From positions 39,100-103,099 of the forward strand of contig CAJNDT010000996.1 in the NCBI GenBank assembly GCA_905221615.1: a DNA stretch of 64,000 bases, written 5' to 3'. The stretch is from Symbiodinium sp. CCMP2592 (Eukaryota > Sar > Dinophyceae > Suessiales > Symbiodiniaceae). The notes beneath the pieces are model-generated. The model had not been told where the DNA came from, did not search any database, and saw nothing but the letters and a program-made list of their open reading frames with translations. Both the position numbers and the translations under genes were made by a program. Shown here piece by piece: positions 1 through 64,000 of this stretch. Each line of letters opens with the position of its first letter. Position 1 is the first letter of the stretch.

Positions 1-408
1 GACACCCCGGACTCCTACGGGAGCTGGGCAGTGGCCGAGACCGCCCGCTCGGAGAACTCGTCGCCGGAGCTCGTGATGTACGCCTGATGGTGGCAGGAGC
101 AGCAGAACACCAAGTCGAGCAAGGCGAAGATCTACGACGAGGACAGCGAGGAGGAGGGCTCCAAGGGAACCCAGCGAGCGGCGACCTCATCGAGGGGATC
201 ATGGGACGAGGTGAGCCTCACCCCGACCAAGGGGTACACCGGAAAGGGCAACACGAAGGCCACCCCCAAGCGCCCCAGCAAGGACCTGATCGGCAAGGAC
301 GAGAAGATCATGGACTCCCAGCCGGACCAGAACGTCCTCGAGGAAATTCAGGCCCTCGAGACGAAGTTGGCGGTGCTAAAGGACAAGGCGCGAAGCTCAA
401 AACCGTGA
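1..408 (+). pseudogene. Copia element 1, gag-side remnant
   Basis: The stretch reads as fragments of a retroelement polyprotein in shifting frames. Frame 1 is open from base 1 (starting DTPDSYGSWAV) to a stop at 85-87. Another frame, 211-408, is rich in K/E and ends in a helical segment (EEIQALETKLAVLKDKA). No zinc knuckle is visible. It lies directly upstream of, and in the same orientation as, the dioxygenase-like and integrase parts of a copia element, so it is read as the gag or spacer part of that element. The window starts inside the element, so its 5' LTR is not seen. Homology to gag is inferred from position only. Confidence 0.4.
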
Positions 409-889
409 AATTCGATGTGGGCCTGAGTGGCCCACGCGGTGGCGGCAGCCACCACAGGAGAGATCGGGAAGTTTGCTGTTGTGGCGCTGTACGTGAACAA
501 GACTGCATTGCAGAGAGCGACTACGTCCGGGGATACCTGAGTAAAGCCCTGAACTACAACACCAATACTGTTCCCGACGGCAAAGGCGGAGAAGTCCATG
601 GACCCCTAGCAACAGAGGCCTACGACAACAAGCACCACGAGCACTACGACTACGGCGCGCCCCGTGATGGAGCACGCGGCCAACGACAGCTACGCTATGG
701 GGACCCAACTTTTGACTGGGCCGACACCTCCTATGAGAACTGCCAGCGCCTCCTCGAGAGCACCTTGGTTGGCAATGCGGTCAACCCCTTGCGGCCGATA
801 CAGCACACAAGGGAAGGCAGCAGGGAGCAAGTCTACGAGACCCAGGGGATGTACACCCATGGGGGAGTGAGCGGAATCACCCGCTGCAC

Positions 890-1687
890 CAAGGACCACG
901 ATCGCGGTTGTCCGCTTCCTCAACGAGTTTGGCAAGAAGCACTTCGGGGAGAAAGCCACGTGGACCTCGATCTCGGTGACCCGGAACGTGTCGTGTGACA
1001 CCCACCGGGACTCCAACAATCTTCGAGGAGCTCTCAACGTACCACACAGTGACGTTTGGGCAACGAGGCGGAGGAGACCTTTGGCTCGAGGAGGACATCG
1101 ACGAGGACACCGCCAACAATAACGGCCTCGTGTGGCGCAAGGACCGGCCCGGGAATTGGGTTCCCGGCAGATACCACTCCACCAAGGAGAAACCGATGTC
1201 CTTCGACCCCTTCCTGCGCCACTCTACCGGGGCTTGGGACGGAGATCGTTGGTGCCTGACCTACCACACCGTCCGAGGCATCAAAGAGGCTGGCGGGGAG
1301 ATCAAGAAGTTCCTCAGGGGTTGTGGTTTCCCATTGCCGAAGGCCCCGCGAGAATCCCGAGGGCCAAGACCAAAGCCTGCGAAGAGCGAGCGGAAGAACA
1401 TCATGAATGGGGCAGGAAAGTTGAGCGTGCTCATGGCAACGTTCCTCGCCGCCGCCGGGACCTTCCTCAACGAGGTACAGGACCCCGTCCCCGAGTATGA
1501 CCCGATCGTGATGATGGAGATTGGCGGCTACGAGGGCACGATCGAGGCGACCGAGCTGAACAAGGCGGTGATTGAGCCCATCCTCTGGCCGGACTATGAG
1601 CAACCCGACGTGCAGGAGAACGCGTACCACTTCGTGAAAGGAGCTAGCCCGAAAGAGCTGCGAGTACATCTAGAATCTAGATTCTAG
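890..1687 (+). pseudogene. Copia element 1: 2OG-Fe(II) dioxygenase-like domain
   Basis: Two frames joined by a frameshift near 1,035-1,050 give one domain. The upstream frame reads TSISVTRNVSCDTHRDSNN; the downstream frame (995-1687) continues YHTVTFGQRGGGDLWLEE, then DPFLRHSTGAWDGDRWCL. The order HxD (codons at 1003 and 1009), GGDLW, a distal H (1220) and a distal R (1247) is that of the double-stranded beta-helix fold of 2-oxoglutarate/Fe(II) dioxygenases (prolyl-hydroxylase type): H, D and H bind iron and R binds 2-oxoglutarate. The tail (MMEIGGYEGTIEATEL) leads to a stop just before the integrase frame. Inference: copia elements of this lineage carry an accessory oxygenase-like module. 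No aspartic protease motif was recognised here. The frameshift makes this copy inactive as it stands. Confidence 0.5.
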
Positions 1688-1692
1688 ATGGA

Positions 1693-2610
1693 ATGCCAGC
1701 GAAGGATACGCAGCGCGTCAAGGAGCTGGTGCGAGACCAACTCAATGAAGGAGGAGATGTTGTACTACGTGGAGGTGACCTACAGACCTGGGCCAGCGAG
1801 CACGTCGATTTTATCAAGTATAAGTCCGATGGCGATTCGGATGGGTGGCTTGTGCTTGGCCGGCCTAAGAAGGACAGTGTGACTCTACAAGGGAGCAAGA
1901 GACCCTACGATGTGTGTATGGTGGGACCTGAGGAAGCCAAGCAGGAGGAGACCAAGTACGACGGATCCGGCATCACCTTCGAGAAGACTGTGCCCAACAT
2001 CGTCAGGTCATCACTGCGACGCCTACACCAAAACCTCGGACACCCGAGGGCCGAGGACCTTTGCCGACACCTACGTTTGGCAGGATGCGAGCCCAGCGTC
2101 ATCAAGGCCGTGAAAGGAATGAAGCGCGAAACTTGCCAGGCTACCAAACACGCTCAGTTGGCGAGGCCTACTACGTTGCCCCGGCTGTTGGACTTCAACT
2201 CCTGCGTCGGCGTCGACCTCTTCTACGCCCACGACGCCCTGGATAAGAGGCATACTTTCCTCACGGTCGTCGCCTGGGCTACCACTTACCAAGTTGTCGT
2301 GCGACTTGAGTGTGAAGATGGCCCCTCTGTTGAGAAGGCATTCAACACATGTTGGCTGACCCCGTTCGGACCACCGACCACCGTGTCCTTGGATCTTGAT
2401 GGAAAAGTTCAAGCTGGACTCGGTCGACTATGCGACTGGCACAACATCCGGATGAAAGACGTTGCGGCCCAAGCCAAGTGGCAAGGGGGCGTGACTGAAC
2501 CCCAGATTGGATGGTTCAAGGGGATATGGGAGCGCGTCGTCCACGAGCTGAACGTCACCGAGGAAGAGGCCGAGATCGCCGGGACCATGGTGTGTCCAAG
2601 AATGATCTGA
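1693..2610 (+). pseudogene. Copia element 1: GAG-pre-integrase and integrase core
   Basis: Integrase inserts the cDNA copy of the element into host DNA. An HHCC-like zinc region is visible (LHQNLGHPRAEDLCRHL, then CEPSV and RETCQATK); one cysteine of the usual CxxC pair is missing. The catalytic triad is readable: D in VGVDLFYAHD, D in SLDLDGKVQ, E in GVTEPQIGWFKG. The frame ends at an in-frame TGA (2608-2610). Just before it another frame reads KNDLRRRY, the usual continuation in copia integrases, so the stop is explained by a frameshift. The upstream module ends six bases before this frame. Recognition as copia integrase is firm; loss of function is likely. Confidence 0.8.
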
Positions 2611-2619
2611 GGCGGCGAT

Positions 2620-3084
2620 ATGCGGCCACAGTCCTATACGCAGTGGGTTCTTGGAAAGTCGCCCCGGATCCCCGAGGAACTATGTGACCCGGACGCAGGA
2701 GGAGTTGTGACCTGGGACTTGACCGAGGACTCGAAGTTCCAAAGGGCAGCGGCGCTCAGGGCAAGCGCCAGGATCGCATTCCATCAAGCTCAAGGAGATG
2801 AACGACTACGTCGAGGACTGCTTCACCGGGCAAGAACAGCGAAGGCGGTCTACGAGATCGGGGACCCAGTGCACTACTGGAACCAGCCCAAAGACCGTCG
2901 CCGACCCCATTGGGTCGGACCAGCAGTCGTGGTCGGAAAACAAGGCGGGAGCTACCGGATTTCGAGAAATGGACGCTGCAGGCTCACGGCCCCAGAGCAC
3001 TTGAGGAGTTCAGGACCTGAAGAAGTCGGCGAGTTCCTCACCATGAAGGGGGTCCGTGAAGAGGTCAATAAGCTGTTAATGTGA
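2620..3084 (+). pseudogene. Copia element 1: integrase C-terminal region
   Basis: This frame continues the integrase after the stop at 2610, in the same frame. It reads SYTQWVLGKSPRIPEEL and then a basic stretch with VHYWNQPKDRRRPHWVGPAV followed by VVGKQGGSYRI, which matches the GKGG/GPY-type C-terminal module of copia and gypsy integrases that binds DNA or chromatin. It ends in EHLRSSGPEEVGEF and a stop at 3084. The frame should run on into the RT part but is cut by about 460 bp of non-coding repeat-rich DNA. Assignment to the same element rests on orientation, order and spacing. Confidence 0.7.
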
Positions 3085-3547
3085 GCTCGTGATTATTAAA
3101 GGTCCCCTCAATAGAGCTAAACTCGGCCCGGCACACAATAATAAAAGGTCCCCTCAATAGAGCTAAACTCGGCCCGCACACAATAATAAAGACCCCTCAA
3201 TAGTCCTAAAACCCGTCCCGTCCTAAAATTTTTAAGGTTTAAGTAGAGAAGCACTCCTAAAAGAGCGGAGCAAGAGGGCTGCTGGAGCGAAGAGGGCTGC
3301 AAAAATCTGCTACTATACTACTACTGTACTACTGTACTACTGTACTACTGTACTACTGTACTACTACTGTACTACTGTACTAATGTACTACTGTACTACT
3401 GTACCACCCCCGGCCCCCAAACAACTTCGACCCCGGACCCCCCAAACAACTTCAGGTCAGAGATATGCGGACCCCCCGTTAATATTACAGGGACTGGACT
3501 TGTTTGGGGGGGGGGGGGGGGTTTAATAATCAGGAGACTAACTAGCC
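3085..3547 (+). repeat. Repeat-filled gap splitting the copia polyprotein
   Basis: This stretch separates integrase from RT and has no coding frame. From about 3,094 to 3,200 a unit of roughly 47 bp (containing CCCCTCAATAGAGCTAAACT) is repeated two and a half times. At 3,309-3,402 there is a (TACTACTG)-like microsatellite. At 3,506-3,521 there is a run of 16 G. An intact copia pol would be continuous here, so this is an insertion or slippage product in the middle of pol. Confidence 0.6.
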
Positions 3548-5860
3548 ATGGACCTTGACGACCCCAGCACCTACGTGGAGGCCGAAGAGGAGGACGGCGG
3601 AGAACAGACCATGGGCGACGACTACCGAGACGCCTTGAAGCGCAAGGACGACGGCCTCGACCACCTGTCCGACTACGGCTCCGATATGTCCGACGGGGGG
3701 GTAGTTCTTGATGGAGAAGGCGACCATGAGATGGCCGAGCGCGGGGAAGACACTTTGGAACACGTTCTACCTCTACGACGCCTACGCAAGAAGACCCGAA
3801 AGGACCAAATCGCCCGGGACCCCGACGAGGTGATGCTTACCAACAAGGCCCTCACTCAGCGAGGACATGCTAAGCGGCAAGAGAAAGAACTACGGTGGAA
3901 CGAGATCCCGGAGCACGCCAGGAAACTCTTCAAGGACGCCGAAAAGGTGCAGTGGGATGAACACTTGTCCTACGACGCGCTGGAGCCACTGAGTCTCGAA
4001 GAGTCTAAACGCGTTCGAGATTCTGTTCCCGCCTCTCGCACACTGCCGTGTCGATGGGCATATCGCGACAAGAACTGGGCGGCTCGGCAAGCAAGTGGTG
4101 GCGAGCAAGAGCCCGCCTGGAGATGCAAGAGCCGATTGGTGATCGGAGGACATCGCGACCCCGATCTTGGAGTCGAGGCCTTGGACACAGACGCCCCAAC
4201 GTTGTCACGACCAGGTTTCGCCTGCCTCATGCAGCTACTGGCGAACGGACTTGAAGCAGAAGACCCATGGACGGCCGCAGCGGGCGACATCCAGTGTGCC
4301 TTCCTCACTGGAGGCTACCTTACCAGAGGGGAGGACCTCTACCTCCACCAGCCGGCCACCGGCTTCCCTGGACTTCTTCCTGGTCAACTGGTGAGGATCA
4401 AGAAGAATATCTTCGGCTTGGCTACGTCTCCCCACGAGTGGTGGAAGGACCTACAGCAAGGGATGTTGAGCGCCGAGATTCAGTACCTCGGTGAGACCTA
4501 TGGGTTCGAGCAGTGCCCTCTGGATCCCTGCATCTTCATGCTGAGGCGACGTGACAACGAAAAGTTCACCGGCAAGCCGTTGGGCTATGTGGGGAGTCAT
4601 GTTGACGACCTACTGGTTATAGCTGGAAAAGTGGTGAACAAGCTCATACAGGCGGCGCTGTCAAAGACCTTCCCCATCGACAAGTGGGAGGAGGACCACC
4701 TCGACTACGTGGGCACCGAGATCATCTGTGGTCAAGGAGAGGTCTTGGTCACCCAGCGCAAGTACGCCGGCACACGGCTGCTCACCGTGGACATCCCAAA
4801 GGGGCTTGATGAAGAGGACCTTGCAGGCCCGGAGCAGATCGCCGATAATCAGTCCCTCATTGGAGCACTGTCTTGGTTGGCTTCGCAGACGAGGCCAGAC
4901 CTCACCTGTTCAGTGAGTCTGGCGCAACAACTCCAACGGCGGCCGACGATTGGCGACCTGAAGTTCACCAACCAGATTTCCATGAGAGCCTTGGCCTACA
5001 AGGAAGAGGGCCTTCGCTACCGTCCTCTTCCTGCTACGTTCGGCGTGGTGGTGTACCACGATGCGGCATGGGCAAATGCTCTGGACGACGAGTGCGAGGA
5101 GGACTACTTCCGACTGACGGAAGAAGACAGGGAGGCCGGCCTCATGCGAGAAGGGCCTTTCGGATCTCGGAAGGAGTGTAAGGCCAAGCGGCAGAACTCG
5201 AAGGTCGCCTCGCAGATCGGCGCGCTGGTGCTCTTCGCCGACCTCGAGAGCGTGAAGGGCGGGATCGGCAACTTCTCCATTGCCGATTGGCGATCGAGAG
5301 CGGGCCAAAGGGTGTGCAGATCTACCTCTGGCGCAGAGACGCAAGCCTCTGTGGAAGGGGTGGAAGGAGCCCAGTATATGAGGTCCAGCATCGAGACGTT
5401 GGTCGAAGGCGAGCTTGTGAAGGTGGAGTCGTCGAAGGCCCCGCTCCTCTGCTTGAGTGACTGCGGGTCATTATATGACCATCTCCACAAGCAAGGCATT
5501 CCGAGAGTGCCGACAGACCGTAGGCTCGCCATAGATTTAGCTGCATTGAGACAGAGTCTCAAGAGAGAGCAATGGGGGAGCAAGCTCCCCATCGGGTGGG
5601 TCCCGAGCGGTCTCCAATTTGGAGACATCTTGACAAAGCCCGGAGACCCCAAGCAGTGGTGGGATTCCCAGAAGGGCCAGCTTTCAGTGCCGATAGATCT
5701 CTCAGAGAACGGCCGAGCCAGTGTTTTTCATGAGGAGAAGAGAACCAGTGTTGAGCACAAAGTGAATACTTGCAGTGATCATCGTGATGACAGCACTTTT
5801 GGCAATCTTCGTACTGCTGTGCTTTGCAAGAAAGACTCAACATACGGTTCTCGACTCTGA
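3548..5860 (+). CDS. Copia element 1: reverse transcriptase and RNase H
   Basis: This 770-residue frame copies element RNA into DNA and removes the RNA. The first ~130 residues are acidic (linker). RT motifs follow: RTLPCRWAYRDKNW, ARLVIGGH-type KSRLVIGGHRDPD, the first catalytic Asp in AAGDIQCAFLTG, then IFGLATSPHEWW, and the second catalytic box YVGSHVDDLLVI, the classical copia VDD. LIGALSWLASQTRPDLT marks the thumb/connection region. The RNase H part shows SGAETQASVEG, DCGSLYDHLHK and the closing GDILTKP. The frame has no internal stop. After RNase H another frame (about 5,774-5,845) encodes a hydrophobic helix (VIIVMTALLAIFVLLC), so a frameshift near the end is likely. The start ATG at 3548 follows the repeat-filled gap and is probably not the original polyprotein start. 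Confidence 0.88.
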   Translation: MDLDDPSTYVEAEEEDGGEQTMGDDYRDALKRKDDGLDHLSDYGSDMSDGGVVLDGEGDHEMAERGEDTLEHVLPLRRLRKKTRKDQIARDPDEVMLTNKALTQRGHAKRQEKELRWNEIPEHARKLFKDAEKVQWDEHLSYDALEPLSLEESKRVRDSVPASRTLPCRWAYRDKNWAARQASGGEQEPAWRCKSRLVIGGHRDPDLGVEALDTDAPTLSRPGFACLMQLLANGLEAEDPWTAAAGDIQCAFLTGGYLTRGEDLYLHQPATGFPGLLPGQLVRIKKNIFGLATSPHEWWKDLQQGMLSAEIQYLGETYGFEQCPLDPCIFMLRRRDNEKFTGKPLGYVGSHVDDLLVIAGKVVNKLIQAALSKTFPIDKWEEDHLDYVGTEIICGQGEVLVTQRKYAGTRLLTVDIPKGLDEEDLAGPEQIADNQSLIGALSWLASQTRPDLTCSVSLAQQLQRRPTIGDLKFTNQISMRALAYKEEGLRYRPLPATFGVVVYHDAAWANALDDECEEDYFRLTEEDREAGLMREGPFGSRKECKAKRQNSKVASQIGALVLFADLESVKGGIGNFSIADWRSRAGQRVCRSTSGAETQASVEGVEGAQYMRSSIETLVEGELVKVESSKAPLLCLSDCGSLYDHLHKQGIPRVPTDRRLAIDLAALRQSLKREQWGSKLPIGWVPSGLQFGDILTKPGDPKQWWDSQKGQLSVPIDLSENGRASVFHEEKRTSVEHKVNTCSDHRDDSTFGNLRTAVLCKKDSTYGSRL

Positions 5861-6204
5861 CAGGCGACCGCTACCGAAGGCATTGTGGATCATGGAAAAG
5901 ACTGCCTCGCTGTGGAGGCCAGGGACTTGTGTAGCTTGTGTAGTCCCCCCTTAGTGTTGTAAAAGAACCCTTCCAACTTCACGAGAAATAAAAGAACTCC
6001 GTCTGGGTCGTACTCGACAACAAAAGAGATGAGCTCGCTCCTTGTCGTCCCCTCTTCCTCCTCAAGGGATACTCCTTGTCGTCCCCTCTTCCTCCTCAAG
6101 GGATAGAAGCGAGATAGCTCTCAAGAAATGAGGACAGAGCTCTCTCAATCTTCAACAGAAGTGTCTGATCATCCCTACCTCATCCTCTGAGTTAGCTTCC
6201 AAAA
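5861..6204. other. Spacer between two opposed copia elements
   Basis: No gene is seen. A 34-bp unit (containing CTTGTCGTCCCCTCTTCCTC) occurs twice head to tail at 6038-6071 and 6072-6105. The stretch around 5,965-6,005 (CCTTCCAACTTCACGAGAAA) resembles 54,493-54,530, so this spacer shares repeat debris with the 54-kb region. No clear 3' LTR for element 1 was found. Confidence 0.5.
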
Positions 6205-6280
6205 TGTAAAAGCACAAATCGTGCTCGTCACTTTTGCTCTGAAAGGGCTTCAGTACGCTCGAGTTTCTTGCCGCTGCACA
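6205..6280 (-). repeat. Short LTR-like repeat, copia element 2
   Basis: Read on the - strand the segment starts TGTGCAGCGG and ends TTTTACA, giving TG...CA ends. It is preceded on that strand by a purine-rich tract (GAGAGGGGAAAAG), as expected for a polypurine tract before a 3' LTR. Nearly the same sequence occurs at 54,257-54,330 in the same orientation, there followed by a TGG-starting primer-binding site. The very short length (about 76 bp) is inferred from where the two copies stop matching; the true LTR could be longer. Confidence 0.5.
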
Positions 6281-6497
6281 TTCCTCAGAAACTTTTCCCC
6301 TCTCCCGGTCCTGCTCGAACTTGTTCCCGGATCTGGTAGAAGGGGTAGAGGAGCTTCCCGAACACGTGGCTCCCGTAGGCCGTGCCTCCTCCGACTGGGC
6401 TGCCGTAGCCTGCCCAAGCCCTGCCCCAGTCGAAATGCCCAACATCGGTAGGGCGTTCTCCTCCATCCAGCTCTGGATTCTCGCCGCCACATCTGGA

Positions 6498-6783
6498 TCA
6501 AGTCCGCTGCTCGTGCCCATAAGCTCGGTCGGCCACGTCCCGGCTGTGGTTGTGGTTGGTGTTCCCGCTCTGGCCTTCCTGGTTGATGATCACCTGGCTG
6601 TCGTGCTGGATCGCCTCCTGGCCGCCATTCCCGGATGAGGTTGTCGAGCGCCGCCCCATCCACCAAGCCAGGGCCAGCAACCCCACAAACCACAAGTAGC
6701 GCACCAGGACCACGACCATCAAGTAGATCAGCGAAGCGAGGTCTTCGAAGAGCTCGCTGGGGCCGGCTGGCCCGAACTCGCAC
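6498..6783 (-). pseudogene. Copia element 2: C-terminal tail with membrane segment
   Basis: Downstream of RNase H, a - strand frame contains MVVVLVRYLWFVGLLALAWW, a hydrophobic stretch of about 20 residues followed by a positively charged end (MGRRSTTSS), typical of a transmembrane helix. The rest is polar (NHNHSRDVADRAYGHEQRT). Element 1 has a similar hydrophobic helix after its RNase H, so a membrane-anchored tail may be a family trait. Other frames continue to about 6,152 with TSSGLDPDVAARIQSW. The role is unknown. Confidence 0.45.
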
Positions 6784-6785
6784 CC

Positions 6786-7106
6786 TTAAAAGGTTAGTTG
6801 CACATCATTGTTCCGATCTCCTCGTCCTGCTCGCCTCGCCGCCCGGAACTCGTTCTGGCACACGTGCTCCCCGTTGTCGTGGACCAAACCCACCAGGTAG
6901 CACAACAGCCGCAGCCGCTTTGCGGTGAAGCACTTCGTCCCGAGGTCGGCCGGGTTGAACTCCGTCGGGACCGCCAGCACTTTAAGGAGGTGCTGCGCCA
7001 CCCATTGCTGGATCCACAAGCACGAGGTCTGTAGGTGCCTCACTCTCCCGACGCCAAGCCTTGAGGCTATTGCCCGTGCCACCGAAGAGTCGGACCTCAT
7101 GATCAA
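6786..7106 (-). pseudogene. Copia element 2: RNase H C-terminal part
   Basis: The frame reads RSDSSVARAIASRLGVGRVR, then HLQTSCLWIQQWV and FNPADLGTKCFTAKRLRLL. This is the C-terminal half of a copia RNase H: the D of SDSSVAR is the conserved acidic residue, and the NPADLGTK box corresponds to the GDILTKP box of element 1. The N-terminal half is not continuous with it. It lies in correct order after the RT remnant (the element runs from right to left). Confidence 0.75.
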
Positions 7107-7266
7107 GACGGTTTCGTGCTACACCAAAAACTCCCAGACCTTCTTGACCAAGATGCACTCGGAGGTGGTTTGCGTCAGCTCCACCAGCTCAGCTTCTCCG
7201 CTGCTCAGGGTTAGGGCTTGGCCGATGAAAATCTGGCCCGATGACAGACTCCGCCGGGTAGTTCGG

Positions 7267-8009
7267 TCATTCGCGAAGTTGCTGTCCGAAAAGTCCATGA
7301 TGAGGTGGCCCTGCTCTTCGCCTAGAGGTACTGTATGGCCGCCTGGCAGTCCGGCCGTTCCGCCGACATCCCCAGCATGGTCCGGTAGGGTCGCCTCGCC
7401 CGCTGGGTCCCGGTGTGCTCCTCTTCTTGGGTCGGCCGGCCAGCTCGTAGAGGTCCTGGTAGAACCGCGTGGCCACCCTTATCGTGATCGAGCCGTCGGC
7501 CTCGAACTGGTGGCGTCGCCGCAGGAACTCATACATGTCCCCTGGCAACTGGAAGGGCCCACTGACCTTCACCTGGTACTTGCTCTTCAGGGTCTTCTGG
7601 ATCTTCGCCTGGATCTCGTGCTGGTGATGTCGTCGACGTGGACGGCCCTTGCCCTGAAAAGTGTGGGTACCTCCTCCATGCTCTCCAGGTCCTCGGCCAC
7701 GTCGCCGCTCAGCTGGTAGAACCACTTTTGTGATCCTTTCCTTTGTCCTGGCAGCACCCGGCCCAGTTTCCACTGGCCGTGCTTGCCCGAACTTTGCCGT
7801 GTAGGACTGGGGGAGGTAACAAGGACGGGCTCGTCAGCAGGCTGCTCCACCTGGAGAAACGCGTCCCATCTCCACGCTCCACTTGTTTTACCGCGCCACC
7901 AAACGGGCTCGTACCAGCCGCGGGCCTTGTCGTACTTCCAGGTTTTGACGAACACGGTGCTCAGGTGCTCGGCCTCCTCCCATGCCGCCGGGTCGACCAA
8001 AACGGTCAT
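7267..8009 (-). pseudogene. Copia element 2: RT C-terminal half, internally deleted
   Basis: Two overlapping - strand frames (8009-7587 and 7773-7267) form one remnant. The first includes WDAFLQVEQPADEPVLVT (integrase C-terminal or linker) and ends with RARAVHVDDITST, the copia VDD catalytic box. After a frameshift the second continues IQKTLKSKYQVKVSGPFQ, EFLRRRHQFEADGS and FYQDLYELAG, the region after the RT palm. The first catalytic box and most of the fingers/palm are absent between the integrase remnant and the VDD box, so a large internal deletion is inferred. Confidence 0.65.
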
Positions 8010-8070
8010 CTTCTCCAGCCGATCTCCTCCAGCTCGGCGGCGTCGTCCAGCACCGCCAGCTCTTCACTGC

Positions 8071-9274
8071 TCAGGTTTGGCGGGTCCTCGGTCGACTGGG
8101 CCGTCGGCCGCAATCTCCGCCTCGATCAGCCTCGATCTCTGGGCCGCGCTCGGCCCACTCTGCGTCCACCGTCTCGACCATCCTGATCGAGCCTCTGCCG
8201 TCCCCGCTGTCGCTGCTGCTGCTGCTGCTGCTCTGGCTGCCTTGGGCCATCTCTTCCGCCTTGCGCTTCTCGGCTGCTCCGGTCGACGCCGGCTCTGCTT
8301 CCGCTCGCTTTGGCGGGCTGCCCGGCTGTTCTCCAGAGCTTGCCATCCACGAAGGAAGCGATGGGCTGTAGGGGGTGAACGGCTCGGCTTCCTCAGCTTT
8401 CCTTTTCCCTCCGGCTGCCGACTGAGACGGTGACTGCAGGTCTGGCGGTGTGGCCGGTGTTGTCGGTGATCTCGGCGGGGTGGCGGGCAGCACTTCCTCT
8501 GAGAGTCGCCAGGATAACAGTTCCTGTGTTGGGCCCGGGCACAGCCAAGACCATCTTCGTGTCCAGGTCGACACCGATAAGTATCCAGTTCTCCTGCTCG
8601 CCCTCGGGGCTCGGCCTCTCGCCGCCTTCCTCCAGCGAGGCAAAGTAGAAGTCGACCTGCAAGATCGGGAGTCGCACGTCCCTGTTGGCTCCTTGGCTGT
8701 GTCGGTCTCCGCGGTTTCTTGTGCGAACGCAGGCCTCGCACCAACTCGCAAAAGGCATGTGCGTGGAGGACTTGTGCGGTACAGCGTGGTCCGGGCCTTG
8801 TAGAGGGTCGCGTCGTGCCACGACCAAGGATCGAGAAAGTCGGTCGCGGCCGCCTGGTAGTGCATCTTGATGCCGTTCCCCAGCACGTGCATGCCCTCGT
8901 TCTTTATAGGCCTCCATCTCCACGGAAATGGTCACCTTGGGCAGCTTTGGCGGGAGGCTCCGGGGAACCTCGGTGATCGCGCGGACCACGACCTGCACGA
9001 CCAAAGAGTTGTGCTTGAAGGCCACGGGTGCGTGGGGGACCATGCTTCTTGGCCCGGCTCCTCCTGTAGAGCTGGGGTCCTCTTCCGAGACCAGCTGCCA
9101 ACCTTGCTTCACCCCGGGCCCGGATGTCGTTGCCCTGGGCGTCGGTGAGCCTTGGTGGGGCCGCGTTGCCAGGCAGCGGATCCCCCATTGCACGCATGGC
9201 ACCATGCTTGCGTCCAGCACGATGGTCACGGGGTCGTGTTGTTGCTCGGTTCCTCGAAGGTGGGGACCGAACAC
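8071..9274 (-). pseudogene. Copia element 2: protease/integrase remnants
   Basis: Overlapping frames carry decayed pol. Near the right end TIVLDASMVPCVQWG resembles the active-site region of a copia aspartic protease, with the expected DSG reading DAS. Further left, STHMPFASWCEACVRTRN and LQVDFYFASLEEGG match the zinc-binding region and first catalytic Asp segment of integrase, followed by NWILIGVDLDTKMVLAVPG. From about 8,400 to 8,070 only low-complexity serine/glutamine-rich sequence remains (a GCTGCT repeat around 8,212-8,232). Several frames are open, which shows repeated frameshifts. Confidence 0.55.
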
Positions 9275-10245
9275 TCACAGCTCGCACGGCCGGCTCCTTT
9301 AGGAAGTCGTCGTAGAAGTCCGTCACCACGTCGTTGTCGGAGATGTCGAAGACATAGGTGGTGTTGGTGTTTGCGTCCGGAGGGGTCACCAGCCGCACTC
9401 GCCGTACCGAATTTGCTGGTGGCTGGCTCGTTGTATTAGTTCTCGTTGTCGTTGGGGCCGGCATTGTCGGGGCGGTGTTGCTCGCTGGCGGCGCTGTTGC
9501 TGTGGCCTGCTCCTGGTTCACCTGGTTCACGTTCTTGCCTCTGCCCTTGCCCTTAGGGCAGTCCCGGACAAAGTGTCGCCCACCGCAGGTGTAGCCCGGT
9601 GGTCCGCCCTTGCCGCCCTTCTTGCCCTTGCCACCTTTCTCCTTGCCCTTTCCTTTTCCTTTCTCTCCCTTCTTCCCTTTGTGGCCTCCTTGCTTGCCTC
9701 CCTTGTGGCCGCCCTTGCCTTTCTCCACGCGGTCGATCTCCATGTCGGCGGGGCCGCCTTGGTTGAGCGTGCCCTGGGCGGTCACGGCCAGGAGGGCGAA
9801 GCCGGAAGAAGGTTGCCAGCGTGTGCTGGCCGTTTCGTAGGCCAACAGCTTCTCGCGGATGGCCTTGTAGTCGGTGCTCTCGTCCATCGTCAGGTGGAGC
9901 TGGGTCTGCAAGTTGGTGGGGGCAGCCTGGATAACAGAACTTATACGCAGATCGTCGGGGTAGGTGCCGCCAGACACCCGCTCGTACTCCTTTGATGAGC
10001 TCCTCGTACTTCACGATCTGCTCGGCCAGGCTGCGGTTCGCGTCGAACCGGATGCCGGCCAGCTGTGCCATCAAAGCCAGCTGTTGCTGCCGCGTGGCCG
10101 GCTGCATTTCTCCCATCAGGACCCTCCAGGCCTCGAACCCATTGTTCGAGGGCACCCCTCTCACAAGCTTCGCCGGTCGCTGCCTCACAAAGGAAAGCAG
10201 GATGGCGTAGAGCTCGATGCTGCGCTTGCGCACCGCAGCATCCAT
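9270..10245 (-). pseudogene. Copia element 2: gag with zinc knuckle
   Basis: Read from 10,245 leftwards. The first frame (MDAAVRKRSIELYAILLSFV ... NGFEAWRVLMGEMQP ... LAEQIVKYEELIKG) is a typical copia gag capsid helix set. A frameshift near 9,985 passes it to the frame VSGGTYPDDLRISSVIQAAP ... DLTM-type helices. A long lysine/glycine tract (KGKGKGKEKGGKGKKGG) follows, then a knuckle GYTCGGRHFVRDCPKGKG in which one of the usual cysteines is replaced. The C-terminal part is threonine/asparagine-rich. Gag would coat element RNA in virus-like particles. This copy is frameshifted. Confidence 0.72.
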
Positions 10246-10426
10246 TCCTAGAGGACGAAATGTCTCTTATAATTCCCCGAAAGGTAACTAGTGAAAATGT
10301 GCGGCGCTGAATGTTTCTTAATTTCCTCTAGTACGACCGAACATATGAGATTTTGGAATGCACTTTATTTTCCTTGTTGTTGACTCATGGACTGCGAAAA
10401 CACGAAATGTCCTTTATTTTCCATCA

Positions 10427-10467
<41 letters not shown>

Positions 10468-10835
10468 TATTAGTATACATATTTGGCATGACTTGACTTG
10501 CTTTGGCATGGCATGATTTGCTTGCTGCTACTACTACTACTACTACTACTGCTACTACTACTACTACTATATACTACTACTACTGCTACTACTAGTACTA
10601 TATTACTACTATTATACTATGTATTTTTGACATGGTTTGACTTGCTTGGCATGGCTTGAACTGATTGGCATGGCTTGAATTGAGTGGCATGGCTTGAATG
10701 ACATGCAGCAATGGATAGATGCTTTGCACGGTTTCACCATGTTGGGCTCAAAGCTGTGCTGGGCAGAGCCATGTCCCAGCTCGAGGCAGGCTCACTCCGT
10801 ATACGGAGTGTAGGTTATCAGAGCAGTGGAACTGT
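10246..10835. repeat. Non-coding, AT and CTA microsatellites
   Basis: No gene is seen. (AT)n lies at about 10,427-10,466 and a (CTA/TAC)n tract at about 10,528-10,615. The motif GGCATGGCATG with variants of GACTTGCTT recurs here and in other introns of the window. The block marks the change from retroelement debris to host-type DNA. Confidence 0.6.
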
Positions 10836-11673
10836 GCAGGTCGCATGCCGAAGCGAAGGCTAGCTATCAAGGACGTGTTTGACAGTGCCCCGCTGTACTT
10901 GCAGAGATTTGCATTGCAGCAGCAAGATCGCGACTCGATCCTGGCTCCTCTGCATCATCTAGGTCCAAGCATGTTAGCTCCCTTTGAGATCTTGCAGGGG
11001 TCTATGTAAAGCTGGAAGGCAGCGACAGGGTGCATAGTGCATGTTGGCATATAATTTCGTATCCTGTACACAGGCTTTCGGAGTGCAATGGCACTGCTCA
11101 AGGCCAACTCGGCCTGTAAGATGGCCTCGAATATGGGTCAGGGGGAGCATTCGGTCCTTGTGGGCCTGCTGTACAACAGCTACAAGCAGGAACTGCCCTT
11201 CTTCCGCCAGGCCTGGTTGTATGGATCACTATATACCATTACTAGCTACCACTACTGGCAGCACTACCACCGCCCAGGCGGGCTTTCAGGTGGTGAGCGA
11301 CAAATCCGGCAAACTCTTGAAGTGCAAGGACCACTGCTCCAGAAAGGACGTCAAAGCAAATCCCCGGGTGGATTGGGCAATATTAAGTCAAGAAAGTGTA
11401 GGAACCTATATGCATAGCACGAGGCCCCTGAAAGCACTTAAGTGGATCCCCGCCTAGGTCGCAGTGGCCACTCTTCGTGGTTATGGCATGCAGGAACAGG
11501 GTCCAGATTTTAGATCTCGTATGTCAGCTTTCGTTATCGCCGAAGCCTTGCTGAAACTCTACCAGAAGAAGAAGCTGTTCCCCTCCGGCATGGACTCCTC
11601 CAACCCTTTGGCCCAGAAATGGGCGATCAAGGTTGGTACTGCAGCCCGCAAGCTAGCAACTGAACTGTATTGA
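10836..11673 (+). CDS. Multi-exon hypothetical protein
   Basis: Four coding blocks can be read. Block 1, about 10,836-10,970: MPKRRLAIKDVFDSAPLYLQ. Block 2, about 11,072-11,217: GEHSVLVGLLYNSYKQELP. Block 3, about 11,280-11,390: AGFQVVSDKSGKLLKCKDHC. The last exon, about 11,459-11,673, follows a CTAG acceptor and ends DSSNPLAQKWAIKVGTAARK ... LATELY stop. The exons are GC-rich and the intervals AT-rich. The family is not recognised. The last exon is the most convincing; internal splice sites are guesses and the true start may lie further left. Confidence 0.5.
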
Positions 11674-11950
11674 TTGATCTTGGCTTGCATGTTGACCTTG
11701 GCATGGCATGTTCTGCAGTGTTTCGTGTGTGTGTGTGTGTGTGTGGGTCTGTGTATGTAGCTGTGTCGGTTGCAAGGCCAGCACTCTGAGAATCCTCATG
11801 CGACGTGCAGATTCCAGCCATTGCTCAGAGATCAGGGCCATGAAAAAGGAGTGCGAAGAGTTTTGGTGGAAACGAGAGGAGCTGCCAGCATGTTTCTTGT
11901 GCTGCGGCTCATTGATTTAGGGTTATATTCCGCTTATAAACTTAATCGCA

Positions 11951-12491
11951 GGATCTCTCAGATGGTGGAGACTCCCAGGAATCCTCGTCGTCCTCGTCGG
12001 GTGCCTTGGAGGACCTCATGAAGCTGACCCAGCAGAAGCCGGTTGAGGCCGAAACCAAGGTTTCGCAGGATCGTTTGAAGTTCATGAAGGAGAAGAAGGC
12101 CGAGGGTTACAGTATGGAAAAAATCAATCGTGCTTGGATCAAGAAGCTGAGGGATGAGGAGGATAATGAAGCAGTTCAGGATGAGCCGTTCTACCCTTCC
12201 TCCCAGTACAAGCCGAAGAAGAAGAAGGGCTCGAAGAAGGACTCGAAGACCCCCGAGAAGAAGAAGCCCGAAGAGAAAAAAAAGAAGACCAGCAAAGCAA
12301 AGCCACCGGTTGAATCGTCCACGTATCAACCTGGAACCTTTAAAGATGCTCGCAATGCTTTTATGCAGAAGAAGAGGGCCAAAGGTTTCACGCACCTCGA
12401 GGCCTGTAAGGCATGGATGCTGTCCAATCGTCGAGCTAACATGCTCTCGGACCTCCCGGAGAACGAGCTTAAGAGGCGCAGATTCGCCTGA
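11951..12491 (+). CDS. HMG-box-like lysine-rich protein (3' exon)
   Basis: The exon opens after a GCAG acceptor at 11,950 with an acidic/serine start (DLSDGGDSQESSSSSSG) and runs to TGA at 12,491. It contains two similar helical modules, LKFMKEKKAEGYSMEKINRA (followed by WIKK) and FMQKKRAKGFTHLEACKAWM followed by LSNRRANMLSDLPENELKRR, separated by a lysine-rich linker (KPKKKKGSKKDSKTPEKKK). The pattern FMxxKxAxGxS...AW...R...L...E.KRRR resembles HMG-box helices, so DNA or chromatin binding is possible. A related C-terminal motif (NMDLQEQKRRRY) occurs at 27,029-27,113. Upstream exons were not identified. Confidence 0.6.
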
Positions 12492-13534
12492 TTCGTGTTT
12501 TTTTCGGGCTCCATGAAGCAAGCTTCAGGTTATATGAGCTTGAGTGATTTGAGATGGGTGCTGGCTGTTCTCCACGGAATGCTGGGACTCTGGCATAAAG
12601 CCAGTTCTGGGCTTTTGTATCATAGCACTGCCTGGCTGGGGGCAAGGCTGGGTATCGCTGGCTATGCGATTGTAGTTCCTGTGTCCACGGGGTTTGGATG
12701 AATCTTCGCACAAGAAAAAATAATCCACTTGGCATGGCATGACTTGTTGCATGAACTGTGCTTGCAAGCGGCGATTCTGTGAGTTGGGCCATGTGTGATT
12801 GCATGCATGGTGCAGGGCAGGAGCTGTCAACTCTAAACCTCCTCGCATTCCCAAACCCTCGGGCCCTTAAACCCTACAACTTATAATAGCCAGTACCCCA
12901 GAATCCCAATCCGAGTAGCTTCTTGCTTCGACTACGACGTCGAGGATGAAGGACTGCATTCGTGGGGCACTAGATCTGTTCAGATTTCGAGCGGTTTTGC
13001 AGAGGACATCGGAGCACTGCAGGAAGGCCGCTGTCGTGGTAGAGTCGCTAGAGTTTCGAATAGGTGTGTTAAGTTTCATCCAGCCAGGTACTTGGATCGA
13101 CCCGAGCTGGTTTGGTGGGTCCGGCTCTCATTGCATCCGTTCTTGGTATCGGAGTTGGTGCATGGCTTGGCATGCATGTTGTCGGCATGATGAAGTTTGG
13201 CTGGCGAGCTTTGTGTTGGTCGATACATGTTGGCATGAACTTGTTAGCACTTTGCAGCTGGGTATATATATATATATATATTGCCATGATATCAGCAATC
13301 ATTATTGAAGCATGAACATGTTCAGCTCATGTCAACTTGCACCATGCCATGCCATCACTTTTTGCCTGGTTTGTGTTCGAGGGGTCGAGGGGCTAATTTT
13401 CGGGTTTAGATCACTATACTAACTATACATTAAATAGTCGATTCGAGGACACAACCTATGAACCCTAAACCCTTATAAGGGTTTAGGTATATAATGTCCG
13501 AGTTTAAGCGCCGAGACCCCTAGATAACACAGCC
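12492..13534. other. Mostly non-coding; one possible exon near 12,930-13,080
   Basis: The frame reading FDYDVEDEGLHSWGTRSVQI then SSGFAEDIGALQEGRC and ARVSNRCVKFHPARYLDRPE is a possible exon at about 12,925-13,110, with no clear splice partners. The rest holds GGCATGGCATG motifs, a short (TA)n near 13,265 and CCCTAAAC/TTAGGGTTT-like fragments near 13,465. Confidence 0.3.
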
Positions 13535-14262
13535 ATGCCGTCCGAAGGGCATGCCGATCAATGGCCTAGCCACTTGCGGTTCCCTCCACCGCCTAAGCTT
13601 TTGTCGACCAGACCTTCGACAGCGATCCTGCCGCCGCGGCCCCCGCCAGTGCTGGTGGTCGACTTGGCATCGATCCCGAAACCTCCGCCAGTGCCTCCTC
13701 GACGTCCCCTTATGGTACCGCCTCCAGCTAGGCCTCTAGCCCCTGCAGACTTTAAGGCCAGGCCGCCAAAACTCCGCATGAGCATGAGTTGCCTTGCTTG
13801 ATTTCTTGTGTTTGCAGGCAGCATCTACAGAGAAAGCTGCAGCTGCCGTGGATCCCATGGGCAAGGCTGTGCATGTGTCTTTTGCAAAAAACACCAATAC
13901 CCTATATAGACTGCAACCCATAAACAACCCAAACCTGATATGGTATTGGCATGCTTGGGCTTGGATTGGTATTGAGCTTGCTAGGCAGATGGTGTGCCTG
14001 CGGTACCGAAGCCTTTGGAGGCTGCAGAGCTCCCGAAGGCTGTGTGCTTTTGAGTAAAACACCATGGACCCTAAAATAAACCGCCACCCGAAATAACCCA
14101 ATTGATTGTCTTGACCTGCTTGGATTGGATTGATATATTGAGCAGGCAGATGGTGAGCCTGCAGTGGTCGTGCCGAAGCATGCACCGAAGACTCCGCCGA
14201 TGCCTCCACCGATCCATCTGTATGGGGCATTTGGCAAATTTGGGGAGTATGCGCCGAAGACG
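13535..14262 (+). CDS. Proline-rich/RS protein gene, 5' exons (interrupted by a 31.6-kb insertion)
   Basis: Exon 1 starts at ATG 13,535 and is proline-rich (PSTAILPPRPPPVLVVDLAS, VPPRRPLMVPPPARPLAP). Three short exons follow with phase-0 borders: 13,818-13,868 (AASTEKAAAAVDPMGKA), 13,985-14,041 (ADGVPAVPKPLEAAELPKA) and 14,146-14,262 (ADGEPAVVVPKHAPKTPPMP then YGAFGKFGEYAPKT). Exons 2-4 begin with GC after AG; donors after exons 2 and 3 are GCT|GTG. The last codon, ACG (T), is completed across the insertion: at 45,906 the same frame continues PPLPPPAHGPADKPE. Motif PKTPPMPPP before and PKT|PPLPPP across the join support continuity. With its 3' part this gene encodes a Pro-rich protein with an RS domain, possibly RNA-binding or splicing-related; that role is inferred from composition alone. 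Confidence 0.7.
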
Positions 14263-14447
14263 TACACTAGCTAGCGTATCCTCCCGCCACCTCCCTCTAC
14301 ACCTCCGGGGAGTACGTAGCAAGCCTAGCTTAAGCTAGCTGGCTTCACGCAGTAGCACGGACAACACGAACTTCTCTCTTTTTAGCGTTGTGGCGAAGTC
14401 CCGCGTTAGCCCGGAGAAGAACTCTAGCCTTTGGCTAGCTAATCTCC
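14261..14447 (-). repeat. DIRS-like element: terminal repeat B2
   Basis: This 187-bp sequence is repeated at 14,691-14,877 with one visible mismatch (AGCTAGCTGG versus AGCTAACTGG). It starts CGTACACTAGCTAGCG and ends TAATCTCC. It is the outer, 3'-terminal repeat of the element. The near identity suggests a fairly recent insertion. Confidence 0.8.
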
Positions 14448-14464
14448 AGGGTGGGTTGGGTGGG

Positions 14465-14692
14465 CACTCGAAATTTGCCCCCCAATAGCTGGGGGCCTTT
14501 CAGCACAATGGCCACGGAGTAGCACTGCTTCACCGGCCATGTGCAGACACTCTAGCAAACAGACAAGCTTCGTTCTGTTTAGCTTCAGAGGAAAACCCCT
14601 TCGACGTTTTCTAGCGAAACACCTTCGATGTTTCCCAAAGGGATACTAGCGCTAGCATACACTGTCGTACCTCGTCCCTCGGCACGAGTGCG
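14465..14692 (-). repeat. DIRS-like element: internal repeat A2
   Basis: This 228-bp sequence (CACTCGAAATTTGCCCC ... GGCACGAGTGCG) is repeated at 45,678-45,905 with one visible mismatch (ACTAGCGC versus ACTGGCGC). It lies between the two 187-bp repeats and its last CG overlaps the first CG of B1. It is the internal copy of the 5'-terminal repeat A1. Confidence 0.8.
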
Positions 14693-14877
14693 TACACTAG
14701 CTAGCGTATCCTCCCGCCACCTCCCTCTACACCTCCGGGGAGTACGTAGCAAGCCTAGCTTAAGCTAACTGGCTTCACGCAGTAGCACGGACAACACGAA
14801 CTTCTCTCTTTTTAGCGTTGTGGCGAAGTCCCGCGTTAGCCCGGAGAAGAACTCTAGCCTTTGGCTAGCTAATCTCC
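14691..14877 (-). repeat. DIRS-like element: repeat B1
   Basis: Inner copy of the 187-bp repeat, lying 16 bp outside the RT/RNase H stop codon. B1 and A2 share the CG at 14,691-14,692. In DIRS-type elements this B1-A2 junction serves as template for completing the circular intermediate. Confidence 0.78.
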
Positions 14878-14893
14878 TTGCGCAGCCGTAGGG

Positions 14894-17056
14894 CTACCAG
14901 GGACCTAGCTTACGGGCCTTCTTAGCGAACCTCGGAGCCTTCGGCTCTCCGGTCCTTTTCCTCACTCCTAGCTCTTGGAAGTAGCTAGCCGAGTGTTCGA
15001 GGAGACGGCCCAGCACGCGCCACTCTAGCTTCTCCCCCTCCAGGTTCACCCTGAAGTCCGGGGAGAAACTAGCGAAGTTCTCGTTCGTGAGATCGTCCGC
15101 TAGCTGGTTCAGATCCCTGCGGATCCACTGTAGCTGAAGCTCACAGTTCTTAGCGGAGAGTTCCTCTGCTAGCTCCATCAACACCAAGGTCGATGGGAAC
15201 TTCGTCGTCATAGCCTTCTTCAGTAGCGCTTCGTTGGACTGGTTGTCAGTGTAGCCACGGATGGCCACCTTGGAGGTCTTCTTAGCATCCCCTTCCGGGA
15301 CCCAAAGCCTCACACCAACCAGAGTAGCCAGTAGCTCCAACGCGGCTATGACCTTGTTCGGGTCTCCTTTAGCGAAGGCCCAGGGGGCCCATTCCTTCTT
15401 CACCTCTAGCGAGAACCAGGGACCGTGGCAGCCGTCCACTAGCTCGAGGAAGCCCCCAATCCAGGCACGTCCATTCTCGGCTTTAGCGTCGGTGGAGCGG
15501 TGCCGCCCCGTCCAATAGCGAGGCCGGCTTCTGGAGACGGCCCCGCTTCCAGGCGGTCTGCTAGCCAGCCACAGAGGACGCGAATCATCGTGGGTAGCGT
15601 GAGGAGCCCCAGCTTCCCCTGAACGGCCGAAGACCAGGCGTGTAGCGGTCCCAGGAAGGGGCGCTCCCAGTCTAGCGCCATGGTTGCGAACCCCAGGCGC
15701 CCTACCCTTGTGCGAAGGGCCGAGCCTCACACTTCCCATCTCTAGCCATTCCACTAGCCAGTCGGTTCTCTTCTGAGACAGGCCTAGCCTCCAGGTGGAG
15801 TCCATGCCTAGCCACTCCACCCGAAATCCCCCCCTCGTCTTGGCCCACTTGAAGGGGTACCCAAGACTAGCGAGGAAGAGATAGCTTAGCGGGATCCCCA
15901 TGCGTCCTCTAGCCCCTCGGCCCAAGGACTCGAGGTCGTCGGCATAGAGAAGCATGTCTAGCGGGAACGATGGCCCTAGCAGGTGGTACGTGAGTCGAAG
16001 CCCACACGCCGCTATGCGGGTCCACCAGTAGCTCGCACATGATAGCCCGAAGGTCCCCACCAGATTAACGTAAACCGTCTGGCTGTCGGGGTCCCCCGGT
16101 GTAGCTTCCTCGGTGTCGATCTGACACCCTAGGTAGCCATGCTCTCCTTCGGCATGTTTGTAGCGTCGGTGAGCTTTAGCGATGTCGCCCACCACGGAGA
16201 AGGCCACCTCGTTAGCGTCGATGTGCTCCCGAAGTAGCTGCTTCTTCTCCCTAGCTCCTGGGGCCCGGATCTTGTCCCTGCACTTAATGCGGTGGTTGAC
16301 CCGGACCCCGTGGGTAGCATCGTGGATCATCCTCTTCTTTCCACTAGCTTCGTCCTCGACGATGACAGCTAGCGCGGCGATGGCTCGATGCTCGCCATAG
16401 CGGGCTTTGAACTCGCCTAGCGTCATCTTGACCATGAGGCCCTCCGCCACGTCCTCTTCGAACTTCTCCCTAGCGAACTCACGGTACTCCTCCACCGAGG
16501 AGTAGTTCGGGACCCAGGCTAGCGCCGCCTCCCAAGGGGCGTTCTCCAAGGGCCACTTTAGCTGTTCCTCGAAGACGTGGGGAGTGCGTGGTAGCGGGTC
16601 CCTCACCCCCACCGGTAGCCCCTCCTCGGCCTGGAGGAGGAAGTCCCTGTCGGGATCGCCGGCCGCGGTCAGTAGCGCCCGGATGAGGCGGAGGTATAGC
16701 GGCTGTTCCGGGGCCACCTTTAGCAGCTCCGGGTCTCCCAGGTCATTAGCTTCCAGCCACTCTTTCCAGATCAAGCGTAGCTGCTCCTGGAGATCTTCGG
16801 AGCTAGCTAGGGCACAGCCCGTGGCCCCCCCGGCAGCCATGCGGAAGGCTTCCTTCTCTAGCTCCGCTTCCGAACCTATCTTAGCAAGGATCACCTCCAT
16901 CATTTTCTCCCGTAGCCAGTCCCAGTTGGGACCTTCGGCGTAGCTGCGGGTAGCGTGGGGCCAGCGTCCTGGGGAGCAGAGGCCCCCACCATCATGGTAG
17001 CTCTTGTTGCCACCTAGCTGTTGGCAGGTCCTTGGTGGCCCTGAACCCCCTAGCAC
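14894..17056 (-). CDS. DIRS-like reverse transcriptase/RNase H
   Basis: This 720-residue frame reads from 17,056 down to 14,894. RT motifs: KKRMIHDATHGVRVNHRIKC, the first catalytic Asp in FSVVGDIAKAHRRYKH, YWWTRIAACGLRL, and the catalytic LLYADDLESLG, then LASLGYPFKWAKTRGGF. Further on, RNase H-like elements: AWIGGFLELVDGCHGPW, GYTDNQSNEALLKKAM, LQWIRRDLNQLADDLTNENF. Between about 15,500 and 15,690 the sense switches to another frame (MALDWERPFLGPLHAWSSAV ... LPTMIRVLCGWLADRLEAG), so two compensating frameshifts are likely and this copy would not give a normal protein. The order RT-RNase H without an integrase fits DIRS elements. The reading frame is filled with GCTA tetranucleotides in every codon phase. 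Confidence 0.85.
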   Translation of the reverse strand: MLGGSGPPRTCQQLGGNKSYHDGGGLCSPGRWPHATRSYAEGPNWDWLREKMMEVILAKIGSEAELEKEAFRMAAGGATGCALASSEDLQEQLRLIWKEWLEANDLGDPELLKVAPEQPLYLRLIRALLTAAGDPDRDFLLQAEEGLPVGVRDPLPRTPHVFEEQLKWPLENAPWEAALAWVPNYSSVEEYREFAREKFEEDVAEGLMVKMTLGEFKARYGEHRAIAALAVIVEDEASGKKRMIHDATHGVRVNHRIKCRDKIRAPGAREKKQLLREHIDANEVAFSVVGDIAKAHRRYKHAEGEHGYLGCQIDTEEATPGDPDSQTVYVNLVGTFGLSCASYWWTRIAACGLRLTYHLLGPSFPLDMLLYADDLESLGRGARGRMGIPLSYLFLASLGYPFKWAKTRGGFRVEWLGMDSTWRLGLSQKRTDWLVEWLEMGSVRLGPSHKGRAPGVRNHGARLGAPLPGTATRLVFGRSGEAGAPHATHDDSRPLWLASRPPGSGAVSRSRPRYWTGRHRSTDAKAENGRAWIGGFLELVDGCHGPWFSLEVKKEWAPWAFAKGDPNKVIAALELLATLVGVRLWVPEGDAKKTSKVAIRGYTDNQSNEALLKKAMTTKFPSTLVLMELAEELSAKNCELQLQWIRRDLNQLADDLTNENFASFSPDFRVNLEGEKLEWRVLGRLLEHSASYFQELGVRKRTGEPKAPRFAKKARKLGPW

Positions 17057-17278
17057 TCGCGGACCCTCCGTCGGGAAGGTCTCGGGTAGCGGGCACTCCG
17101 GCCTAGCGCCACCCCCCTCCCCCTGGGCAGGAGTCCAGAATCAGGGTAGCCAGCCACTGGCACATCCTAGCGGGCCACTGGAACCTGCCGGCTTCGCTGG
17201 CGTAGCAGCCAGTGGGTCTGGCGTAGCTTCCCCCCCCGGGGGGGTCGCAGGCACTGAGGGCGCAGCCGCCGTAGCGGG
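17057..17278 (-). other. DIRS-like element: proline-rich linker between zinc-finger ORF and RT
   Basis: No intact frame. A - strand frame reads proline/alanine/glycine-rich sequence (ACDPPGGEATPDPLAATPAK), likely the linker of a gag-pol protein. A G/C run lies at 17,231-17,245. TAGC motifs continue at the same density. Confidence 0.4.
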
Positions 17279-17611
17279 TCAGTTGGAGGGCTTATCCTCC
17301 TTAGCGGCCTCCGTTTGCTTGGTGGGGCACTTCGTAGCTGGGTGCTTGCCGAAGCATAGCGAGCAAACGTGCTCGAAATGGCACTTGTTGCCATTCTTGC
17401 ATCCCTTGGCATTGTAGCGGAAGCAGATGGGCTTCCCCTGCGGGGTGCGATCGGCACCCAGGCGCTTCTTAGCTTTGCCCCCCTTGGGGGGGACGTCTTT
17501 GCCTTTGCCCTTCCCCTTGGGGGTCTTAGCAGGCCGCTCCTCCGTCCAGGTCCAGGGCTGCGGCCGCTTAGCATGGAGGGCTAGCGGTGTAGTGAAGTGC
17601 CTCTCCTTCAC
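17279..17611 (-). CDS. DIRS-like gag C-terminal zinc-finger region
   Basis: The frame has a lysine/glycine tract (KTPKGKGKGKDVPPKGGKAK), then CFRYNAKGCKNGNKCHFEH, a textbook CCCH zinc finger (C-x7-C-x5-C-x3-H), followed by CSLCFGKHPATKC, a second zinc-binding cluster. CCCH fingers bind single-stranded RNA, so this is the expected nucleic-acid-binding end of a gag. It follows the gag frame with a break of about 120 bp in which other frames are used (17,635-17,823), so gag is frameshifted here. A specific interaction with the GCUA motif of the element RNA is a testable idea only. Confidence 0.7.
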   Translation of the reverse strand: MKERHFTTPLALHAKRPQPWTWTEERPAKTPKGKGKGKDVPPKGGKAKKRLGADRTPQGKPICFRYNAKGCKNGNKCHFEHVCSLCFGKHPATKCPTKQTEAAKEDKPSN

Positions 17612-17731
17612 GCTAGCGTCCTTGTAGGCAAGGACTAGCGCAGCGCCGAAGGAATAGCCGCGTGGCCATGACCTTGTACGCGTGCTTCCTGATAGCGTGC
17701 TCGTAGCTCAGCACCAAGGTCCACGGGGGCA

Positions 17732-18505
17732 CTAGCGACCCCGAGTCGGCACTGGACCGGAGACCATAGCAATAGTCTCCGAGAAGATAGTCTTTGTAGC
17801 GCTCGAAGAGGCCATAGTGACATCCTGTAGCTCCTCCCGGTTGGGGTGCCTTAGCTGCATCATGATTAGCGTGTTCTGGAGCACCGTGAGCCGCAGCCGT
17901 AGCTGCTCCGGCCCAGAAGGCATGGGGGCCCTAGCTCCCCCCTTCTTCATGGATGGCGTGCCATTGCCATTCCAGACGGGCAGTAGCGCGTCGGGGTCCC
18001 ACTCGTCCCGGCTAATGACCTCGGTTAGCGGCTCGGCCCGGAACTCGCCAGATTCGAGCTCGCCTAGCTTCTTCTCAAGGTACTCTTTAGCGGGGGTTTG
18101 CTTGTCCTCCAGGTCTCCGAACTTAGCGGTGAAGGCCTGGCGCATGGCCATATAGTCCGTAGCGGGGATGGGTTTTGCCCAATCCCGGACCTCGCTTGTA
18201 GCCTCCGCCTCCGCTTGCCGCTCGGAGCGGGAGGTAGCGGTCCTCCATGCGATGGTGACCCCCGCGGCCTGAGCGCGGCTAGCGAGCGAGGTGGACGGCT
18301 CAATTGCAAAGCTGTCCTTTAGCATCTTCTTGAGGTCCGCCTCATCTGTTGCCGAGGCTGCAAATTTAGCGACGGTATCAATACCGTTGGAAAAGAGCTC
18401 GGATTGGATAGCATCCGAGACTTTATGTTGCACTAGCAGGAATCGAAGCTCGCTGCTTCCGAGGGCTAGCTTCTTCGCCAGAGCCTCTGCCATGGTAGCA
18501 GGCAC
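17732..18505 (-). CDS. DIRS-like gag N-terminal region
   Basis: This 257-residue frame starts MPATMAEALAKKLALGSSEL and is helical and charged: LLVQHKVSDAIQSELFSNGI, TDEADLKKMLKDSFAIEPST, then YMAMRQAFTAKFGDLEDKQT and LRLRLTVLQNTLIMMQLRHP. The N-terminal part resembles the short helical DNA/RNA-binding domain often seen in gag-like proteins of dinoflagellate DIRS elements; that is recollection of a general pattern, not a search result. Position upstream of a CCCH finger and RT supports gag. The C-terminus (VSGPVPTRGR) is produced by a frameshift into the following region. Confidence 0.6.
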   Translation of the reverse strand: MPATMAEALAKKLALGSSELRFLLVQHKVSDAIQSELFSNGIDTVAKFAASATDEADLKKMLKDSFAIEPSTSLASRAQAAGVTIAWRTATSRSERQAEAEATSEVRDWAKPIPATDYMAMRQAFTAKFGDLEDKQTPAKEYLEKKLGELESGEFRAEPLTEVISRDEWDPDALLPVWNGNGTPSMKKGGARAPMPSGPEQLRLRLTVLQNTLIMMQLRHPNREELQDVTMASSSATKTIFSETIAMVSGPVPTRGR

Positions 18506-18916
18506 GACGGGCCCTACGCCACCTTAGGGAAAAACTTCAAGGGAAAAATTCCTGCTAGCACATTGGGGAAAAGCTCCTAGCGTGAGAGTGTGTCAGGGAG
18601 TGCCAGTCGATAGCTTTCGCTAAAAGGGGTCGCTGCAGCAAAGAGCGGCCCTAGCAGCCCCACCGACCCCGGCCCCTCCCCCCCCAAAACTCTCGACACT
18701 CTCTCGCTCTAGCCTTCCCTTCTTTCTGGCTGCCGACATGTGTGTAGCATGACTGTAGCGTGCACACACTGGCAACTGTAGCGAGGGACGGCCTGAACTT
18801 TTGCTGCAGCTAGCGGTCGGCAGCAGAGGGCGCTGCAAGAGTAGCCGCATGCAAAGCAAAAGTAGCGGGTGCAAGTAGCGAGGCCGGGGCCTGTAGCGAG
18901 GCAGGGGCTGCCCGTC

Positions 18917-19234
18917 TTAGCGGCCGCCCCAGTCCTCCCCGCGGCTCCACTGCTTGCACCCATCACAACAGTGAGTAGCGTGGTCGTCGCACTTAAACCA
19001 CATCCGCCTGTTACAGGCTCTTAGCGAACAGACCTCGCAGGTCGTAGCGCACCTGAAAATACAGGCGTTAGCGTCCCAGTGGCCTAGGGAGTAGCGGCAG
19101 CGTCCAGGCTGGTACTGCGTATAGCAGCTTGGTAGCAGCATGGCCAGCAACTCGCTAGCGCTCCCCCTGGGGCGTGTTAGCGGGAGGATGGGTGTAGCGA
19201 CACATAAGTGCCACGTCTTCCCTCCCTCCAGCAC
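18917..19234 (-). CDS. Cysteine-rich ORF near the internal breakpoint
   Basis: This 105-residue frame starts MLEGGKTWHLCVATPILPLT and has a dense cysteine/histidine cluster: CIFRCATTCEVCSLRACNRR, then KCDDHATHCCDGCKQW. The spacing suggests two or more zinc sites (B-box- or ZZ-like). It lies upstream of gag on the element's sense strand and its start codon is inside the half-palindrome region, so the real start may have been in the sequence now 22 kb away. TAGC density is normal for the element. The function is not recognised. Confidence 0.4.
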   Translation of the reverse strand: MLEGGKTWHLCVATPILPLTRPRGSASELLAMLLPSCYTQYQPGRCRYSLGHWDANACIFRCATTCEVCSLRACNRRMWFKCDDHATHCCDGCKQWSRGEDWGGR

Positions 19235-19244
19235 GGGCTGTTCG
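19228..19244. repeat. Left half of a split palindrome (insertion site)
   Basis: CCAGCACGGGCTGTTCG. Its exact reverse complement is at 41,578-41,594. Joined at their shared CG the two halves form a perfect palindrome centred on TTCGAA. TAGC-rich element sequence lies outside each half and host-like sequence inside. Confidence 0.85.
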
Positions 19245-19539
19245 CCCTCTAGATCCCATTCGCTTGTTCGTTCCTATTAACTGGTTAGATCCCATACTTG
19301 GGATGATCAGAAGATCATAATGCCGTTGCTCGATCTGATCCGTAGACCATATGCCATGAAATTGAGTATTTAAGTCATGATTTCACCAAGAAATCCAATC
19401 ACAAAGATCGCAAGTCACACGGCCCGCAAAAATATGTTCAGTCTTTTGCGGAATATCTACGTTTCACTCACCAACGATCCATGTATATCACGATCGAGGA
19501 TCGTGATCCATTGCGATTCGAACAAAAAACCTTAAACCC

Positions 19540-19664
19540 CAAAACCCTAAACCTTATTATATATAGACATACGTGCATAGCCACAGAAACACATAGACCC
19601 ACAAACATATACATATGGTATATACGTATTTACATATATACCAGTATACAAATGTACATATACA

Positions 19665-19700
<36 letters not shown>

Positions 19701-19818
19701 TACTTACATCATATACACATACACCAAGATACGTATATGTGTATATGATGTATGTATATATATATATATATATGTGTGTACATCCACACGTGTATACGTA
19801 CATACATACATACATACA

Positions 19819-19868
<50 letters not shown>

Positions 19869-19890
19869 CGTATACATATATATTTAAATA

Positions 19891-19922
<32 letters not shown>

Positions 19923-20060
19923 CACACATACACTTATACATGTACATATACATATGCATACACCTATACACATATACACATATATAAATACAGCAAGTTT
20001 CAATGTGCACACGCTTGCATACATACACAACATATACATATACATATATGTATATACAGA
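19540..20060. repeat. AT-rich microsatellites and telomere-like fragment
   Basis: CCCCAAAACCCTAAACC occurs near 19,537-19,553, followed by long (CATA)n, (TATA)n and (ACATAC)n tracts to about 20,060. All reading frames here (YIYIYI-type) are artefacts of the repeat. Confidence 0.8.
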
Positions 20061-20424
20061 TTCGCACGGTGACCGAAGATCAAGATCGATCTGTGCTGGG
20101 AACGCGGTCCAGCCCATGGGCATGCAGAACAGATTGTCTCCCCTCTTTCATTTTTGAAGTTTGCATTGAGAGTATCGATCAGCACCGGGTCGAATGGCAG
20201 AGAAGTTGCAAGAGCTGACGACTGCATGTGACATTCCGCATGCCAGACGTGTTCTGACATCGTGATGCCACAGGGTTTTGTTCGAGCGCCGGCCATACAG
20301 GCATGAAGCACGCATATAAACTTCTCAATAAAACGCTAGGGTACGTAGGAGCCCCAAACATGTTCGGAGAATAGTGAGTTCAAACCGATCTCTTTAAGTT
20401 GCACCAATTAGCAAAATCCTAGCC

Positions 20425-20838
20425 ATGCCTTCGACCCAAGCGGGAAATTCTCGGAGGTCGAAAGTGGAGCAGCTTTCAGCCCTGTTCTGGCAGCACTTAT
20501 TCCGGGATTATCTGTCCGACATCAGGACTACAGGAACAGTGGTTCCCACTAATACGTTGAGGCATCGTTCCAGCAGGCAAAGGCTGCATTTTGCATCCCA
20601 AGTAAGTGGCAGAATTTTCACTGAGGGGATCGTGAAAGACGCCTTGCAGAAAGTGGTGACAGACCACGCCGTTGAGCTTCCATCTACCCCAGGCTTCTCA
20701 CTGGACGGTTGGCTAGATACGACAACAAGTAGTTTGTCCAAACTACTTCAAAGGGCCCGACGATCCACTGTAGCCATGGACTGTGATGAGACTCAGCCTT
20801 GGGATTCAGCCGTGGACGTGGACCCTATGGAGGACTGA
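20425..20838 (+). CDS. Hypothetical protein, 137 residues
   Basis: The single-exon frame starts ATG 20,425 (MPSTQAGNSRRSKVEQLSAL) and ends TGA 20,838. It is compositionally normal with a helical N-terminal half (FWQHLFRDYLSDIRTTG), a middle part (GRIFTEGIVKDALQKVVTDH) and an acidic C-terminus (DCDETQPWDSAVDVDPMED). No family is recognised. Composition supports a real coding region; no splice signals were assigned. Confidence 0.5.
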   Translation: MPSTQAGNSRRSKVEQLSALFWQHLFRDYLSDIRTTGTVVPTNTLRHRSSRQRLHFASQVSGRIFTEGIVKDALQKVVTDHAVELPSTPGFSLDGWLDTTTSSLSKLLQRARRSTVAMDCDETQPWDSAVDVDPMED

Positions 20839-21085
20839 CTGTAATAGGGACCGCTAACGATGGAATTTCGCTTTCTAGATTAGTTGATAAGCTGCAAATT
20901 GCATGGGCAGGACTCGCAAGTACCACTGGTTAGCAAGAGGTCTTCTGGCCACTTGAGTGTTCCTTGCCTACATACTATAAGAAGTTTCTATGCGCACTAG
21001 TATTCGTGAAAACGGCTCCGCGTTTGTATCTAAGGATGTGGTGCCCTCGAAACGCTTGCGCCTACGTGGGAAGACGCAACTGAGC

Positions 21086-21300
21086 AGCATGCACTATCAA
21101 TACACATATACACAGATATACATATATCTATATATCTATATATCTATATATCTATATATCTATATATCTATATATCTATATATCTATATATCTATATATC
21201 TATATATCTATATATCTATATATATATACACACATACATACACACATACATACTATATACATACTATATACATTACACACACACACACACGTATACTTGA
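21086..21300. repeat. (TATATC)n-type microsatellite with flanking ACAC tract
   Basis: TATATCTA repeats fill about 21,118-21,225, followed by ACACACAC near 21,278-21,292. No coding potential. Confidence 0.8.
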
Positions 21301-21569
21301 TCACACATGGACACATACGCTGCCGTACACATATACGCATATGATATACGCATTCATACTCTTATAGAAAATACATGTACATTATACGCACACGACACAA
21401 ACGTGAACACACACGCACTTGTTCCCGAGCGATTTGGTATGCCAAGGCCGAGCTACGTTTGCATTCCCGATGAGGCCCCGGAAGTTGCTTCGATCAATAC
21501 ATGTTGATGTGGGTTGCACTGATTTGAGTTTAGCGCAAATTATGCTGTTTGTCTTCAGTCGACTCTATG

Positions 21570-23279
21570 TGCAGTCGAGGATATGGAAGATGAATGGAAT
21601 GACGACGATGCTGAAGATGATTGGGAAGAAGGGGGTGGTTTAGCTCCTGCTCCCAAGGTTCCTGTAGATCGCAAGTTGAGAGCATGCAATATCGATGGCA
21701 GTCCAACACCCATATATATATATATGTGATTGAAAGCTGCTCTGCTATCTAAGGAGGGGGAGGAACTGCCCAAGGTGACCTGGCCCGGAAGACTGCACAA
21801 GTCCACATGCACATGTGTTCGTTTCGAGTGAGAGTGGGATTTGTTCTCCTGCTGAATCGATCTCAGGTGGATCACGATGGTTCGGATAATCAGCCGATGC
21901 GGTATTATGCCCAGGACCCTTTGGAAACCCTAATCCGTGAACCTTCCCCCACTTCATCCTAGATCTAGTATATTTGCACGCTAGCTAGTGGCGATCTGTC
22001 GCAGGATGGCAGTGACATCGATTGGGAAGCAGCCCATCAAGGGTATGTGGAATCTTGCGAAGCAGCTGGGGTGGATCCGGAAGTTTCGGAAGCGGAGCCG
22101 GAGAGCGAGTCCCAGCCGGTCCTCGGCAGTGCATGTGGCAGCTGTCATTGGCTTGATGCGGATGGGAACTGGCGCGTCGGGGACGTGCCGAATGATGAAC
22201 TATGGGATGAGGCTACCGGCGGCACTAAGCAGGGCACCGAAAACCCCGGCGAAGATAAGGAATGGGACGAGACCGCCAATCCCGATGAGGATGGGCAATA
22301 TTGGGATGGGCCGTGGGACGCCAATCCCGATGATGATGGGCAATGGGCTAAAGATCACGATGACGATGGGCAAAGGAGCGAAGATCCCGATGAGGATGGG
22401 CAATGGACCAAAGATCACGATGAAGATGGGCAAACGGGTGAAGATCACGATGAAGATGGGCAATGGGACGAAGATCAGGATGAAGATGGACAATGGGCCG
22501 AAGATCACGATGAGAGCGGCAAGTTTTCCGCCGATCATGATCAGCAGGGGGCCGCCGCGGTGCAGGAGGCCGCCAATCCCGATGAGGATGAGCCTTGGCC
22601 CACGGATCCGGATGAGGGCGGCAAGTTTTCCGCCGATCATGATCAGCAGTGGGCCGCCGACGTGCAGGACGCCGCCAATCCCGATGAGGATGGGCCTTGG
22701 AGCGAGGATCCGGATGAAGGCGGCATATGTGCCGCTGCTTTGAACGAGGATGGGCAGTGGGCCGAGGATGGGCAGTGGCCCGCCGATCCCGACGAGGATG
22801 GGCAGTGGGCCGAGGATGGGCAGTATGCCGCGGATCGCGATGAAGGCCAGCAGTTGGCGGCCGATGATGAGGATTGGGCAGCTGATGAGAACGATCCGCT
22901 TCCGGAGCAGCTGGACCAGGACGGCATCGATACGGAGCAGTGGCCCCAAGACGATGCCACTGTCACCGGCTCGACATGGATAGATTGGCCTAAAGCCCCG
23001 GCTTCCGTGTCCGCGGAGTACCCTAGCCAATCCGAGCAAGCACGCCTGCAGTCCTGGTGGTCCAAGTATAAAGTTCCCGGTGCTGGTCAGGAGCCTTTCG
23101 CACGTTTACCTTTTATAACCTCCCCGCTTCAATTTGCTCACGCGCAGGAGTCTACAGCCGCCGACAATGAAAAGGGTGCGAATCCCGACGAGATGCCCGA
23201 AAGCCTCGAGGACGGTGGTTTGAACGTATCTAGTATGAATGAACCTCGATTTTGTAGTCGAAACTTTCAACACCAATAA
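21570..23279 (+). CDS. Acidic repeat protein (DEDGQW repeats)
   Basis: A short exon near 21,572-21,655 reads VEDMEDEWNDDDAEDDWEEG. After a CAG acceptor near 22,005 the main exon runs to about 23,110 (DGSDIDWEAAHQGYVESCEA ... GSCHWLDADGNWRVGDVPND), then a long run of imperfect units of about 9-10 residues of the form PDEDGQWxxDHDEDGQ. Larger blocks (KFSADHDQQ ... VQEAANPDEDEPW) are duplicated. After the acceptor CGCAG at about 23,148 a last exon reads STAADNEKGANPDEMPESLE and ends at TAA 23,279. The protein is strongly acidic with regular tryptophans. The function is unknown; calcium or basic-protein binding would be guesses. Confidence 0.55.
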
Positions 23280-23515
23280 GCACCCGACCATATACAAACA
23301 GAACAAAGGCTAGAGTAGCAACTCACCAAGTGCCAAAATTCATGTGCATATGTACATAGAAATCGAATAAGGCAAGGTAGATATACTAGATAGACAGCTA
23401 CATGCCAATCCTTTATATCAGCGATTGGAAGCAATTCAAGAGCTTTTGGTAGGTTCACATTTGGGCAAAAATATAGATTAGTTTGCGGAATCTCTCCCGC
23501 TTCAGTGTCACCTGT

Positions 23516-23612
23516 TCAGGATATTGCCCACAACGAAAAGGATGCGAACCCCGACGAGATGCCCCAAAGCCTCGAGGACAGTCGCTTGAACATAAGGTTG
23601 AGCTTAGATTAA
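23516..23612 (+). pseudogene. Duplicated last exon of the acidic repeat gene
   Basis: Reads DIAHNEKDANPDEMPQSLED then SRLNIRLSLD stop (23,610-23,612). It matches the preceding last exon (AADNEKGANPDEMPESLEDG) closely, preceded by a CAG at about 23,520. The frame is kept and it ends in its own stop, so it could be an alternative terminal exon or a dead duplicate. Confidence 0.45.
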
Positions 23613-24950
23613 GAGAGTAAAGGGTCGCCAATACCAAGACCCCTATGAATAGGATGGTGTAGGATTCGAAGCTTCGGGTTTTTATTCAGTTCGCACTCAC
23701 CTAACAAAATTTACGGCTGTGCAATAAGATGATTAGTGATAAAGTTTTCGGCAGGTCATTGTTTGTATGTGTGTTAAACAGACGAACTCATGGAAACCAA
23801 TATCAATCGTGTGCAAAGTTGTCATTACATTAGTTTATGTGTACACACTTGCATACATGGTAATTTTCATCGGCGAATCTAAGTTCATGGCAGCACATAT
23901 AAACAGGCAACTGGTAACATACTGCACACATGGATTGATTTCATAAGCCAAGAAGCCCAGTGATCCGAGAAGGACATTAATCAGTGATTTCAGGTTGACG
24001 CTAAACTTGTTATCACGTAAACTCAGAGCCGATAGCTTGTAGATTTGCATACATATATATATATATATATATGTATACATATATATATATATATATACAT
24101 ATGTATTACAATGTAATTATCTATGCATTAATACTTCATGTATGCAAATGTAATGATTCCACCCATCCTGCAATATCCACGACAGGACTTGGTTTTGCAG
24201 CTTGGCCATGCGGCCTCGGACGAAGATCGACTTGAGCTCTGTAAGAAGCTCATGGACTCTCGGAAGCTTTAAAGCTGCTGCAGTACAATCTAGATCGGTT
24301 TTAGGTTCTGAGTCGAGCAACATCCTGTATGAATATTCATTGAGGTTGCACGAGCATCGACTGGCCCCGCTGCAAAATCCGCAACCGGGCCGTCCACAAC
24401 TAAGTGAATTTGATACCCAGCAGTGAGTCCCGACAAATTAAAGCTTAAGACTTAGATCCTATATATATGTAGAACCCTGCCCAGGTGCCCGAAGATGGAC
24501 GCCGCAGCTCCCAAACAGGCTATCGGGCTGAGAGGAGTGGGAGCTTCAGAGTGTCCAATTGTATGTTTGTGCACGCGGTCGATCTCTCTGAATGAGATGG
24601 GAAGCATTAATACTAGCAGACCCTGGATTGCAGAAGATTTCGTTACTGGTAGCCTGCTTATATATAGCCTCAGTATGTTAAGGAGCCCTATTAATGTGAA
24701 CGACCGAAGTACCCCAACGTCTGGTATTGGAAGTGAGTTTAATTCATGGCCCAGCCGCATCGCTTTAACTCCAAGCTTGCACATGCAGGCCACAGCACCA
24801 GCTGATAAAGCTCGCGATTGCAGAGGTCCTGCTGTGGCTTCGGCTTCAGATTTCGGGGGCAACCATATTATATATGGTTCTTATTGATTCTAGACTGGAG
24901 TTTATCTGCTTCAAACCTAGCTGCTAGCTCAGGCATTCGAGATCCGAGCA
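23613..24950. other. Mostly non-coding, possible small exons
   Basis: (AT)n lies at about 24,052-24,102. A possible exon near 24,200-24,290 reads RPRTKIDLSSVRSSWTLGSF; another near 24,495-24,560 reads MDAAAPKQAIGLRGVGASEC. Neither has convincing splice partners. Confidence 0.3.
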
Positions 24951-25259
24951 GTGACCGCAATATCAGATGTACCCGACAGTGTTGTCCAGGCAGCATTAGG
25001 GGGCAGCCACAGACCTGTCGTTCCGCACCGCCAACGATTGCTTGTGGCTGCGAACAAGCAAGTGGAGGTTCCGAAAGAAGCTGCAGAAGCTGGCAAAGCC
25101 GACAACAAAAAAACAAAGCAAACAGCAGCTGCAAAGCCCAAGGCGGGCGCGAAGTCCAAAGCAAAGGCTGCAGATCCCAACAAACCCAAAAGGGCGCCGT
25201 ATGCGGACACCGAATACAACATCCGCCGGAAGGCTTTCTTTGCCACGTTTCTCATCTGA
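24951..25259 (+). CDS. Lysine/alanine-rich protein, terminal exon(s)
   Basis: The frame reads AVTAISDVPDSVVQAALGG, then VPHRQRLLVAANKQVEVPKE and a KAKA-rich tail (AAKPKAGAKSKAKAADPNKP), ending YNIRRKAFFATFLI stop at 25,259. The tail resembles histone H1-like or nucleolar basic tails in composition only. A splice acceptor may lie at about 24,990 (GTCCAG|GCAGCA). Upstream exons were not fixed. Confidence 0.45.
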   Translation: MTAISDVPDSVVQAALGGSHRPVVPHRQRLLVAANKQVEVPKEAAEAGKADNKKTKQTAAAKPKAGAKSKAKAADPNKPKRAPYADTEYNIRRKAFFATFLI

Positions 25260-27028
25260 ATGCAACCATAATTATGTAGCACTGGGGTCTTTGTTTAAGC
25301 TTGAGCTTGTGCTTTATGCTGCTAGCCGCTATAGCCCAGGCTTCCCCCCATGTCCTTTGCCGACCGACAGCAAAGGCAGGAACTTCAAGAGACTGCCGTT
25401 CGGAGTGTTTTAAGTTTCGATATAGTTGGTTAATGTCATGGGCTCCAATTGTTGGGGATCTGCATTGTCAGCAATTAGGTATCGTGGACGATCTGAAGTT
25501 TCGGTTTCATTCGGTTCTATGCTTGCAATATATATATATATATATGGCGGATCGATGGATCAGCAGCTCCCCCACTAAATAAAATCTGGGTACTTACAGA
25601 GGGAATTCGAGACTCTAGTGTCGAACTTAAGGTTCTGAATATTGACGCTGCTTATGAGCATATAGTCGCAAAGCAAAAACGAATACAACCAAGAACAATA
25701 ACAGCGAACCAAATCATATTTGGGCCCCACTGCTTTAAGGGATATGGCTTTAGTCAGGAATAGTAGGCCGTGTTGGATTAGGGGATCAAGTGCTTTAGTG
25801 GCTATTGAAATAGTTGTTTGCAAGAAGGTTAGGGCTGAGGATTGTGATTTGGGCACCAGAATACCTCAGCGAAGTTCCCAATTCCCAGTGTCTATTGGTG
25901 CATTGGGCAAAACACCTCGATCCCTATATGCTTGGAACGTGGGCCCAAGGCTACCGTTACAGTACGTAAAGGCATCGGCATGGGTGTGCTGTCCTCGAGG
26001 ATGTAGTCGACCGAACCCATCGAATCATCGGTATTCCTTCCAGCTATCGGATCGGGTGATAGTTGGCTGTTTTTTGTTGTCAACCATATGAAGCTAGAGA
26101 GTTCTGCATCATTAGTAATCATTAGTATGGACGCATGGGATTCGGCAGCTAGTTCGCTTCTGTCCTTCAGCGTTTGAGAACGCTATAGGGGAGAGAGGTT
26201 TAAAACGAAAGACGACGCTAACTTTATCGGGATCCTTTAGTTGATTCCAACCGGCCAGAACACCAAAAACGTGAGAGCAAATTTGCATTGGCGAGCGACT
26301 ACATACCACGCGATGGCACAATCTGTAATCAACGATTCCTAATGATCGATCTGGGTGGCGCCGAACCCCGTCTTGCATGGGCAGTGCGACGAACCGTTGA
26401 CGCTTGAGAGCATAACTCCATTTGGCGGTCCAGCGATCTGCAGATCTATGACGGATGATCGCGATCGGACGAGTGCATGCGCGCCACACTTGTGCATGCG
26501 GCAATCATCCTTATCTTTTGCGTCCATTTCAATGGTCGTGCTTGCAACATGGTTGCTAGATTATATCAATCGGATGGGATGTTTCGTTAAATACCTTGCC
26601 GTGTAGGGTTGTTGGGTCGTGTCAGATCACTTGCCGAACCCTAATTAAATATTAGCCCTAAACCGCTACTGTGGCCTAAATCTGTCAAGTCTTGAAAGCG
26701 GTGCATGCATGCGTGCAGTTGTATCGAGCTTGGAGGGGCATGTTTTGCACATGACTGATTTATATTTTCAGTCGCGAATTCCAATAGGCGGCACTTGTAA
26801 CATGAATTTCCGCGAAACCGTTGGCTTGCAACATTGCTAGGGTGACCTAAAGTTCTTCAGGATTGCATAGCCATATAATTTTATATTGTAAGTTTTAGGC
26901 TAGTTCCTTTTCAGGTTGAGGTGCTTGAAATTATTTAAGGGATGGGAGTTTCCGGTTACAGAAGAATCGACAAGAAAACCTGAAACCTATATTAAGCCAA
27001 ACCCAAACCCGATTTCACTTGCCTGCAG
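25260..27028. other. No convincing gene
   Basis: Several short frames exist on both strands, but none is supported by composition or splice signals. The stretch is moderately AT-rich and intron-like, with a short (AT)n near 25,530. Confidence 0.4.
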
Positions 27029-27113
27029 GTGGAACCACAGTGAAGAGCGCAAAGAGGTGCTCGCCAATATGGACCTGCAGGAGCAGAAACGTCGCCGCTA
27101 CGCAATTGTTTGA
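27029..27113 (+). CDS. Terminal exon resembling the HMG-like C-terminus
   Basis: After a CCTGCAG acceptor the exon reads WNHSEERKEVLANMDLQEQK then RRRYAIV stop. It parallels the end of the 11,951-12,491 gene (RRANMLSDLPENELKRRRFA): a basic start, a short helix and the E.KRRR[FY] ending. The rest of the gene was not identified, so it may be a stray exon. Confidence 0.4.
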
Positions 27114-27568
27114 AGTAGCTTTTGGCACATTCAGTGTGCGATCTGCTGTGTCTCAACAAGGGGTTTGCGTCATCAGGCCAATATAGGGTCGATCACTCCA
27201 AACACAATGGAGACTTACCTATGCCTAGCGGCTTAGCGATAGCTTGCTTGCTGCCTGAAGTGACGCTGCAGGGAGTGTTGATGGCAGTGTGCGCGCACCG
27301 TTTTCGATCTGCCTTGCTTGCTGTTCAATGGACAGCGAGAGTAATTGCTCTGGGGAAGATGATCTTCAGCGAAAGTTTGCAAAACGCACCTTAATCCTAT
27401 AGCGGATGCTCGATGCTGTCATGCCTCTGGTCGTTTGTCTTGTGCATGCGCAACTGTCCCTGCTCGATGCTGTTAGAGGCTGACATCTTGCTCAGAGTTC
27501 CCTATAGGTCTTCGTGTAAAATGCAAAAGAAACCTATACGTAACATATAACAGATTTCCGAACACGCA

Positions 27569-27907
27569 ATGAAATTCACAAAATTGCTCGTGGCCTTGGC
27601 GACCTTGAGGATCAGCAGCTCGGCTATCGATATTCCTCATGCAGGTAAGGGGTTCAAGTGCTCGGCTCGAGGTATCGGGGCTGAATGTTTACCGAGGTTT
27701 TGGCCCGAAGCCAGACGATCTCGATTTTGTGGAAATTTTTGCCGGACTGATCTATGTTGCTGCTTGCGTCGTGTAACAAATCGAGCTTGTAGATTGAAAC
27801 CACGAGGAGAACATCTGTTGTATTCTGCTGCAAAGCACTACGGCTTGAGGGCCCATGCTGTGGACGTGCCTCGGTTGCTTCAATCACAAGTTACGTATAG
27901 GTCTTAA
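27569..27907 (+). CDS. Possible secreted-protein 5' exon and following exon
   Basis: ATG 27,569 opens MKFTKLLVALATLRISSSAI followed by DIPHAG, which looks like a signal peptide (basic N-terminus, hydrophobic core, small residues). GCAG|GTAAGG at about 27,643-27,649 is a good splice donor. A following block near 27,690-27,770 in another frame reads GLNVYRGFGPKPDDLDFVEI. The listed frame runs through the intron, so the real protein differs. The family is not recognised. Confidence 0.35.
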   Translation: MKFTKLLVALATLRISSSAIDIPHAGKGFKCSARGIGAECLPRFWPEARRSRFCGNFCRTDLCCCLRRVTNRACRLKPRGEHLLYSAAKHYGLRAHAVDVPRLLQSQVTYRS

Positions 27908-27999
27908 AGGTCTGTTGCCCCTAACCCAGGTGGCCTATTCCTCGAAAATGGATATCTTGACGGCATTCGGCTTCTTGGTGTTCCTGACCTCTGCAACTC

Positions 28000-30440
28000 G
28001 GCTATAAATGATGTTGCCCCAACCCGTCACACAACAGCATTGCTGGCAAGGTATTATACCAGCAGCCACACATCATCATCTTATTTACTGATTGCCATGA
28101 GCTTGAAGCATACATCCCCAACCCTGAGAAATTATCAGAAAACCATAGCTACCCCATAAACCCGAACTCCCAGATCAATAGCCTCCCCAGAATGCTAGGT
28201 TCCCTTGCTCGTGGCTTTCCAACGGTCGGAAAAACTTAGGCGAGAAGGCTCCGACCCCAGGGTGTGGCATGGTATGCTGTACCATGTTCCAGCTGGATAT
28301 TCCTGACCTTTGGCTGCAACATACCATGACCCCAAGACTAGTTCGGTGCTTCGATTCCCGTACATTGACACTAGCTTAGGAGTCGTGGATCGTCCAAGCG
28401 GCGACGATTGAATGTGAAAGGCCCTGCATTCATAGACTAGATAGGTCATGGTAACCCCAAAACCGTAGGTCTGTTCCAACACGTGTCTGTTGAAGGCGAT
28501 CAGAAGCTCAAGAAAGTGAAAACCGCGAATCGTTTGGCAAGACGGGTCGCATACTTGTCACTCGGTCGCATAGTTCCGGGCACCTTGGTTTGGAGGTCGA
28601 GATCTTCGTTTCAAGAGTGTTCTCAGGTTGGAGTATCATTTCCGATCCGGCTCGTACTACATTCTCGAGAACCCGACCGGCTCCATGTTATTCGAGATGC
28701 CTTGTATTCGAGTGTTCCGACTTGATCATACCAGCAGGCACTAGATATAGTTCATGCAGTGCTTGTTCGTTGCTGCAATGCCAATTAGAAAATTATCCTG
28801 AGGCCAGATTGAAAGCGCACAAAGCCAAAGGCCTGAACATATGCTTGGGTGCCGTGGGTGCGCCGTCAAGAAAATGTGCTGCTTGAATGATAGATGGGTG
28901 TAGCCGGGAAATAACTTGTCTAATTAAACTACTGAGAAAGCCTTAAAGAACCCCGCATTTGCCCAGGTTACGCTATGGGGAACCGCACCTTTTCTGCCCA
29001 AGCTGTACCAACAGATGAGTGGATCGAGGAGGATCGAGTTGTATTGTAATTGCTATAAGCAGCTATACCTAACTAGCTATCCATCTTCCTAACTTATAAA
29101 ACCAGCATACTAATTAACTAAGATATCTGGCTTAAGAATGAAGTTACGCAATAGTTGCTAGCTAGCTATATACAACCAGCTAGCTAGCTAACAACTGATT
29201 ATATACCTGCTAGCAATGACTTATCTTATAAACTGTCACGGGCCCCCTTTATTTGACCCAGCGACCCCAATGCTGAGGACCGGCCAACGGATCCAACTAA
29301 CCTACGAACTTCCCCGTGAGCAGCTGGCTCATTGAACCAGTTATTAATTGATTCGGTGCATGACTTTTCTTGTTTGAACAAACCCTGCCCTTTTCCTAGC
29401 CTTATAAACCCTTTGTCCTTGTAAAACCCTAAACCCTGAACCGTTTAGGTAACACTGAGAGTTGTTCTTCAGGGAGCAATGTAGAGCTTTATTCCGGGAT
29501 CTCGGTAAGAAACATTAATCAATTAGTTCTTACGACACTATATCCAAAGAACCTGGGTATGTAAATGAAGTAAGTGAAGCTGATCGACCACTCCAAAAAT
29601 CCCGTTCTTAAGCCCAGATATAGTCGCCCACCTTTATGTTACATGCCAGCGACTCATATGCCTTATTGCAGGAAGCAGCTGCAACGCATCCAATCCTTCG
29701 CGAAGATGGATATCAGCCGGGGATATATTGATGTCCATGGCCGCCATCGCAGAGTGGCCTGGTATTCGCAATCGGTCGATTTATATAGCATGTATAGCAA
29801 CACCTATATAGAGCTTCGTCTGCACAGATCAGGTCGGTGGGAAAGACCTGACAGCTACTGCTATCTACCCAGGCAAGTTCGCGATGAATGCCACTGGTCT
29901 GAAACTGAAGCTCCAAATTCGGTCACAACATGTATAGAACCGATGAGTGTGTGCAGGTTGCAGACCTATTGGACACGCACTTCAAGACTATGAAACCAAA
30001 ACCCGTTGTCGACGAGATTAATATGGAATTATTTGATGACACGGATGATGCCAGCTCTGATTCGGGCCTCGAGAACTTGGTCGGCAAGTAAGATGCCAGC
30101 TGTGAAGGGTCTCCAGTGTTGCCGCTGCAGTCCTGGTGCAGTGGCTTGAGATCGAGAGTCGGGTCAGCTGCCAGCATTAGCGTGGCCAATGAGCAGTTTT
30201 GTCGTGCAGGGGCTGCATACGGGGCGCTGTAAAACGAACCGCTGTGTGTATATACCTACCCTAGCCCTAGCGAACCCAATCCGAAGCAGTACGAACCGGT
30301 AGCGTGTATACCCGTGTATCTGCGTGTATTTGCGGGTATATACCACCGAATAGCGTGTATCAGCGTGTATCGGTAGTTCAGCACTTAATAGCAATTCGCA
30401 CGCGCCCCGAAGCATCATCGAGGATCAAATTAAGCGGATC
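28000..30440. other. Intron-like DNA, no firm gene
   Basis: This contains TAGC/GCTAGCTA clusters near 29,155-29,220 (too local to be the DIRS pattern), CCCTAAACCCTGAACC near 29,425-29,440, and short GTGTATA repeats near 30,240-30,370. Possible exons such as MDISRGYIDVHGRHRRVAW (about 29,700-29,765) and MNPKPVVDEINMELFDDTDD-like (about 29,990-30,090) are weak. Confidence 0.35.
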
Positions 30441-30457
30441 TGTAGCTTTGTTCCGCC

Positions 30458-31957
30458 ATGGGGGCTAAAGGAAAGAAGGGGGGCTCCGGTTCCCTATCCA
30501 GCTCGCCTGGTGAAGGCGTGTGTGTGTCGGTGGAAACACAGCCACGACATTTCGAGTACGTTGGCAAGGTTCCCTCGGAGACCCTGTCCCCAAGCGGCAA
30601 TGCCGGTAAAGCTGTGCCAAAGGGCTCCGGCAACGGTACAACCAAGGGCGGCAGTGCAGCAAAGGGTTGCAGCGGTGGCAAAACCCAGGGTTTAAAGGGC
30701 GGTGGCGATGAAAGCGGAGCAAAAGGCAATGCCTCAAAAGGTGGTGGCAAACCCGGTGGTAAGGATGCAGCAACGGGTGGCAAAGCCGGCGGTGAGCATG
30801 CATCAAAGGGTGGCGGCCTGGGTAAGGGTGCAGTTGCAAAGGGGGTTGGATGCAGCAAAGGCGACGGTAAGGATGCAAGGAAGGGTGGCAAAGCCACCCA
30901 TGAGGATGCATCAAAGGGCTTTGGCAAAGCCAATGGCAAGGATGCAGTGAAGGGCGGTGGCATTGCAGTTGCAACACAGGGTGGAGGTGGCAAAGGTGAT
31001 GGTAAGGATACAGCAAAGGGCAGCAAAGGCATTGGTAAGGATGCTTCAAAGGGTGGCTTGGGCCCCGCCGCAGTTGCAATGAAGGGTGGAGGTGGCAAAG
31101 GCGATGGTAAGGATGCAGCAAAGGGCAGCAAAGGCATTGGTAAGGATGCATCAAAGGGTGGCTTGGGCCCCGACGCAGTTGCAACGAAGGGTGGAGGTGG
31201 CACGGGTGGCGGCAAGGATGCAGCAAAGGGCATCAAAGGCATTGGCAAGGATGCATCAAAGGGTGGCCTGGCTAAGGATGCAGTTGCAAAGGGGGGTGGA
31301 GGTAGCAAAGGCGACGGTAAGGATGCAACGAAGGGCCGCAACGCCAGTGGTGAGGATGCGGTGAAGGGCGGTGGCGCCGGTGGCAAAGGCGATGGTAAGG
31401 CTGCAGCAAAGGGTGGTGGCAAAGCCGTTGGTAAGGATGCATCAAAGGGGTCTGGCAAAACCAAAGGTAAGGATGCAGTGAAGGGCGGTGGCGGTGGTGG
31501 CAAAGGTGATGGTAAGGACTCAGCCAGCAGCGGTGGCAATGCCATAGCAGCAAAGGGCGGAGGTGGCACCAAAGGCGATGGTAAGGCTCCAACAAAGGGG
31601 GGCGGTGGTAAGGACCCGGCCGATCACCCACACACACCGCCACCAAAGACTACATCACACAGCCCGTGCACAGGTACTCCCCCGAGTCAGCCATCGCCGG
31701 CAGGGTCACCGGACAACTCGATGAAGCCAAAGGGCAAAGGATCAAGAGCAGGGCAGATCAACGCCAGCGCAAGTGATGGAACCAAGGGCAAGGGCAGCCA
31801 GGGCATGAGCTTGAAGGGGAAGGGCCAAGGCCAGAGCACACCCGAGGAGCCGGACAGCAACGGCAAGCGCAAGGCTGGGGCCAATGACGGGCCTCACGCG
31901 GTGGTGCGCCGGGTGTCCTTCGGAGGAGGCACGGGGGTCGGTGTGCATGTGTGCTGA
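30458..31957 (+). CDS. Gly/Lys-rich tandem-repeat protein
   Basis: This 499-residue intronless frame runs from ATG 30,458 (MGAKGKKGGSGSLSSSPGEG) to TGA 31,957. Most of it is tandem units of about 10-14 residues such as KGGGGKGDGKDAAKGSKGIG and GKDASKGGLGPDAVA, repeated more than twenty times with longer block duplications around 31,000-31,220. The C-terminus differs: PHTPPPKTTSHSPCTGTPPS, then KGKGQGQSTPEEPDSNGKRK and AVVRRVSFGGGTGVGVHVC. The protein is basic and disordered. The ending RRVSFGGG is a possible phosphorylation motif. Similar KGGK proteins are common gag-like linkers, but no retroelement domain is attached. The function is unknown. Confidence 0.55.
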   Translation: MGAKGKKGGSGSLSSSPGEGVCVSVETQPRHFEYVGKVPSETLSPSGNAGKAVPKGSGNGTTKGGSAAKGCSGGKTQGLKGGGDESGAKGNASKGGGKPGGKDAATGGKAGGEHASKGGGLGKGAVAKGVGCSKGDGKDARKGGKATHEDASKGFGKANGKDAVKGGGIAVATQGGGGKGDGKDTAKGSKGIGKDASKGGLGPAAVAMKGGGGKGDGKDAAKGSKGIGKDASKGGLGPDAVATKGGGGTGGGKDAAKGIKGIGKDASKGGLAKDAVAKGGGGSKGDGKDATKGRNASGEDAVKGGGAGGKGDGKAAAKGGGKAVGKDASKGSGKTKGKDAVKGGGGGGKGDGKDSASSGGNAIAAKGGGGTKGDGKAPTKGGGGKDPADHPHTPPPKTTSHSPCTGTPPSQPSPAGSPDNSMKPKGKGSRAGQINASASDGTKGKGSQGMSLKGKGQGQSTPEEPDSNGKRKAGANDGPHAVVRRVSFGGGTGVGVHVC

Positions 31958-31959
31958 TG

Positions 31960-32690
31960 TCCGAGTCTTTGTGTGTGTTTGTGTGCATTAGTGTGTGTGT
32001 GTGTGTGTGCGGGTGTGTTAATCAGCTATTCACAGCTAACACTCCCAGTAACCCATAGCCCCAACAAACCCGAAAGTATAAGCCGCAATCTCGTCATCCC
32101 ATGACCGAAAATTGCTAAGTCCTAGTAGTAACTCTCTAGATCGAGCCACTATTACATGCAGTCTCCGATGCGGGATCCACTACAGCGGCGACCCCTTCCC
32201 CGGCTTCGAAGCTGCTAGACTTACAGCCTGAGCCGTCTGCATGCACATACATGTGCAACTACTGATGCCGTTGTACACTTCTGTGTCTGCCTATCTGAAA
32301 CCGAGGCCCGGGAAATCGCTCCTTCGTTCGGATACTGGTATCTCAACCCTGAGTGACGGTACCGGCCCTGTGGAAATGGAACCGTTGATGGTGCCCGAAA
32401 CTGACGGCGCGGCTCAGTGGCAGTATGTCTTTACGTAAAACAGATACATGTCGCATAGCGCATGTGTGTGAAAAGCCTCATTATCTGTACCGAATCTGAG
32501 GTCCGACCGTTGACTGACGAGGAACGAGCACAAATTGAGGTGCCATGCAATAGCTAGACGATTCAATTCAACTACATAAACCACAAACCCTAAACCCCTA
32601 AACTCCTCAACTACATAAACCACAAACCCTAAACCCCTAAACTCCTAAACCCTAAACCCTAGTCCCCTCGAGCCTCTCTTGCCAGCCCAG
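31960..32690. repeat. Non-coding, GT repeat and telomere-like arrays
   Basis: A (GT)n tract lies at about 31,968-32,015. A duplicated unit (CTACATAAACCACAAACCCT AAACCCC) spans about 32,568-32,665 and passes into CCCTAAACCCTAAACCC. No gene is seen. Confidence 0.6.
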
Positions 32691-33750
32691 GCTCTGCAGA
32701 AGCCCAGTGATATCCCGCTCCAGCAGCGCAAGGCCTTGAATGAGAAACTCAGACGCCGGATGACCAACGGTCAAGGACGGTTACCCCTAAAACCCTACAA
32801 TCCCCCATACACGTAAACCCCCATAAATGTTCTTGTTGTACTGGAAGACTGATTGTGCTGATGAAGTATGGTGACTCGCAGGGCTACGCAAAGGTCTAGT
32901 TGCTCAATGGGCCGCAACACCAGCGGGATCTTTGGCACGGTGGCTTACCCTGCATTCAACGGTATATACATCGCCAAAATCTTAAAGCCCTCACCCACAA
33001 AACCGACACCAAAGCCCAGACCAAGGTTCGCCTTTCTAAAGGCTTTCTTGTTGGACAAGGAGAATTTGGCAACCATTGAGGTCTCGCCATACTACGAGGA
33101 GTTTTTGGGCTCTCTTATATGTTGCCGTGTTTGTTTGATGTGGTTGCTAGCCTCGATGTATCGACAACTGAGGCTTTCAGAAAGCAAAGAGAAAGAGCAG
33201 TACGAAGAACTTCCATTGTGCATCATCAAGCAAAAGTACGAAGGTTTGCCAGGAGGGGTAGCCTTCGTGGAGAACATCCAGAAGAGTCGTTGCCTCAATA
33301 ATTATAGTACGTTGTCCCATAATTGGAACATCGGTTGGTTCTTGCTTGGATCTACTGCAAGGCCAAGTGGGGAAGAAGCACCCCCAATTCGACAGCGAAG
33401 ACTGGCGTATATATAAGGTATTCAAGAACGTTGCTATCAGCAGTGCCTTGTCGTCATGAAGACCACCGTGTGATCGCACGCTAGTTTACTATTGCTTTGG
33501 TTTCAATCCGCCTTGAGGTGCCAACATCAGCAGAGTGGGCAACAAGACCACAGCAACGACGACTGCATCTTCGAATAAGGCGGAACGCGCCGCCATCGGA
33601 GAAGTGCTGGAGGGGAAAATTGCTGATATGGGAAAGTTCACTATGGGAAATAACAAAGGAGGCAAAGGCCACGGAAAGAATCGAAAGGGCAAAAAGGACC
33701 ATCGGAGATGGGTTTCCAACCAACCAATTCACGGGGATTCTACTGCCTGA
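32691..33750 (+). CDS. Multi-exon hypothetical gene in the insert
   Basis: Three coding blocks on the + strand: about 32,691-32,782 after CCCAG (ALQKPSDIPLQQRKALNEKL RRRM-type basic helix, split here for length); about 33,170-33,300 (SESKEKEQYEELPLCIIKQK, then GLPGGVAFVENIQKS); and about 33,535-33,750 (NKTTATTTASSNKAERAAIG, VLEGKIADMGKFTMGNNKGG, KNRKGKKDHRRWVSNQP) ending TGA 33,750. A fourth block directly after it (FQELTAEEQEQKAFHKDLQS) has the same texture. Joining them is inference; the family is not recognised. Confidence 0.35.
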
Positions 33751-34515
33751 TTCCAGGAGCTGACTGCCGAGGAGCAGGAACAGAAGGCTTTCCACAAGGA
33801 TTTACAATCGTTGCTCGGCTTTCTACAAACCCAATATGCCTGTAAAGCCTTGACCCGTTTTGACCCGATAAGATTCTTTGAATGCAATCACCAGCCCATC
33901 CTGCAACTGAGGATACGGGACCTCGCTGATAAAGCAGTTACCGTTGCTGCCGGACTAGCTCATTGTGGATTGGCGAACCAGGAGTCGCAGGTCCAACAAT
34001 TGGGGTGGATATCTTCCGAGTGCACCCGTATCCGCGACGAGTACTTTGAATGCACAACAGTTTATTTCTTTTTAGCCATTTAACCTGAACCCCCACAAAA
34101 ATCTGAAACCCGCACCAAACCCAAACCGCCGACAACACTAGCTTCGACTGTGCACACCGCAGCTCTTATCATATAAACTTAGAGCCCGGACCCTAGCCAA
34201 CCCTAAGTTAACACTGAGGCCCCAATTTATCGCAGCCCCGAGCACCACAAACCCAATGAAGAACCATGTTGCTATCCCAGGATCCAGGGGATGGTCTTCG
34301 CATCCACGCCACTTCCGCAATGCCTGGAGATTCTGAATGCTTATAAAGCCGACCCCCTCAAGGATCGACTTCTTTTGAGGTTTGACACAGATTTGGATTT
34401 AACATGTAGGGCCGGCAGGAGTTTCAACGACAAGTCCTTGATGCCGAAGGGATTTATCAGGGGCAGGAACGCCGCCCCCAAGCTTAATTTGTTCTTATGT
34501 GTTCATACAAACCGA

Positions 34516-34752
34516 GTATGTGTACCAGAAGTGCAAAAGAGTAAAGACTTAGGTAAAGCCGCCGAGAAGCGGAAGCGCGAGAAAGCAGAAAAGGAGAAGC
34601 AGAAGAAGGAGCAGGCAGACCAAGGCCAGGAAGATGATGAACAATATGAAGATGATGAAGGGTTTAATCAGGAAACGCCAGATCAGCAGGAAAAGGAGGA
34701 GGAATGGCCTGAAGAGGCCGACGAGGCTTCTGCAAAGCGAGCCCGCTGCTAA
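34516..34752 (+). CDS. Lys/Glu-rich protein, terminal exon
   Basis: The terminal block reads VQKSKDLGKAAEKRKREKAE, then KEKQKKEQADQGQEDDEQYE and an acidic end (EEEWPEEADEASAKRARC stop at 34,752). It would form a charged helix or coiled coil. The first part of the surrounding frame (34,291-34,515) may be another exon (SFNDKSLMPKGFIRGRN). Splice sites are not certain. Confidence 0.4.
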   Translation, partial: VCVPEVQKSKDLGKAAEKRKREKAEKEKQKKEQADQGQEDDEQYEDDEGFNQETPDQQEKEEEWPEEADEASAKRARC

Positions 34753-36287
34753 ATCGAAGATGCTTGAATGGGGCTGTGGGTGGCTTGTATTGCAAGCACA
34801 GGCAGCTCTCGAACAAACCAGGTCTGATGCCATATACCGGCAAGTTGTGAAATGTGTGTTGGGCTATGCTGTCGAACATACACAGGGCCAGGGCACTTGC
34901 TGGATAGGTCGGGTGCTGCGTGTGCCTAGTGCATTCAAGCCTAGTGTTTTGACCCTGAGCATAAGAACTGCTTGGGTTAGTGATCATAGGGGTCGATGAG
35001 CTGGAGTGTGATGTGCCGACGACGGGCAAAAGTCGTGTTGTCCCAGCCTGCCAGCAGATCGTGATCATCACTGCCAGTGCATTGTCCAGGAGTCCAGCAG
35101 CATTCGTAGTTTGTTATACCTGAGCTCATGCAAGTCTTCCGACACACAACACATCAGAACCCCGCAGGTCAGAGGGTTTGAGGTCTGTAATCTTCTCGTT
35201 CAAGCGCTAGGGATATGTACTGCTAGTACTTGTACCGAGCAATCCATGCAAACCCACGTCCATGACTCCAACATACTTAGCTGTAATCGATCTTGAGTTT
35301 TCTGAGTTATCTGTTTCTCCAGTTTGCAGCATCATATATACCCTGATATTAGTTCTTGGCTTCTTCCGTGTTTCAAGGCACCATATGGGACCTTTAAGCT
35401 TGCAGATATGGCTAGAACCACTCATCACCATCTCAAAGACTTATCTAGAGTCATTTGTTTGGATGCTTCGGAGCTCTGATGTGGCTTGACTTTCGATATG
35501 ATGGATGGCTGCAGCTGACAGCAACTGGGCCACGAACTACGTGCAGGAAACCTGTGATGATATTTTGCGACTGCTTTCTCATGGGCAGGCCAGGTTGCCT
35601 CTCAGCTAGCTGTCGGTTCATGGTTCTTCATCTAATGCTACATGACCCGAACAACCGGACCCTTATTCCGAAACCACCGCTATCAACTTAAAGGCATAAC
35701 ACGACAAAGCCTACATCAAAAACTAATAAAAATAGGAAACACCCAAAACTTACCCCAAACCCCAGAATCTTGACCCAAAATCAGCCTAGGCCTATACCAA
35801 TGCCGATGTGGCTTCATCAGCACTTTGTTTGCTGCCCGAAATCACGAAGAAGCTGAAGCGCAAACCCGAAATCCCCAAGCCTTTCTAATACTAGATCTGA
35901 TCTATTGCAAAACTCTCGACCGAATGTATCGCCTCGCCGGTTTTAGGGGGAACCATTCCTAAGGCCCGAAGACTAAAGCCCAAACACTTTCAACCAAACC
36001 GACAACCTCAAATCCCAATGCTCACTGCAAAGCCATCGTAGCTTCAGTTGGGTTTTACTAGCTTGGGTTAACTAGGGGTGGGCTCAAGATTATATAGGGC
36101 TACCCATTAAGTTGCAGCATAACTCACCAGCGTCGCGAGGTCCCTCTCGAAGAGCTCAACACTGCTTTGGCTCGTCTCCGCTCTCTTCCTCAGTCGATTG
36201 TGCCGCATCTTGAGTGCACTATTGCATGAACTGCTGCATCGGTCTAGTATGCAATATTGCTTTCTGTTTTGCTTCATATTGCCTGAG
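34753..36287. other. No convincing gene
   Basis: Intron-like sequence with short frames on both strands. Dense CCCAAA-type low complexity lies around 35,690-36,010. Nothing could be supported. Confidence 0.35.
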
Positions 36288-36775
36288 GAAGGATCTACAA
36301 CAACTGGCCCAAAGCTTCATCTGTCAGAATGGATGGGGCCGAATGCGGGCTCTCAGTCGATGGGCGGATAAACAACCGTGGAGAAAGATCCTACCACAAG
36401 CTTTCCAGAGTCCCAGCTGCAACTTAACGATTAATTGGGTATGGCGGTGCATCATGTTATGACAATATGATTTTTGATCAGCGATCAATTCTTGATAGAA
36501 TGAGGATACAGCTCAAATCCGTGACTTGTCTCAACTGCATGGCTTCCATGTCCCCTAAGCATAAAATGCAGCGTGAGTTTCATCCCAAGGTATACGAGGA
36601 TCGGCATGGCCCGGTCACACGCCTCATCAAGCACCATTTGCTGCTGCCGCATGAGATTATCGGTGCCCTCTTTGACTTCGGCAAGATCGAAATGCTTACG
36701 GGCAAGGAGCTTGGCTCAAACTAGGAATGATGCTTGCTATGCAGGGCACTCTTTCTCCTTCTTTCGTTCTTTCCT

Positions 36776-36845
<70 letters not shown>

Positions 36846-36884
36846 GCGGGCACAAATACTTCAGTCTACTCTCTCTGGCTCGCT

Positions 36885-36929
<45 letters not shown>

Positions 36930-37100
36930 GTTTTGCTTGTAGCTATGATATATCACTCTGTTTGTTTCTGTTGTTTTTTTTTTTCACGGTCGCTGCCTCT
37001 CTCTCTCTCTCTCCCTCGACCTGTCTCGGGATTGTTTTTTTTTTATCTCGCTCGAGCTAATGTTTCGACTAGTGTATATATGAATAAGTTAGTCACCTAG

Positions 37101-37134
<34 letters not shown>

Positions 37135-40000
37135 TCACATAGCCTATATATCGTTTTTTTAGCAAAGAAATCACTTATCCTTATCTACTCTCTGCAACCT
37201 ATTCACCGCAACAGTTCCTTAAGATTGCATTGTATGTCCCTGCGTCGTGGAAATACCCAGCCGATCGAGGAAAATGATTTGCTGAAGTATTGGCACGAAT
37301 TATCCAACACCGACTGGTTTCGGCAGCACCCGCTTCTTCAGGCTACAAGACTGCATAGTGCATTTTTCTAATTCGTGCAATGCCATTGCGCTTACATGAC
37401 CCTGAGGCCACCGATCCCAGATTCTGTATCCCATTGAGGATATACGGGGATGGGGCGGAGTCTACGAGTCACTCGGCTGAACAACGGATCCCATATTGCA
37501 TCTGACTATGTTGCTGGCCTAATTATCTCTCATCAGGACATCAAACCTTTGAATGTTTTGCACTCTTGGCGCCGATGGCTTCCTCATCGACAATGCTGTC
37601 ACGTTTCTTGTGTTTTGGCAAATATATGGAGAGAGTCCATTGCCCAGCTATTGTAGTGCCGTTCTACACAGAAACTTGCACCTAGGATCAGCTGCATGAA
37701 CATGCAGTATCATTCTGGTGATTGCCGCCACACGATACTTGAAACGATCAAGTGGTCGTTCGACTGTTTAGGCTGCTTCGATGCAACAAGTGATTCTACT
37801 TTAAATGCCAGCTTTTTGTGTTTGAACAAGGAGCCGGAGTGTATCCGACGGCAGATCCTTGGGGTAATGCTTTCGGCCCCGGGTACATGCCACAGCGCTT
37901 CAAGCTTGCTGGCCAACGCATATGTGGGCCATATATTGGAATATTCGATGGGGTGCAGGCGGATTTGGAGTTTGTGAAAAAGATTTTCTACCTGCACCGA
38001 GCCTCACTCGCAATATGTTGCATGTTGGAATCGATCAACTTCTGAAATCAAGAGCTCCATGAATCGTACGGGTAATGGCCCAGGGGATTACTCGAGGAAG
38101 ATGATGTGTCATTATTGCGGAGAATCTCGAGCTGCACTAGCAACACACATTCATTGCATGATTTACTTGAAATTCTTCAATCGCACCAGCTAGGCCTTGG
38201 CCTGGACCTACATTTCGGAAGATCCTGCTGCACCTAACGACCCCGAGTTGTTGTACACTGCCTTTGGTCGCAATGCAGCGCACAGAGGGACGTGGCTGGG
38301 TGGCAATAATACCTATGCGTCCCAATATACGTTATCTAAAGACGGAATAGCAATTACTGAGTGGCTTAAGGACAAACCCTGGTGTCCCCAAAATAAACTC
38401 GGTTCCGAGGCTCATCGCCGATGCCGGTGAATTCCGACAAATCCATGGTGAATCACCTTTGTCATCAATGATCGGATTCTCCCCGTGGAGCACTCTGTTC
38501 TGCATTATAAGACAATTGAGCGGTTTCGCATGCCTGCAAGTTTGGATCTAAACCTATCCTGATTTGTCAAGGAATCCTGGGTGATGTGATGCATTTATTG
38601 CATCTGGCGATTTTCCCAGACGCCATCCTGAGTATGATGCTGGATTTGACTGATCATGCTACACCTCACCGCGATCAAGCATTGACAGAAATGTGGGAAA
38701 ACTACAGGGGCTGGTGCGAGTCTCTGGGCAGCTCGGATAATTTTAGTTGGACGCCAACATGATCGATATCGAGACTTGAAACCCGGATGCCTTATAAATG
38801 CGATCTCAGGAGTGGCCGACAGAGCCCGCAGAAAGCTGTTCTCGTCGAAGACATTGCGGCCGAACCACAAGGAGTACAGGACGATATCGCAGAAGATCCT
38901 CAGTGCCAGCGCGGCACGTTACCTGATGATGTGGATGAAGGCTTACGTGGTGTCACTCCTGAATGCTGAGCCCGAGAGCCTCTTCCTTCAGTGCCTTGGA
39001 AGTTTAAGTATTCTATGTTGTGCATTGTGCTGTGTGTTTCTGTGCGCGCTTTGGGAGAATCAGACAAATGCAGACAATAAAAGGATTTATGGCTAGCTCG
39101 AGTTTGGAGTCGGATGTTGGATCTTCAATTAAAATCGAAACATATGATCCTTCATTGGTTTACAATATAAAGGTGCGATATCAACTTGTCAATTAGGGTG
39201 AATGCAAAATACAAGTACTGCATGAGCTATTATGGGTCATTAATGACCAATTGGTTCCTCACCAGATCGAAGCCGGAATCAACAAATCAAGCCTGGTTCG
39301 TGCTAGCTCGGGTGAAAAGTGACTTTGGTCTATCGACATATATAGGCCTCAAACCCCAACCTTTAATCCAAAATATACGACGGCACCAATACCAGAACTC
39401 CACGCGCCAAATCCTGCTACACCAAAATACACTAAACCCTAAACCCATAAACCCCAATATTTACACTAAGCCCTAAGTACTAGAAACGGTTAGTTTTCGA
39501 CAATATAAGCTCAACTTCAGGTTGCGTGCAGCAGTTTGCATCGGCCTTGCAAAGATCGAGGAGATAATGCTCTCCGCTCAGTGCCCGGGCTGATCGAATT
39601 CCTTATAAGGTTTTGGATTATGCTTGACATTTTAAATTTCTATAGTTGCAAGATCATGGTCTACTCATGTGGCAGGCGCTTGCACTCAGCATCTGAGACT
39701 TGGGACCTCGAGAACTACTACCTGTTGTACCGCTCAGCTTATAACAAGCTAGCTGAAGAAGCTCTGGAGTATTCTGCCACCCGGTGGCCAGTGCGCCCGA
39801 AGTGTCACTATTTCGAACACCTAGTGTTCGACATGCGTGGACTTGACGACCGTGCCTTTAATGCCCGATTTTTTTCGAACTACCAATGCGAAGACTGGGT
39901 TCGCCGATGCAAACAACTTGCGGTCCGATCTCACCAGGCACATCTCTCGGGACACGTCGTGCTCAAGTATATTCTCCAGTTCGCTTTGCAGTGGCGGTAA
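36288..40000 (+). pseudogene. Multi-exon family gene, copy A (in the insert)
   Basis: Successive coding blocks align in order with copy B at 50.9-52.7 kb: about 37,380-37,460 (FCIPLRIYGDGAES; copy B has ITPLQLWGDEGTLR), 37,818-37,990 (GYMPQRFKLAGQRICGPYIG), 38,100-38,125 (KMMCHYCGESRAA; copy B MICPFCHAGKTHM), 38,200-38,290 (AWTYISEDPAAPNDPELLYT), 38,573-38,660 (GDVMHLLHLAIFPDAILSMM; copy B FDLMHVWHLGCGRDIAGT), and 39,660-40,000 (SETWDLENYYLLYRSAYNKL ... RPKCHYFEHLVFDM; copy B RPKGHALQHMIQF), ending in a stop at 40,000. A (CT)n tract lies at 36,780-36,935. The DxMHxxHL and RPKxHxxxH motifs suggest a transposase- or nuclease-derived family, but this is unproven. No single open gene was assembled, so it may be decayed. 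Confidence 0.45.
36778..36935. repeat. (CT)n microsatellite
   Basis: CT repeats fill about 36,780-36,841 and 36,890-36,925, with shorter tracts near 36,997. The serine/leucine frames here are repeat artefacts. Confidence 0.9.
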
Positions 40001-40685
40001 AAATGACGGCCGACAGTCATGCACGATTGCAAGTGTTCTGATCACTAGCGCTGGCATGTCACAAGTGTTATAAAGCTGATTCGATATGCAAGACGACGCC
40101 GTGCATATATGTGCTCGATCAGGACATCTTAAGTTTCCGAACTTGTTTACAATTTACTGCACGTACAGGTTTAGGGCTTCGAGCTATATTTCAGGCTTCT
40201 ATTGACCTTTGGCGTAGACAGTACGTAATAGACCGGACAACGTGCCGGCTACATAGCATGGATGGGCCTTTCAGCTGCTCGATCGTACTAGATGAAGCGC
40301 GGATCTGAAATATGTTGGAACTTGCTACACCGAGGATCTGTGGATGCAGTTTGCTGAAATGCACCGCATCTTGGTTCATATTACAGTATACCTGGGTACA
40401 CTGGAATAAACAAGTCATGTATTCCCAAGGTTCCCCATAACCTTATACTTATACCCGTCGAAAACTTTATCTTAAGCCCGAACATATGTAAATCAATGAG
40501 TTGATTTTTCAAGTGTCCCTAGTTTAAGTATAACCAAACTCCAAGCGTTAATCTTGCTGAGCCGAGGATTGATATCTGATGCGATTCGAATCGATAGATA
40601 TGGGGCCATCGATGGACCAGATTCGATGCAGCTCCTGGGCTTTGCCAATGATGGCGACCATCGCCGGATTATATGCAGATTACTA

Positions 40686-40722
<37 letters not shown>

Positions 40723-40926
40723 TATATATATATATATGTTTGTGTATATATATATGTGTATATATATACATATATATATATTAAATAGTTAATTAATTGA
40801 TTAACTTGTATGCACGAGCTAAGGTATATGCGAGTGCGCGCTCGAACATTGCGTGCGAACGACTGCAGCAAAATGGGCTGGATCGAGCTGGATCGAGCTG
40901 CACTTTTTCGTATCTTCACACATACC

Positions 40927-40959
<33 letters not shown>

Positions 40960-40961
40960 GA

Positions 40962-40992
<31 letters not shown>

Positions 40993-41029
40993 TATACATA
41001 CATATTAACATGCGCTCTTCATACATGAA

Positions 41030-41074
<45 letters not shown>

Positions 41075-41577
41075 ATATATATATGTAGATTCACTCGTAC
41101 GTAAATAAAAACAAATATATGTGTACATACATACATACATACATACATACATACATACAGACACACAGACAGACAGACAGACAAATATGCAAGGTTAACC
41201 CTGAATCGGACCTTAAACACCCAATCCCAAACCCCTCACCCTATTAGTGCGGCTCAAAATGCTCAAACGTTGGGCATTTTTTCTCGTGCAACAGGCCTTA
41301 ACTTCACCCTTATAAACCGTTTGCTTGTGCAGGTGGCTTTTTTTGAGTGGCTCAAGTGCGACCTGTACCGGTTATCGAACTCTTATCCGTTGGTTCGAGC
41401 TTCTTGCATGCCGGCGCATGTACAATTTGCTCGTATTTACAGCTCTCGAGCCTCGAGCTTTCCTGCCTGAGCTGTTTTGGATACATTATGGATGACAACA
41501 TGGCCGGAATCCAACACCCGAATAAGCTATTGACTTCTAAGATTCCGATCTTCTTGTAACCCACGGTTCAAACCCGT
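40001..41577. repeat. Non-coding right end of the insert, AT/GTAT microsatellites
   Basis: (AT)n tracts lie at about 40,685-40,740, 40,935-40,985 and 41,040-41,065; (ACAT)n and (ACAG)n at about 41,125-41,185; CCCAAACCCC near 41,220. A weak exon (VAFFEWLKCDLYRLSNSYPL) is possible near 41,330-41,400. The right edge is TTCAAACCCGT next to the half palindrome. Confidence 0.5.
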
Positions 41578-41594
41578 CGAACAGCCCGTGCTGG
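41578..41594. repeat. Right half of a split palindrome (insertion site)
   Basis: CGAACAGCCCGTGCTGG, the exact reverse complement of 19,228-19,244. The first TAGC of this arm of the element follows immediately (GGCTAGCGAG). Confidence 0.85.
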
Positions 41595-42130
41595 CTAGCG
41601 AGTAGAGGTGCTCTCCATGGTGGATAGCGCTCTTCAGTAGCGTGCCATCGGCACCCTTGCCGTAGCGGGGGTTAGGCCCCTTGCCTTTCCCCTTCTCATG
41701 GCGCTGGTCCCAGGAACCTAGCGGCCACAGATCGCGGTCAATAGCGGACCACGAGAGCTCGAGGTACCAGTAGCCCTCCCCCTTGGGGAGACTGTTAGCG
41801 TGGGCCCCCGGGGGGGGTCTGGCTCGTCCCTTTAGCGCCACGCTCACTGGCTGGAGCTCGCGGCGTAGCAACTCCAGGTAGCGGTCGGGATCCTCGAATA
41901 GCGTGCCCCACGTGTAGTCGAACACATTGATTGTAGCGGGCGGCTGGCCCTTGCCCTCGGCCGGCTTGCCCTTAGCGCCCTTGCCTCGGCCCCGGCTCGG
42001 GCTGGTCGCGCGAGGGGGAGGGGCTAGCGGCCCTTGGCCCAATCTCCATGAACCTCCTAGCGGCCGACTCTGCCGGCGTAGGGTCCACGTTAGCCGGTGC
42101 CGTGGTGTCGGCGGCAGCAGCGGCCACCGG
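41578..42130 (-). CDS. DIRS-like element ORF, C-terminal part cut by the insert
   Basis: The - strand frame from about 42,030 reads SRGRGKGAKGKPAEGKGQPP, then INVFDYTWGTLFEDPDRYLE, LLRRELQPVSVALKGRARPP and YWYLELSWSAIDRDLWPLGS, ending in HHGEHLYSLASTGCS at the palindrome. Upstream of about 42,030 the sense is in the coiled-coil frame 42,883-41,972, so a frameshift separates the two. The frame runs out into the insert, where it loses sense. It is probably a gag-like or accessory protein; no family is recognised. Confidence 0.45.
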
Positions 42131-42883
42131 TGCCGGGTCGACACTGCTGGTAGCGGTGGCATCTCTGGTAGCGGCCTCCTCTGCGGCCTGCAGGGAGGCT
42201 TTGCTAGCGGCCACCGCCTGCTGGTACTCCAGCTCGGCGGCCTGCTCCTCCTTAGCGAGCCGCTCCGCGGCCTCCTTCCGCTTTTGCTCTAGCGCGGCCG
42301 CTGCGACCCTCTGGTCGTGCTCGGCCTTTTTCTCTAGCGCCAGCTTAGCGGCTGCGGCCTCCGCGTCCTTGCGGGGCTTGGCCTTCGCAGCGCTAGCGGC
42401 CGCATTGGCAGCGGCGAGCTGGTCTAGCTGGGCCTTTGCTGCTGCAGCGGCGGCCTCTGTAACTACTAACCTCTGCGTGAGGCCCGCGGACATAGCTTCG
42501 TCCAGGCTAGCGATGTCCTCCTGGGACAGGTCGGCCCAGCTAGTAGCGGATAGAACTCGCCGCTCCATCAGGTTAGCGGGGCTCTGTTGGCGTAGCCCGG
42601 CCCCTATCCACTTCCTTGGCGGGGACTCTTTGTCTAGCGTCTCGATCGCCTCTTGGGACATAGCGATCAGCTCCTGTAGCAGAGGCTTGTCGAGGTAGCG
42701 TGGCAGGCCCTCGGCGCACTCCGACGGCCTAAACCGTAGCGCCTTCCGCAGACCGCGGAGGGTCTCTGGGAGGTAGTCTCCACTAGCGGGCTGCTCTGCC
42801 GTAGCTGGGCCACCTGGTGGCCCTGCGCCCTTGGGCGTTGTAGCGCTGGCATCCTTGCCTTTTCCTCCCATAGCGGCGCCCAA
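41972..42883 (-). CDS. DIRS-like element ORF: alanine-rich coiled coil
   Basis: This 303-residue frame starts MGAAMGGKGKDASATTPKGA. An N-terminal globular-looking part (YLPETLRGLRKALRFRPSEC, LPRYLDKPLLQELIAMSQEA, SPANLMERRVLSATSWADLS) is followed by about 120 residues of Ala/Lys/Glu heptads (AEAAAAKLALEKKAEHDQRV, KRKEAAERLAKEEQAAELEY) predicted to form a coiled coil. Its start is downstream of a poly-G tract and tandem repeats. It sits between the recombinase and the insert. A capsid-like or assembly role is plausible but inferred. Confidence 0.55.
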   Translation of the reverse strand: MGAAMGGKGKDASATTPKGAGPPGGPATAEQPASGDYLPETLRGLRKALRFRPSECAEGLPRYLDKPLLQELIAMSQEAIETLDKESPPRKWIGAGLRQQSPANLMERRVLSATSWADLSQEDIASLDEAMSAGLTQRLVVTEAAAAAAKAQLDQLAAANAAASAAKAKPRKDAEAAAAKLALEKKAEHDQRVAAAALEQKRKEAAERLAKEEQAAELEYQQAVAASKASLQAAEEAATRDATATSSVDPAPVAAAAADTTAPANVDPTPAESAARRFMEIGPRAASPSPSRDQPEPGPRQGR

Positions 42884-43280
42884 GGCACGGATCAGGTGAA
42901 ACGGCTAAAGAAAATCTAGCTACCCCAGGGTAGCGAAGCCGAAGGCTAGCCGTGGGAGGAGGTTTAGCACAGTCACTGGCTCCTGCGCCTAGCTCCTTTG
43001 TAGCCCTGTTGCCTCGCGGGTGCAAGGCCCGCACGTTTCGTAGCGCCTTCCTCCGCTCCTTAGCTCCTTCCTGCAAGACGGACCTAGCGCAAGCACTGGC
43101 TCCTCACCTAGCTCCTGTGTTCCCTGGGTGGCCAGACGAGGGGTCGCCCGGCCCCGGTTTCCTAGCGCCTGCCTTCGCTCCTTGCTCCTCCTGCAAGACA
43201 CTAGCGGAACACGAAAGCACAACACAGGCAACAGCAAGTGACATGTAGCAAGAACGTGGTTCCCTCCACTCTCTTCTTTC

Positions 43281-43350
<70 letters not shown>

Positions 43351-43487
43351 AGCACACCCCCTTTAAAAACTAGCGGCGTTTCGCAAGGGAGGGAAGAGAG
43401 AGAGAGAGAGGGAGACAGAGGGGAAAGGAAAAGAGGGTGCCGACCTAGCAGCCTTTCTAGCCTCAGTGCGAGTGCGAGTTCGGCGGC
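42884..43487 (-). repeat. DIRS-like element spacer: tandem repeat and 68-base C tract
   Basis: An imperfect repeat of about 120 bp (CACTGGCTCCT ... CTCCTGCAAGA) occurs twice at about 42,973-43,084 and 43,097-43,200. The C tract spans 43,282-43,349 (68 bases; poly-G on the element's sense strand). GA repeats lie near 43,393-43,413. TAGC motifs continue on both sides. The spacer separates the recombinase unit from the coiled-coil ORF and could hold an internal promoter or a G-quadruplex. Confidence 0.6.
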
Positions 43488-43970
43488 TTAGCACGCCCTG
43501 CGCTCAAGGATGACTGCTAGCGGACCCCGTTGCGTGATCCTCTGGGGCCTCGTCATCTTCCGAGTTAGCGAGCGATCCTTCGCTAGCGTCCCCTTCGGAG
43601 ATAGCCCCCTGGTTCGGCCAGCATAGCTTGCACACATGTGTGTACTCATGCGGCTCCGGAACCGAATCAAAAACCCTAGCGTTGCGGAAGCACGCCGCTT
43701 CCCCATCCAGCAACCTGTAGCGCCCGCTTTGTGCAGGCGGAAAATGGCACCTGGGACCTCTACGATTACATAGCTGCCCTGGCTGCGGTCGGGAACCCTG
43801 GCCTGCTTCTTAGCGGGCCGTTCCACGACCTCTGCAGAGGCCTCGGAGCTACTCCCGGCCACTAGCGGTTCCGCGGGCTCGTCCGGTCCCTCGAAAACCT
43901 CTAGCTCTTCCGCCTCGGTCGGGACTCCTAGCAGGCCCTCCATCCAGATCTTCCGCAGCCTCGCCGCCAT
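43488..43970 (-). CDS. Tyrosine-recombinase ORF C-terminal tail (CxxCW motif)
   Basis: The frame starts MAARLRKIWMEGLLGVPTEA, continuing the recombinase after a frameshift near 44,000, then acidic sequence (EVFEGPDEPAEPLVAGSSSE) and SQGSYVIVEVPGAIFRLHK. A second frameshift near 43,715 moves the sense to ACFRNARVFDSVPEPHEYTH, VCKLCWPN and an acidic serine tail (DEAPEDHATGSASSHP). HVCKLCW with an upstream C/H pair may bind zinc. Two frameshifts suggest decay or indel errors in this GC-rich region. Confidence 0.5.
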   Translation of the reverse strand: MAARLRKIWMEGLLGVPTEAEELEVFEGPDEPAEPLVAGSSSEASAEVVERPAKKQARVPDRSQGSYVIVEVPGAIFRLHKAGATGCWMGKRRASATLGFLIRFRSRMSTHMCASYAGRTRGLSPKGTLAKDRSLTRKMTRPQRITQRGPLAVILERRAC

Positions 43971-43989
43971 GTGGATAGCCTGGCTGTGG

Positions 43990-45627
43990 GTTAGCTTGGC
44001 CCTCTCTTCCGGGGATCTCCTTTAGCGCCAAACCTGTTGGTAGCACCGAGCGCTCACTGTGCTCCGTCCAATAGCCCTGGACCTCCCGTGGGTAGCCCAT
44101 GATAGCCAGCAGCCCCGCGGTTGCCACCATAGCGTCCGCATAGGTAGCCATCTTCTTCTCCAGTTGCCCCGCCCGGCCCAGCCGCGGCATGAGGTAATCC
44201 CGGGCGTAGTTAGCGTGGGCCTTGAGGAGATCGAAGCCGGTCACCAGCCAGCTCTTAGCGACCAGAAAGGCGTGCTCGGACACCACGACCGGTAGCTCCT
44301 TGACCCTTCTCGTAGCGCCGGAAGTCTTGGTCTTCCGGAGGATGGTGGTGAGTCGCCCCTCCACCATCACTAGCTCGGCCGGCAGGATAGCCTGAAGGTC
44401 CGACCATCTTAGCGTGGCCCAGACCTTGACCAACTTAGCCCAGGCCCAGATCCGCCAGCCTGCGGCCAGGGCGGGGTTGATGACCACGAGCTCTAGCTGC
44501 ACCAGCATGTAGACGGGATAGCGGGGCGCTCTCTTGATCAAGGGGGCCCCCTCCGCTAGCTGCTCCACAATGCTGTCCTTAGCGGCCCAGACCAGGCGAC
44601 CAAAGGTGGTCCTTAGCTCCACCGGGAAATCGGCCACCTTCTCCATCCAGGAGATAGCCTTGAGAATAGCTTCTGGGACCGAACGGCCGCAGGGTTCATC
44701 ACTCCTAGCGAGGAGGTAATCCACCAGGTCCGCGGCGGTGCCCGGGGGCGGCCTGAGCTTAGCTGCGTGGAGCCATTGGCGCCACTGCCTGTAGTAGCTC
44801 AGGTAGCGCTTCAAAGTCGACGCCCGGGTCTTCCCCGGAAGCAACATAGCTGCCCTCGCGGGGTCCAGACTCCCGTGCAACTTAGCGAGAACCGGGGCAT
44901 GTATCTCTAGCAGCTCTTCACGGAGCTTCCTTGCCCAAACCTCTAGCAGTCGCTCCTCTCTAGCCGCACTGATCGTGCTGGGCTGTAGCGTCTTCCGATT
45001 CCGCTCCCCGGGGGGAGGTCTTAGCGGCGCAGGTGGCTGATGCACCGCGTCTTCGACCTCTTCCCTTGGAGCAGGTAGCGGTGGCATCCGGGCTCTCCAG
45101 GTGATATCGTCCTGGAAGTAGCCGTGCACCCTCTGATAGACAGTAGCTTCCTGCCGCGCTTCTTGCAGCCAACAGTAGACACCATCCCATAGCCACGGCT
45201 GGTATGGAATACCTAGCTCTCGAGCTAGCTGCTTGGCGACATCCTCCGCGTCGTCCAGATCCACCACTGCTAGCTCCAAGACCCCAAACCCTTGGCTGGA
45301 GAGATGCCGGTAGGCCCTGTCTAGCGTGCGCCTACGTTCCTGCTGGACCGTAGCCTGCGCCTCTAGCTCTGCCTCCATCTCCCAGCCCTCGAAGAGCACT
45401 CCCGTCTCTTCGGGCTGTGGGTCGCTAGCTGGGGTCTGCGGGACCCACGAGGGTACCTCCCCGGAAGGAGCCCCCGCGGTATCGTCCCCCCCTAGCGTGG
45501 GAACCTCGGTAGGACACGAAGCACTTAGCGGGGGCGGGGAATCCCCAACCACAGTAGCGCAGTCGACGGCCGTAGCGGCTGCGCCATCTGGCGTGGTCGG
45601 CGCCAGGGTAGCGTCGCTGTCCGACAT
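43990..45627 (-). CDS. DIRS-like tyrosine recombinase
   Basis: Tyrosine recombinases join the circular cDNA of DIRS elements to the target without a large duplication. The frame starts MSDSDATLAPTTPDGAAATA at 45,627. The core region has an N-terminal SAM-like part (LKRYLSYYRQWRQWLHAAKL, DLVDYLLARSDEPCGRSVPE), the first catalytic Arg in WATLRWSDLQAILP, a beta-strand lysine region (LTTILRKTKTSGATRRVKEL), and the HxxR box in YWTEHSERSVLPTGLALKEI. The expected GRW ... Y segment with the nucleophilic tyrosine is not readable after the HxxR box: sense passes directly through a frameshift into MAARLRKIW. The enzyme in this copy is therefore probably inactive. The start lies about 50 bp from terminal repeat A1. 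Confidence 0.8.
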
Positions 45628-45677
45628 GGCAGCGCACCCAAAGCAGGGCTAATTAGCCCTGTTCCCCTTCCTACCCC

Positions 45678-45905
45678 CACTCGAAATTTGCCCCCCAATA
45701 GCTGGGGGCCTTTCAGCACAATGGCCACGGAGTAGCACTGCTTCACCGGCCATGTGCAGACACTCTAGCAAACAGACAAGCTTCGTTCTGTTTAGCTTCA
45801 GAGGAAAACCCCTTCGACGTTTTCTAGCGAAACACCTTCGATGTTTCCCAAAGGGATACTGGCGCTAGCATACACTGTCGTACCTCGTCCCTCGGCACGA
45901 GTGCG
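45678..45905 (-). repeat. DIRS-like element: 5'-terminal repeat A1
   Basis: This 228-bp copy of the repeat at 14,465-14,692 ends on the host side with GAGTGCG. The host coding frame resumes at 45,906. On the element's sense strand it precedes the recombinase ORF and probably carries the promoter. It contains six or more TAGC motifs. Confidence 0.82.
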
Positions 45906-46137
45906 CCACCACTGCCTCCGCCTGCACATGGCCCTGCTGACAAGCCCGAGCATGTGGAGTCGTCGTCGTCGTCGACGCCACCACTGCCTCCGCCTGCACA
46001 TGGCCCTGCTGACAAGCCCGAGCATGTGGAGTCGTCGTCGTCGTCATCAGAGGCAGACCACTATAGGTATTTAGGGTTTAAGGTTAGTAGGGTTTCGGAT
46101 AGGGTTTAGGGTTTATATGGTTTAGGGTTTATAGGGG

Positions 46138-46169
<32 letters not shown>

Positions 46170-46684
46170 CAAACCCTTAATCAACATATTAAGCTCCTTT
46201 GCAGTTGTCGTGTTTGCCTTGGCTTGATTTGTTGGGCATGCAGGCTGCTGAAGAATATGCCGTCGAGGATGCATATGCAACACTGACGAGTCCGGCGACT
46301 TCAGTGGCTGAGGGTGGTGAGAGCGAGGAGTTGAGCGAGGCCGACTCAATCACCTCGGCGACGCTCAGGTGGCAGTTTGAGCAGATGAGGCTGCAGATCG
46401 AGAAGGAGGAGCTGGCGGCCGAGAAGGCTCCGGAGCCTCCTTCGGGATCGAGGCGATCACGATCGAGATCAAGGCGATCGAGGCGATCGAGATCGAGATC
46501 GAGATCGAGGCGATCGAGATCAAGGCGATCGAGATCGAGGCGATCGAGATCGAGGCGGCGATCGAGATCGAGGCGGCGATCGAGATCGAGGCGGCGATCT
46601 CGATCGAGGCGGTCCCGGAGGCGATCGAGATCGAGGCGGTCCCGCAGGCGATCTCGATCGAAGAGGAGGGACAGTAGGTCTTAG
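45906..46684 (+). CDS. Proline-rich/RS protein gene, 3' exons
   Basis: The reading resumes in frame: two tandem 69-bp units encode PPLPPPAHGPADKPEHVESS plus SS and T (second unit from 45,975). The second unit begins ACG CCA CCA CTG, showing what the first looked like before the insertion. The exon then ends either at 46,055 with a GA donor (phase 0, fitting the next exon) or at 46,066 with a GT donor (wrong phase). The last exon starts at 46,244 after GCAG (AAEEYAVEDAYATLTSPATS), has a charged helix (WQFEQMRLQIEKEELAAEKA) and ends in about 70 residues of RS/RSR repeats (SRSRRSRRSRSRSRSRRS) to TAG 46,684. RS tails are typical of splicing-related proteins in the nucleus. Without removal of the 31.6-kb insertion the gene is broken. 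Confidence 0.7.
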
Positions 46685-48106
46685 GAGTGCGGGATTGGGG
46701 CTCCTGGGCTATAATATCTAGATATAATATATGCTCTCCCATTGCATGTGTGTGTGTGCTTCGGGCTGATGGGCCGGCCGGGTCGTAGGTTAATAGAAAA
46801 GCAAGGCTAGAGCTATAGTGCAAAACATGCAATCGCTCGCATGCACACCAATGGAGCCACATGATCCTGCACTTCAGATTTTGATCTGTGGCTGGATCGG
46901 CCAAACCTGTACAGGTACGTATCAGAGCCGTGTACACTATTGCAAGTTAATTGAAAAAGATTGGTCCGTTGCCATGCTTGCACATGATTGATTGCCTTGC
47001 AGATTGTCTTGCATGCATGGTTTGTGCTTGCTTTGCATGGATTGGATCGCTTGCCCAGGTCGATGCGAGCTGGTCGTGGTGAGGATCTCAGCGAAGAGGG
47101 ATATTGGGTTGTGGTTGGGATTGGGACCCCTAACCCTGAACCCTAAACCCTGAACCCTAAACCATGAACCCTATAAACCCTGAACCCTGAACCCTAAACC
47201 TTGAACCCTATAAACCCTGAACCCTAAACCCTGAACCCTGAACCCTCAACCTCGCTTTGGGAGCCGCATGCCATGCCATGCCTCGTCATGCTTTAAGTAT
47301 GTTTATACCTACATAGTAGCAATAGATAAAAATCTGTATAATAGAGAAGACCTATTAAGATAGAGTCGATCTATAGTATATAAGTATGTATAATCAATTC
47401 GGGCTTTATAAATGCCTAAATAAGAACACCCGCCCAGGTCGAAGCCGGTATGGTCTTGCTTCATATCGTGTTGTGCATGTCATGAATGTTTGGATGCATG
47501 CTTGTTTAACTTTGATCCCAGGTGATATCATCATGTGCAAGCTGATCAATTGGTGGTGCAGGGGGCCTGACCCTAGATAGTGATGCCGCAGCTAGCTTTC
47601 TTTAGCCCCCCGCATTCCCCGCAGTACGCACCGTAAATTCCCCGAACCCGCCCCGATACAAATGCCCTGCAAATTCATACAAATGCCCCGTAAATTCCTA
47701 CAAATGCCCTGCAAATTCATACAAATCGCCCTTTCTGGGTAATGCGCAGGAATGCACCATACGCTCTTCATTTTCCCGTACAGTGGCCTAGTATCCCACA
47801 TTATCTGAGTAGTGCGCCAGAATATATTGGATTGTCCATTATCCTCTCTATATTATATGAGCCTTTATACTATATAACTTGATATGAAATTATAATTATA
47901 CACTATACAATATAAACCCTATAAGCCCTTAAACCTTAATAACCCTAATATCGGTCTGCATCGAGTACAAAAGCCACGTGCTGCTTGCATTGCATGTCAT
48001 GCATGAACCATGTCTTGAGCTTGGCATGTCTTGCTGTTGCATGTACGTTGCTGTGTGTAGGTTTTTGGCTGCAGGCTTTTAAGTCGCTAGGTCGTAGCCC
48101 ATCATA
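46685..48106. repeat. Non-coding, telomere-like array and short tandem repeats
   Basis: CCCTGAACCCTAAACC variants fill about 47,129-47,250. A unit of about 21 bp (CAAATGCCCTGCAAATTCAT) repeats three to four times at about 47,658-47,727. GGCATG motifs and (TATA) fragments occur. A weak exon (GRSRYGLASYRVVHVMNVW) is possible near 47,440. Confidence 0.5.
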
Positions 48107-49355
48107 ATGGAGAAAGAAATCAAAGCCTTAATGAAGACAGCAAAGCTGTCCTATGAGGAGGCTAAGTTTTGCCTCGAGCCGCCAAAGAAGGAGCCTCTAG
48201 GCACGAATTGTACTAGCCGCATGCACATTGAATTGATCGGTATAATTGCCACCTAGGCCGAAGCTGTGGAAAGGTGCTTCGAAGCTGACACCTCCTAGGA
48301 GGGTCCGAGAAAAGTCAACCCCGCCGGGGAGCTCGGGGATCAAGCGATCTGCTGTAGATCGTGACGGTGCATGGGTATATGAAGGGCATGTTCATGAGAA
48401 TCAAAAGAAGAAGAACAAGAAGCAAAAGCAACCCAAGGAGGAGGAGGAAGAGGAGGAGCATGATGCAGTGCCAGCAACAAGCAACAAAAAGACCAAGAAG
48501 GCAAAGAAGGAGAAAAAGGAAAATAAGGCTGCAAAGGTTTCCATTGATCAAATGGACACCCAGGAGTGGGATGCCGAGGATACGGGGCCAGGGGCACAGG
48601 ATCTCGAATGGGATGATGAGGTGCAGGCCGAATGGGAGGCATGGCGAGAGGAATGCAGGCTCATCAAGATCAGTCAGCAGGAGGAAGACCAAGGCGAGCT
48701 CGATGGAGAGGCATGGGATCCGGAGGACTTCATTCCTGAGAGCGACTGGTATCACATGGTGGTACCTTCAAGTAAGTTGCCACTGTGGGGAGGGTTGAGA
48801 AGTGATTATGAGTCTTCGCACTCGTCTGATCAGCTCGAGGAGGTGCCGGAGAAAGTCGCCAAAGATCCCGTACCGTCAACCGCGAAGGAGGTGCCGGAGA
48901 AAGTCGCCGAAGATCCCGTACCGTCAACCGCGATGGTCCTGCATGAAAAGAAGGAGGTGAAGATCACTTCGGCCACGCACCGCTCAAGCTGGAACAAGCT
49001 GTCGCAGCTTGCGGAGAGCGGCGAGTTCCCATGCCTGGCTTCGGTGTGGTCTACTGCCGATAGAAAGAAAAAGAACGAGCTACTTCAGAAGTATGTGCTC
49101 TCCAAAGACCCCAATCAGGTCGAAAGCGAGCTGCAAGTCACGGGTACCCAAGGCACTGGTAGCAGAAAGGTCAGGGTGTGCTTGACCCTCCGCCAGATGA
49201 GAAAGAAGCCGTACTTCTTCCCCAAGGAGAAGTGTGAGTGGATCGCACAGAACAGAAAAGGCATCGAGGACGAAGACTTTCCAGGTGGTCCACTAAAGTA
49301 TTGGGTCAATGTCATGATGGAAGCCGAAGACTACAAGAAGAACCAGCCCCTATAG
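48107..49355 (+). CDS. Acidic/lysine-rich host protein
   Basis: Exon 1 starts at ATG 48,107 (MEKEIKALMKTAKLSYEEAK FCLEPPKKEPL, split here). The main exon opens after CACCTAG at about 48,257 (PKLWKGASKLTPPRRVREKS) and is open to TAG 49,355. It has a lysine tract (KKKNKKQKQPKEEEEEEE), an acidic/tryptophan region (QEWDAEDTGPGAQDLEWDDE), a duplicated segment (EVPEKVAKDPVPSTAK then EVPEKVAEDPVPSTAM) and a C-terminal globular region (WNKLSQLAESGEFPCLASVW, RKKKNELLQKYVLSKDPNQV, RKKPYFFPKEKCEWIAQNRK). The last part looks like a conserved domain, but the family is not recognised. Confidence 0.62.
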
Positions 49356-49562
49356 CACGCATGGAGTTTGACATGTGAGTTGACATGAGTGTGATTATGT
49401 CCCCTAAACCCTAAGCCTCCTGAAAAGATCCTGACTTCCATAGGTCTTTTGGCGAACATTCCCCAATAACTCTAAACCATAAAAAGATCATCAATTCCAT
49501 ATGGTTTTTGGTATGTTCCCCACCATGCATGGTCGAGGTCCGAAGTCCGATCCCGCTCCAAT

Positions 49563-50403
49563 ATGGACATTCAGGAGGCGATGCAGGTCCACCTCGCGAA
49601 CAAGCCTGCTTTTGGCAAGAAGTCTGATCGCACAGAGACGGTCGATGATGACGATGACAGCGACGAAGAGCAGAAGCCCAAGCCGAAGCCCAATCGCGGG
49701 AAGAACAAGCCCTCGTCTACCCCCCAGCTGGCCTTGCCAGACAAGCCCTCGAATAAGCCCGGCGGTAAGAAGGCAAAGGTCAAGAAAATCAGTGTGTGGG
49801 ATACCCCATGGGCCACCAAAGAAGAAAGAAAAGAGAAGTGGAGTTCATGGCCTAGTGTTTGGGAGATTGCATGGTAGAATCGTTGTAGAGTTTTAAAAGC
49901 AACTTTTCGGGTCCCAGGCTTGTTATAATTAAGTTCAGGCAGCGAGCTCCGCAAGGAGTTGATCAGCGCCGAAGGCATCCGCCAAGATGCTCCCGAAAGG
50001 ATTGAGCCAGGTGTCAAGGACTTTTGTTTGTTGCTTTGGCTTGCTTGCATGTGTATGTTTGTGGCATGGCATGGCATGGATCTTGATAAACCGCTTTGAC
50101 CCCACGCTTGAAACCTTAAGCCTTCCGCCTTAAGATCGTGTCCAGGATGCTTTCGAGAAAGCCACAGCAGACATGCGGTCCGCATTCCAGAAGTCGCTTG
50201 TGCATATGTACGATAGATATATAGCATATAGGAACGAGAGAGCCTCATGCACCGAGACTTAATTACATATGTAAGGCTGAAGCGAACACCTCTCGACGAC
50301 ATCGACAGCATTCGCGACGATTGCATTGAGGCGGTCATTCAGTTCAACATTGCACGAGGAAGCATGCGAGGAGCCATCACGGCCATGAAAAAGCAGTCCT
50401 GAT
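49563..50403 (+). CDS. Multi-exon hypothetical protein
   Basis: Block 1 (49,563-49,877) reads MDIQEAMQVHLANKPAFGKK, an acidic tract (ETVDDDDDSDEEQKPKPKPN) and VKKISVWDTPWATKEERKEK; it ends in a stop at 49,877 if unspliced. Further blocks fit a continued gene: about 49,938-50,011 (SELRKELISAEGIRQDAPER), 50,146-50,210 (DAFEKATADMRSAFQKSLVH) and 50,275-50,403 (RLKRTPLDDIDSIRDDCIEA then VIQFNIARGSMRGAITAMKK QS stop). Whether this is one gene or two is open. Confidence 0.45.
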
Positions 50404-50417
50404 CGATCGGCGAACCA

Positions 50418-50720
50418 CTAGGAAGAGCTAGTATCCTGAAATTTTGACTTTTGCTTAGTTGTGGTGCACCGCACCGCTGCTGCGAATCGCGAACCGCAAA
50501 AAAGATCTTCAATCCCATATGTCCTTTGCCGTAAAAGATCGTAAGTTCCATATGGTTTTGATACATTCCCCAAACCCAAAAACCTTAAGAATATTAGCAA
50601 TTCCATATGTCTTTTGGCAAAAAAGATCGTAAGTTCCATATGGTTTTGGTTAATTCCCCAAACCCTATAACCTTAAAAAGATTAGCAATTCCATATATAT
50701 ATATATATATATATATTAAT
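50418..50720. repeat. Tandem repeat of about 60 bp
   Basis: Units with GATCGTAAGTTCCATATGGT and ATTAGCAATTCCATAT occur four to five times at about 50,500-50,695, ending in (AT)n at about 50,695-50,717. Related units occur at 49,440-49,515. Confidence 0.6.
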
Positions 50721-50888
50721 TCCCTTAGACCTTAAAAAGCTTCAGAAATTCCTTTCCAGCCCACAGGTACTTGTTCGGACCATGTCAGTGATGCTGACAA
50801 AACGGCCAGGAAGTCCCACGCCCGGATGAGTATCGATCCAGCTTTGTTGTATCTATTGGCATGCTTTGCTGCTAGGCTGCTTCAACAG

Positions 50889-52713
50889 GTTGCAGCCGGA
50901 AGATCCACGCTGACGGCTTCTGCAGAAGTCTTGGCCCACTTGGATTCGGATCTTTTGGGGTTTCTTGGTGGGGAACTTGCCATGGCATGTACGTTTAAAT
51001 TGTCTTGATGCATGGATCCGATGGTTAAACATTTGCTTGGTTTGCCTAAGGGGATTTCCGTCGAGACCTCTTCGAGATGATGAGCTTTTCGCAAAAGCCA
51101 AAAAGGCAAAGATGGCGATCCCCTGCTTGGCTCAGTATGTCGTCACGCCTGTGCATGTGCATGCTGGGCAGATCGAGTACCAGTCCTGGCCATATATAAG
51201 TCCGATAGAGTGGTTGGAAAAGTTGATGATGGACCATCGAGATGCCTTAGTACCAAGCCCCAGTGAGATAAAGGATATCTGGAAAACGTGGCTCAAAGAC
51301 CACCCCCTCGACGAATTCCACGACGACAGCTGGCCGCTGGAGAGAATCACACCGCTACAATTGTGGGGGGATGAGGGTACCCTGAGGTCTAACTCTTGGC
51401 TGCTGGTGACTTTGCAATCAGCCCTTGGCCCTCCTGATGTGCGAAGTCTGTCGCAGGCGAGCAGGTACCCTCTTTTCTCTTTCCCCGTGGAAGGTTATGT
51501 GAAAGATCCCGACACCAATGTCAACATGTCGCTGGACATGTTGTTGGAAAAAATTTCCTCGGACTTCAACAAGCTGCTTAGCGAGGGCTTCACAACGAAG
51601 CATGGACATTTTTTTGCCAGGCTAGTAACGCTGAAGGGCGACTGGAAATGGCTAGTGCAGGCACTGAACCTGGTTAGATCGCCGAGCTCCGACATGATAT
51701 GCCCATTTTGTCATGCCGGGAAAACGCACATGCTCTTCACGAATGTCCGAGAGGATGCCCCGTGGGCGAACACACTTTTCTCTTCTGCACCTTGGCAGGT
51801 GTTCCCTAGTATAATGCGGATCAAGTATTTTCGCCTGGAGATGGTTGTCTTCGACCTGATGCACGTTTGGCATTTGGGGTGTGGCAGAGATATCGCCGGC
51901 ACGTGCATTAAGGAGCTCACGAAAGCCAAAATTTTTATTGGTAGCAAGATCGGTCAGAGGCTCCAATCGGCATATCAATCCTTGAGATCCTGGGCTCGAG
52001 AACACAACAAAACCTTGGCCATCAAAAGGTTTACGAAGGAGAATGTGCATTGGTACAGCGATGCCTGCCCCGAGCCTTGCACGATCTTAAGTAAATAATA
52101 TCCCGTTGAGTTATTTTAGTTTCGTTCGGACTTGTCGCGATTGAAATTTCGTGCGAACCGAGGGAATCCACTGCAAAGCTTCGGACACAGCTGTCATCAT
52201 GGCATGGTTGGCATGGCTTTTCCAGAACTTGAATCATGACTTGGTGTGTGTGGCCACTAGCTGAACTGCGAGAGATTGTGCAACATGCCGAGACCTGTAT
52301 AGGTACCATGGTGCGAGCGGGTAGGTATTTCACCCACAACGAGTGGGTCGACGTCGTATCCTCGGGTCACTTGTTGGTTAAGCAGTGGTTTCGCTTGGCC
52401 AAGCAGGGTGTGGACAGGTCACTTGTCTTTTTGGCAAAGGTAAGGCCGAAGGGGCATGCCTTGCAACACATGATCCAGTTTCTTGAGCTGTCGGAATCTC
52501 GCGAGAACCCGGCCTTTTACAGCTGCTGGATGGACGAGGACAGTGCATGCACTGTAAGCCTGTAGCCCGAACTGCAAACATTCATGCTGCCAGGACTACG
52601 TGAAGAAGTTCCTGCGAGTCCAAAGAGTCTTGCACTACGGTAGCTGCAGTCTCACCATTTTGCAGAGAAGTCTCATCAACTGCAAGACCGCTTTCGAGGA
52701 GCTAGGGTTCTGA
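50889..52713 (+). CDS. Multi-exon family gene, copy B
   Basis: Blocks: about 50,889-51,000 (VAAGRSTLTASAEVLAHLDS), then a long exon about 51,050-52,095 (GFPSRPLRDDELFAKAKKAK, SPIEWLEKLMMDHRDALVPS, ITPLQLWGDEGTLRSNSWLL, MICPFCHAGKTHMLFTNVRE, FDLMHVWHLGCGRDIAGTCI), about 52,240-52,550 (YFTHNEWVDVVSSGHLLVKQ, RPKGHALQHMIQFLELSESR) and about 52,560-52,713 (QDYVKKFLRVQRVLHYGSCS then LTILQRSLINCKTAFEELGF stop). C-x2-C ... H and DLMH...HL could form metal-binding or catalytic sites. This copy is better preserved than copy A inside the insert. The function is unknown; a transposase-derived origin is possible. Confidence 0.58.
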
Positions 52714-52959
52714 AAATGTTGCAAGCTTGCTGCCTGCACCTTTTTTGCAAGTCAAGCCATGCCAATGTAGCAGTCTGCATGTGCCATGGCATGTTTCGAT
52801 TTGTGTTGCAAGTTGTTACTGCTTGTCATGGCATGGATTGCTCTGTGTATCGGGTATATAGAGTTTGCGATCTTAGGATAGATATATATCTACTATATTC
52901 GCAGTCAAGGCATGCCAAAGCAACTCAAGCCATGCCCAGCAAGTCAAGCCATGTCAAAA

Positions 52960-53392
<433 letters not shown>

Positions 53393-53589
53393 CCAAAGCG
53401 CCAAAGAATACAAATCAAGCCATGCATGGTATATCTTCTTACCACAAGAGACGAAGTGAAAATAAGCGACGCCGATAACTAGTTGAAACAAACGAGCCAA
53501 TATGAATTTAAACGACGCTGCACTTGAATGTTTCTTATATTCCTCAATATGATCGATATATTCCTCAATTGTCTCTTAAAAACCGAACC

Positions 53590-53938
53590 AATATGAATTT
53601 AGCTGTCTTTTTGACCACCGGGGTCTTTTTAGAGTGCGTTTCGTCCTCTAGGTTCCGTCCACTGTCGAGGGCCTTGTCGGGGTCTTCTCGATGGTCTCCA
53701 TGTCCTCGAGCATCTTGGTGTCCACCACCGACAGGTAGTTCTTGATCATGTGCTTCCACTCGCTCCATTGCTCCACCTCTTGCTTGCGGGTCTCCGGCCG
53801 GACTTTATCCGGCTTCTGGATAAGTGTGCGAAGCACATCGCTTCGCCGGTAGCTCTCCGAGGTCTCCAGAACGGGAAGCACATCGCTTCGCCGGTAGCTC
53901 TCCGAGGTCTCCAGAACGGTGGCTGCTCCAGCTGACAT
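53590..53938 (-). pseudogene. Copia gag fragment
   Basis: The - strand frame reads KVRPETRKQEVEQWSEWKHM then IKNYLSVVDTKMLEDMETIE and ends in a stop near 53,648. WSEWKHMIKNYLSVVD is a typical copia gag capsid signature. Just upstream, a segment encoding LETSESYRRSDVL is duplicated (about 53,835-53,920). Oriented leftwards from the LTR/PBS at 54.25 kb, it is the 5' end of a truncated copia element. Confidence 0.55.
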
Positions 53939-54243
53939 CTCGAAAAAGAGCGAGCCAGCACCTGCGAGCGGGGACGTGCTGGCACGCTTGTAATCGGAAG
54001 GTCCTCGGTCGCCTCGGTCACAAAGTCGAGGCCGAAGGTGGAGCGCAGGCCGGCCGCCGCAGCAGCCGCCTCAGCTGCCCAAGGCAGCTCCCAAGAAGCA
54101 CGGCGCGCGAGGGGCTATGAAGCTCAAGGCTCGCGCTTTCCTAAGGCACTTTGCCTCGGTCGGGGCCCTACAACGGGGATTCGGGTCCTGCCCCCCTGAC
54201 GCTGGAGCCGCACACCTGAGATTCCTGAAATCAGGATCGTAGC

Positions 54244-54330
54244 GGCTCCGCTACCATGTAAAAGCGCAAATCGTGCTCGTCACTTTTGCTCCGAAAGGGC
54301 TTCAGTACACTCGAGTTTCTTGCCGCTGCA
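54244..54330 (-). repeat. Copia LTR end and primer-binding site
   Basis: 54,257-54,330 matches the short LTR at 6,205-6,280 (about 5 visible differences). On the - strand the LTR ends TTTTACA and is followed at once by TGGTAGCGGAGCC (54,256-54,244), which begins with TGG, the complement of a tRNA CCA end, and resembles primer-binding sites for initiator tRNA-Met. The gag fragment follows at 53.9 kb, in correct order. Confidence 0.55.
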
Positions 54331-56169
54331 CTCTTTGCAATGGCACTGTGCTTGCTACTCAAAAGGGAGCGGAGACGCGTCTGGCATGATTTACACAAAA
54401 AGAAAAGTCCTTTGCCTCATCCTCGACAGGAAGAGACTGAGAACTTCCTCCAATCTAATGGGACAGAGGAAAGCCATCTCAACAAAGCAAACAGGCCCCT
54501 CCAACTTCGCGAGAAAAAAGAGGGCTCCGTTTACCCTTCGGTCGGCAAGAAGAGACCTCCTTTCTTTGTTGATAAGGGGAGGGGATCCTGAATAGTTCCT
54601 TTACCTTTTGAAAAGATGGAAGAAAGCATACGCTCAAGAAGAAAAAGAGACATCTGGCCGTACCTCAGCTTTCAGAAGGAAAAGACCCCAGGTTGTTCGT
54701 GACAACAGAAGAGAGCATCCTTCTAGCAGGGAGCCTTTCTATTTTACCTCTTGGTAAGTCGCCGTTTAGTCTTAAGAAGATTGAAGAGGCCTCGCCCCTA
54801 GCAAGAAGGGACAGAGCTCCCCTAGCTTCCAACAAGAAAAGTCTACCTCATCCTCCACAAGATCGAAATGACTGAGAGCTTCCTCCCATGTAATGAGACG
54901 CAAGAGAACTCCATCTCAGCACAGGAGACAGGCACCCCCAATTTCACGGGAATTCAGAGGTTTAGATAAAGTACCCCTTGCGGGGGGGTTATTTATTTGA
55001 AGTGGGGTGGAGGGGGGAAAGGGAACCTGGCTAAGAGCCACCTGAAATGGTTTCCCCCCCACGCCGCTCTCCGGCTACTACGATAGCTTCCCCGAGCTCG
55101 GAGGGCGGCAGACCGTTGTCGGTGCTAGCCCGGCGCGGCGACTCTGGCTAGTAGTCCGACGGGCACCGTCCTGCCGGGGGCCCGGTGCCGGGTAGTCCTT
55201 CCACCTTTCTGAGAGAGTCGGGGCGTGGGCCGGGATGAGCTAGGCGAACTCGATGAGCTCTTGGAACCAGGCTCTGTCAGGCCAGAGGAGGCCGAAGCGA
55301 GCCGATGAGCTGGGCATAAGGGGTACGGGGGGGGTGTCGGGGTGTCCGGGGCCATTTAACCTCTCTACGTCATTTAACTTATTTAGTTCCCGGCCCAAAG
55401 AGAAACTTCTTCTTGTGCGTAAGCTCTTTTCCATCTTTTGAAAAGGCAAAGGAAATACTCAGGATCCGATCCCCTGATGAAGAGAGAAAGGAGTTCTCTT
55501 CTTGCCGACCGACGAGTAGAATGGCCACGGAAATGTACAAGGTTCCTCGCCATAGTCACGCTATCTCTGTCTTGCAGTCTGAGCAATAGCCGACAAGAGC
55601 AGTAGATATATAAGTGATTCATCTAGGCCCGGGGGGCGTTAACCCTTGCTGCAAACGGGGTCGAAATAAAAAAAGGTTATGAACCGTTTTAGAAAAATTG
55701 AATTCGTTCTAATAGGGTTTAAACCGTTCACTCAAAAGCTGCGTTTTCCCAACCAAAAAAAACACGTCCCCTTGAAACAAAATCGGTCCTTTTCTGGTAG
55801 CACGCACAAGCCCTCGCCAGTCCAAAACCCTCCCTAACAAGGCCCATAACACATCCCTATTACCGTTCAGAAACTACACAAGCTCAGGTCCTCTTTTTCC
55901 ACTGTTCCGACACTCACGCTCGGAGCACCTGGTTTCTGTAGTCCCCTGCATTCCCCTGCCTTTCTAGCCGTATACATACTACCCATGAGCCTCTTTCTTC
56001 AAGGCGGCTGGCACTGGGCGCATCGCGAAGCCTTCGCGGTAGCACCCTGAGCCTGCTGCCCTGAATGAAAAGTCTGCGGCCCGTGGCCAAAAACTGCATT
56101 GGCTGAAAAAGCTCCCCAGCAGCCAGGACGGCAACAGAAACTTCAAGGCCAAGCCTCAGGAACTGCTTC
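54331..56169. other. Repeat-rich non-coding region with an inverted repeat
   Basis: Imperfect inverted arms lie at about 54,538-54,650 and 55,402-55,513, 750-850 bp apart. Both arms encode, on their respective strands, a similar peptide (RSARRDLLSLLIRGGDPE on +; RSARRELLSLFIRGSDPEYF on -). A second + strand repeat (CCTCATCCTCGACAGGA and CTCATCCTCCACAAGATCG) lies at about 54,415 and 54,847. G-rich tracts occur at 54,983-55,015 and 55,320-55,340. No complete gene is supported. Confidence 0.5.
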
Positions 56170-56748
56170 TCAGCATTGATCGTCGTCGTCATCAAAATTA
56201 AGATCCAAAAGCTCGTCAAGCTCTTCGCGGGCAGAACGCACCACCCTCAAGTCAGCGATCATCTTCGCATGCTTCTCAGCCAGAAGATTGTTTTTTTCCT
56301 CCATCACTTGCACCAGCTGCTGTGCTAACTCCGCGGCTTTGGAGTGCAGAGTTCTGTTCAGTTCCTGCAGCTCACTCACCTTCGACTGGGAGGCTTCTAG
56401 CTGTTCTTGCAAGGACTTTTCTGAGGACTTCTCAGCCACCTCATTGCGGGGTTTCGGTTTTGGGCTTGGGTCCTCGTTGATATTCACGATAGTAGGCGGC
56501 GGATACAGCTCTACCTGGGTGTCTGGAAAATCGCCTTCCCATTCCAGGCATGCATTCTTGCGCTTCAGGCCAGTCTGGTGCACTGCAGTAGAACTAGCAG
56601 CAGGCACAACCGGTGAAGCCAACGTGCGCCCCGCTGCCCAAGTCCCTGGATCAACCTGGCTGTCGAACAGCACAGAGTCGTTGTCCAGCATCACTTGGCT
56701 ATCGAACAAACGTTGGCTGGACATCCTGAAAGGCACACCGCTCAACAC
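56170..56748 (-). CDS. Coiled-coil protein, 192 residues
   Basis: The intronless frame starts MLSGVPFRMSSQRLFDSQVM; the second Met (MSSQRL) is a possible start. The N-terminal half has a repeated LFDSQV motif (RLFDSQVMLDNDSVLFDSQV). The C-terminal half is a clear coiled coil (LQEQLEASQSKVSELQELNR, ELAQQLVQVMEEKNNLLAEK) and ends in an acidic tail (LNFDDDDDQC). It lies in the same orientation as the 57.7-59.8 kb and methyltransferase frames. The family is not recognised; a role as partner or scaffold is only a guess. Confidence 0.6.
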   Translation of the reverse strand: MLSGVPFRMSSQRLFDSQVMLDNDSVLFDSQVDPGTWAAGRTLASPVVPAASSTAVHQTGLKRKNACLEWEGDFPDTQVELYPPPTIVNINEDPSPKPKPRNEVAEKSSEKSLQEQLEASQSKVSELQELNRTLHSKAAELAQQLVQVMEEKNNLLAEKHAKMIADLRVVRSAREELDELLDLNFDDDDDQC

Positions 56749-56867
56749 CGAAACTGACAGAGCTTAACTTCTGCGGTTCATGAAATGCAGCAGTACAGCA
56801 AATGCTCTCCCCTGTCCCATCCTAGATGATATTAATGCATAAACCTTGGGTGGGACCTCGGGACACA

Positions 56868-57062
56868 GACCTCAGGACACACAACCCCGGACATGCCCCG
56901 GACATCCCGGACATGCCCCGGACATGCCCCGGACATGCCCCGGACATCCCGGACACCACCCCGGACACCACTCCGGACATCCCGGACACCTCCGGAACAT
57001 CCCGAACACAACCCCGTCCCCCCCCCCGAAACTCCTGACATAACCCCGGACACCCAGGACTC
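56868..57062. repeat. GC-rich CCCCGGACAT minisatellite
   Basis: Units CCGGACATGCCCCGGACATC repeat across about 56,880-57,060. Related units occur at 63,935-64,000 at the right end of the window, so the block 57-63.9 kb lies between similar minisatellites. Confidence 0.8.
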
Positions 57063-57399
57063 CCTACGGCCCTACGGCTTTGGCCCACAACTTTTTTGTT
57101 TGTGGGTTGTCTGAGAGCAGATTGTTGACAGGTGAATCGATACATCCCTTTGCAAGCTTCAAAAGTGAAGCTTGGCTGACAGGGAACCCGGTGACACTGT
57201 GCACAGTAACACCCTGAGAAACCCGACCTCAACAGTAAGCACGAGTGTGTACCCAAACCGCTTCTCCAGAGCCTACAGCTTCAGATACTGCTGAGGTCTG
57301 TACTTGTCCTAGTCCTAAGGCTCTGCTCTCAGACGCTGATCCCACTATTCTCCCGCACGTCTTGGTGTCAGTTGTATCTTCCCAGGATTCGGAAAAAGG

Positions 57400-57720
57400 C
57401 AAGAATGGGTTAGCTGCAAAAGCAGCAGCCCACAGTGTAGCTGCCAAGCAGCACCCCTGCCAAAGGGATAGCTGCGAAGCAGCACCCTTGCCGATGGGTT
57501 AGCTGCAAAAGCAGCAGCCCACAGGATAGCACCCCTGCCGAAGGGATAGCTGCGAAGCAGCACCCCTGCCGAAAACAACTGTTAAAAACCGCACCCCGAT
57601 GAGATGGGGTTGCGGGGAGCAGGCAAGTGGGTAGCCAACAGTGGCAGCCACGAAGCCAAGGTGAATGATCCATAAGGTCACAGGTTAGCAGCAGAAGCTG
57701 CAGCCTGGACGCTAAGGATG
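57400..57720. repeat. Hairpin-forming minisatellite (AGCTGC-loop-GCAGC)
   Basis: Units such as TAGCTGCGAAGCAGCACCC and TAGCTGCAAAAGCAGCAGCC repeat about six times between 57,408 and 57,570; GTTAGCAGCAGAAGCTGC follows at about 57,684. Each unit is a small inverted repeat with a GAA, CAA or AAAA loop and is followed by CCTGCCGAAGGGA-type spacers. This lies just downstream of the 676-residue gene's stop codon. Confidence 0.7.
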
Positions 57721-57729
57721 CCGCACAGT

Positions 57730-59760
57730 TCACCTCTCGCGGATCCACTTCAGCAGCTGGCCGGTTCTTTTGGACTCCAGTGTCGGGTCCTGTTGGACCT
57801 GCCTCTCCAGGTGAGTGAGAGCCGTCTGGAGGCTTTTGTCAGACACGATGTGAATCCTGGCTCCGTGGCAGGTCTCAGGTCCCTCCAGGCTCAGATGAAC
57901 GAACAAACAATTCGTGGGCAGCACGACTCCCCTCCCAGGGCGGCATGTCACACACCAGCCATCCCGCTCAACTGCCGTGAGGAACTCTTCTGCACGCATC
58001 CGCTCCAGGTGCTGCAGCATCTCGGCCGTCGTGTTGCCGGCTAGCTTCTTCACGGGGAACCCCAAGTAGATCTCCTTGCCTTCGCAGCAGATGCGCAATT
58101 CGGGCAAGCCCCAGTCAGTGGACATCGAGAGGCGGCCGGAGTCCCCGGCCATCTGGTAAAAGTACAACTGCCAGATCTCTTGCAGCTCCTTGCTCGAGGG
58201 TCGTGCCACGGAACGCAGTGGCACCGGCAGGATCTGGTCCAGCTGCTGCAAGAAGGGCCTGGCCACATTGTCTCTGGTGACCACCGCACACGAATACTTC
58301 TGGCTGCTCCTCAGCAGCATCTGCTCCACCCACTTCTTTTGCTCGCTGTAATACTCGTGCCGGGTCACATCCCGGGTAAAGCCTTCCATCGGCGTTGGTG
58401 GGAGCAGAAGGGGCACTGTCATCTCATCCTCTGGCTCCGTTGCGCAGTTGATGGTTTCATCGGGAAGCGGGTTCTCCTTGAGGTGCTTCAACAGATTGAC
58501 CACCAAGGCGGGGGTCTCGGCAGCTGCCTGGCTGTTCGGATGATCAAGCTTGGCCTTCTTGTTCGAACCCCTCACTGTCGCCTTCGCGGCCAGCTTGTCC
58601 CGCTTCTTCACCTCCTTCTTGCAGTCTGAGGTGAATTCGCGGAAGTTTTTAATCTGCTGCTTCGTGTCCAACACTGCCTGGCAGTGCTTGCCAAGGTGCC
58701 ACTCCTTCATGTAGGCTGCCAGATCCTTCTCCATTGACACCATGGCTTCGATGTCAAGGCTTTCGTCACCAGCCTTGGTGTTCCATTCTGCGATGGACTC
58801 CTCCATGGCAGTCTCCAGGTCCTTGATCTTGCCATTCAGCACTTTCGTCTTTTCCTCGGCTTCTCTCTTCACGGGGACGTCTGACATGCACAAAGCATTC
58901 GTCAAGTCCTTGCACAAGGTGTCTGCTGTGGCCTTCTGACGCTTCAACAGCTCGGACATCGAAGCATTTGCCTTGTGGATAGCGTTGGTGAGGCTGAGCT
59001 TTGCCACTGCCAAGGAGGGAAGCTGGGTTGCTTGCTTCTCCTTCAACTCTTTCCTCTTTTGATCAGCTTTCTCCTTGAGTGCCAAGGCTTGCTGCTGAAA
59101 TTCAGCAGCTCTGTTCTCAGCAACTTCCTTCTCTTGCTCCAAATCTCGTCGCACCGCGACGGCCGGAACGTAGGCCTGCTTGCCCTGCTGCTCTGACAGA
59201 AGCCGCTCTGTTTGGAGCTTGTCAGAAGCACGTTTCATGCGAGGTCCGATTTCCTCTTCGAAACCATCAAGCTGCTCGCCATCGCCAAGGTCAGTCCGCT
59301 GCCGCACGGATGCTGCAACGGTATGGCGGTCCACGACATTTTCCAGACCTCCGTTGTTGACCCGGAGGCAGAGTTCCCCGTTGATCTCCTTGGTCACAAC
59401 GTCCGGATCTGTGCAGCGCTGCTCGTAGGCTACCATAGCATCCTCCAAGGTACTGTACTGCTTCAGGATCATTTCCCGTGCGCACCAGTCGCGGGGGGTC
59501 ATGTATCGTGAGCCGCTGCAATCTTCGTTCCCAGTCTGGCGAGTCTCTTCCAAGGCCCCCACTGCCGTTGCGAAGGTCCTGCGGCTTTTCTTTGACTCGG
59601 TTGCCCGCTTCCGTTTCTCTTGGCGGTACCACTGGGCACGCTCCGAGGAACCCATCTTGGCCACGCTTCCCCTCAGGGCCTCAGCGCTTTTTCGAGCTTT
59701 CTTGGCCTCCTCGCTTTCTTTGGCTTCTTCGGCAGAGCCCTTCTTCGGTGCTTTAGCCAT
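57730..59760 (-). CDS. Large lysine-rich coiled-coil protein, ~676 residues
   Basis: The frame is open from 59,994, but the ATG at 59,760 (MAKAPKKGSAEEAKESEEAK) is preferred because coding-like sequence begins there. Order: a charged N-terminus (KMGSSERAQWYRQEKRKRAT), a small domain (DWCAREMILKQYSTLEDAMV, TKEINGELCLRVNNGGLENV), a long coiled coil at about residues 190-440 (EVAENRAAEFQQQALALKEK, DLETAMEESIAEWNTKAGDE), and a C-terminal globular region (VARPFLQQLDQILPVPLRSV, GLPELRICCEGKEIYLGFPV, CVTCRPGRGVVLPTNCLFVH). No known domain is recognised. It is intact, intronless and next to the methyltransferase, both on the - strand, which could mean a shared mobile unit or simply neighbouring genes. 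Confidence 0.7.
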   Translation of the reverse strand: MAKAPKKGSAEEAKESEEAKKARKSAEALRGSVAKMGSSERAQWYRQEKRKRATESKKSRRTFATAVGALEETRQTGNEDCSGSRYMTPRDWCAREMILKQYSTLEDAMVAYEQRCTDPDVVTKEINGELCLRVNNGGLENVVDRHTVAASVRQRTDLGDGEQLDGFEEEIGPRMKRASDKLQTERLLSEQQGKQAYVPAVAVRRDLEQEKEVAENRAAEFQQQALALKEKADQKRKELKEKQATQLPSLAVAKLSLTNAIHKANASMSELLKRQKATADTLCKDLTNALCMSDVPVKREAEEKTKVLNGKIKDLETAMEESIAEWNTKAGDESLDIEAMVSMEKDLAAYMKEWHLGKHCQAVLDTKQQIKNFREFTSDCKKEVKKRDKLAAKATVRGSNKKAKLDHPNSQAAAETPALVVNLLKHLKENPLPDETINCATEPEDEMTVPLLLPPTPMEGFTRDVTRHEYYSEQKKWVEQMLLRSSQKYSCAVVTRDNVARPFLQQLDQILPVPLRSVARPSSKELQEIWQLYFYQMAGDSGRLSMSTDWGLPELRICCEGKEIYLGFPVKKLAGNTTAEMLQHLERMRAEEFLTAVERDGWCVTCRPGRGVVLPTNCLFVHLSLEGPETCHGARIHIVSDKSLQTALTHLERQVQQDPTLESKRTGQLLKWIRER

Positions 59761-60117
59761 CCGAGAGAGGCACCGGTCTGTGGACGAACAGCAGGAGCAG
59801 ATCCGCCTCAAGCAGTTCCTTCCAGTTGGGTAGCTCGTCAAGATGCTTGTCTCTTCCTCACACCTGATGATCACCTGATGCACATGATGCTCTGAGGCAT
59901 CTCCTGGTCCGGGGCATCTGTCATGCTTGCTGCGGGGCAGGGGAGCACGAGTGTGGGAGCTGAGGGGCTTGTGGAGCCAAACAAATCGCTGCAAGACACA
60001 AAAACAAGAACCCTGAGTTCAATGGCTGTCATCAGGGAACTACCCGGCAAGCTTACTCAGCGAACACAGAAGGGTTATCGGAAGACTGTTTTGCACTATT
60101 CTCAAGCTTGCTGTGTG

Positions 60118-60132
60118 CACACACACACACAC
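60118..60132. repeat. (CA)n tract upstream of the 676-residue gene
   Basis: A short CACACACA tract lies in the spacer between the methyltransferase tail and the large protein gene. No promoter motif was recognised. Confidence 0.5.
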
Positions 60133-60217
60133 ATCTGCTCATCCACCTACCATCCTAGCAGGTCCTATCTACGAACAGGCAGACCGCCACCATGGCAACC
60201 GACACCGCTTAGAAGCG

Positions 60218-60835
60218 CTAGTCGGAATCCGAGAGGTGGATCGCTTCTTTTGGCAGGTTCAAGTGAGGTGGGAAACGCAGCTTGCGCTGAGCATTCTCTG
60301 GCATGTCTCGCCCTGAGCTAGTAGAACGCCTCCGTCTGTCGCCAACCTTGCTTCCGGAGCTTTGTGCTGGCTCAGATTCGTTCTTGGAGCTCTTGCTTGC
60401 TGGCGAGAGCCAGTTTTTGGATGAAGCTTTGGCTTTAGCCAAACACTCGAAGAGGTGTGTTGCTTTCTCACTCAGGACGAGTGGACTCTGTGGCGCAGCA
60501 TCATCAACGTCCATGCCCGGATCATCATCCGAAAAAAGCTCGTCAACCAGTCGCTCAAGCTCTAGCTCCAAGTCATCGGACTGGTGACGTGGTAAGTCCT
60601 GGGTGCTGCCTTCTGGCTGGTGACGTGGTAAGTCCTGGGTGCTGCCTTCTGGCTGGTGACGTGGTAAGTCCTGGGTGCCATCTAAACCAGCTGTGCTGGT
60701 GTCACGAGGCAGAGTCTTTGGGGCTTCCTCTTCAGCTGAAGCCTCCGGCTTTGTGCTGGTGTCACGAGGCAGAGTCTTTGGGGCTTCCTCTTCAGCTGAA
60801 GCCTCCGGCTTTGTGCTGGTGTCACGAGGGCAGAG
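60218..60835 (-). CDS. Methyltransferase tail beyond a one-base frameshift
   Basis: This frame continues the repeat tail after the frameshift at about 60,826-60,831: two more 20-residue units, then three 12-residue units (PEGSTQDLPRHQ), an acidic segment (DDLELELERLVDELFSDDDP) and a serine/lysine end (SKNWLSPASKSSKNESEPAQ ... HLNLPKEAIHLSDSD stop). One repeat unit carries an extra G (CACGAGGGCAGAG instead of CACGAGGCAGAG). The conserved reading on both sides suggests one original protein of about 780 residues. Confidence 0.6.
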   Translation of the reverse strand, partial: LCPRDTSTKPEASAEEEAPKTLPRDTSTKPEASAEEEAPKTLPRDTSTAGLDGTQDLPRHQPEGSTQDLPRHQPEGSTQDLPRHQSDDLELELERLVDELFSDDDPGMDVDDAAPQSPLVLSEKATHLFECLAKAKASSKNWLSPASKSSKNESEPAQSSGSKVGDRRRRSTSSGRDMPENAQRKLRFPPHLNLPKEAIHLSDSD

Positions 60836-61130
60836 TCTTTGGGGCTTCCTCTTCAGCTGAAGCCTCTGGCTTTGTGCTGGTGTCACGAGGCAGAGTCTTT
60901 GGGGCTTCCTCTTCAGCTGAAGCCTCTGGCTTTGTGCTGGTGTCACGAGGCAGAGTCTTTGGGGCTTCCTCTTCAGCTGAAGCCTCTGGCTTTGCGCTGG
61001 TGTCACGAGGCAGAGTCTTTGGAGCTTCCTCTTCAGTTGGAGCCCTTGGCTTTCGAACCCTGTTGGCCTTGGGGTTGCGAGTCTTTGGGGTTACCTCTTC
61101 AGTTGAAACCTTTGGCTTTGTAGCTGTTTT
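60582..61130 (-). repeat. Coding minisatellites in the methyltransferase tail
   Basis: A 36-bp unit (GGTAAGTCCTGGGTGCTGCC) occurs three times at about 60,586-60,680. A 60-bp unit (CTGGTGTCACGAGGCAGAGT) occurs six times at about 60,695-61,030, followed by diverged units to about 61,230. Neighbouring units are nearly identical, which implies recent expansion or gene conversion. Confidence 0.85.
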
Positions 61131-62561
61131 GGCCTTCGGGGTTCGGGTCTTTGGGCTTGCCTCTTCAGTTGAAGCCTTCGGCTTTGCACTGCTTTTGGCC
61201 CTCGGTTTTCGAGTCTTTTGTGTTGCCTCTTCAACTGCAGCCTTTGGTTTGGAACCTTTTGTGGCCCTTGGCCTCGGGGTCTCTTCAAGGATACAAGCTG
61301 CTGATGTACCCGGTGGCTTCGTGTGCGGCAGAAGCTCCACTGCGCAGGCTTTGCAACGGTTGCCTGCAGTGAGCACGCCAGAGTTGACCGCTGCCTCCAC
61401 GAGCGGCGAGGCAACAGCGGCCAGCTGCACTGGCGAGAGAGCGTTCCCGATCGCATGCAGGGCATGGGTGTCTCTCGAGAACAAGGCCGCGTGGCTTGCA
61501 CGCTGCCCCAGAGCGCTGCACCGCTCAGCGATGCTGAGCCACCTGTGCAGTCGCATGACCTGCCATGGCCTCGACAAGTCCTCGCAACTCAGAAGAAACA
61601 AAGGTGGCCCCGTAGTCCTCAGTGATGGGATCTTGCCCCAACCCCACTTCCCGCCGAAAGTTCTCAAGGGGTTTCGGTCGAGCTCCACAACAACCGTGTT
61701 CGAGGGCAGCGGCTTGCCTTGGGCACGATGCTCTTCGATGCACTGAGATATGGTCTGCTTGTACAATGCGAGGTTAGCAGCGTGCCCTGCACACAAACTC
61801 TGCACATCGGTCGCAGCCAAGCTCAGATCCAAAATCTCTTCCACTGTGACTGCCGGGAGCAGATCCGTGCAGCACAGGGGGGCAGGGAGGAACGCCTGCA
61901 TGGGGTCTGGCAGGCAGTCTCTCCTTAGCCCTCTGATGAAAAAACGACCTCTCTTGACTGGCAGAAACTCCGCAGCATCCTTTTTCACGGTGTCTACCAA
62001 AAAATATGGCAGTGACACTTCAAGTCTCAAGAGCATCTCATTCAGAAACTCAGCATGGTTGGCATCAGCCAAATGTGAGCTGTTTTCCAGAATGAAAAAC
62101 AGAAGACAGCCACGCGAGCCTTCCTCACATATTATCATGCTTACAACTGATTCAAAAACATCTGTGCGGCCTTTTTCGTCCTGGGCGCCCTGCCTTAAAC
62201 CTGTGGAGGCAAAAGGCTGACAAGGGGGCCCGCTTATCAAGCCTTCAGCACTTGACAGTTTTGACAGCACGACATTCCTCTCGATGTCCCCTTCTTGCAA
62301 ACCCAGTTTGACTTCCGAAGTCCCCTGCAAACCCTGGTTTCGCAGAGCTCGCCAAAACGGCACCAAGTCCATGTTGAAATCGTAGGCTGCGCATGGCCTG
62401 TAAACAAGCCCTGCTTTCTGCATCCACTCTCGATAAGCAGAAATGCCTACACAGGGCTCAGCAACCACAGGTGCACGCCCGAGCTTTGAGCTCCAAGGAC
62501 TCATCGCATACAGGAGCTTCGCTGCCCCAGTCTCCATCATGCTGCAACCCACTAAAAACAA
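60822..62561 (-). CDS. C5-cytosine DNA methyltransferase
   Basis: The enzyme transfers a methyl group from S-adenosylmethionine to C5 of cytosine in DNA. Motifs in order: a motif I-like VVAEPCVGISAYREWMQKAG, motif II-like AYDFNMDLVPFW, LQEGDIERNVV, the catalytic motif IV GLISGPPCQPFASTG with its PCQ cysteine, motif VI FILENSSHLADA, motif VIII-like VKRGRFFIRGLRRD, a target-recognition stretch, and motif X AIGNALSPVQLAAVASPL. The catalytic part is about 420 residues, like a small HhaI- or DNMT2-like enzyme, with no chromatin-reader domain. A tail of at least five 20-residue repeats (EEEAPKTLPRDTSTKPEASA) follows. Met 62,561 is the first ATG; MMETGAAKLLYAMSP seven residues later is an alternative. 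Retrotransposon-borne methyltransferases are known in dinoflagellates, but no RT is seen nearby here. Confidence 0.85.
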   Translation of the reverse strand: MFLVGCSMMETGAAKLLYAMSPWSSKLGRAPVVAEPCVGISAYREWMQKAGLVYRPCAAYDFNMDLVPFWRALRNQGLQGTSEVKLGLQEGDIERNVVLSKLSSAEGLISGPPCQPFASTGLRQGAQDEKGRTDVFESVVSMIICEEGSRGCLLFFILENSSHLADANHAEFLNEMLLRLEVSLPYFLVDTVKKDAAEFLPVKRGRFFIRGLRRDCLPDPMQAFLPAPLCCTDLLPAVTVEEILDLSLAATDVQSLCAGHAANLALYKQTISQCIEEHRAQGKPLPSNTVVVELDRNPLRTFGGKWGWGKIPSLRTTGPPLFLLSCEDLSRPWQVMRLHRWLSIAERCSALGQRASHAALFSRDTHALHAIGNALSPVQLAAVASPLVEAAVNSGVLTAGNRCKACAVELLPHTKPPGTSAACILEETPRPRATKGSKPKAAVEEATQKTRKPRAKSSAKPKASTEEASPKTRTPKAKTATKPKVSTEEVTPKTRNPKANRVRKPRAPTEEEAPKTLPRDTSAKPEASAEEEAPKTLPRDTSTKPEASAEEEAPKTLPRDTSTKPEASAEEEAPKTLPS

Positions 62562-62814
62562 AAGCTTGGCTTGAGAAAGAAAAGAAATCAGGATGATGGC
62601 TCCGGCTGTCTACGCTATTCTTGGAACTGGCTTTGCTCACTCTCAGTGACAAACTCAGGACTGATGTAAACATTTCCACCCACGGCAAAAGACAAGCAAT
62701 CATGCAATGCAGTCTCTCAGTCAGGCAATTGGGTGGCACAGTCTACCCTTGCAATGCACTTGTTTCCATTTCCATGCAAGGCCTTGCGACAGGCAATCAT
62801 GCAATCTCTGAGTC

Positions 62815-63255
62815 ATGCAATTCGGCGACAGCATTCCACCGCAAACTCTTATTGTCTGCGACAGCATTCCACCGCAAACTCTTATTGTCGGCGACAGCAT
62901 TCCAGCATTCCACCGCAAGCTCTTATTGCCGAAAAAAAAACCGCACTCAGATTCTGGACCCTTCCTTCCACCATTGCCACCACCAAGTGGTCCCATCATC
63001 TGTCTCCATTCGTTGACCCTTCCTTCCACCATTGCCACCACCAAATGGTCCCATCATCCGTCTCCATTCGTTTCCAGCACCACTTCCAAATGATAGTCGC
63101 AACCCTTTCCCCTCGCGGGGATCGGGATCGCTCGGATCGCTCCTGTGTGCGGCGGGTGATCACACTAGTGATCACACTGCTGCCCGCCTGCGGCTGGGTC
63201 GCATCAGTGATCACACTGCTGCCCGCCTGCGGCTGGGTCGCATCGGTCTCATGCA
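62815..63255. repeat. Three short tandem repeats upstream of the methyltransferase
   Basis: A 33-bp unit (GACAGCATTCCACCGCAAAC) occurs three times at about 62,825-62,925. A unit of about 60 bp (CCTTCCTTCCACCATTGCCA) occurs twice at about 62,960-63,075. A 36-bp unit (GATCACACTGCTGCCCGCCT) occurs two to three times at about 63,165-63,245. No gene is seen. Confidence 0.7.
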
Positions 63256-63404
63256 CTGGAGAGTCACCTCGTTTGCGTTTGCCAGGCATACCCCTGGCGC
63301 TTTTTTTCTTTGCTGCTAACACAAACAAAGCCTCGAGAGAAAACGGCTGCTGTGCAAAGAGTTTAGAGGACGCAGAGTCATCAGACGTGGGCGGGACCGG
63401 GGCT

Positions 63405-63995
63405 GGGCGGAACTCGGGCGGGACAAGGGCGGGACATGGCGGGACGTGGGCGGGACATGGCGGGACATGGGCGGGACATGGCGGGACATGGGCGGGACAT
63501 GGCGGGACATTGGCGGGACATGGGCGGGACACGGGCGGGACATGGGCGGGACATGGCGGGACACGGGCGGGACATGGGCGGGACATGGGCGGGACATGGC
63601 GGGACACGGGCGGGACATGGCGGGACACGGCGGGACATGGCGGGACACGGGCGGGACATGGCGGGACACGGGCGGGACATAGCGGGACATGGGCGGGACA
63701 TGGCGGGACATTGGCGGGACATGGGCGGGACACGGGCGGGACATGGGCGGGACATGGCGGGACACGGGCGGGACATGGCGGGACACGGGCGGGACATGGC
63801 GGGACACGGCGGGACATGGCGGGACACGGGCGGGACATGGCGGGACACGGGCGGGACATGGCGGGACATGGGCGGGACATGGCGGGACATTGGCGGGACA
63901 TGGGCGGGACACCCAAAACGGCCCCAGACACCCTCGGGCCCCGCCCCGGACACCTTTCCCGGGCCCCGCCCCGGACATCCCGGACACAACCCCGC
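63405..63995. repeat. GGGCGGGACATGGC minisatellite
   Basis: Units of 10-14 bp (GGGCGGGACATGGCGGGACA) repeat from about 63,415 to 63,912, with a duplicated higher-order block (about 63,480-63,600 resembles 63,685-63,790). It passes into CCCCGGACA units to the window end. Long proline-rich frames on the - strand here are artefacts of the repeat. Confidence 0.85.
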
Positions 63996-64000
63996 ACATC

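Follow-up and report, generated by a model that had tools for sequence, protein, structure and literature searches.

The retroelement described here carries the tetranucleotide GCTA on its sense strand about every 30 nt along its whole length, in coding and non-coding DNA alike, with 289 copies in 9,278 nt. This sense-strand GCTA is a selected spacing code, the product of neither codon bias nor mutation, and selection targets its spacing and spelling more than the particular places at which it is written. The code appears to be specific to the family and to be read over the element's whole length. It was found in a 64,000-nt stretch of Symbiodinium sp. CCMP2592 DNA (the window), where it is a split element of the DIRS/PAT type.

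Element architecture

The sense strand of the element is the minus strand of the window, running from 45905 to 41595 and then from 19227 to 14261 (Table 1). Its split direct repeats lie in the A-coding-B-A-B order of DIRS/PAT elements, with identities of 227/228 between A1 and A2 and 186/187 between B1 and B2; B1 and A2 share a 2-nt overlap. The inner boundaries had been placed at 19244 and 41578 in the sequence-only reading, but the insert has its 17-bp inverted ends at 19228-19244 and 41578-41594, so the boundaries have been corrected to 19227 and 41595. The same reading had the saturation absent from the 22-kb insert, as it indeed is.

Table 1. Features of the element and its insert in the window (positions of the window, strand, remarks)
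Feature	Position	Strand	Remarks
Retroelement, 5' part	41595..45905	-	127 GCTA on sense strand
Retroelement, 3' part	14261..19227	-	162 GCTA on sense strand
Terminal repeat A1	45678..45905	-	single difference from A2, within a GCTA site
Repeat A2	14465..14692	-	
Repeat B1	14691..14877	-	single difference from B2, within a GCTA site
Terminal repeat B2	14261..14447	-	
Tyrosine-recombinase ORF, frame-broken	43504..45627	-	recombinase motifs by eye
ORF2, first part, frame-broken, truncated by insert	41595..42871	-	
ORF2, last part, with conserved Cys-rich domain	18917..19227	-	
Gag-like ORF, frame-broken, terminal CCCH finger and CxxC-H-C knuckle	17281..18493	-	
Pol reverse transcriptase / RNase H ORF, 748 aa open	14894..17140	-	
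Later 22.4-kb insert, 17-bp inverted ends, outside the code	19228..41594	.	GCTA at background
68-nt single-base run (G on sense strand)	43282..43349	-	lies in the longest GCTA-free gap, 125 nt

Compared with its relative L012, the window copy lacks 176 nt of the recombinase ORF, including the tyrosine region, at 44010/44011, is 61 nt shorter in the first part of ORF2 at 41850, and has internal frame shifts in Pol, from which the methyltransferase-like domain of the relatives (746 nt) has been deleted at 17187. Better-preserved relatives read by eye as LRWSDL..LRKTKT..EHSER..GRWKPEGSDxY, with the R-K-H-R-Y residues that we take to be the tyrosine recombinase motif; Pfam Phage_integrase was not reported for the window ORF (E up to 10) or for L012 and L016 (E up to 1). 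Pol shows, also by eye, YADD and a TDN...NQLADDLTN end. The RNase H matches are weak (NCBIfam, E 0.0061 in L012; RVT_3, E 0.029 in L017), a single-sequence fold came out with poor confidence, and the two zf-CCCH matches of the Gag-like ORF (E 0.0086 and 0.013) both fall short of curated cut-offs. No match to a piece of the spliced leader was found within the window.

Abundance, strand and codon freedom

The original counts of TAGC on the plus strand -- 22 sites at 14906-15516 with gaps of 4-46, and 16 at 44041-44519 with gaps of 10-66 -- were reproduced exactly on recounting. Dinucleotide shuffling, which had been suggested as a check, leaves both parts of the element far above expectation, the counts in Table 1 comparing with shuffle means of 34.6 (3' part) and 29.2 (5' part) and maxima of 52 and 46 (1,000 shuffles). 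A scan in 1.5-kb windows, limited to words with at least 15 sites and thinned, gave solely TAGT, GTAG, AGTA and GACA as other tetramers with z > 12, all of them in tandem repeats and with a gap coefficient of variation (CV) of at least 2.9, against 0.34-0.60 for TAGC in windows within the element; AGCG, which overlaps TAGC, has z 7.8 and CV 0.40 there. No other tetranucleotide in the scan combined comparable enrichment with even spacing.

On the sense strand the reverse complement was counted 17 and 29 times, in 12 and 20 cases as part of GCTAGC. The strand specificity reported earlier stands, though the statement that the opposite word appears almost only where GCTAGC forces it holds for 32 of the 46 occurrences; this sense-strand bias points to a single-stranded or polar reading. 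Nor is the neighbouring base free, as the notation NGCTA had implied: G is avoided 5' of the motif and T is avoided 3' of it. Within the element, TA is depleted wherever it is not part of GCTA.

Codon bias had been dismissed as an explanation from the outset, and codon-preserving shuffles bear this out, yielding 89.6 ± 6.3 GCTA where the coding sequence has 201. All three codon phases are in use, as claimed (89/25/87), and G precedes CTA in 87 of 90 cases. Even residue pairs are bent to fit the motif: Ala-[KNTSRIM] occurs 132 times against 86 ± 7 and [SCGR]-Tyr 26 times against 12 ± 3, while the third class, Leu preceded by a residue that has a G-ending codon, is at expectation (194 vs 193). 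The motif extends, again as first described, to spacers and repeats; non-coding DNA has 74 GCTA in 2,268 nt, about the density of coding DNA, and they are under-dispersed (0/5,000).

The spacing rule

Long gaps, suspected earlier of being avoided, are rare indeed: 285 of the 287 gaps in the window copy are 70 nt or shorter, and the other two measure 75 and 125 nt, the G run of Table 1 falling within the longer one. Only 19 gaps are shorter than 12 nt. The gap CV is 0.43, against 0.805 ± 0.053 for random choice among synonymously possible sites (0/2,000); of such sites, 4 of 40 carry the motif where another site lies < 6 nt away, and 34 of 34 do so where the distance is >= 36 nt. The gap lengths show no 10-11 bp phase. 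Predicted RNA accessibility at GCTA, from local folding of the window copy with hairpin loops not separately scored, is ordinary (rank 30/66 and 37/84 among tetramers of like composition), and loop-presented signals as in RNA viruses are therefore not seen.

Relatives and selection among copies

Saturation is seen in all 15 of the relatives retrieved from this genome; none lacks the motif, whose absence from related elements had been named as a refutation of the original proposal. Among 66 other recombinase matches in this genome, 14 were read, as 3-kb pieces, and 0/14 are saturated, seven of these tyrosine-recombinase elements being DIRS-like by eye. A sister family (71% amino acid and 68% nucleotide identity) writes G[C/A]TA, mostly after G, with its spacing of ~31 nt unchanged. 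In the RT gene L012 and L017 have 67 and 70 sites with mean gaps of 31.5 and 30.5, and 18 of the 67 GCTA are at the same place, a fraction of 0.27 compared with 0.25 for other tetramers; L012 and L016 have 28 of 67 in common (0.42 vs 0.28), so places are not wholly free. Before GCTA, L012 favours C and avoids G; G precedes G[CA]TA in 73-76% of cases in L017 and L019; and L016, whose family has a wider spacing of 40 nt, has A at +5 in 46%. In L017 and L019 GATA fills the gaps between GCTA, the union having a CV of 0.56 and 0.58 against a null of 0.81 (0/2,000 each). The longest gaps in the relatives reach 112-134 nt.

Variation at fourfold sites is 456/8328 outside the motif and 14/2113 inside in the L012 family, and 1139/8463 and 56/1631 in the L017 family, motif-breaking synonymous changes being about 8-fold and 4-fold rarer than others among copies. 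The reverse complement varies more: TAGC at 11/248 bases (8 sites) against 39/8,986 for GCTA in the L012 family, and at 15/284 (11 sites) against 102/5,082 for GCTA and 40/2,892 for GATA in the L017 family. Low variation is not unique to the motif, since 2 of 139 other tetramers (>= 15 sites) vary less than GCTA in the former and 4 of 105 vary less than GATA in the latter. In the L012 family the spans that hold sites lost in some copy are shorter (31 sites, 51.6 vs 62.4, p 0.0008); the L017 family shows this tendency only weakly (28 sites, p 0.083), and the L016 family does not show it (7 sites, p 0.57). In none of the three are motif gains significantly concentrated in long gaps. Different spellings at the same spacing in one genome, with purifying selection on the motif, support the earlier suggestion of a self/non-self mark, and different spellings within one host point to an element-encoded reader.

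How the code may be read

This clade of retrotransposons probably uses an address code -- a family word of four to five letters per ~30 nt of the plus strand, under continuous selection and read by an element-encoded reader, by which each family mobilises only itself -- and its words can probably drift (CGCTA vs GG[C/A]TA between sister families) while the metre stays fixed. That an element-encoded protein, most likely Gag, coats its own plus-strand RNA and tells the families apart is a more tentative proposal, with close to an even chance of being right. The reader would be a sequence-specific protein of the element acting on plus-strand nucleic acid, most probably the genomic RNA: Gag, with its CCCH finger and knuckle, is the first candidate, ORF2, with its conserved Cys-rich domain, the second. 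Each protein copy would bind one word and cover roughly 15-30 nt, so that the RNA would be evenly coated; a site nearer than ~12 nt would add little, and a long word-free stretch would be bare RNA at a cost growing with its length. With spelling differing between families that share a nucleus, each would package its own RNA and not that of its sisters or host. Gag fits as a candidate and we infer it to be the first choice, though there are three families only and the methyltransferase-like domain of Pol covaries with spelling too, so that the spelling is not traceable to one protein.

That domain, at the start of Pol, is a strong rival reader, if on balance an unlikely one: where SPPC is intact it would methylate the C of GCTA at regular intervals in plus-strand RNA or cDNA, a self mark to ward off host silencing or nucleases, while in the sister family a dead enzyme would still bind, the C thus being no longer required. 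L012 and L017 carry it in one open frame with RT. The Cys of SPPC is catalytic in enzymes of the cytosine methyltransferase type, and, among the copies read, all from loci in one orientation, SPPC is present in 7/7 of the 90% family and 3/3 of the 70% family but in 0/9 of the 66% family (SPPA/SPPV); the 66% family is also the sole one whose motif accepts A for C. A three-family profile run against PDB sequences matched DNMT2/TRDMT1 only, a tRNA cytosine-5 methyltransferase, the alignment covering motif I and SPPC (2 matches, E 0.54 and 0.85, sub-threshold), and Pfam DNA_methylase was matched by 1 of 3 sequences at E 0.3. However, spacing and constraint are complete in the sister family although the catalytic Cys is missing, so catalysis is dispensable; C-to-T changes at GCTA are not in excess among resident copies of the 90% family (10/2,683 vs 156/15,179 at other non-CpG C); and the covariation with spelling is one contrast. 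Symbiodinium DIRS elements with DNMT3 in Pol have been described, and a cDNA self-mark was proposed for them (PMC5890265).

Other readings have less in their favour. The words might, with a slight chance, be sites at which the element's RNase H, or some other processing enzyme, preferentially cuts the RNA of the RNA:cDNA hybrid; only pieces that are short enough could leave the cDNA, making long word-free stretches costly. This accounts for the strand specificity, the upper limit on gaps, the lack of need for extra near sites, the whole-element extent and the indifference to RNA structure, and its element-encoded reader could differ between families, but the soft, rising hazard centred at 30 nt is tighter than melting requires, and the RNases H known so far show little sequence specificity in cutting. 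It is scarcely more probable, and still improbable, that a host or element factor, or a base modification such as 5-hydroxymethyluracil, reads GCTA in the DNA of the resident copy, with control over silencing or chromatin. GCTA does contain TA, the dinucleotide depleted elsewhere in the element, and older work places 5-hydroxymethyluracil in TA and TC contexts; the sense-strand bias, the lack of a 10-11 bp phase and the different spellings of families in one host argue against it. The modification is enriched over repeats in Breviolum minutum, but the same study, in the part available to us, gives it no sequence motif (PMC11071213). An artefact of codon bias, a mutational hot spot or sequencing and assembly has virtually no chance of being the explanation, with nothing found for it except a GC-rich, TA-poor element: it is refuted by the codon-preserving shuffles, the similar density in non-coding DNA, the 15 separate saturated loci and the low variation of motif bases together with the higher variation of the reverse complement, to which may be added that no one-mismatch neighbour is depleted enough to be the source.

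Significance

Outside a few local packaging signals, it is largely open how a retroelement finds its own RNA among cellular RNAs, and equally how related families sharing a nucleus avoid cross-mobilisation; the answer may here be written along the whole element in a countable, recodable and testable form. The constraint takes precedence over synonymous freedom and even over the choice of amino acids, a point that bears on any analysis taking synonymous sites as its neutral standard, and the even spacing of a word on one strand offers a simple statistical test for hidden whole-genome codes in transposons and viruses.

Comparison with known systems

Zinc fingers that read about four RNA bases are familiar -- the NC of MLV binds UCUG, and the CCCH fingers of MBNL bind YGCY -- but we know of no genome saturated with the binding site in recognition of this type. 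Periodic A/T clusters (PATCs) of nematode germline genes and bacterial Chi and KOPS are recurrent short DNA motifs by which a process is licensed or steered, with a strand bias in Chi and KOPS; all of them differ from the element's code in that they are not family-specific, do not lie within one mobile element and follow no 30-nt rule. DIRS/PAT elements, SymbioDIRS in particular, share the A-coding-B-A-B repeats with the present one and have a tyrosine recombinase, Gag and a Pol with RT, RNase H and a methyltransferase-like domain, for each of which the window element or its relatives have a putative counterpart; on both sides the RT is divergent and missed by Pfam. A dispersed, spaced motif is not mentioned for SymbioDIRS in the portions of those papers available (PMC5890265; PMC3266345). 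The packaging signals of ssRNA viruses (MS2 and HBV, PMC6281560; also STNV and parechovirus) are, in the part of that source available, many short motif copies over the RNA whose spacing matters, and the element likewise has many dispersed copies of one recognition motif. The viral signals sit in stem-loops (same part of PMC6281560), whereas GCTA in the window copy shows no preference for unpaired RNA in the predicted local folding; and the element's word, unlike theirs, is a fixed tetra- or pentanucleotide in ~289 copies, which its families respell at near-constant spacing.

Saturation of one strand by GCTA

The sense (minus) strand of the split DIRS/PAT-type element is saturated with GCTA, seen on the plus strand as TAGC, and a recount reproduced the TAGC numbers of the sequence-only reading exactly. 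The 5' part contains 127 copies, against 29.2 ± 4.7 expected, and the 3' part 162, against 34.6 ± 4.9 (1,000 dinucleotide-preserving shuffles); no shuffle of either part exceeded 52, which rules out dinucleotide composition as the cause of the excess. TAGC runs at 26-32 per kilobase in each of the seven kilobases lying fully within the element and at 0-9 in those fully outside it, so the density is indeed absent from the rest of the window, as had been claimed. The strand specificity claimed alongside holds in that the reverse complement is not enriched, and the description of plus-strand GCTA as occurring almost only where GCTAGC forces it amounts to 32 of the 46 occurrences. These counts establish the code and its strand.

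The coding set, 6,615 nt with frames taken block by block (the copy is frame-broken) and about 395 nt near the breaks excluded, holds 201 GCTA, spread over all three codon phases (89/25/87) as first read. The view that codon bias was no explanation was borne out by synonymous-codon shuffles of each block, which keep the protein and exact codon use and gave 89.6 ± 6.3 GCTA, with a maximum of 113 in 1,000; codon bias is thereby excluded as the cause. G precedes 87 of 90 CTA leucine codons. The proteins themselves are bent towards the motif in two of three residue-pair classes: alanine is followed by a residue with a possible A-starting codon 132 times versus 86 ± 7, and tyrosine is preceded by Ser, Cys, Gly or Arg 26 times versus 12 ± 3, while leucine shows no excess after residues with a G-ending codon (194 versus 193). 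The word also occurs outside the ORFs, as had been noticed: the element's non-coding DNA (2,268 nt) holds 74 copies, a density about equal to that in coding DNA.

Spacing of the sites

Even spacing is established equally plainly. Given the protein, GCTA is synonymously possible at 352 places, 201 of them occupied; occupancy rises with the distance to the nearest other GCTA, from 4 of 40 places below 6 nt through 41 of 84 (12-17 nt) and 39 of 44 (24-29 nt) to 34 of 34 from 36 nt upwards. The per-nucleotide chance of the next GCTA climbs with distance, from 0.005 under 10 nt to 0.05-0.11 past 40 nt. Coding gaps have a CV of 0.43, compared with 0.805 ± 0.053 for random choice among the possible places (0 of 2,000 draws as low), and the suspected avoidance of long gaps is real, the longest coding gap being 68 nt versus a random-choice mean of 152 and minimum of 93 (0 of 2,000). 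Non-coding gaps, with a CV of 0.63 (G run included), are less even than coding ones, yet fall under all 5,000 random placements. The spacing continues unbroken across the empty insertion site (34 nt, including the 2-nt overlap) and across the Pol deletion (35 nt).

The gaps show no helical phase, and DNA helical phasing was rejected as the basis of the spacing; a preference for unpaired RNA was rejected likewise, predicted RNA accessibility at the sites being ordinary. Of 12 one-mismatch words tested as gap fillers in the window copy, only GTTA gave a slight signal (4 sites, p 0.008), and the idea was rejected.

Organisation of the element and its insert

The element has the repeat layout A-coding-B-A-B, the same as that reported in PMC5890265 for Symbiodinium DIRS-type elements. 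By their motifs, better-preserved relatives carry, in order, a putative tyrosine recombinase (YR), an ORF2 that ends in a Cys-rich domain, a Gag bearing a CCCH finger and a knuckle, and Pol, made up of a methyltransferase-like domain and probable reverse transcriptase (RT) and RNase H domains. The window copy is a deletion derivative: set against L012, a close relative, it is short of 176 nt in YR, including the Tyr region, 61 nt in ORF2 and, at 17187, 746 nt in Pol, including the methyltransferase-like domain; L012 for its part is without some 135 nt that the window copy has in YR. The terminal repeat copies of the window element differ by one base per repeat, only two in all, and such a derivative with near-identical terminal repeats may have been mobilised in trans. 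Both differences (45905/14692 and 14877/14447) lie inside GCTA sites, as GCTA/GCCA and GTTA/GCTA. The insert that later split the element has the look of a large DNA transposon. The G run in the YR-ORF2 spacer of the window copy has a long counterpart in the same spacer of L012.

Features of the window
Feature	Position	Strand	Details
Reverse transcriptase of copia-type element, at window left	3542-5857	plus	RVT_2, E 3.5e-8
Element, 3' part	19227-14261	minus	4,967 nt
Later insert splitting the element	19228-41594		22.4 kb; 17-bp inverted ends CCAGCACGGGCTGTTCG; 2-nt target overlap relative to L012
Element, 5' part	45905-41595	minus	4,311 nt
G run	43282-43349	minus (sense)	68 nt; YR-ORF2 spacer
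Tandem duplication	45904-46045		72 bp, perfect; abuts the element's 5' border
ORF beside tandem repeats	60825-62609	minus	match to PF00145, C-5 cytosine DNA methylase (E 2.5e-11)

Families and their spelling

The RT ORF was searched against the window's own genome (1.098 Gb, 5,383 contigs), and its 61 matches (window included, one place as two pieces), from the best 60 of 2,552 candidates, sort by identity into three families: the window's own (about 80-94%), a second at 70-71% and a third at 66%. Searches with RT, the methyltransferase-like domain and YR gave the same three, judged by identity, among the best 60-137 of 1,325-2,662 candidates; as only these were scored, further, more divergent families using different spellings may lie beyond. 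A saturated stretch was found in all 15 relative regions fetched, so the pattern recurs in related elements as the sequence-only reading required.

Gaps were measured in 10 of these 15, over stretches of our choosing. GCTA recurs every 31 nt in the window's family (three loci, CV 0.46-0.50) and every 40-41 nt in the 70% family (two loci, CV 0.50-0.51). In the 66% family (L017-L020, L024) GCTA alone recurs every 44-46 nt with a CV of 0.68-0.74, and each stretch has 80-112 GATA, about 4x the base-composition expectation; the union, G[C/A]TA, recurs every 29-30 nt with a CV of 0.53-0.58. Here GATA falls into the GCTA gaps: the union CV is 0.56 in L017 and 0.58 in L019, versus 0.81 (never below 0.67) with GATA placed randomly and GCTA fixed. 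At their longest, gaps reach 112-134 nt in the window's family and the 70% family and, for the union, 84-123 nt in the 66% family. Family spelling, established by these counts, reaches past four letters: C is favoured and G avoided before GCTA in the window's family, G precedes the motif in 73-76% of sites in the 66% family, and A is favoured two letters after it in the 70% family. Given their opposite preceding-base preferences, the two larger families (the window's and the 66%) use largely exclusive pentamers.

Protein identity between L012 and L017 is 71%, and DNA identity 68%, across the RT-RNase H core, which has 67 GCTA (mean gap 31.5) in the former and 70 G[C/A]TA (mean gap 30.5) in the latter. 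Only 18 of the 67 L012 sites (27%) are GCTA at the same place in L017, versus 25% for other tetramers; L012 and L016, of the 70% family (70% DNA identity), have 28 of 67 in common (42%), versus 28%. Sites have thus been freely replaced between L012 and L017, less freely between L012 and L016, with the spacing kept.

Selection among copies

Comparison of copies (alignments below 400 nt or 90% identity excluded) establishes selection on the word. Synonymous differences at fourfold third positions number 456/8,328 outside the motif and 14/2,113 inside it for 12 loci of the window's family compared with L012, and 1,139/8,463 and 56/1,631 in the 66% family (14 loci against L017), while non-coding variation is 172/9,060 versus 8/1,569 and 131/4,481 versus 10/775, respectively; these pairwise comparisons share ancestry and hence are not independent, and a few other tetramers are as invariant as the motif. 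TAGC apart from the motif varies at 11 of 248 bases (only 8 sites) in the L012 family, versus 39 of 8,986 for GCTA, and at 15 of 284 (only 11 sites) in the L017 family, versus 102 of 5,082 for GCTA and 40 of 2,892 for GATA; because it varies more, a strand-symmetric low mutation rate is unlikely. Mutational conversion as the source of GCTA was rejected. Where sites have been lost in the window's family the merged gap is shorter (51.6 versus 62.4; 31 sites, p 0.0008); for the 28 sites of the 66% family the same test reached p 0.083, for the 7 of the 70% family it showed no effect, and gained sites showed no significant preference for long gaps.

Elements lacking saturation

The Phage_integrase model listed 66 matches in the same genome, and 14 were examined, over one 3-kb piece each and for fixed 4- and 5-letter words, which a looser code could escape. 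No saturation was seen in these 14: their top tetramers have z 2.5-5.0, as against 11.4-17.9 in pieces of the same length from the three families. Read by eye, the 14 comprise seven whose recombinase lies next to DIRS-like RNase H or methyltransferase-like frames, six Crypton-like elements and one unclear case. Mild excesses far below saturation were seen in three of the DIRS-like elements: GTATG in L036 (9) and L046 (8), with about 2 expected, GTAT in L043 (14 versus 6) and GCTAT in L036 (11 versus 2). The copia-type element, used as a control, is also unsaturated. Contig C5051 (G000) has, at 1.22-2.28 Mb, five Phage_integrase matches, including the four strongest of the whole search, which suggests a bacterial contig within the eukaryotic assembly.

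RT peptides, YR peptides and three DNA patterns, run against viral contigs, picked out only L001 and L002 (best tblastn E 0.052), which are not relatives, and a further genome contig collection gave no match. Pfam and NCBIfam returned weak matches only for the ORFs of the window and its relatives. The Pol N-terminus alone matched no PDB sequence; crystallins, matched by RT there, were rejected as relatives and taken as chance. Single-sequence folds (mean pLDDT 43 for YR, 35 for RT) were too poor and were set aside.

A proposed reader for the code

A word that is confined to one strand, evenly spaced, selected, indifferent to frame and structure, and spelled one way or another by sister families within the same nucleus implies a reader that comes with the family. 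An element-encoded protein, most likely Gag, would coat the plus-strand RNA; a footprint of 15-30 nt for each bound unit would agree with the soft lower limit, about 12 nt, and with the growing cost of gaps beyond 40 nt. We infer that the substrate is RNA, the reader Gag and the benefit self-recognition.

The main rival places the reader in the methyltransferase-like domain of Pol, whose profile, run against the PDB, matched only the tRNA cytosine methyltransferase DNMT2, below significance. The cysteine of an SPPC motif is catalytic in such methyltransferases, and all 10 copies read from the two families that write GCTA carry SPPC, as do none of the 9 from the family that accepts A for C; there (L017-L020, L024, L029, L031, L034, L035) SPPA or SPPV replaces it, with the domain's other motifs conserved. 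This 66% family nevertheless keeps the code, so methylation cannot be its whole purpose.

Literature searches on GCTA/TAGC in retrotransposons and dinoflagellates (neither motif phrase present), on dispersed packaging signals or tetranucleotides, and on spaced short motifs in transposons (mostly CRISPR) gave no such code among the matches listed, and searches on GCUA with CCCH fingers and on multiple Gag sites found nothing. The nearest idea is that of the dispersed packaging signals of RNA viruses (PMC6281560), with which the element has the many-site principle in common, though those signals sit within stem-loops and do not take the form, seen here, of a fixed word at constant metre.
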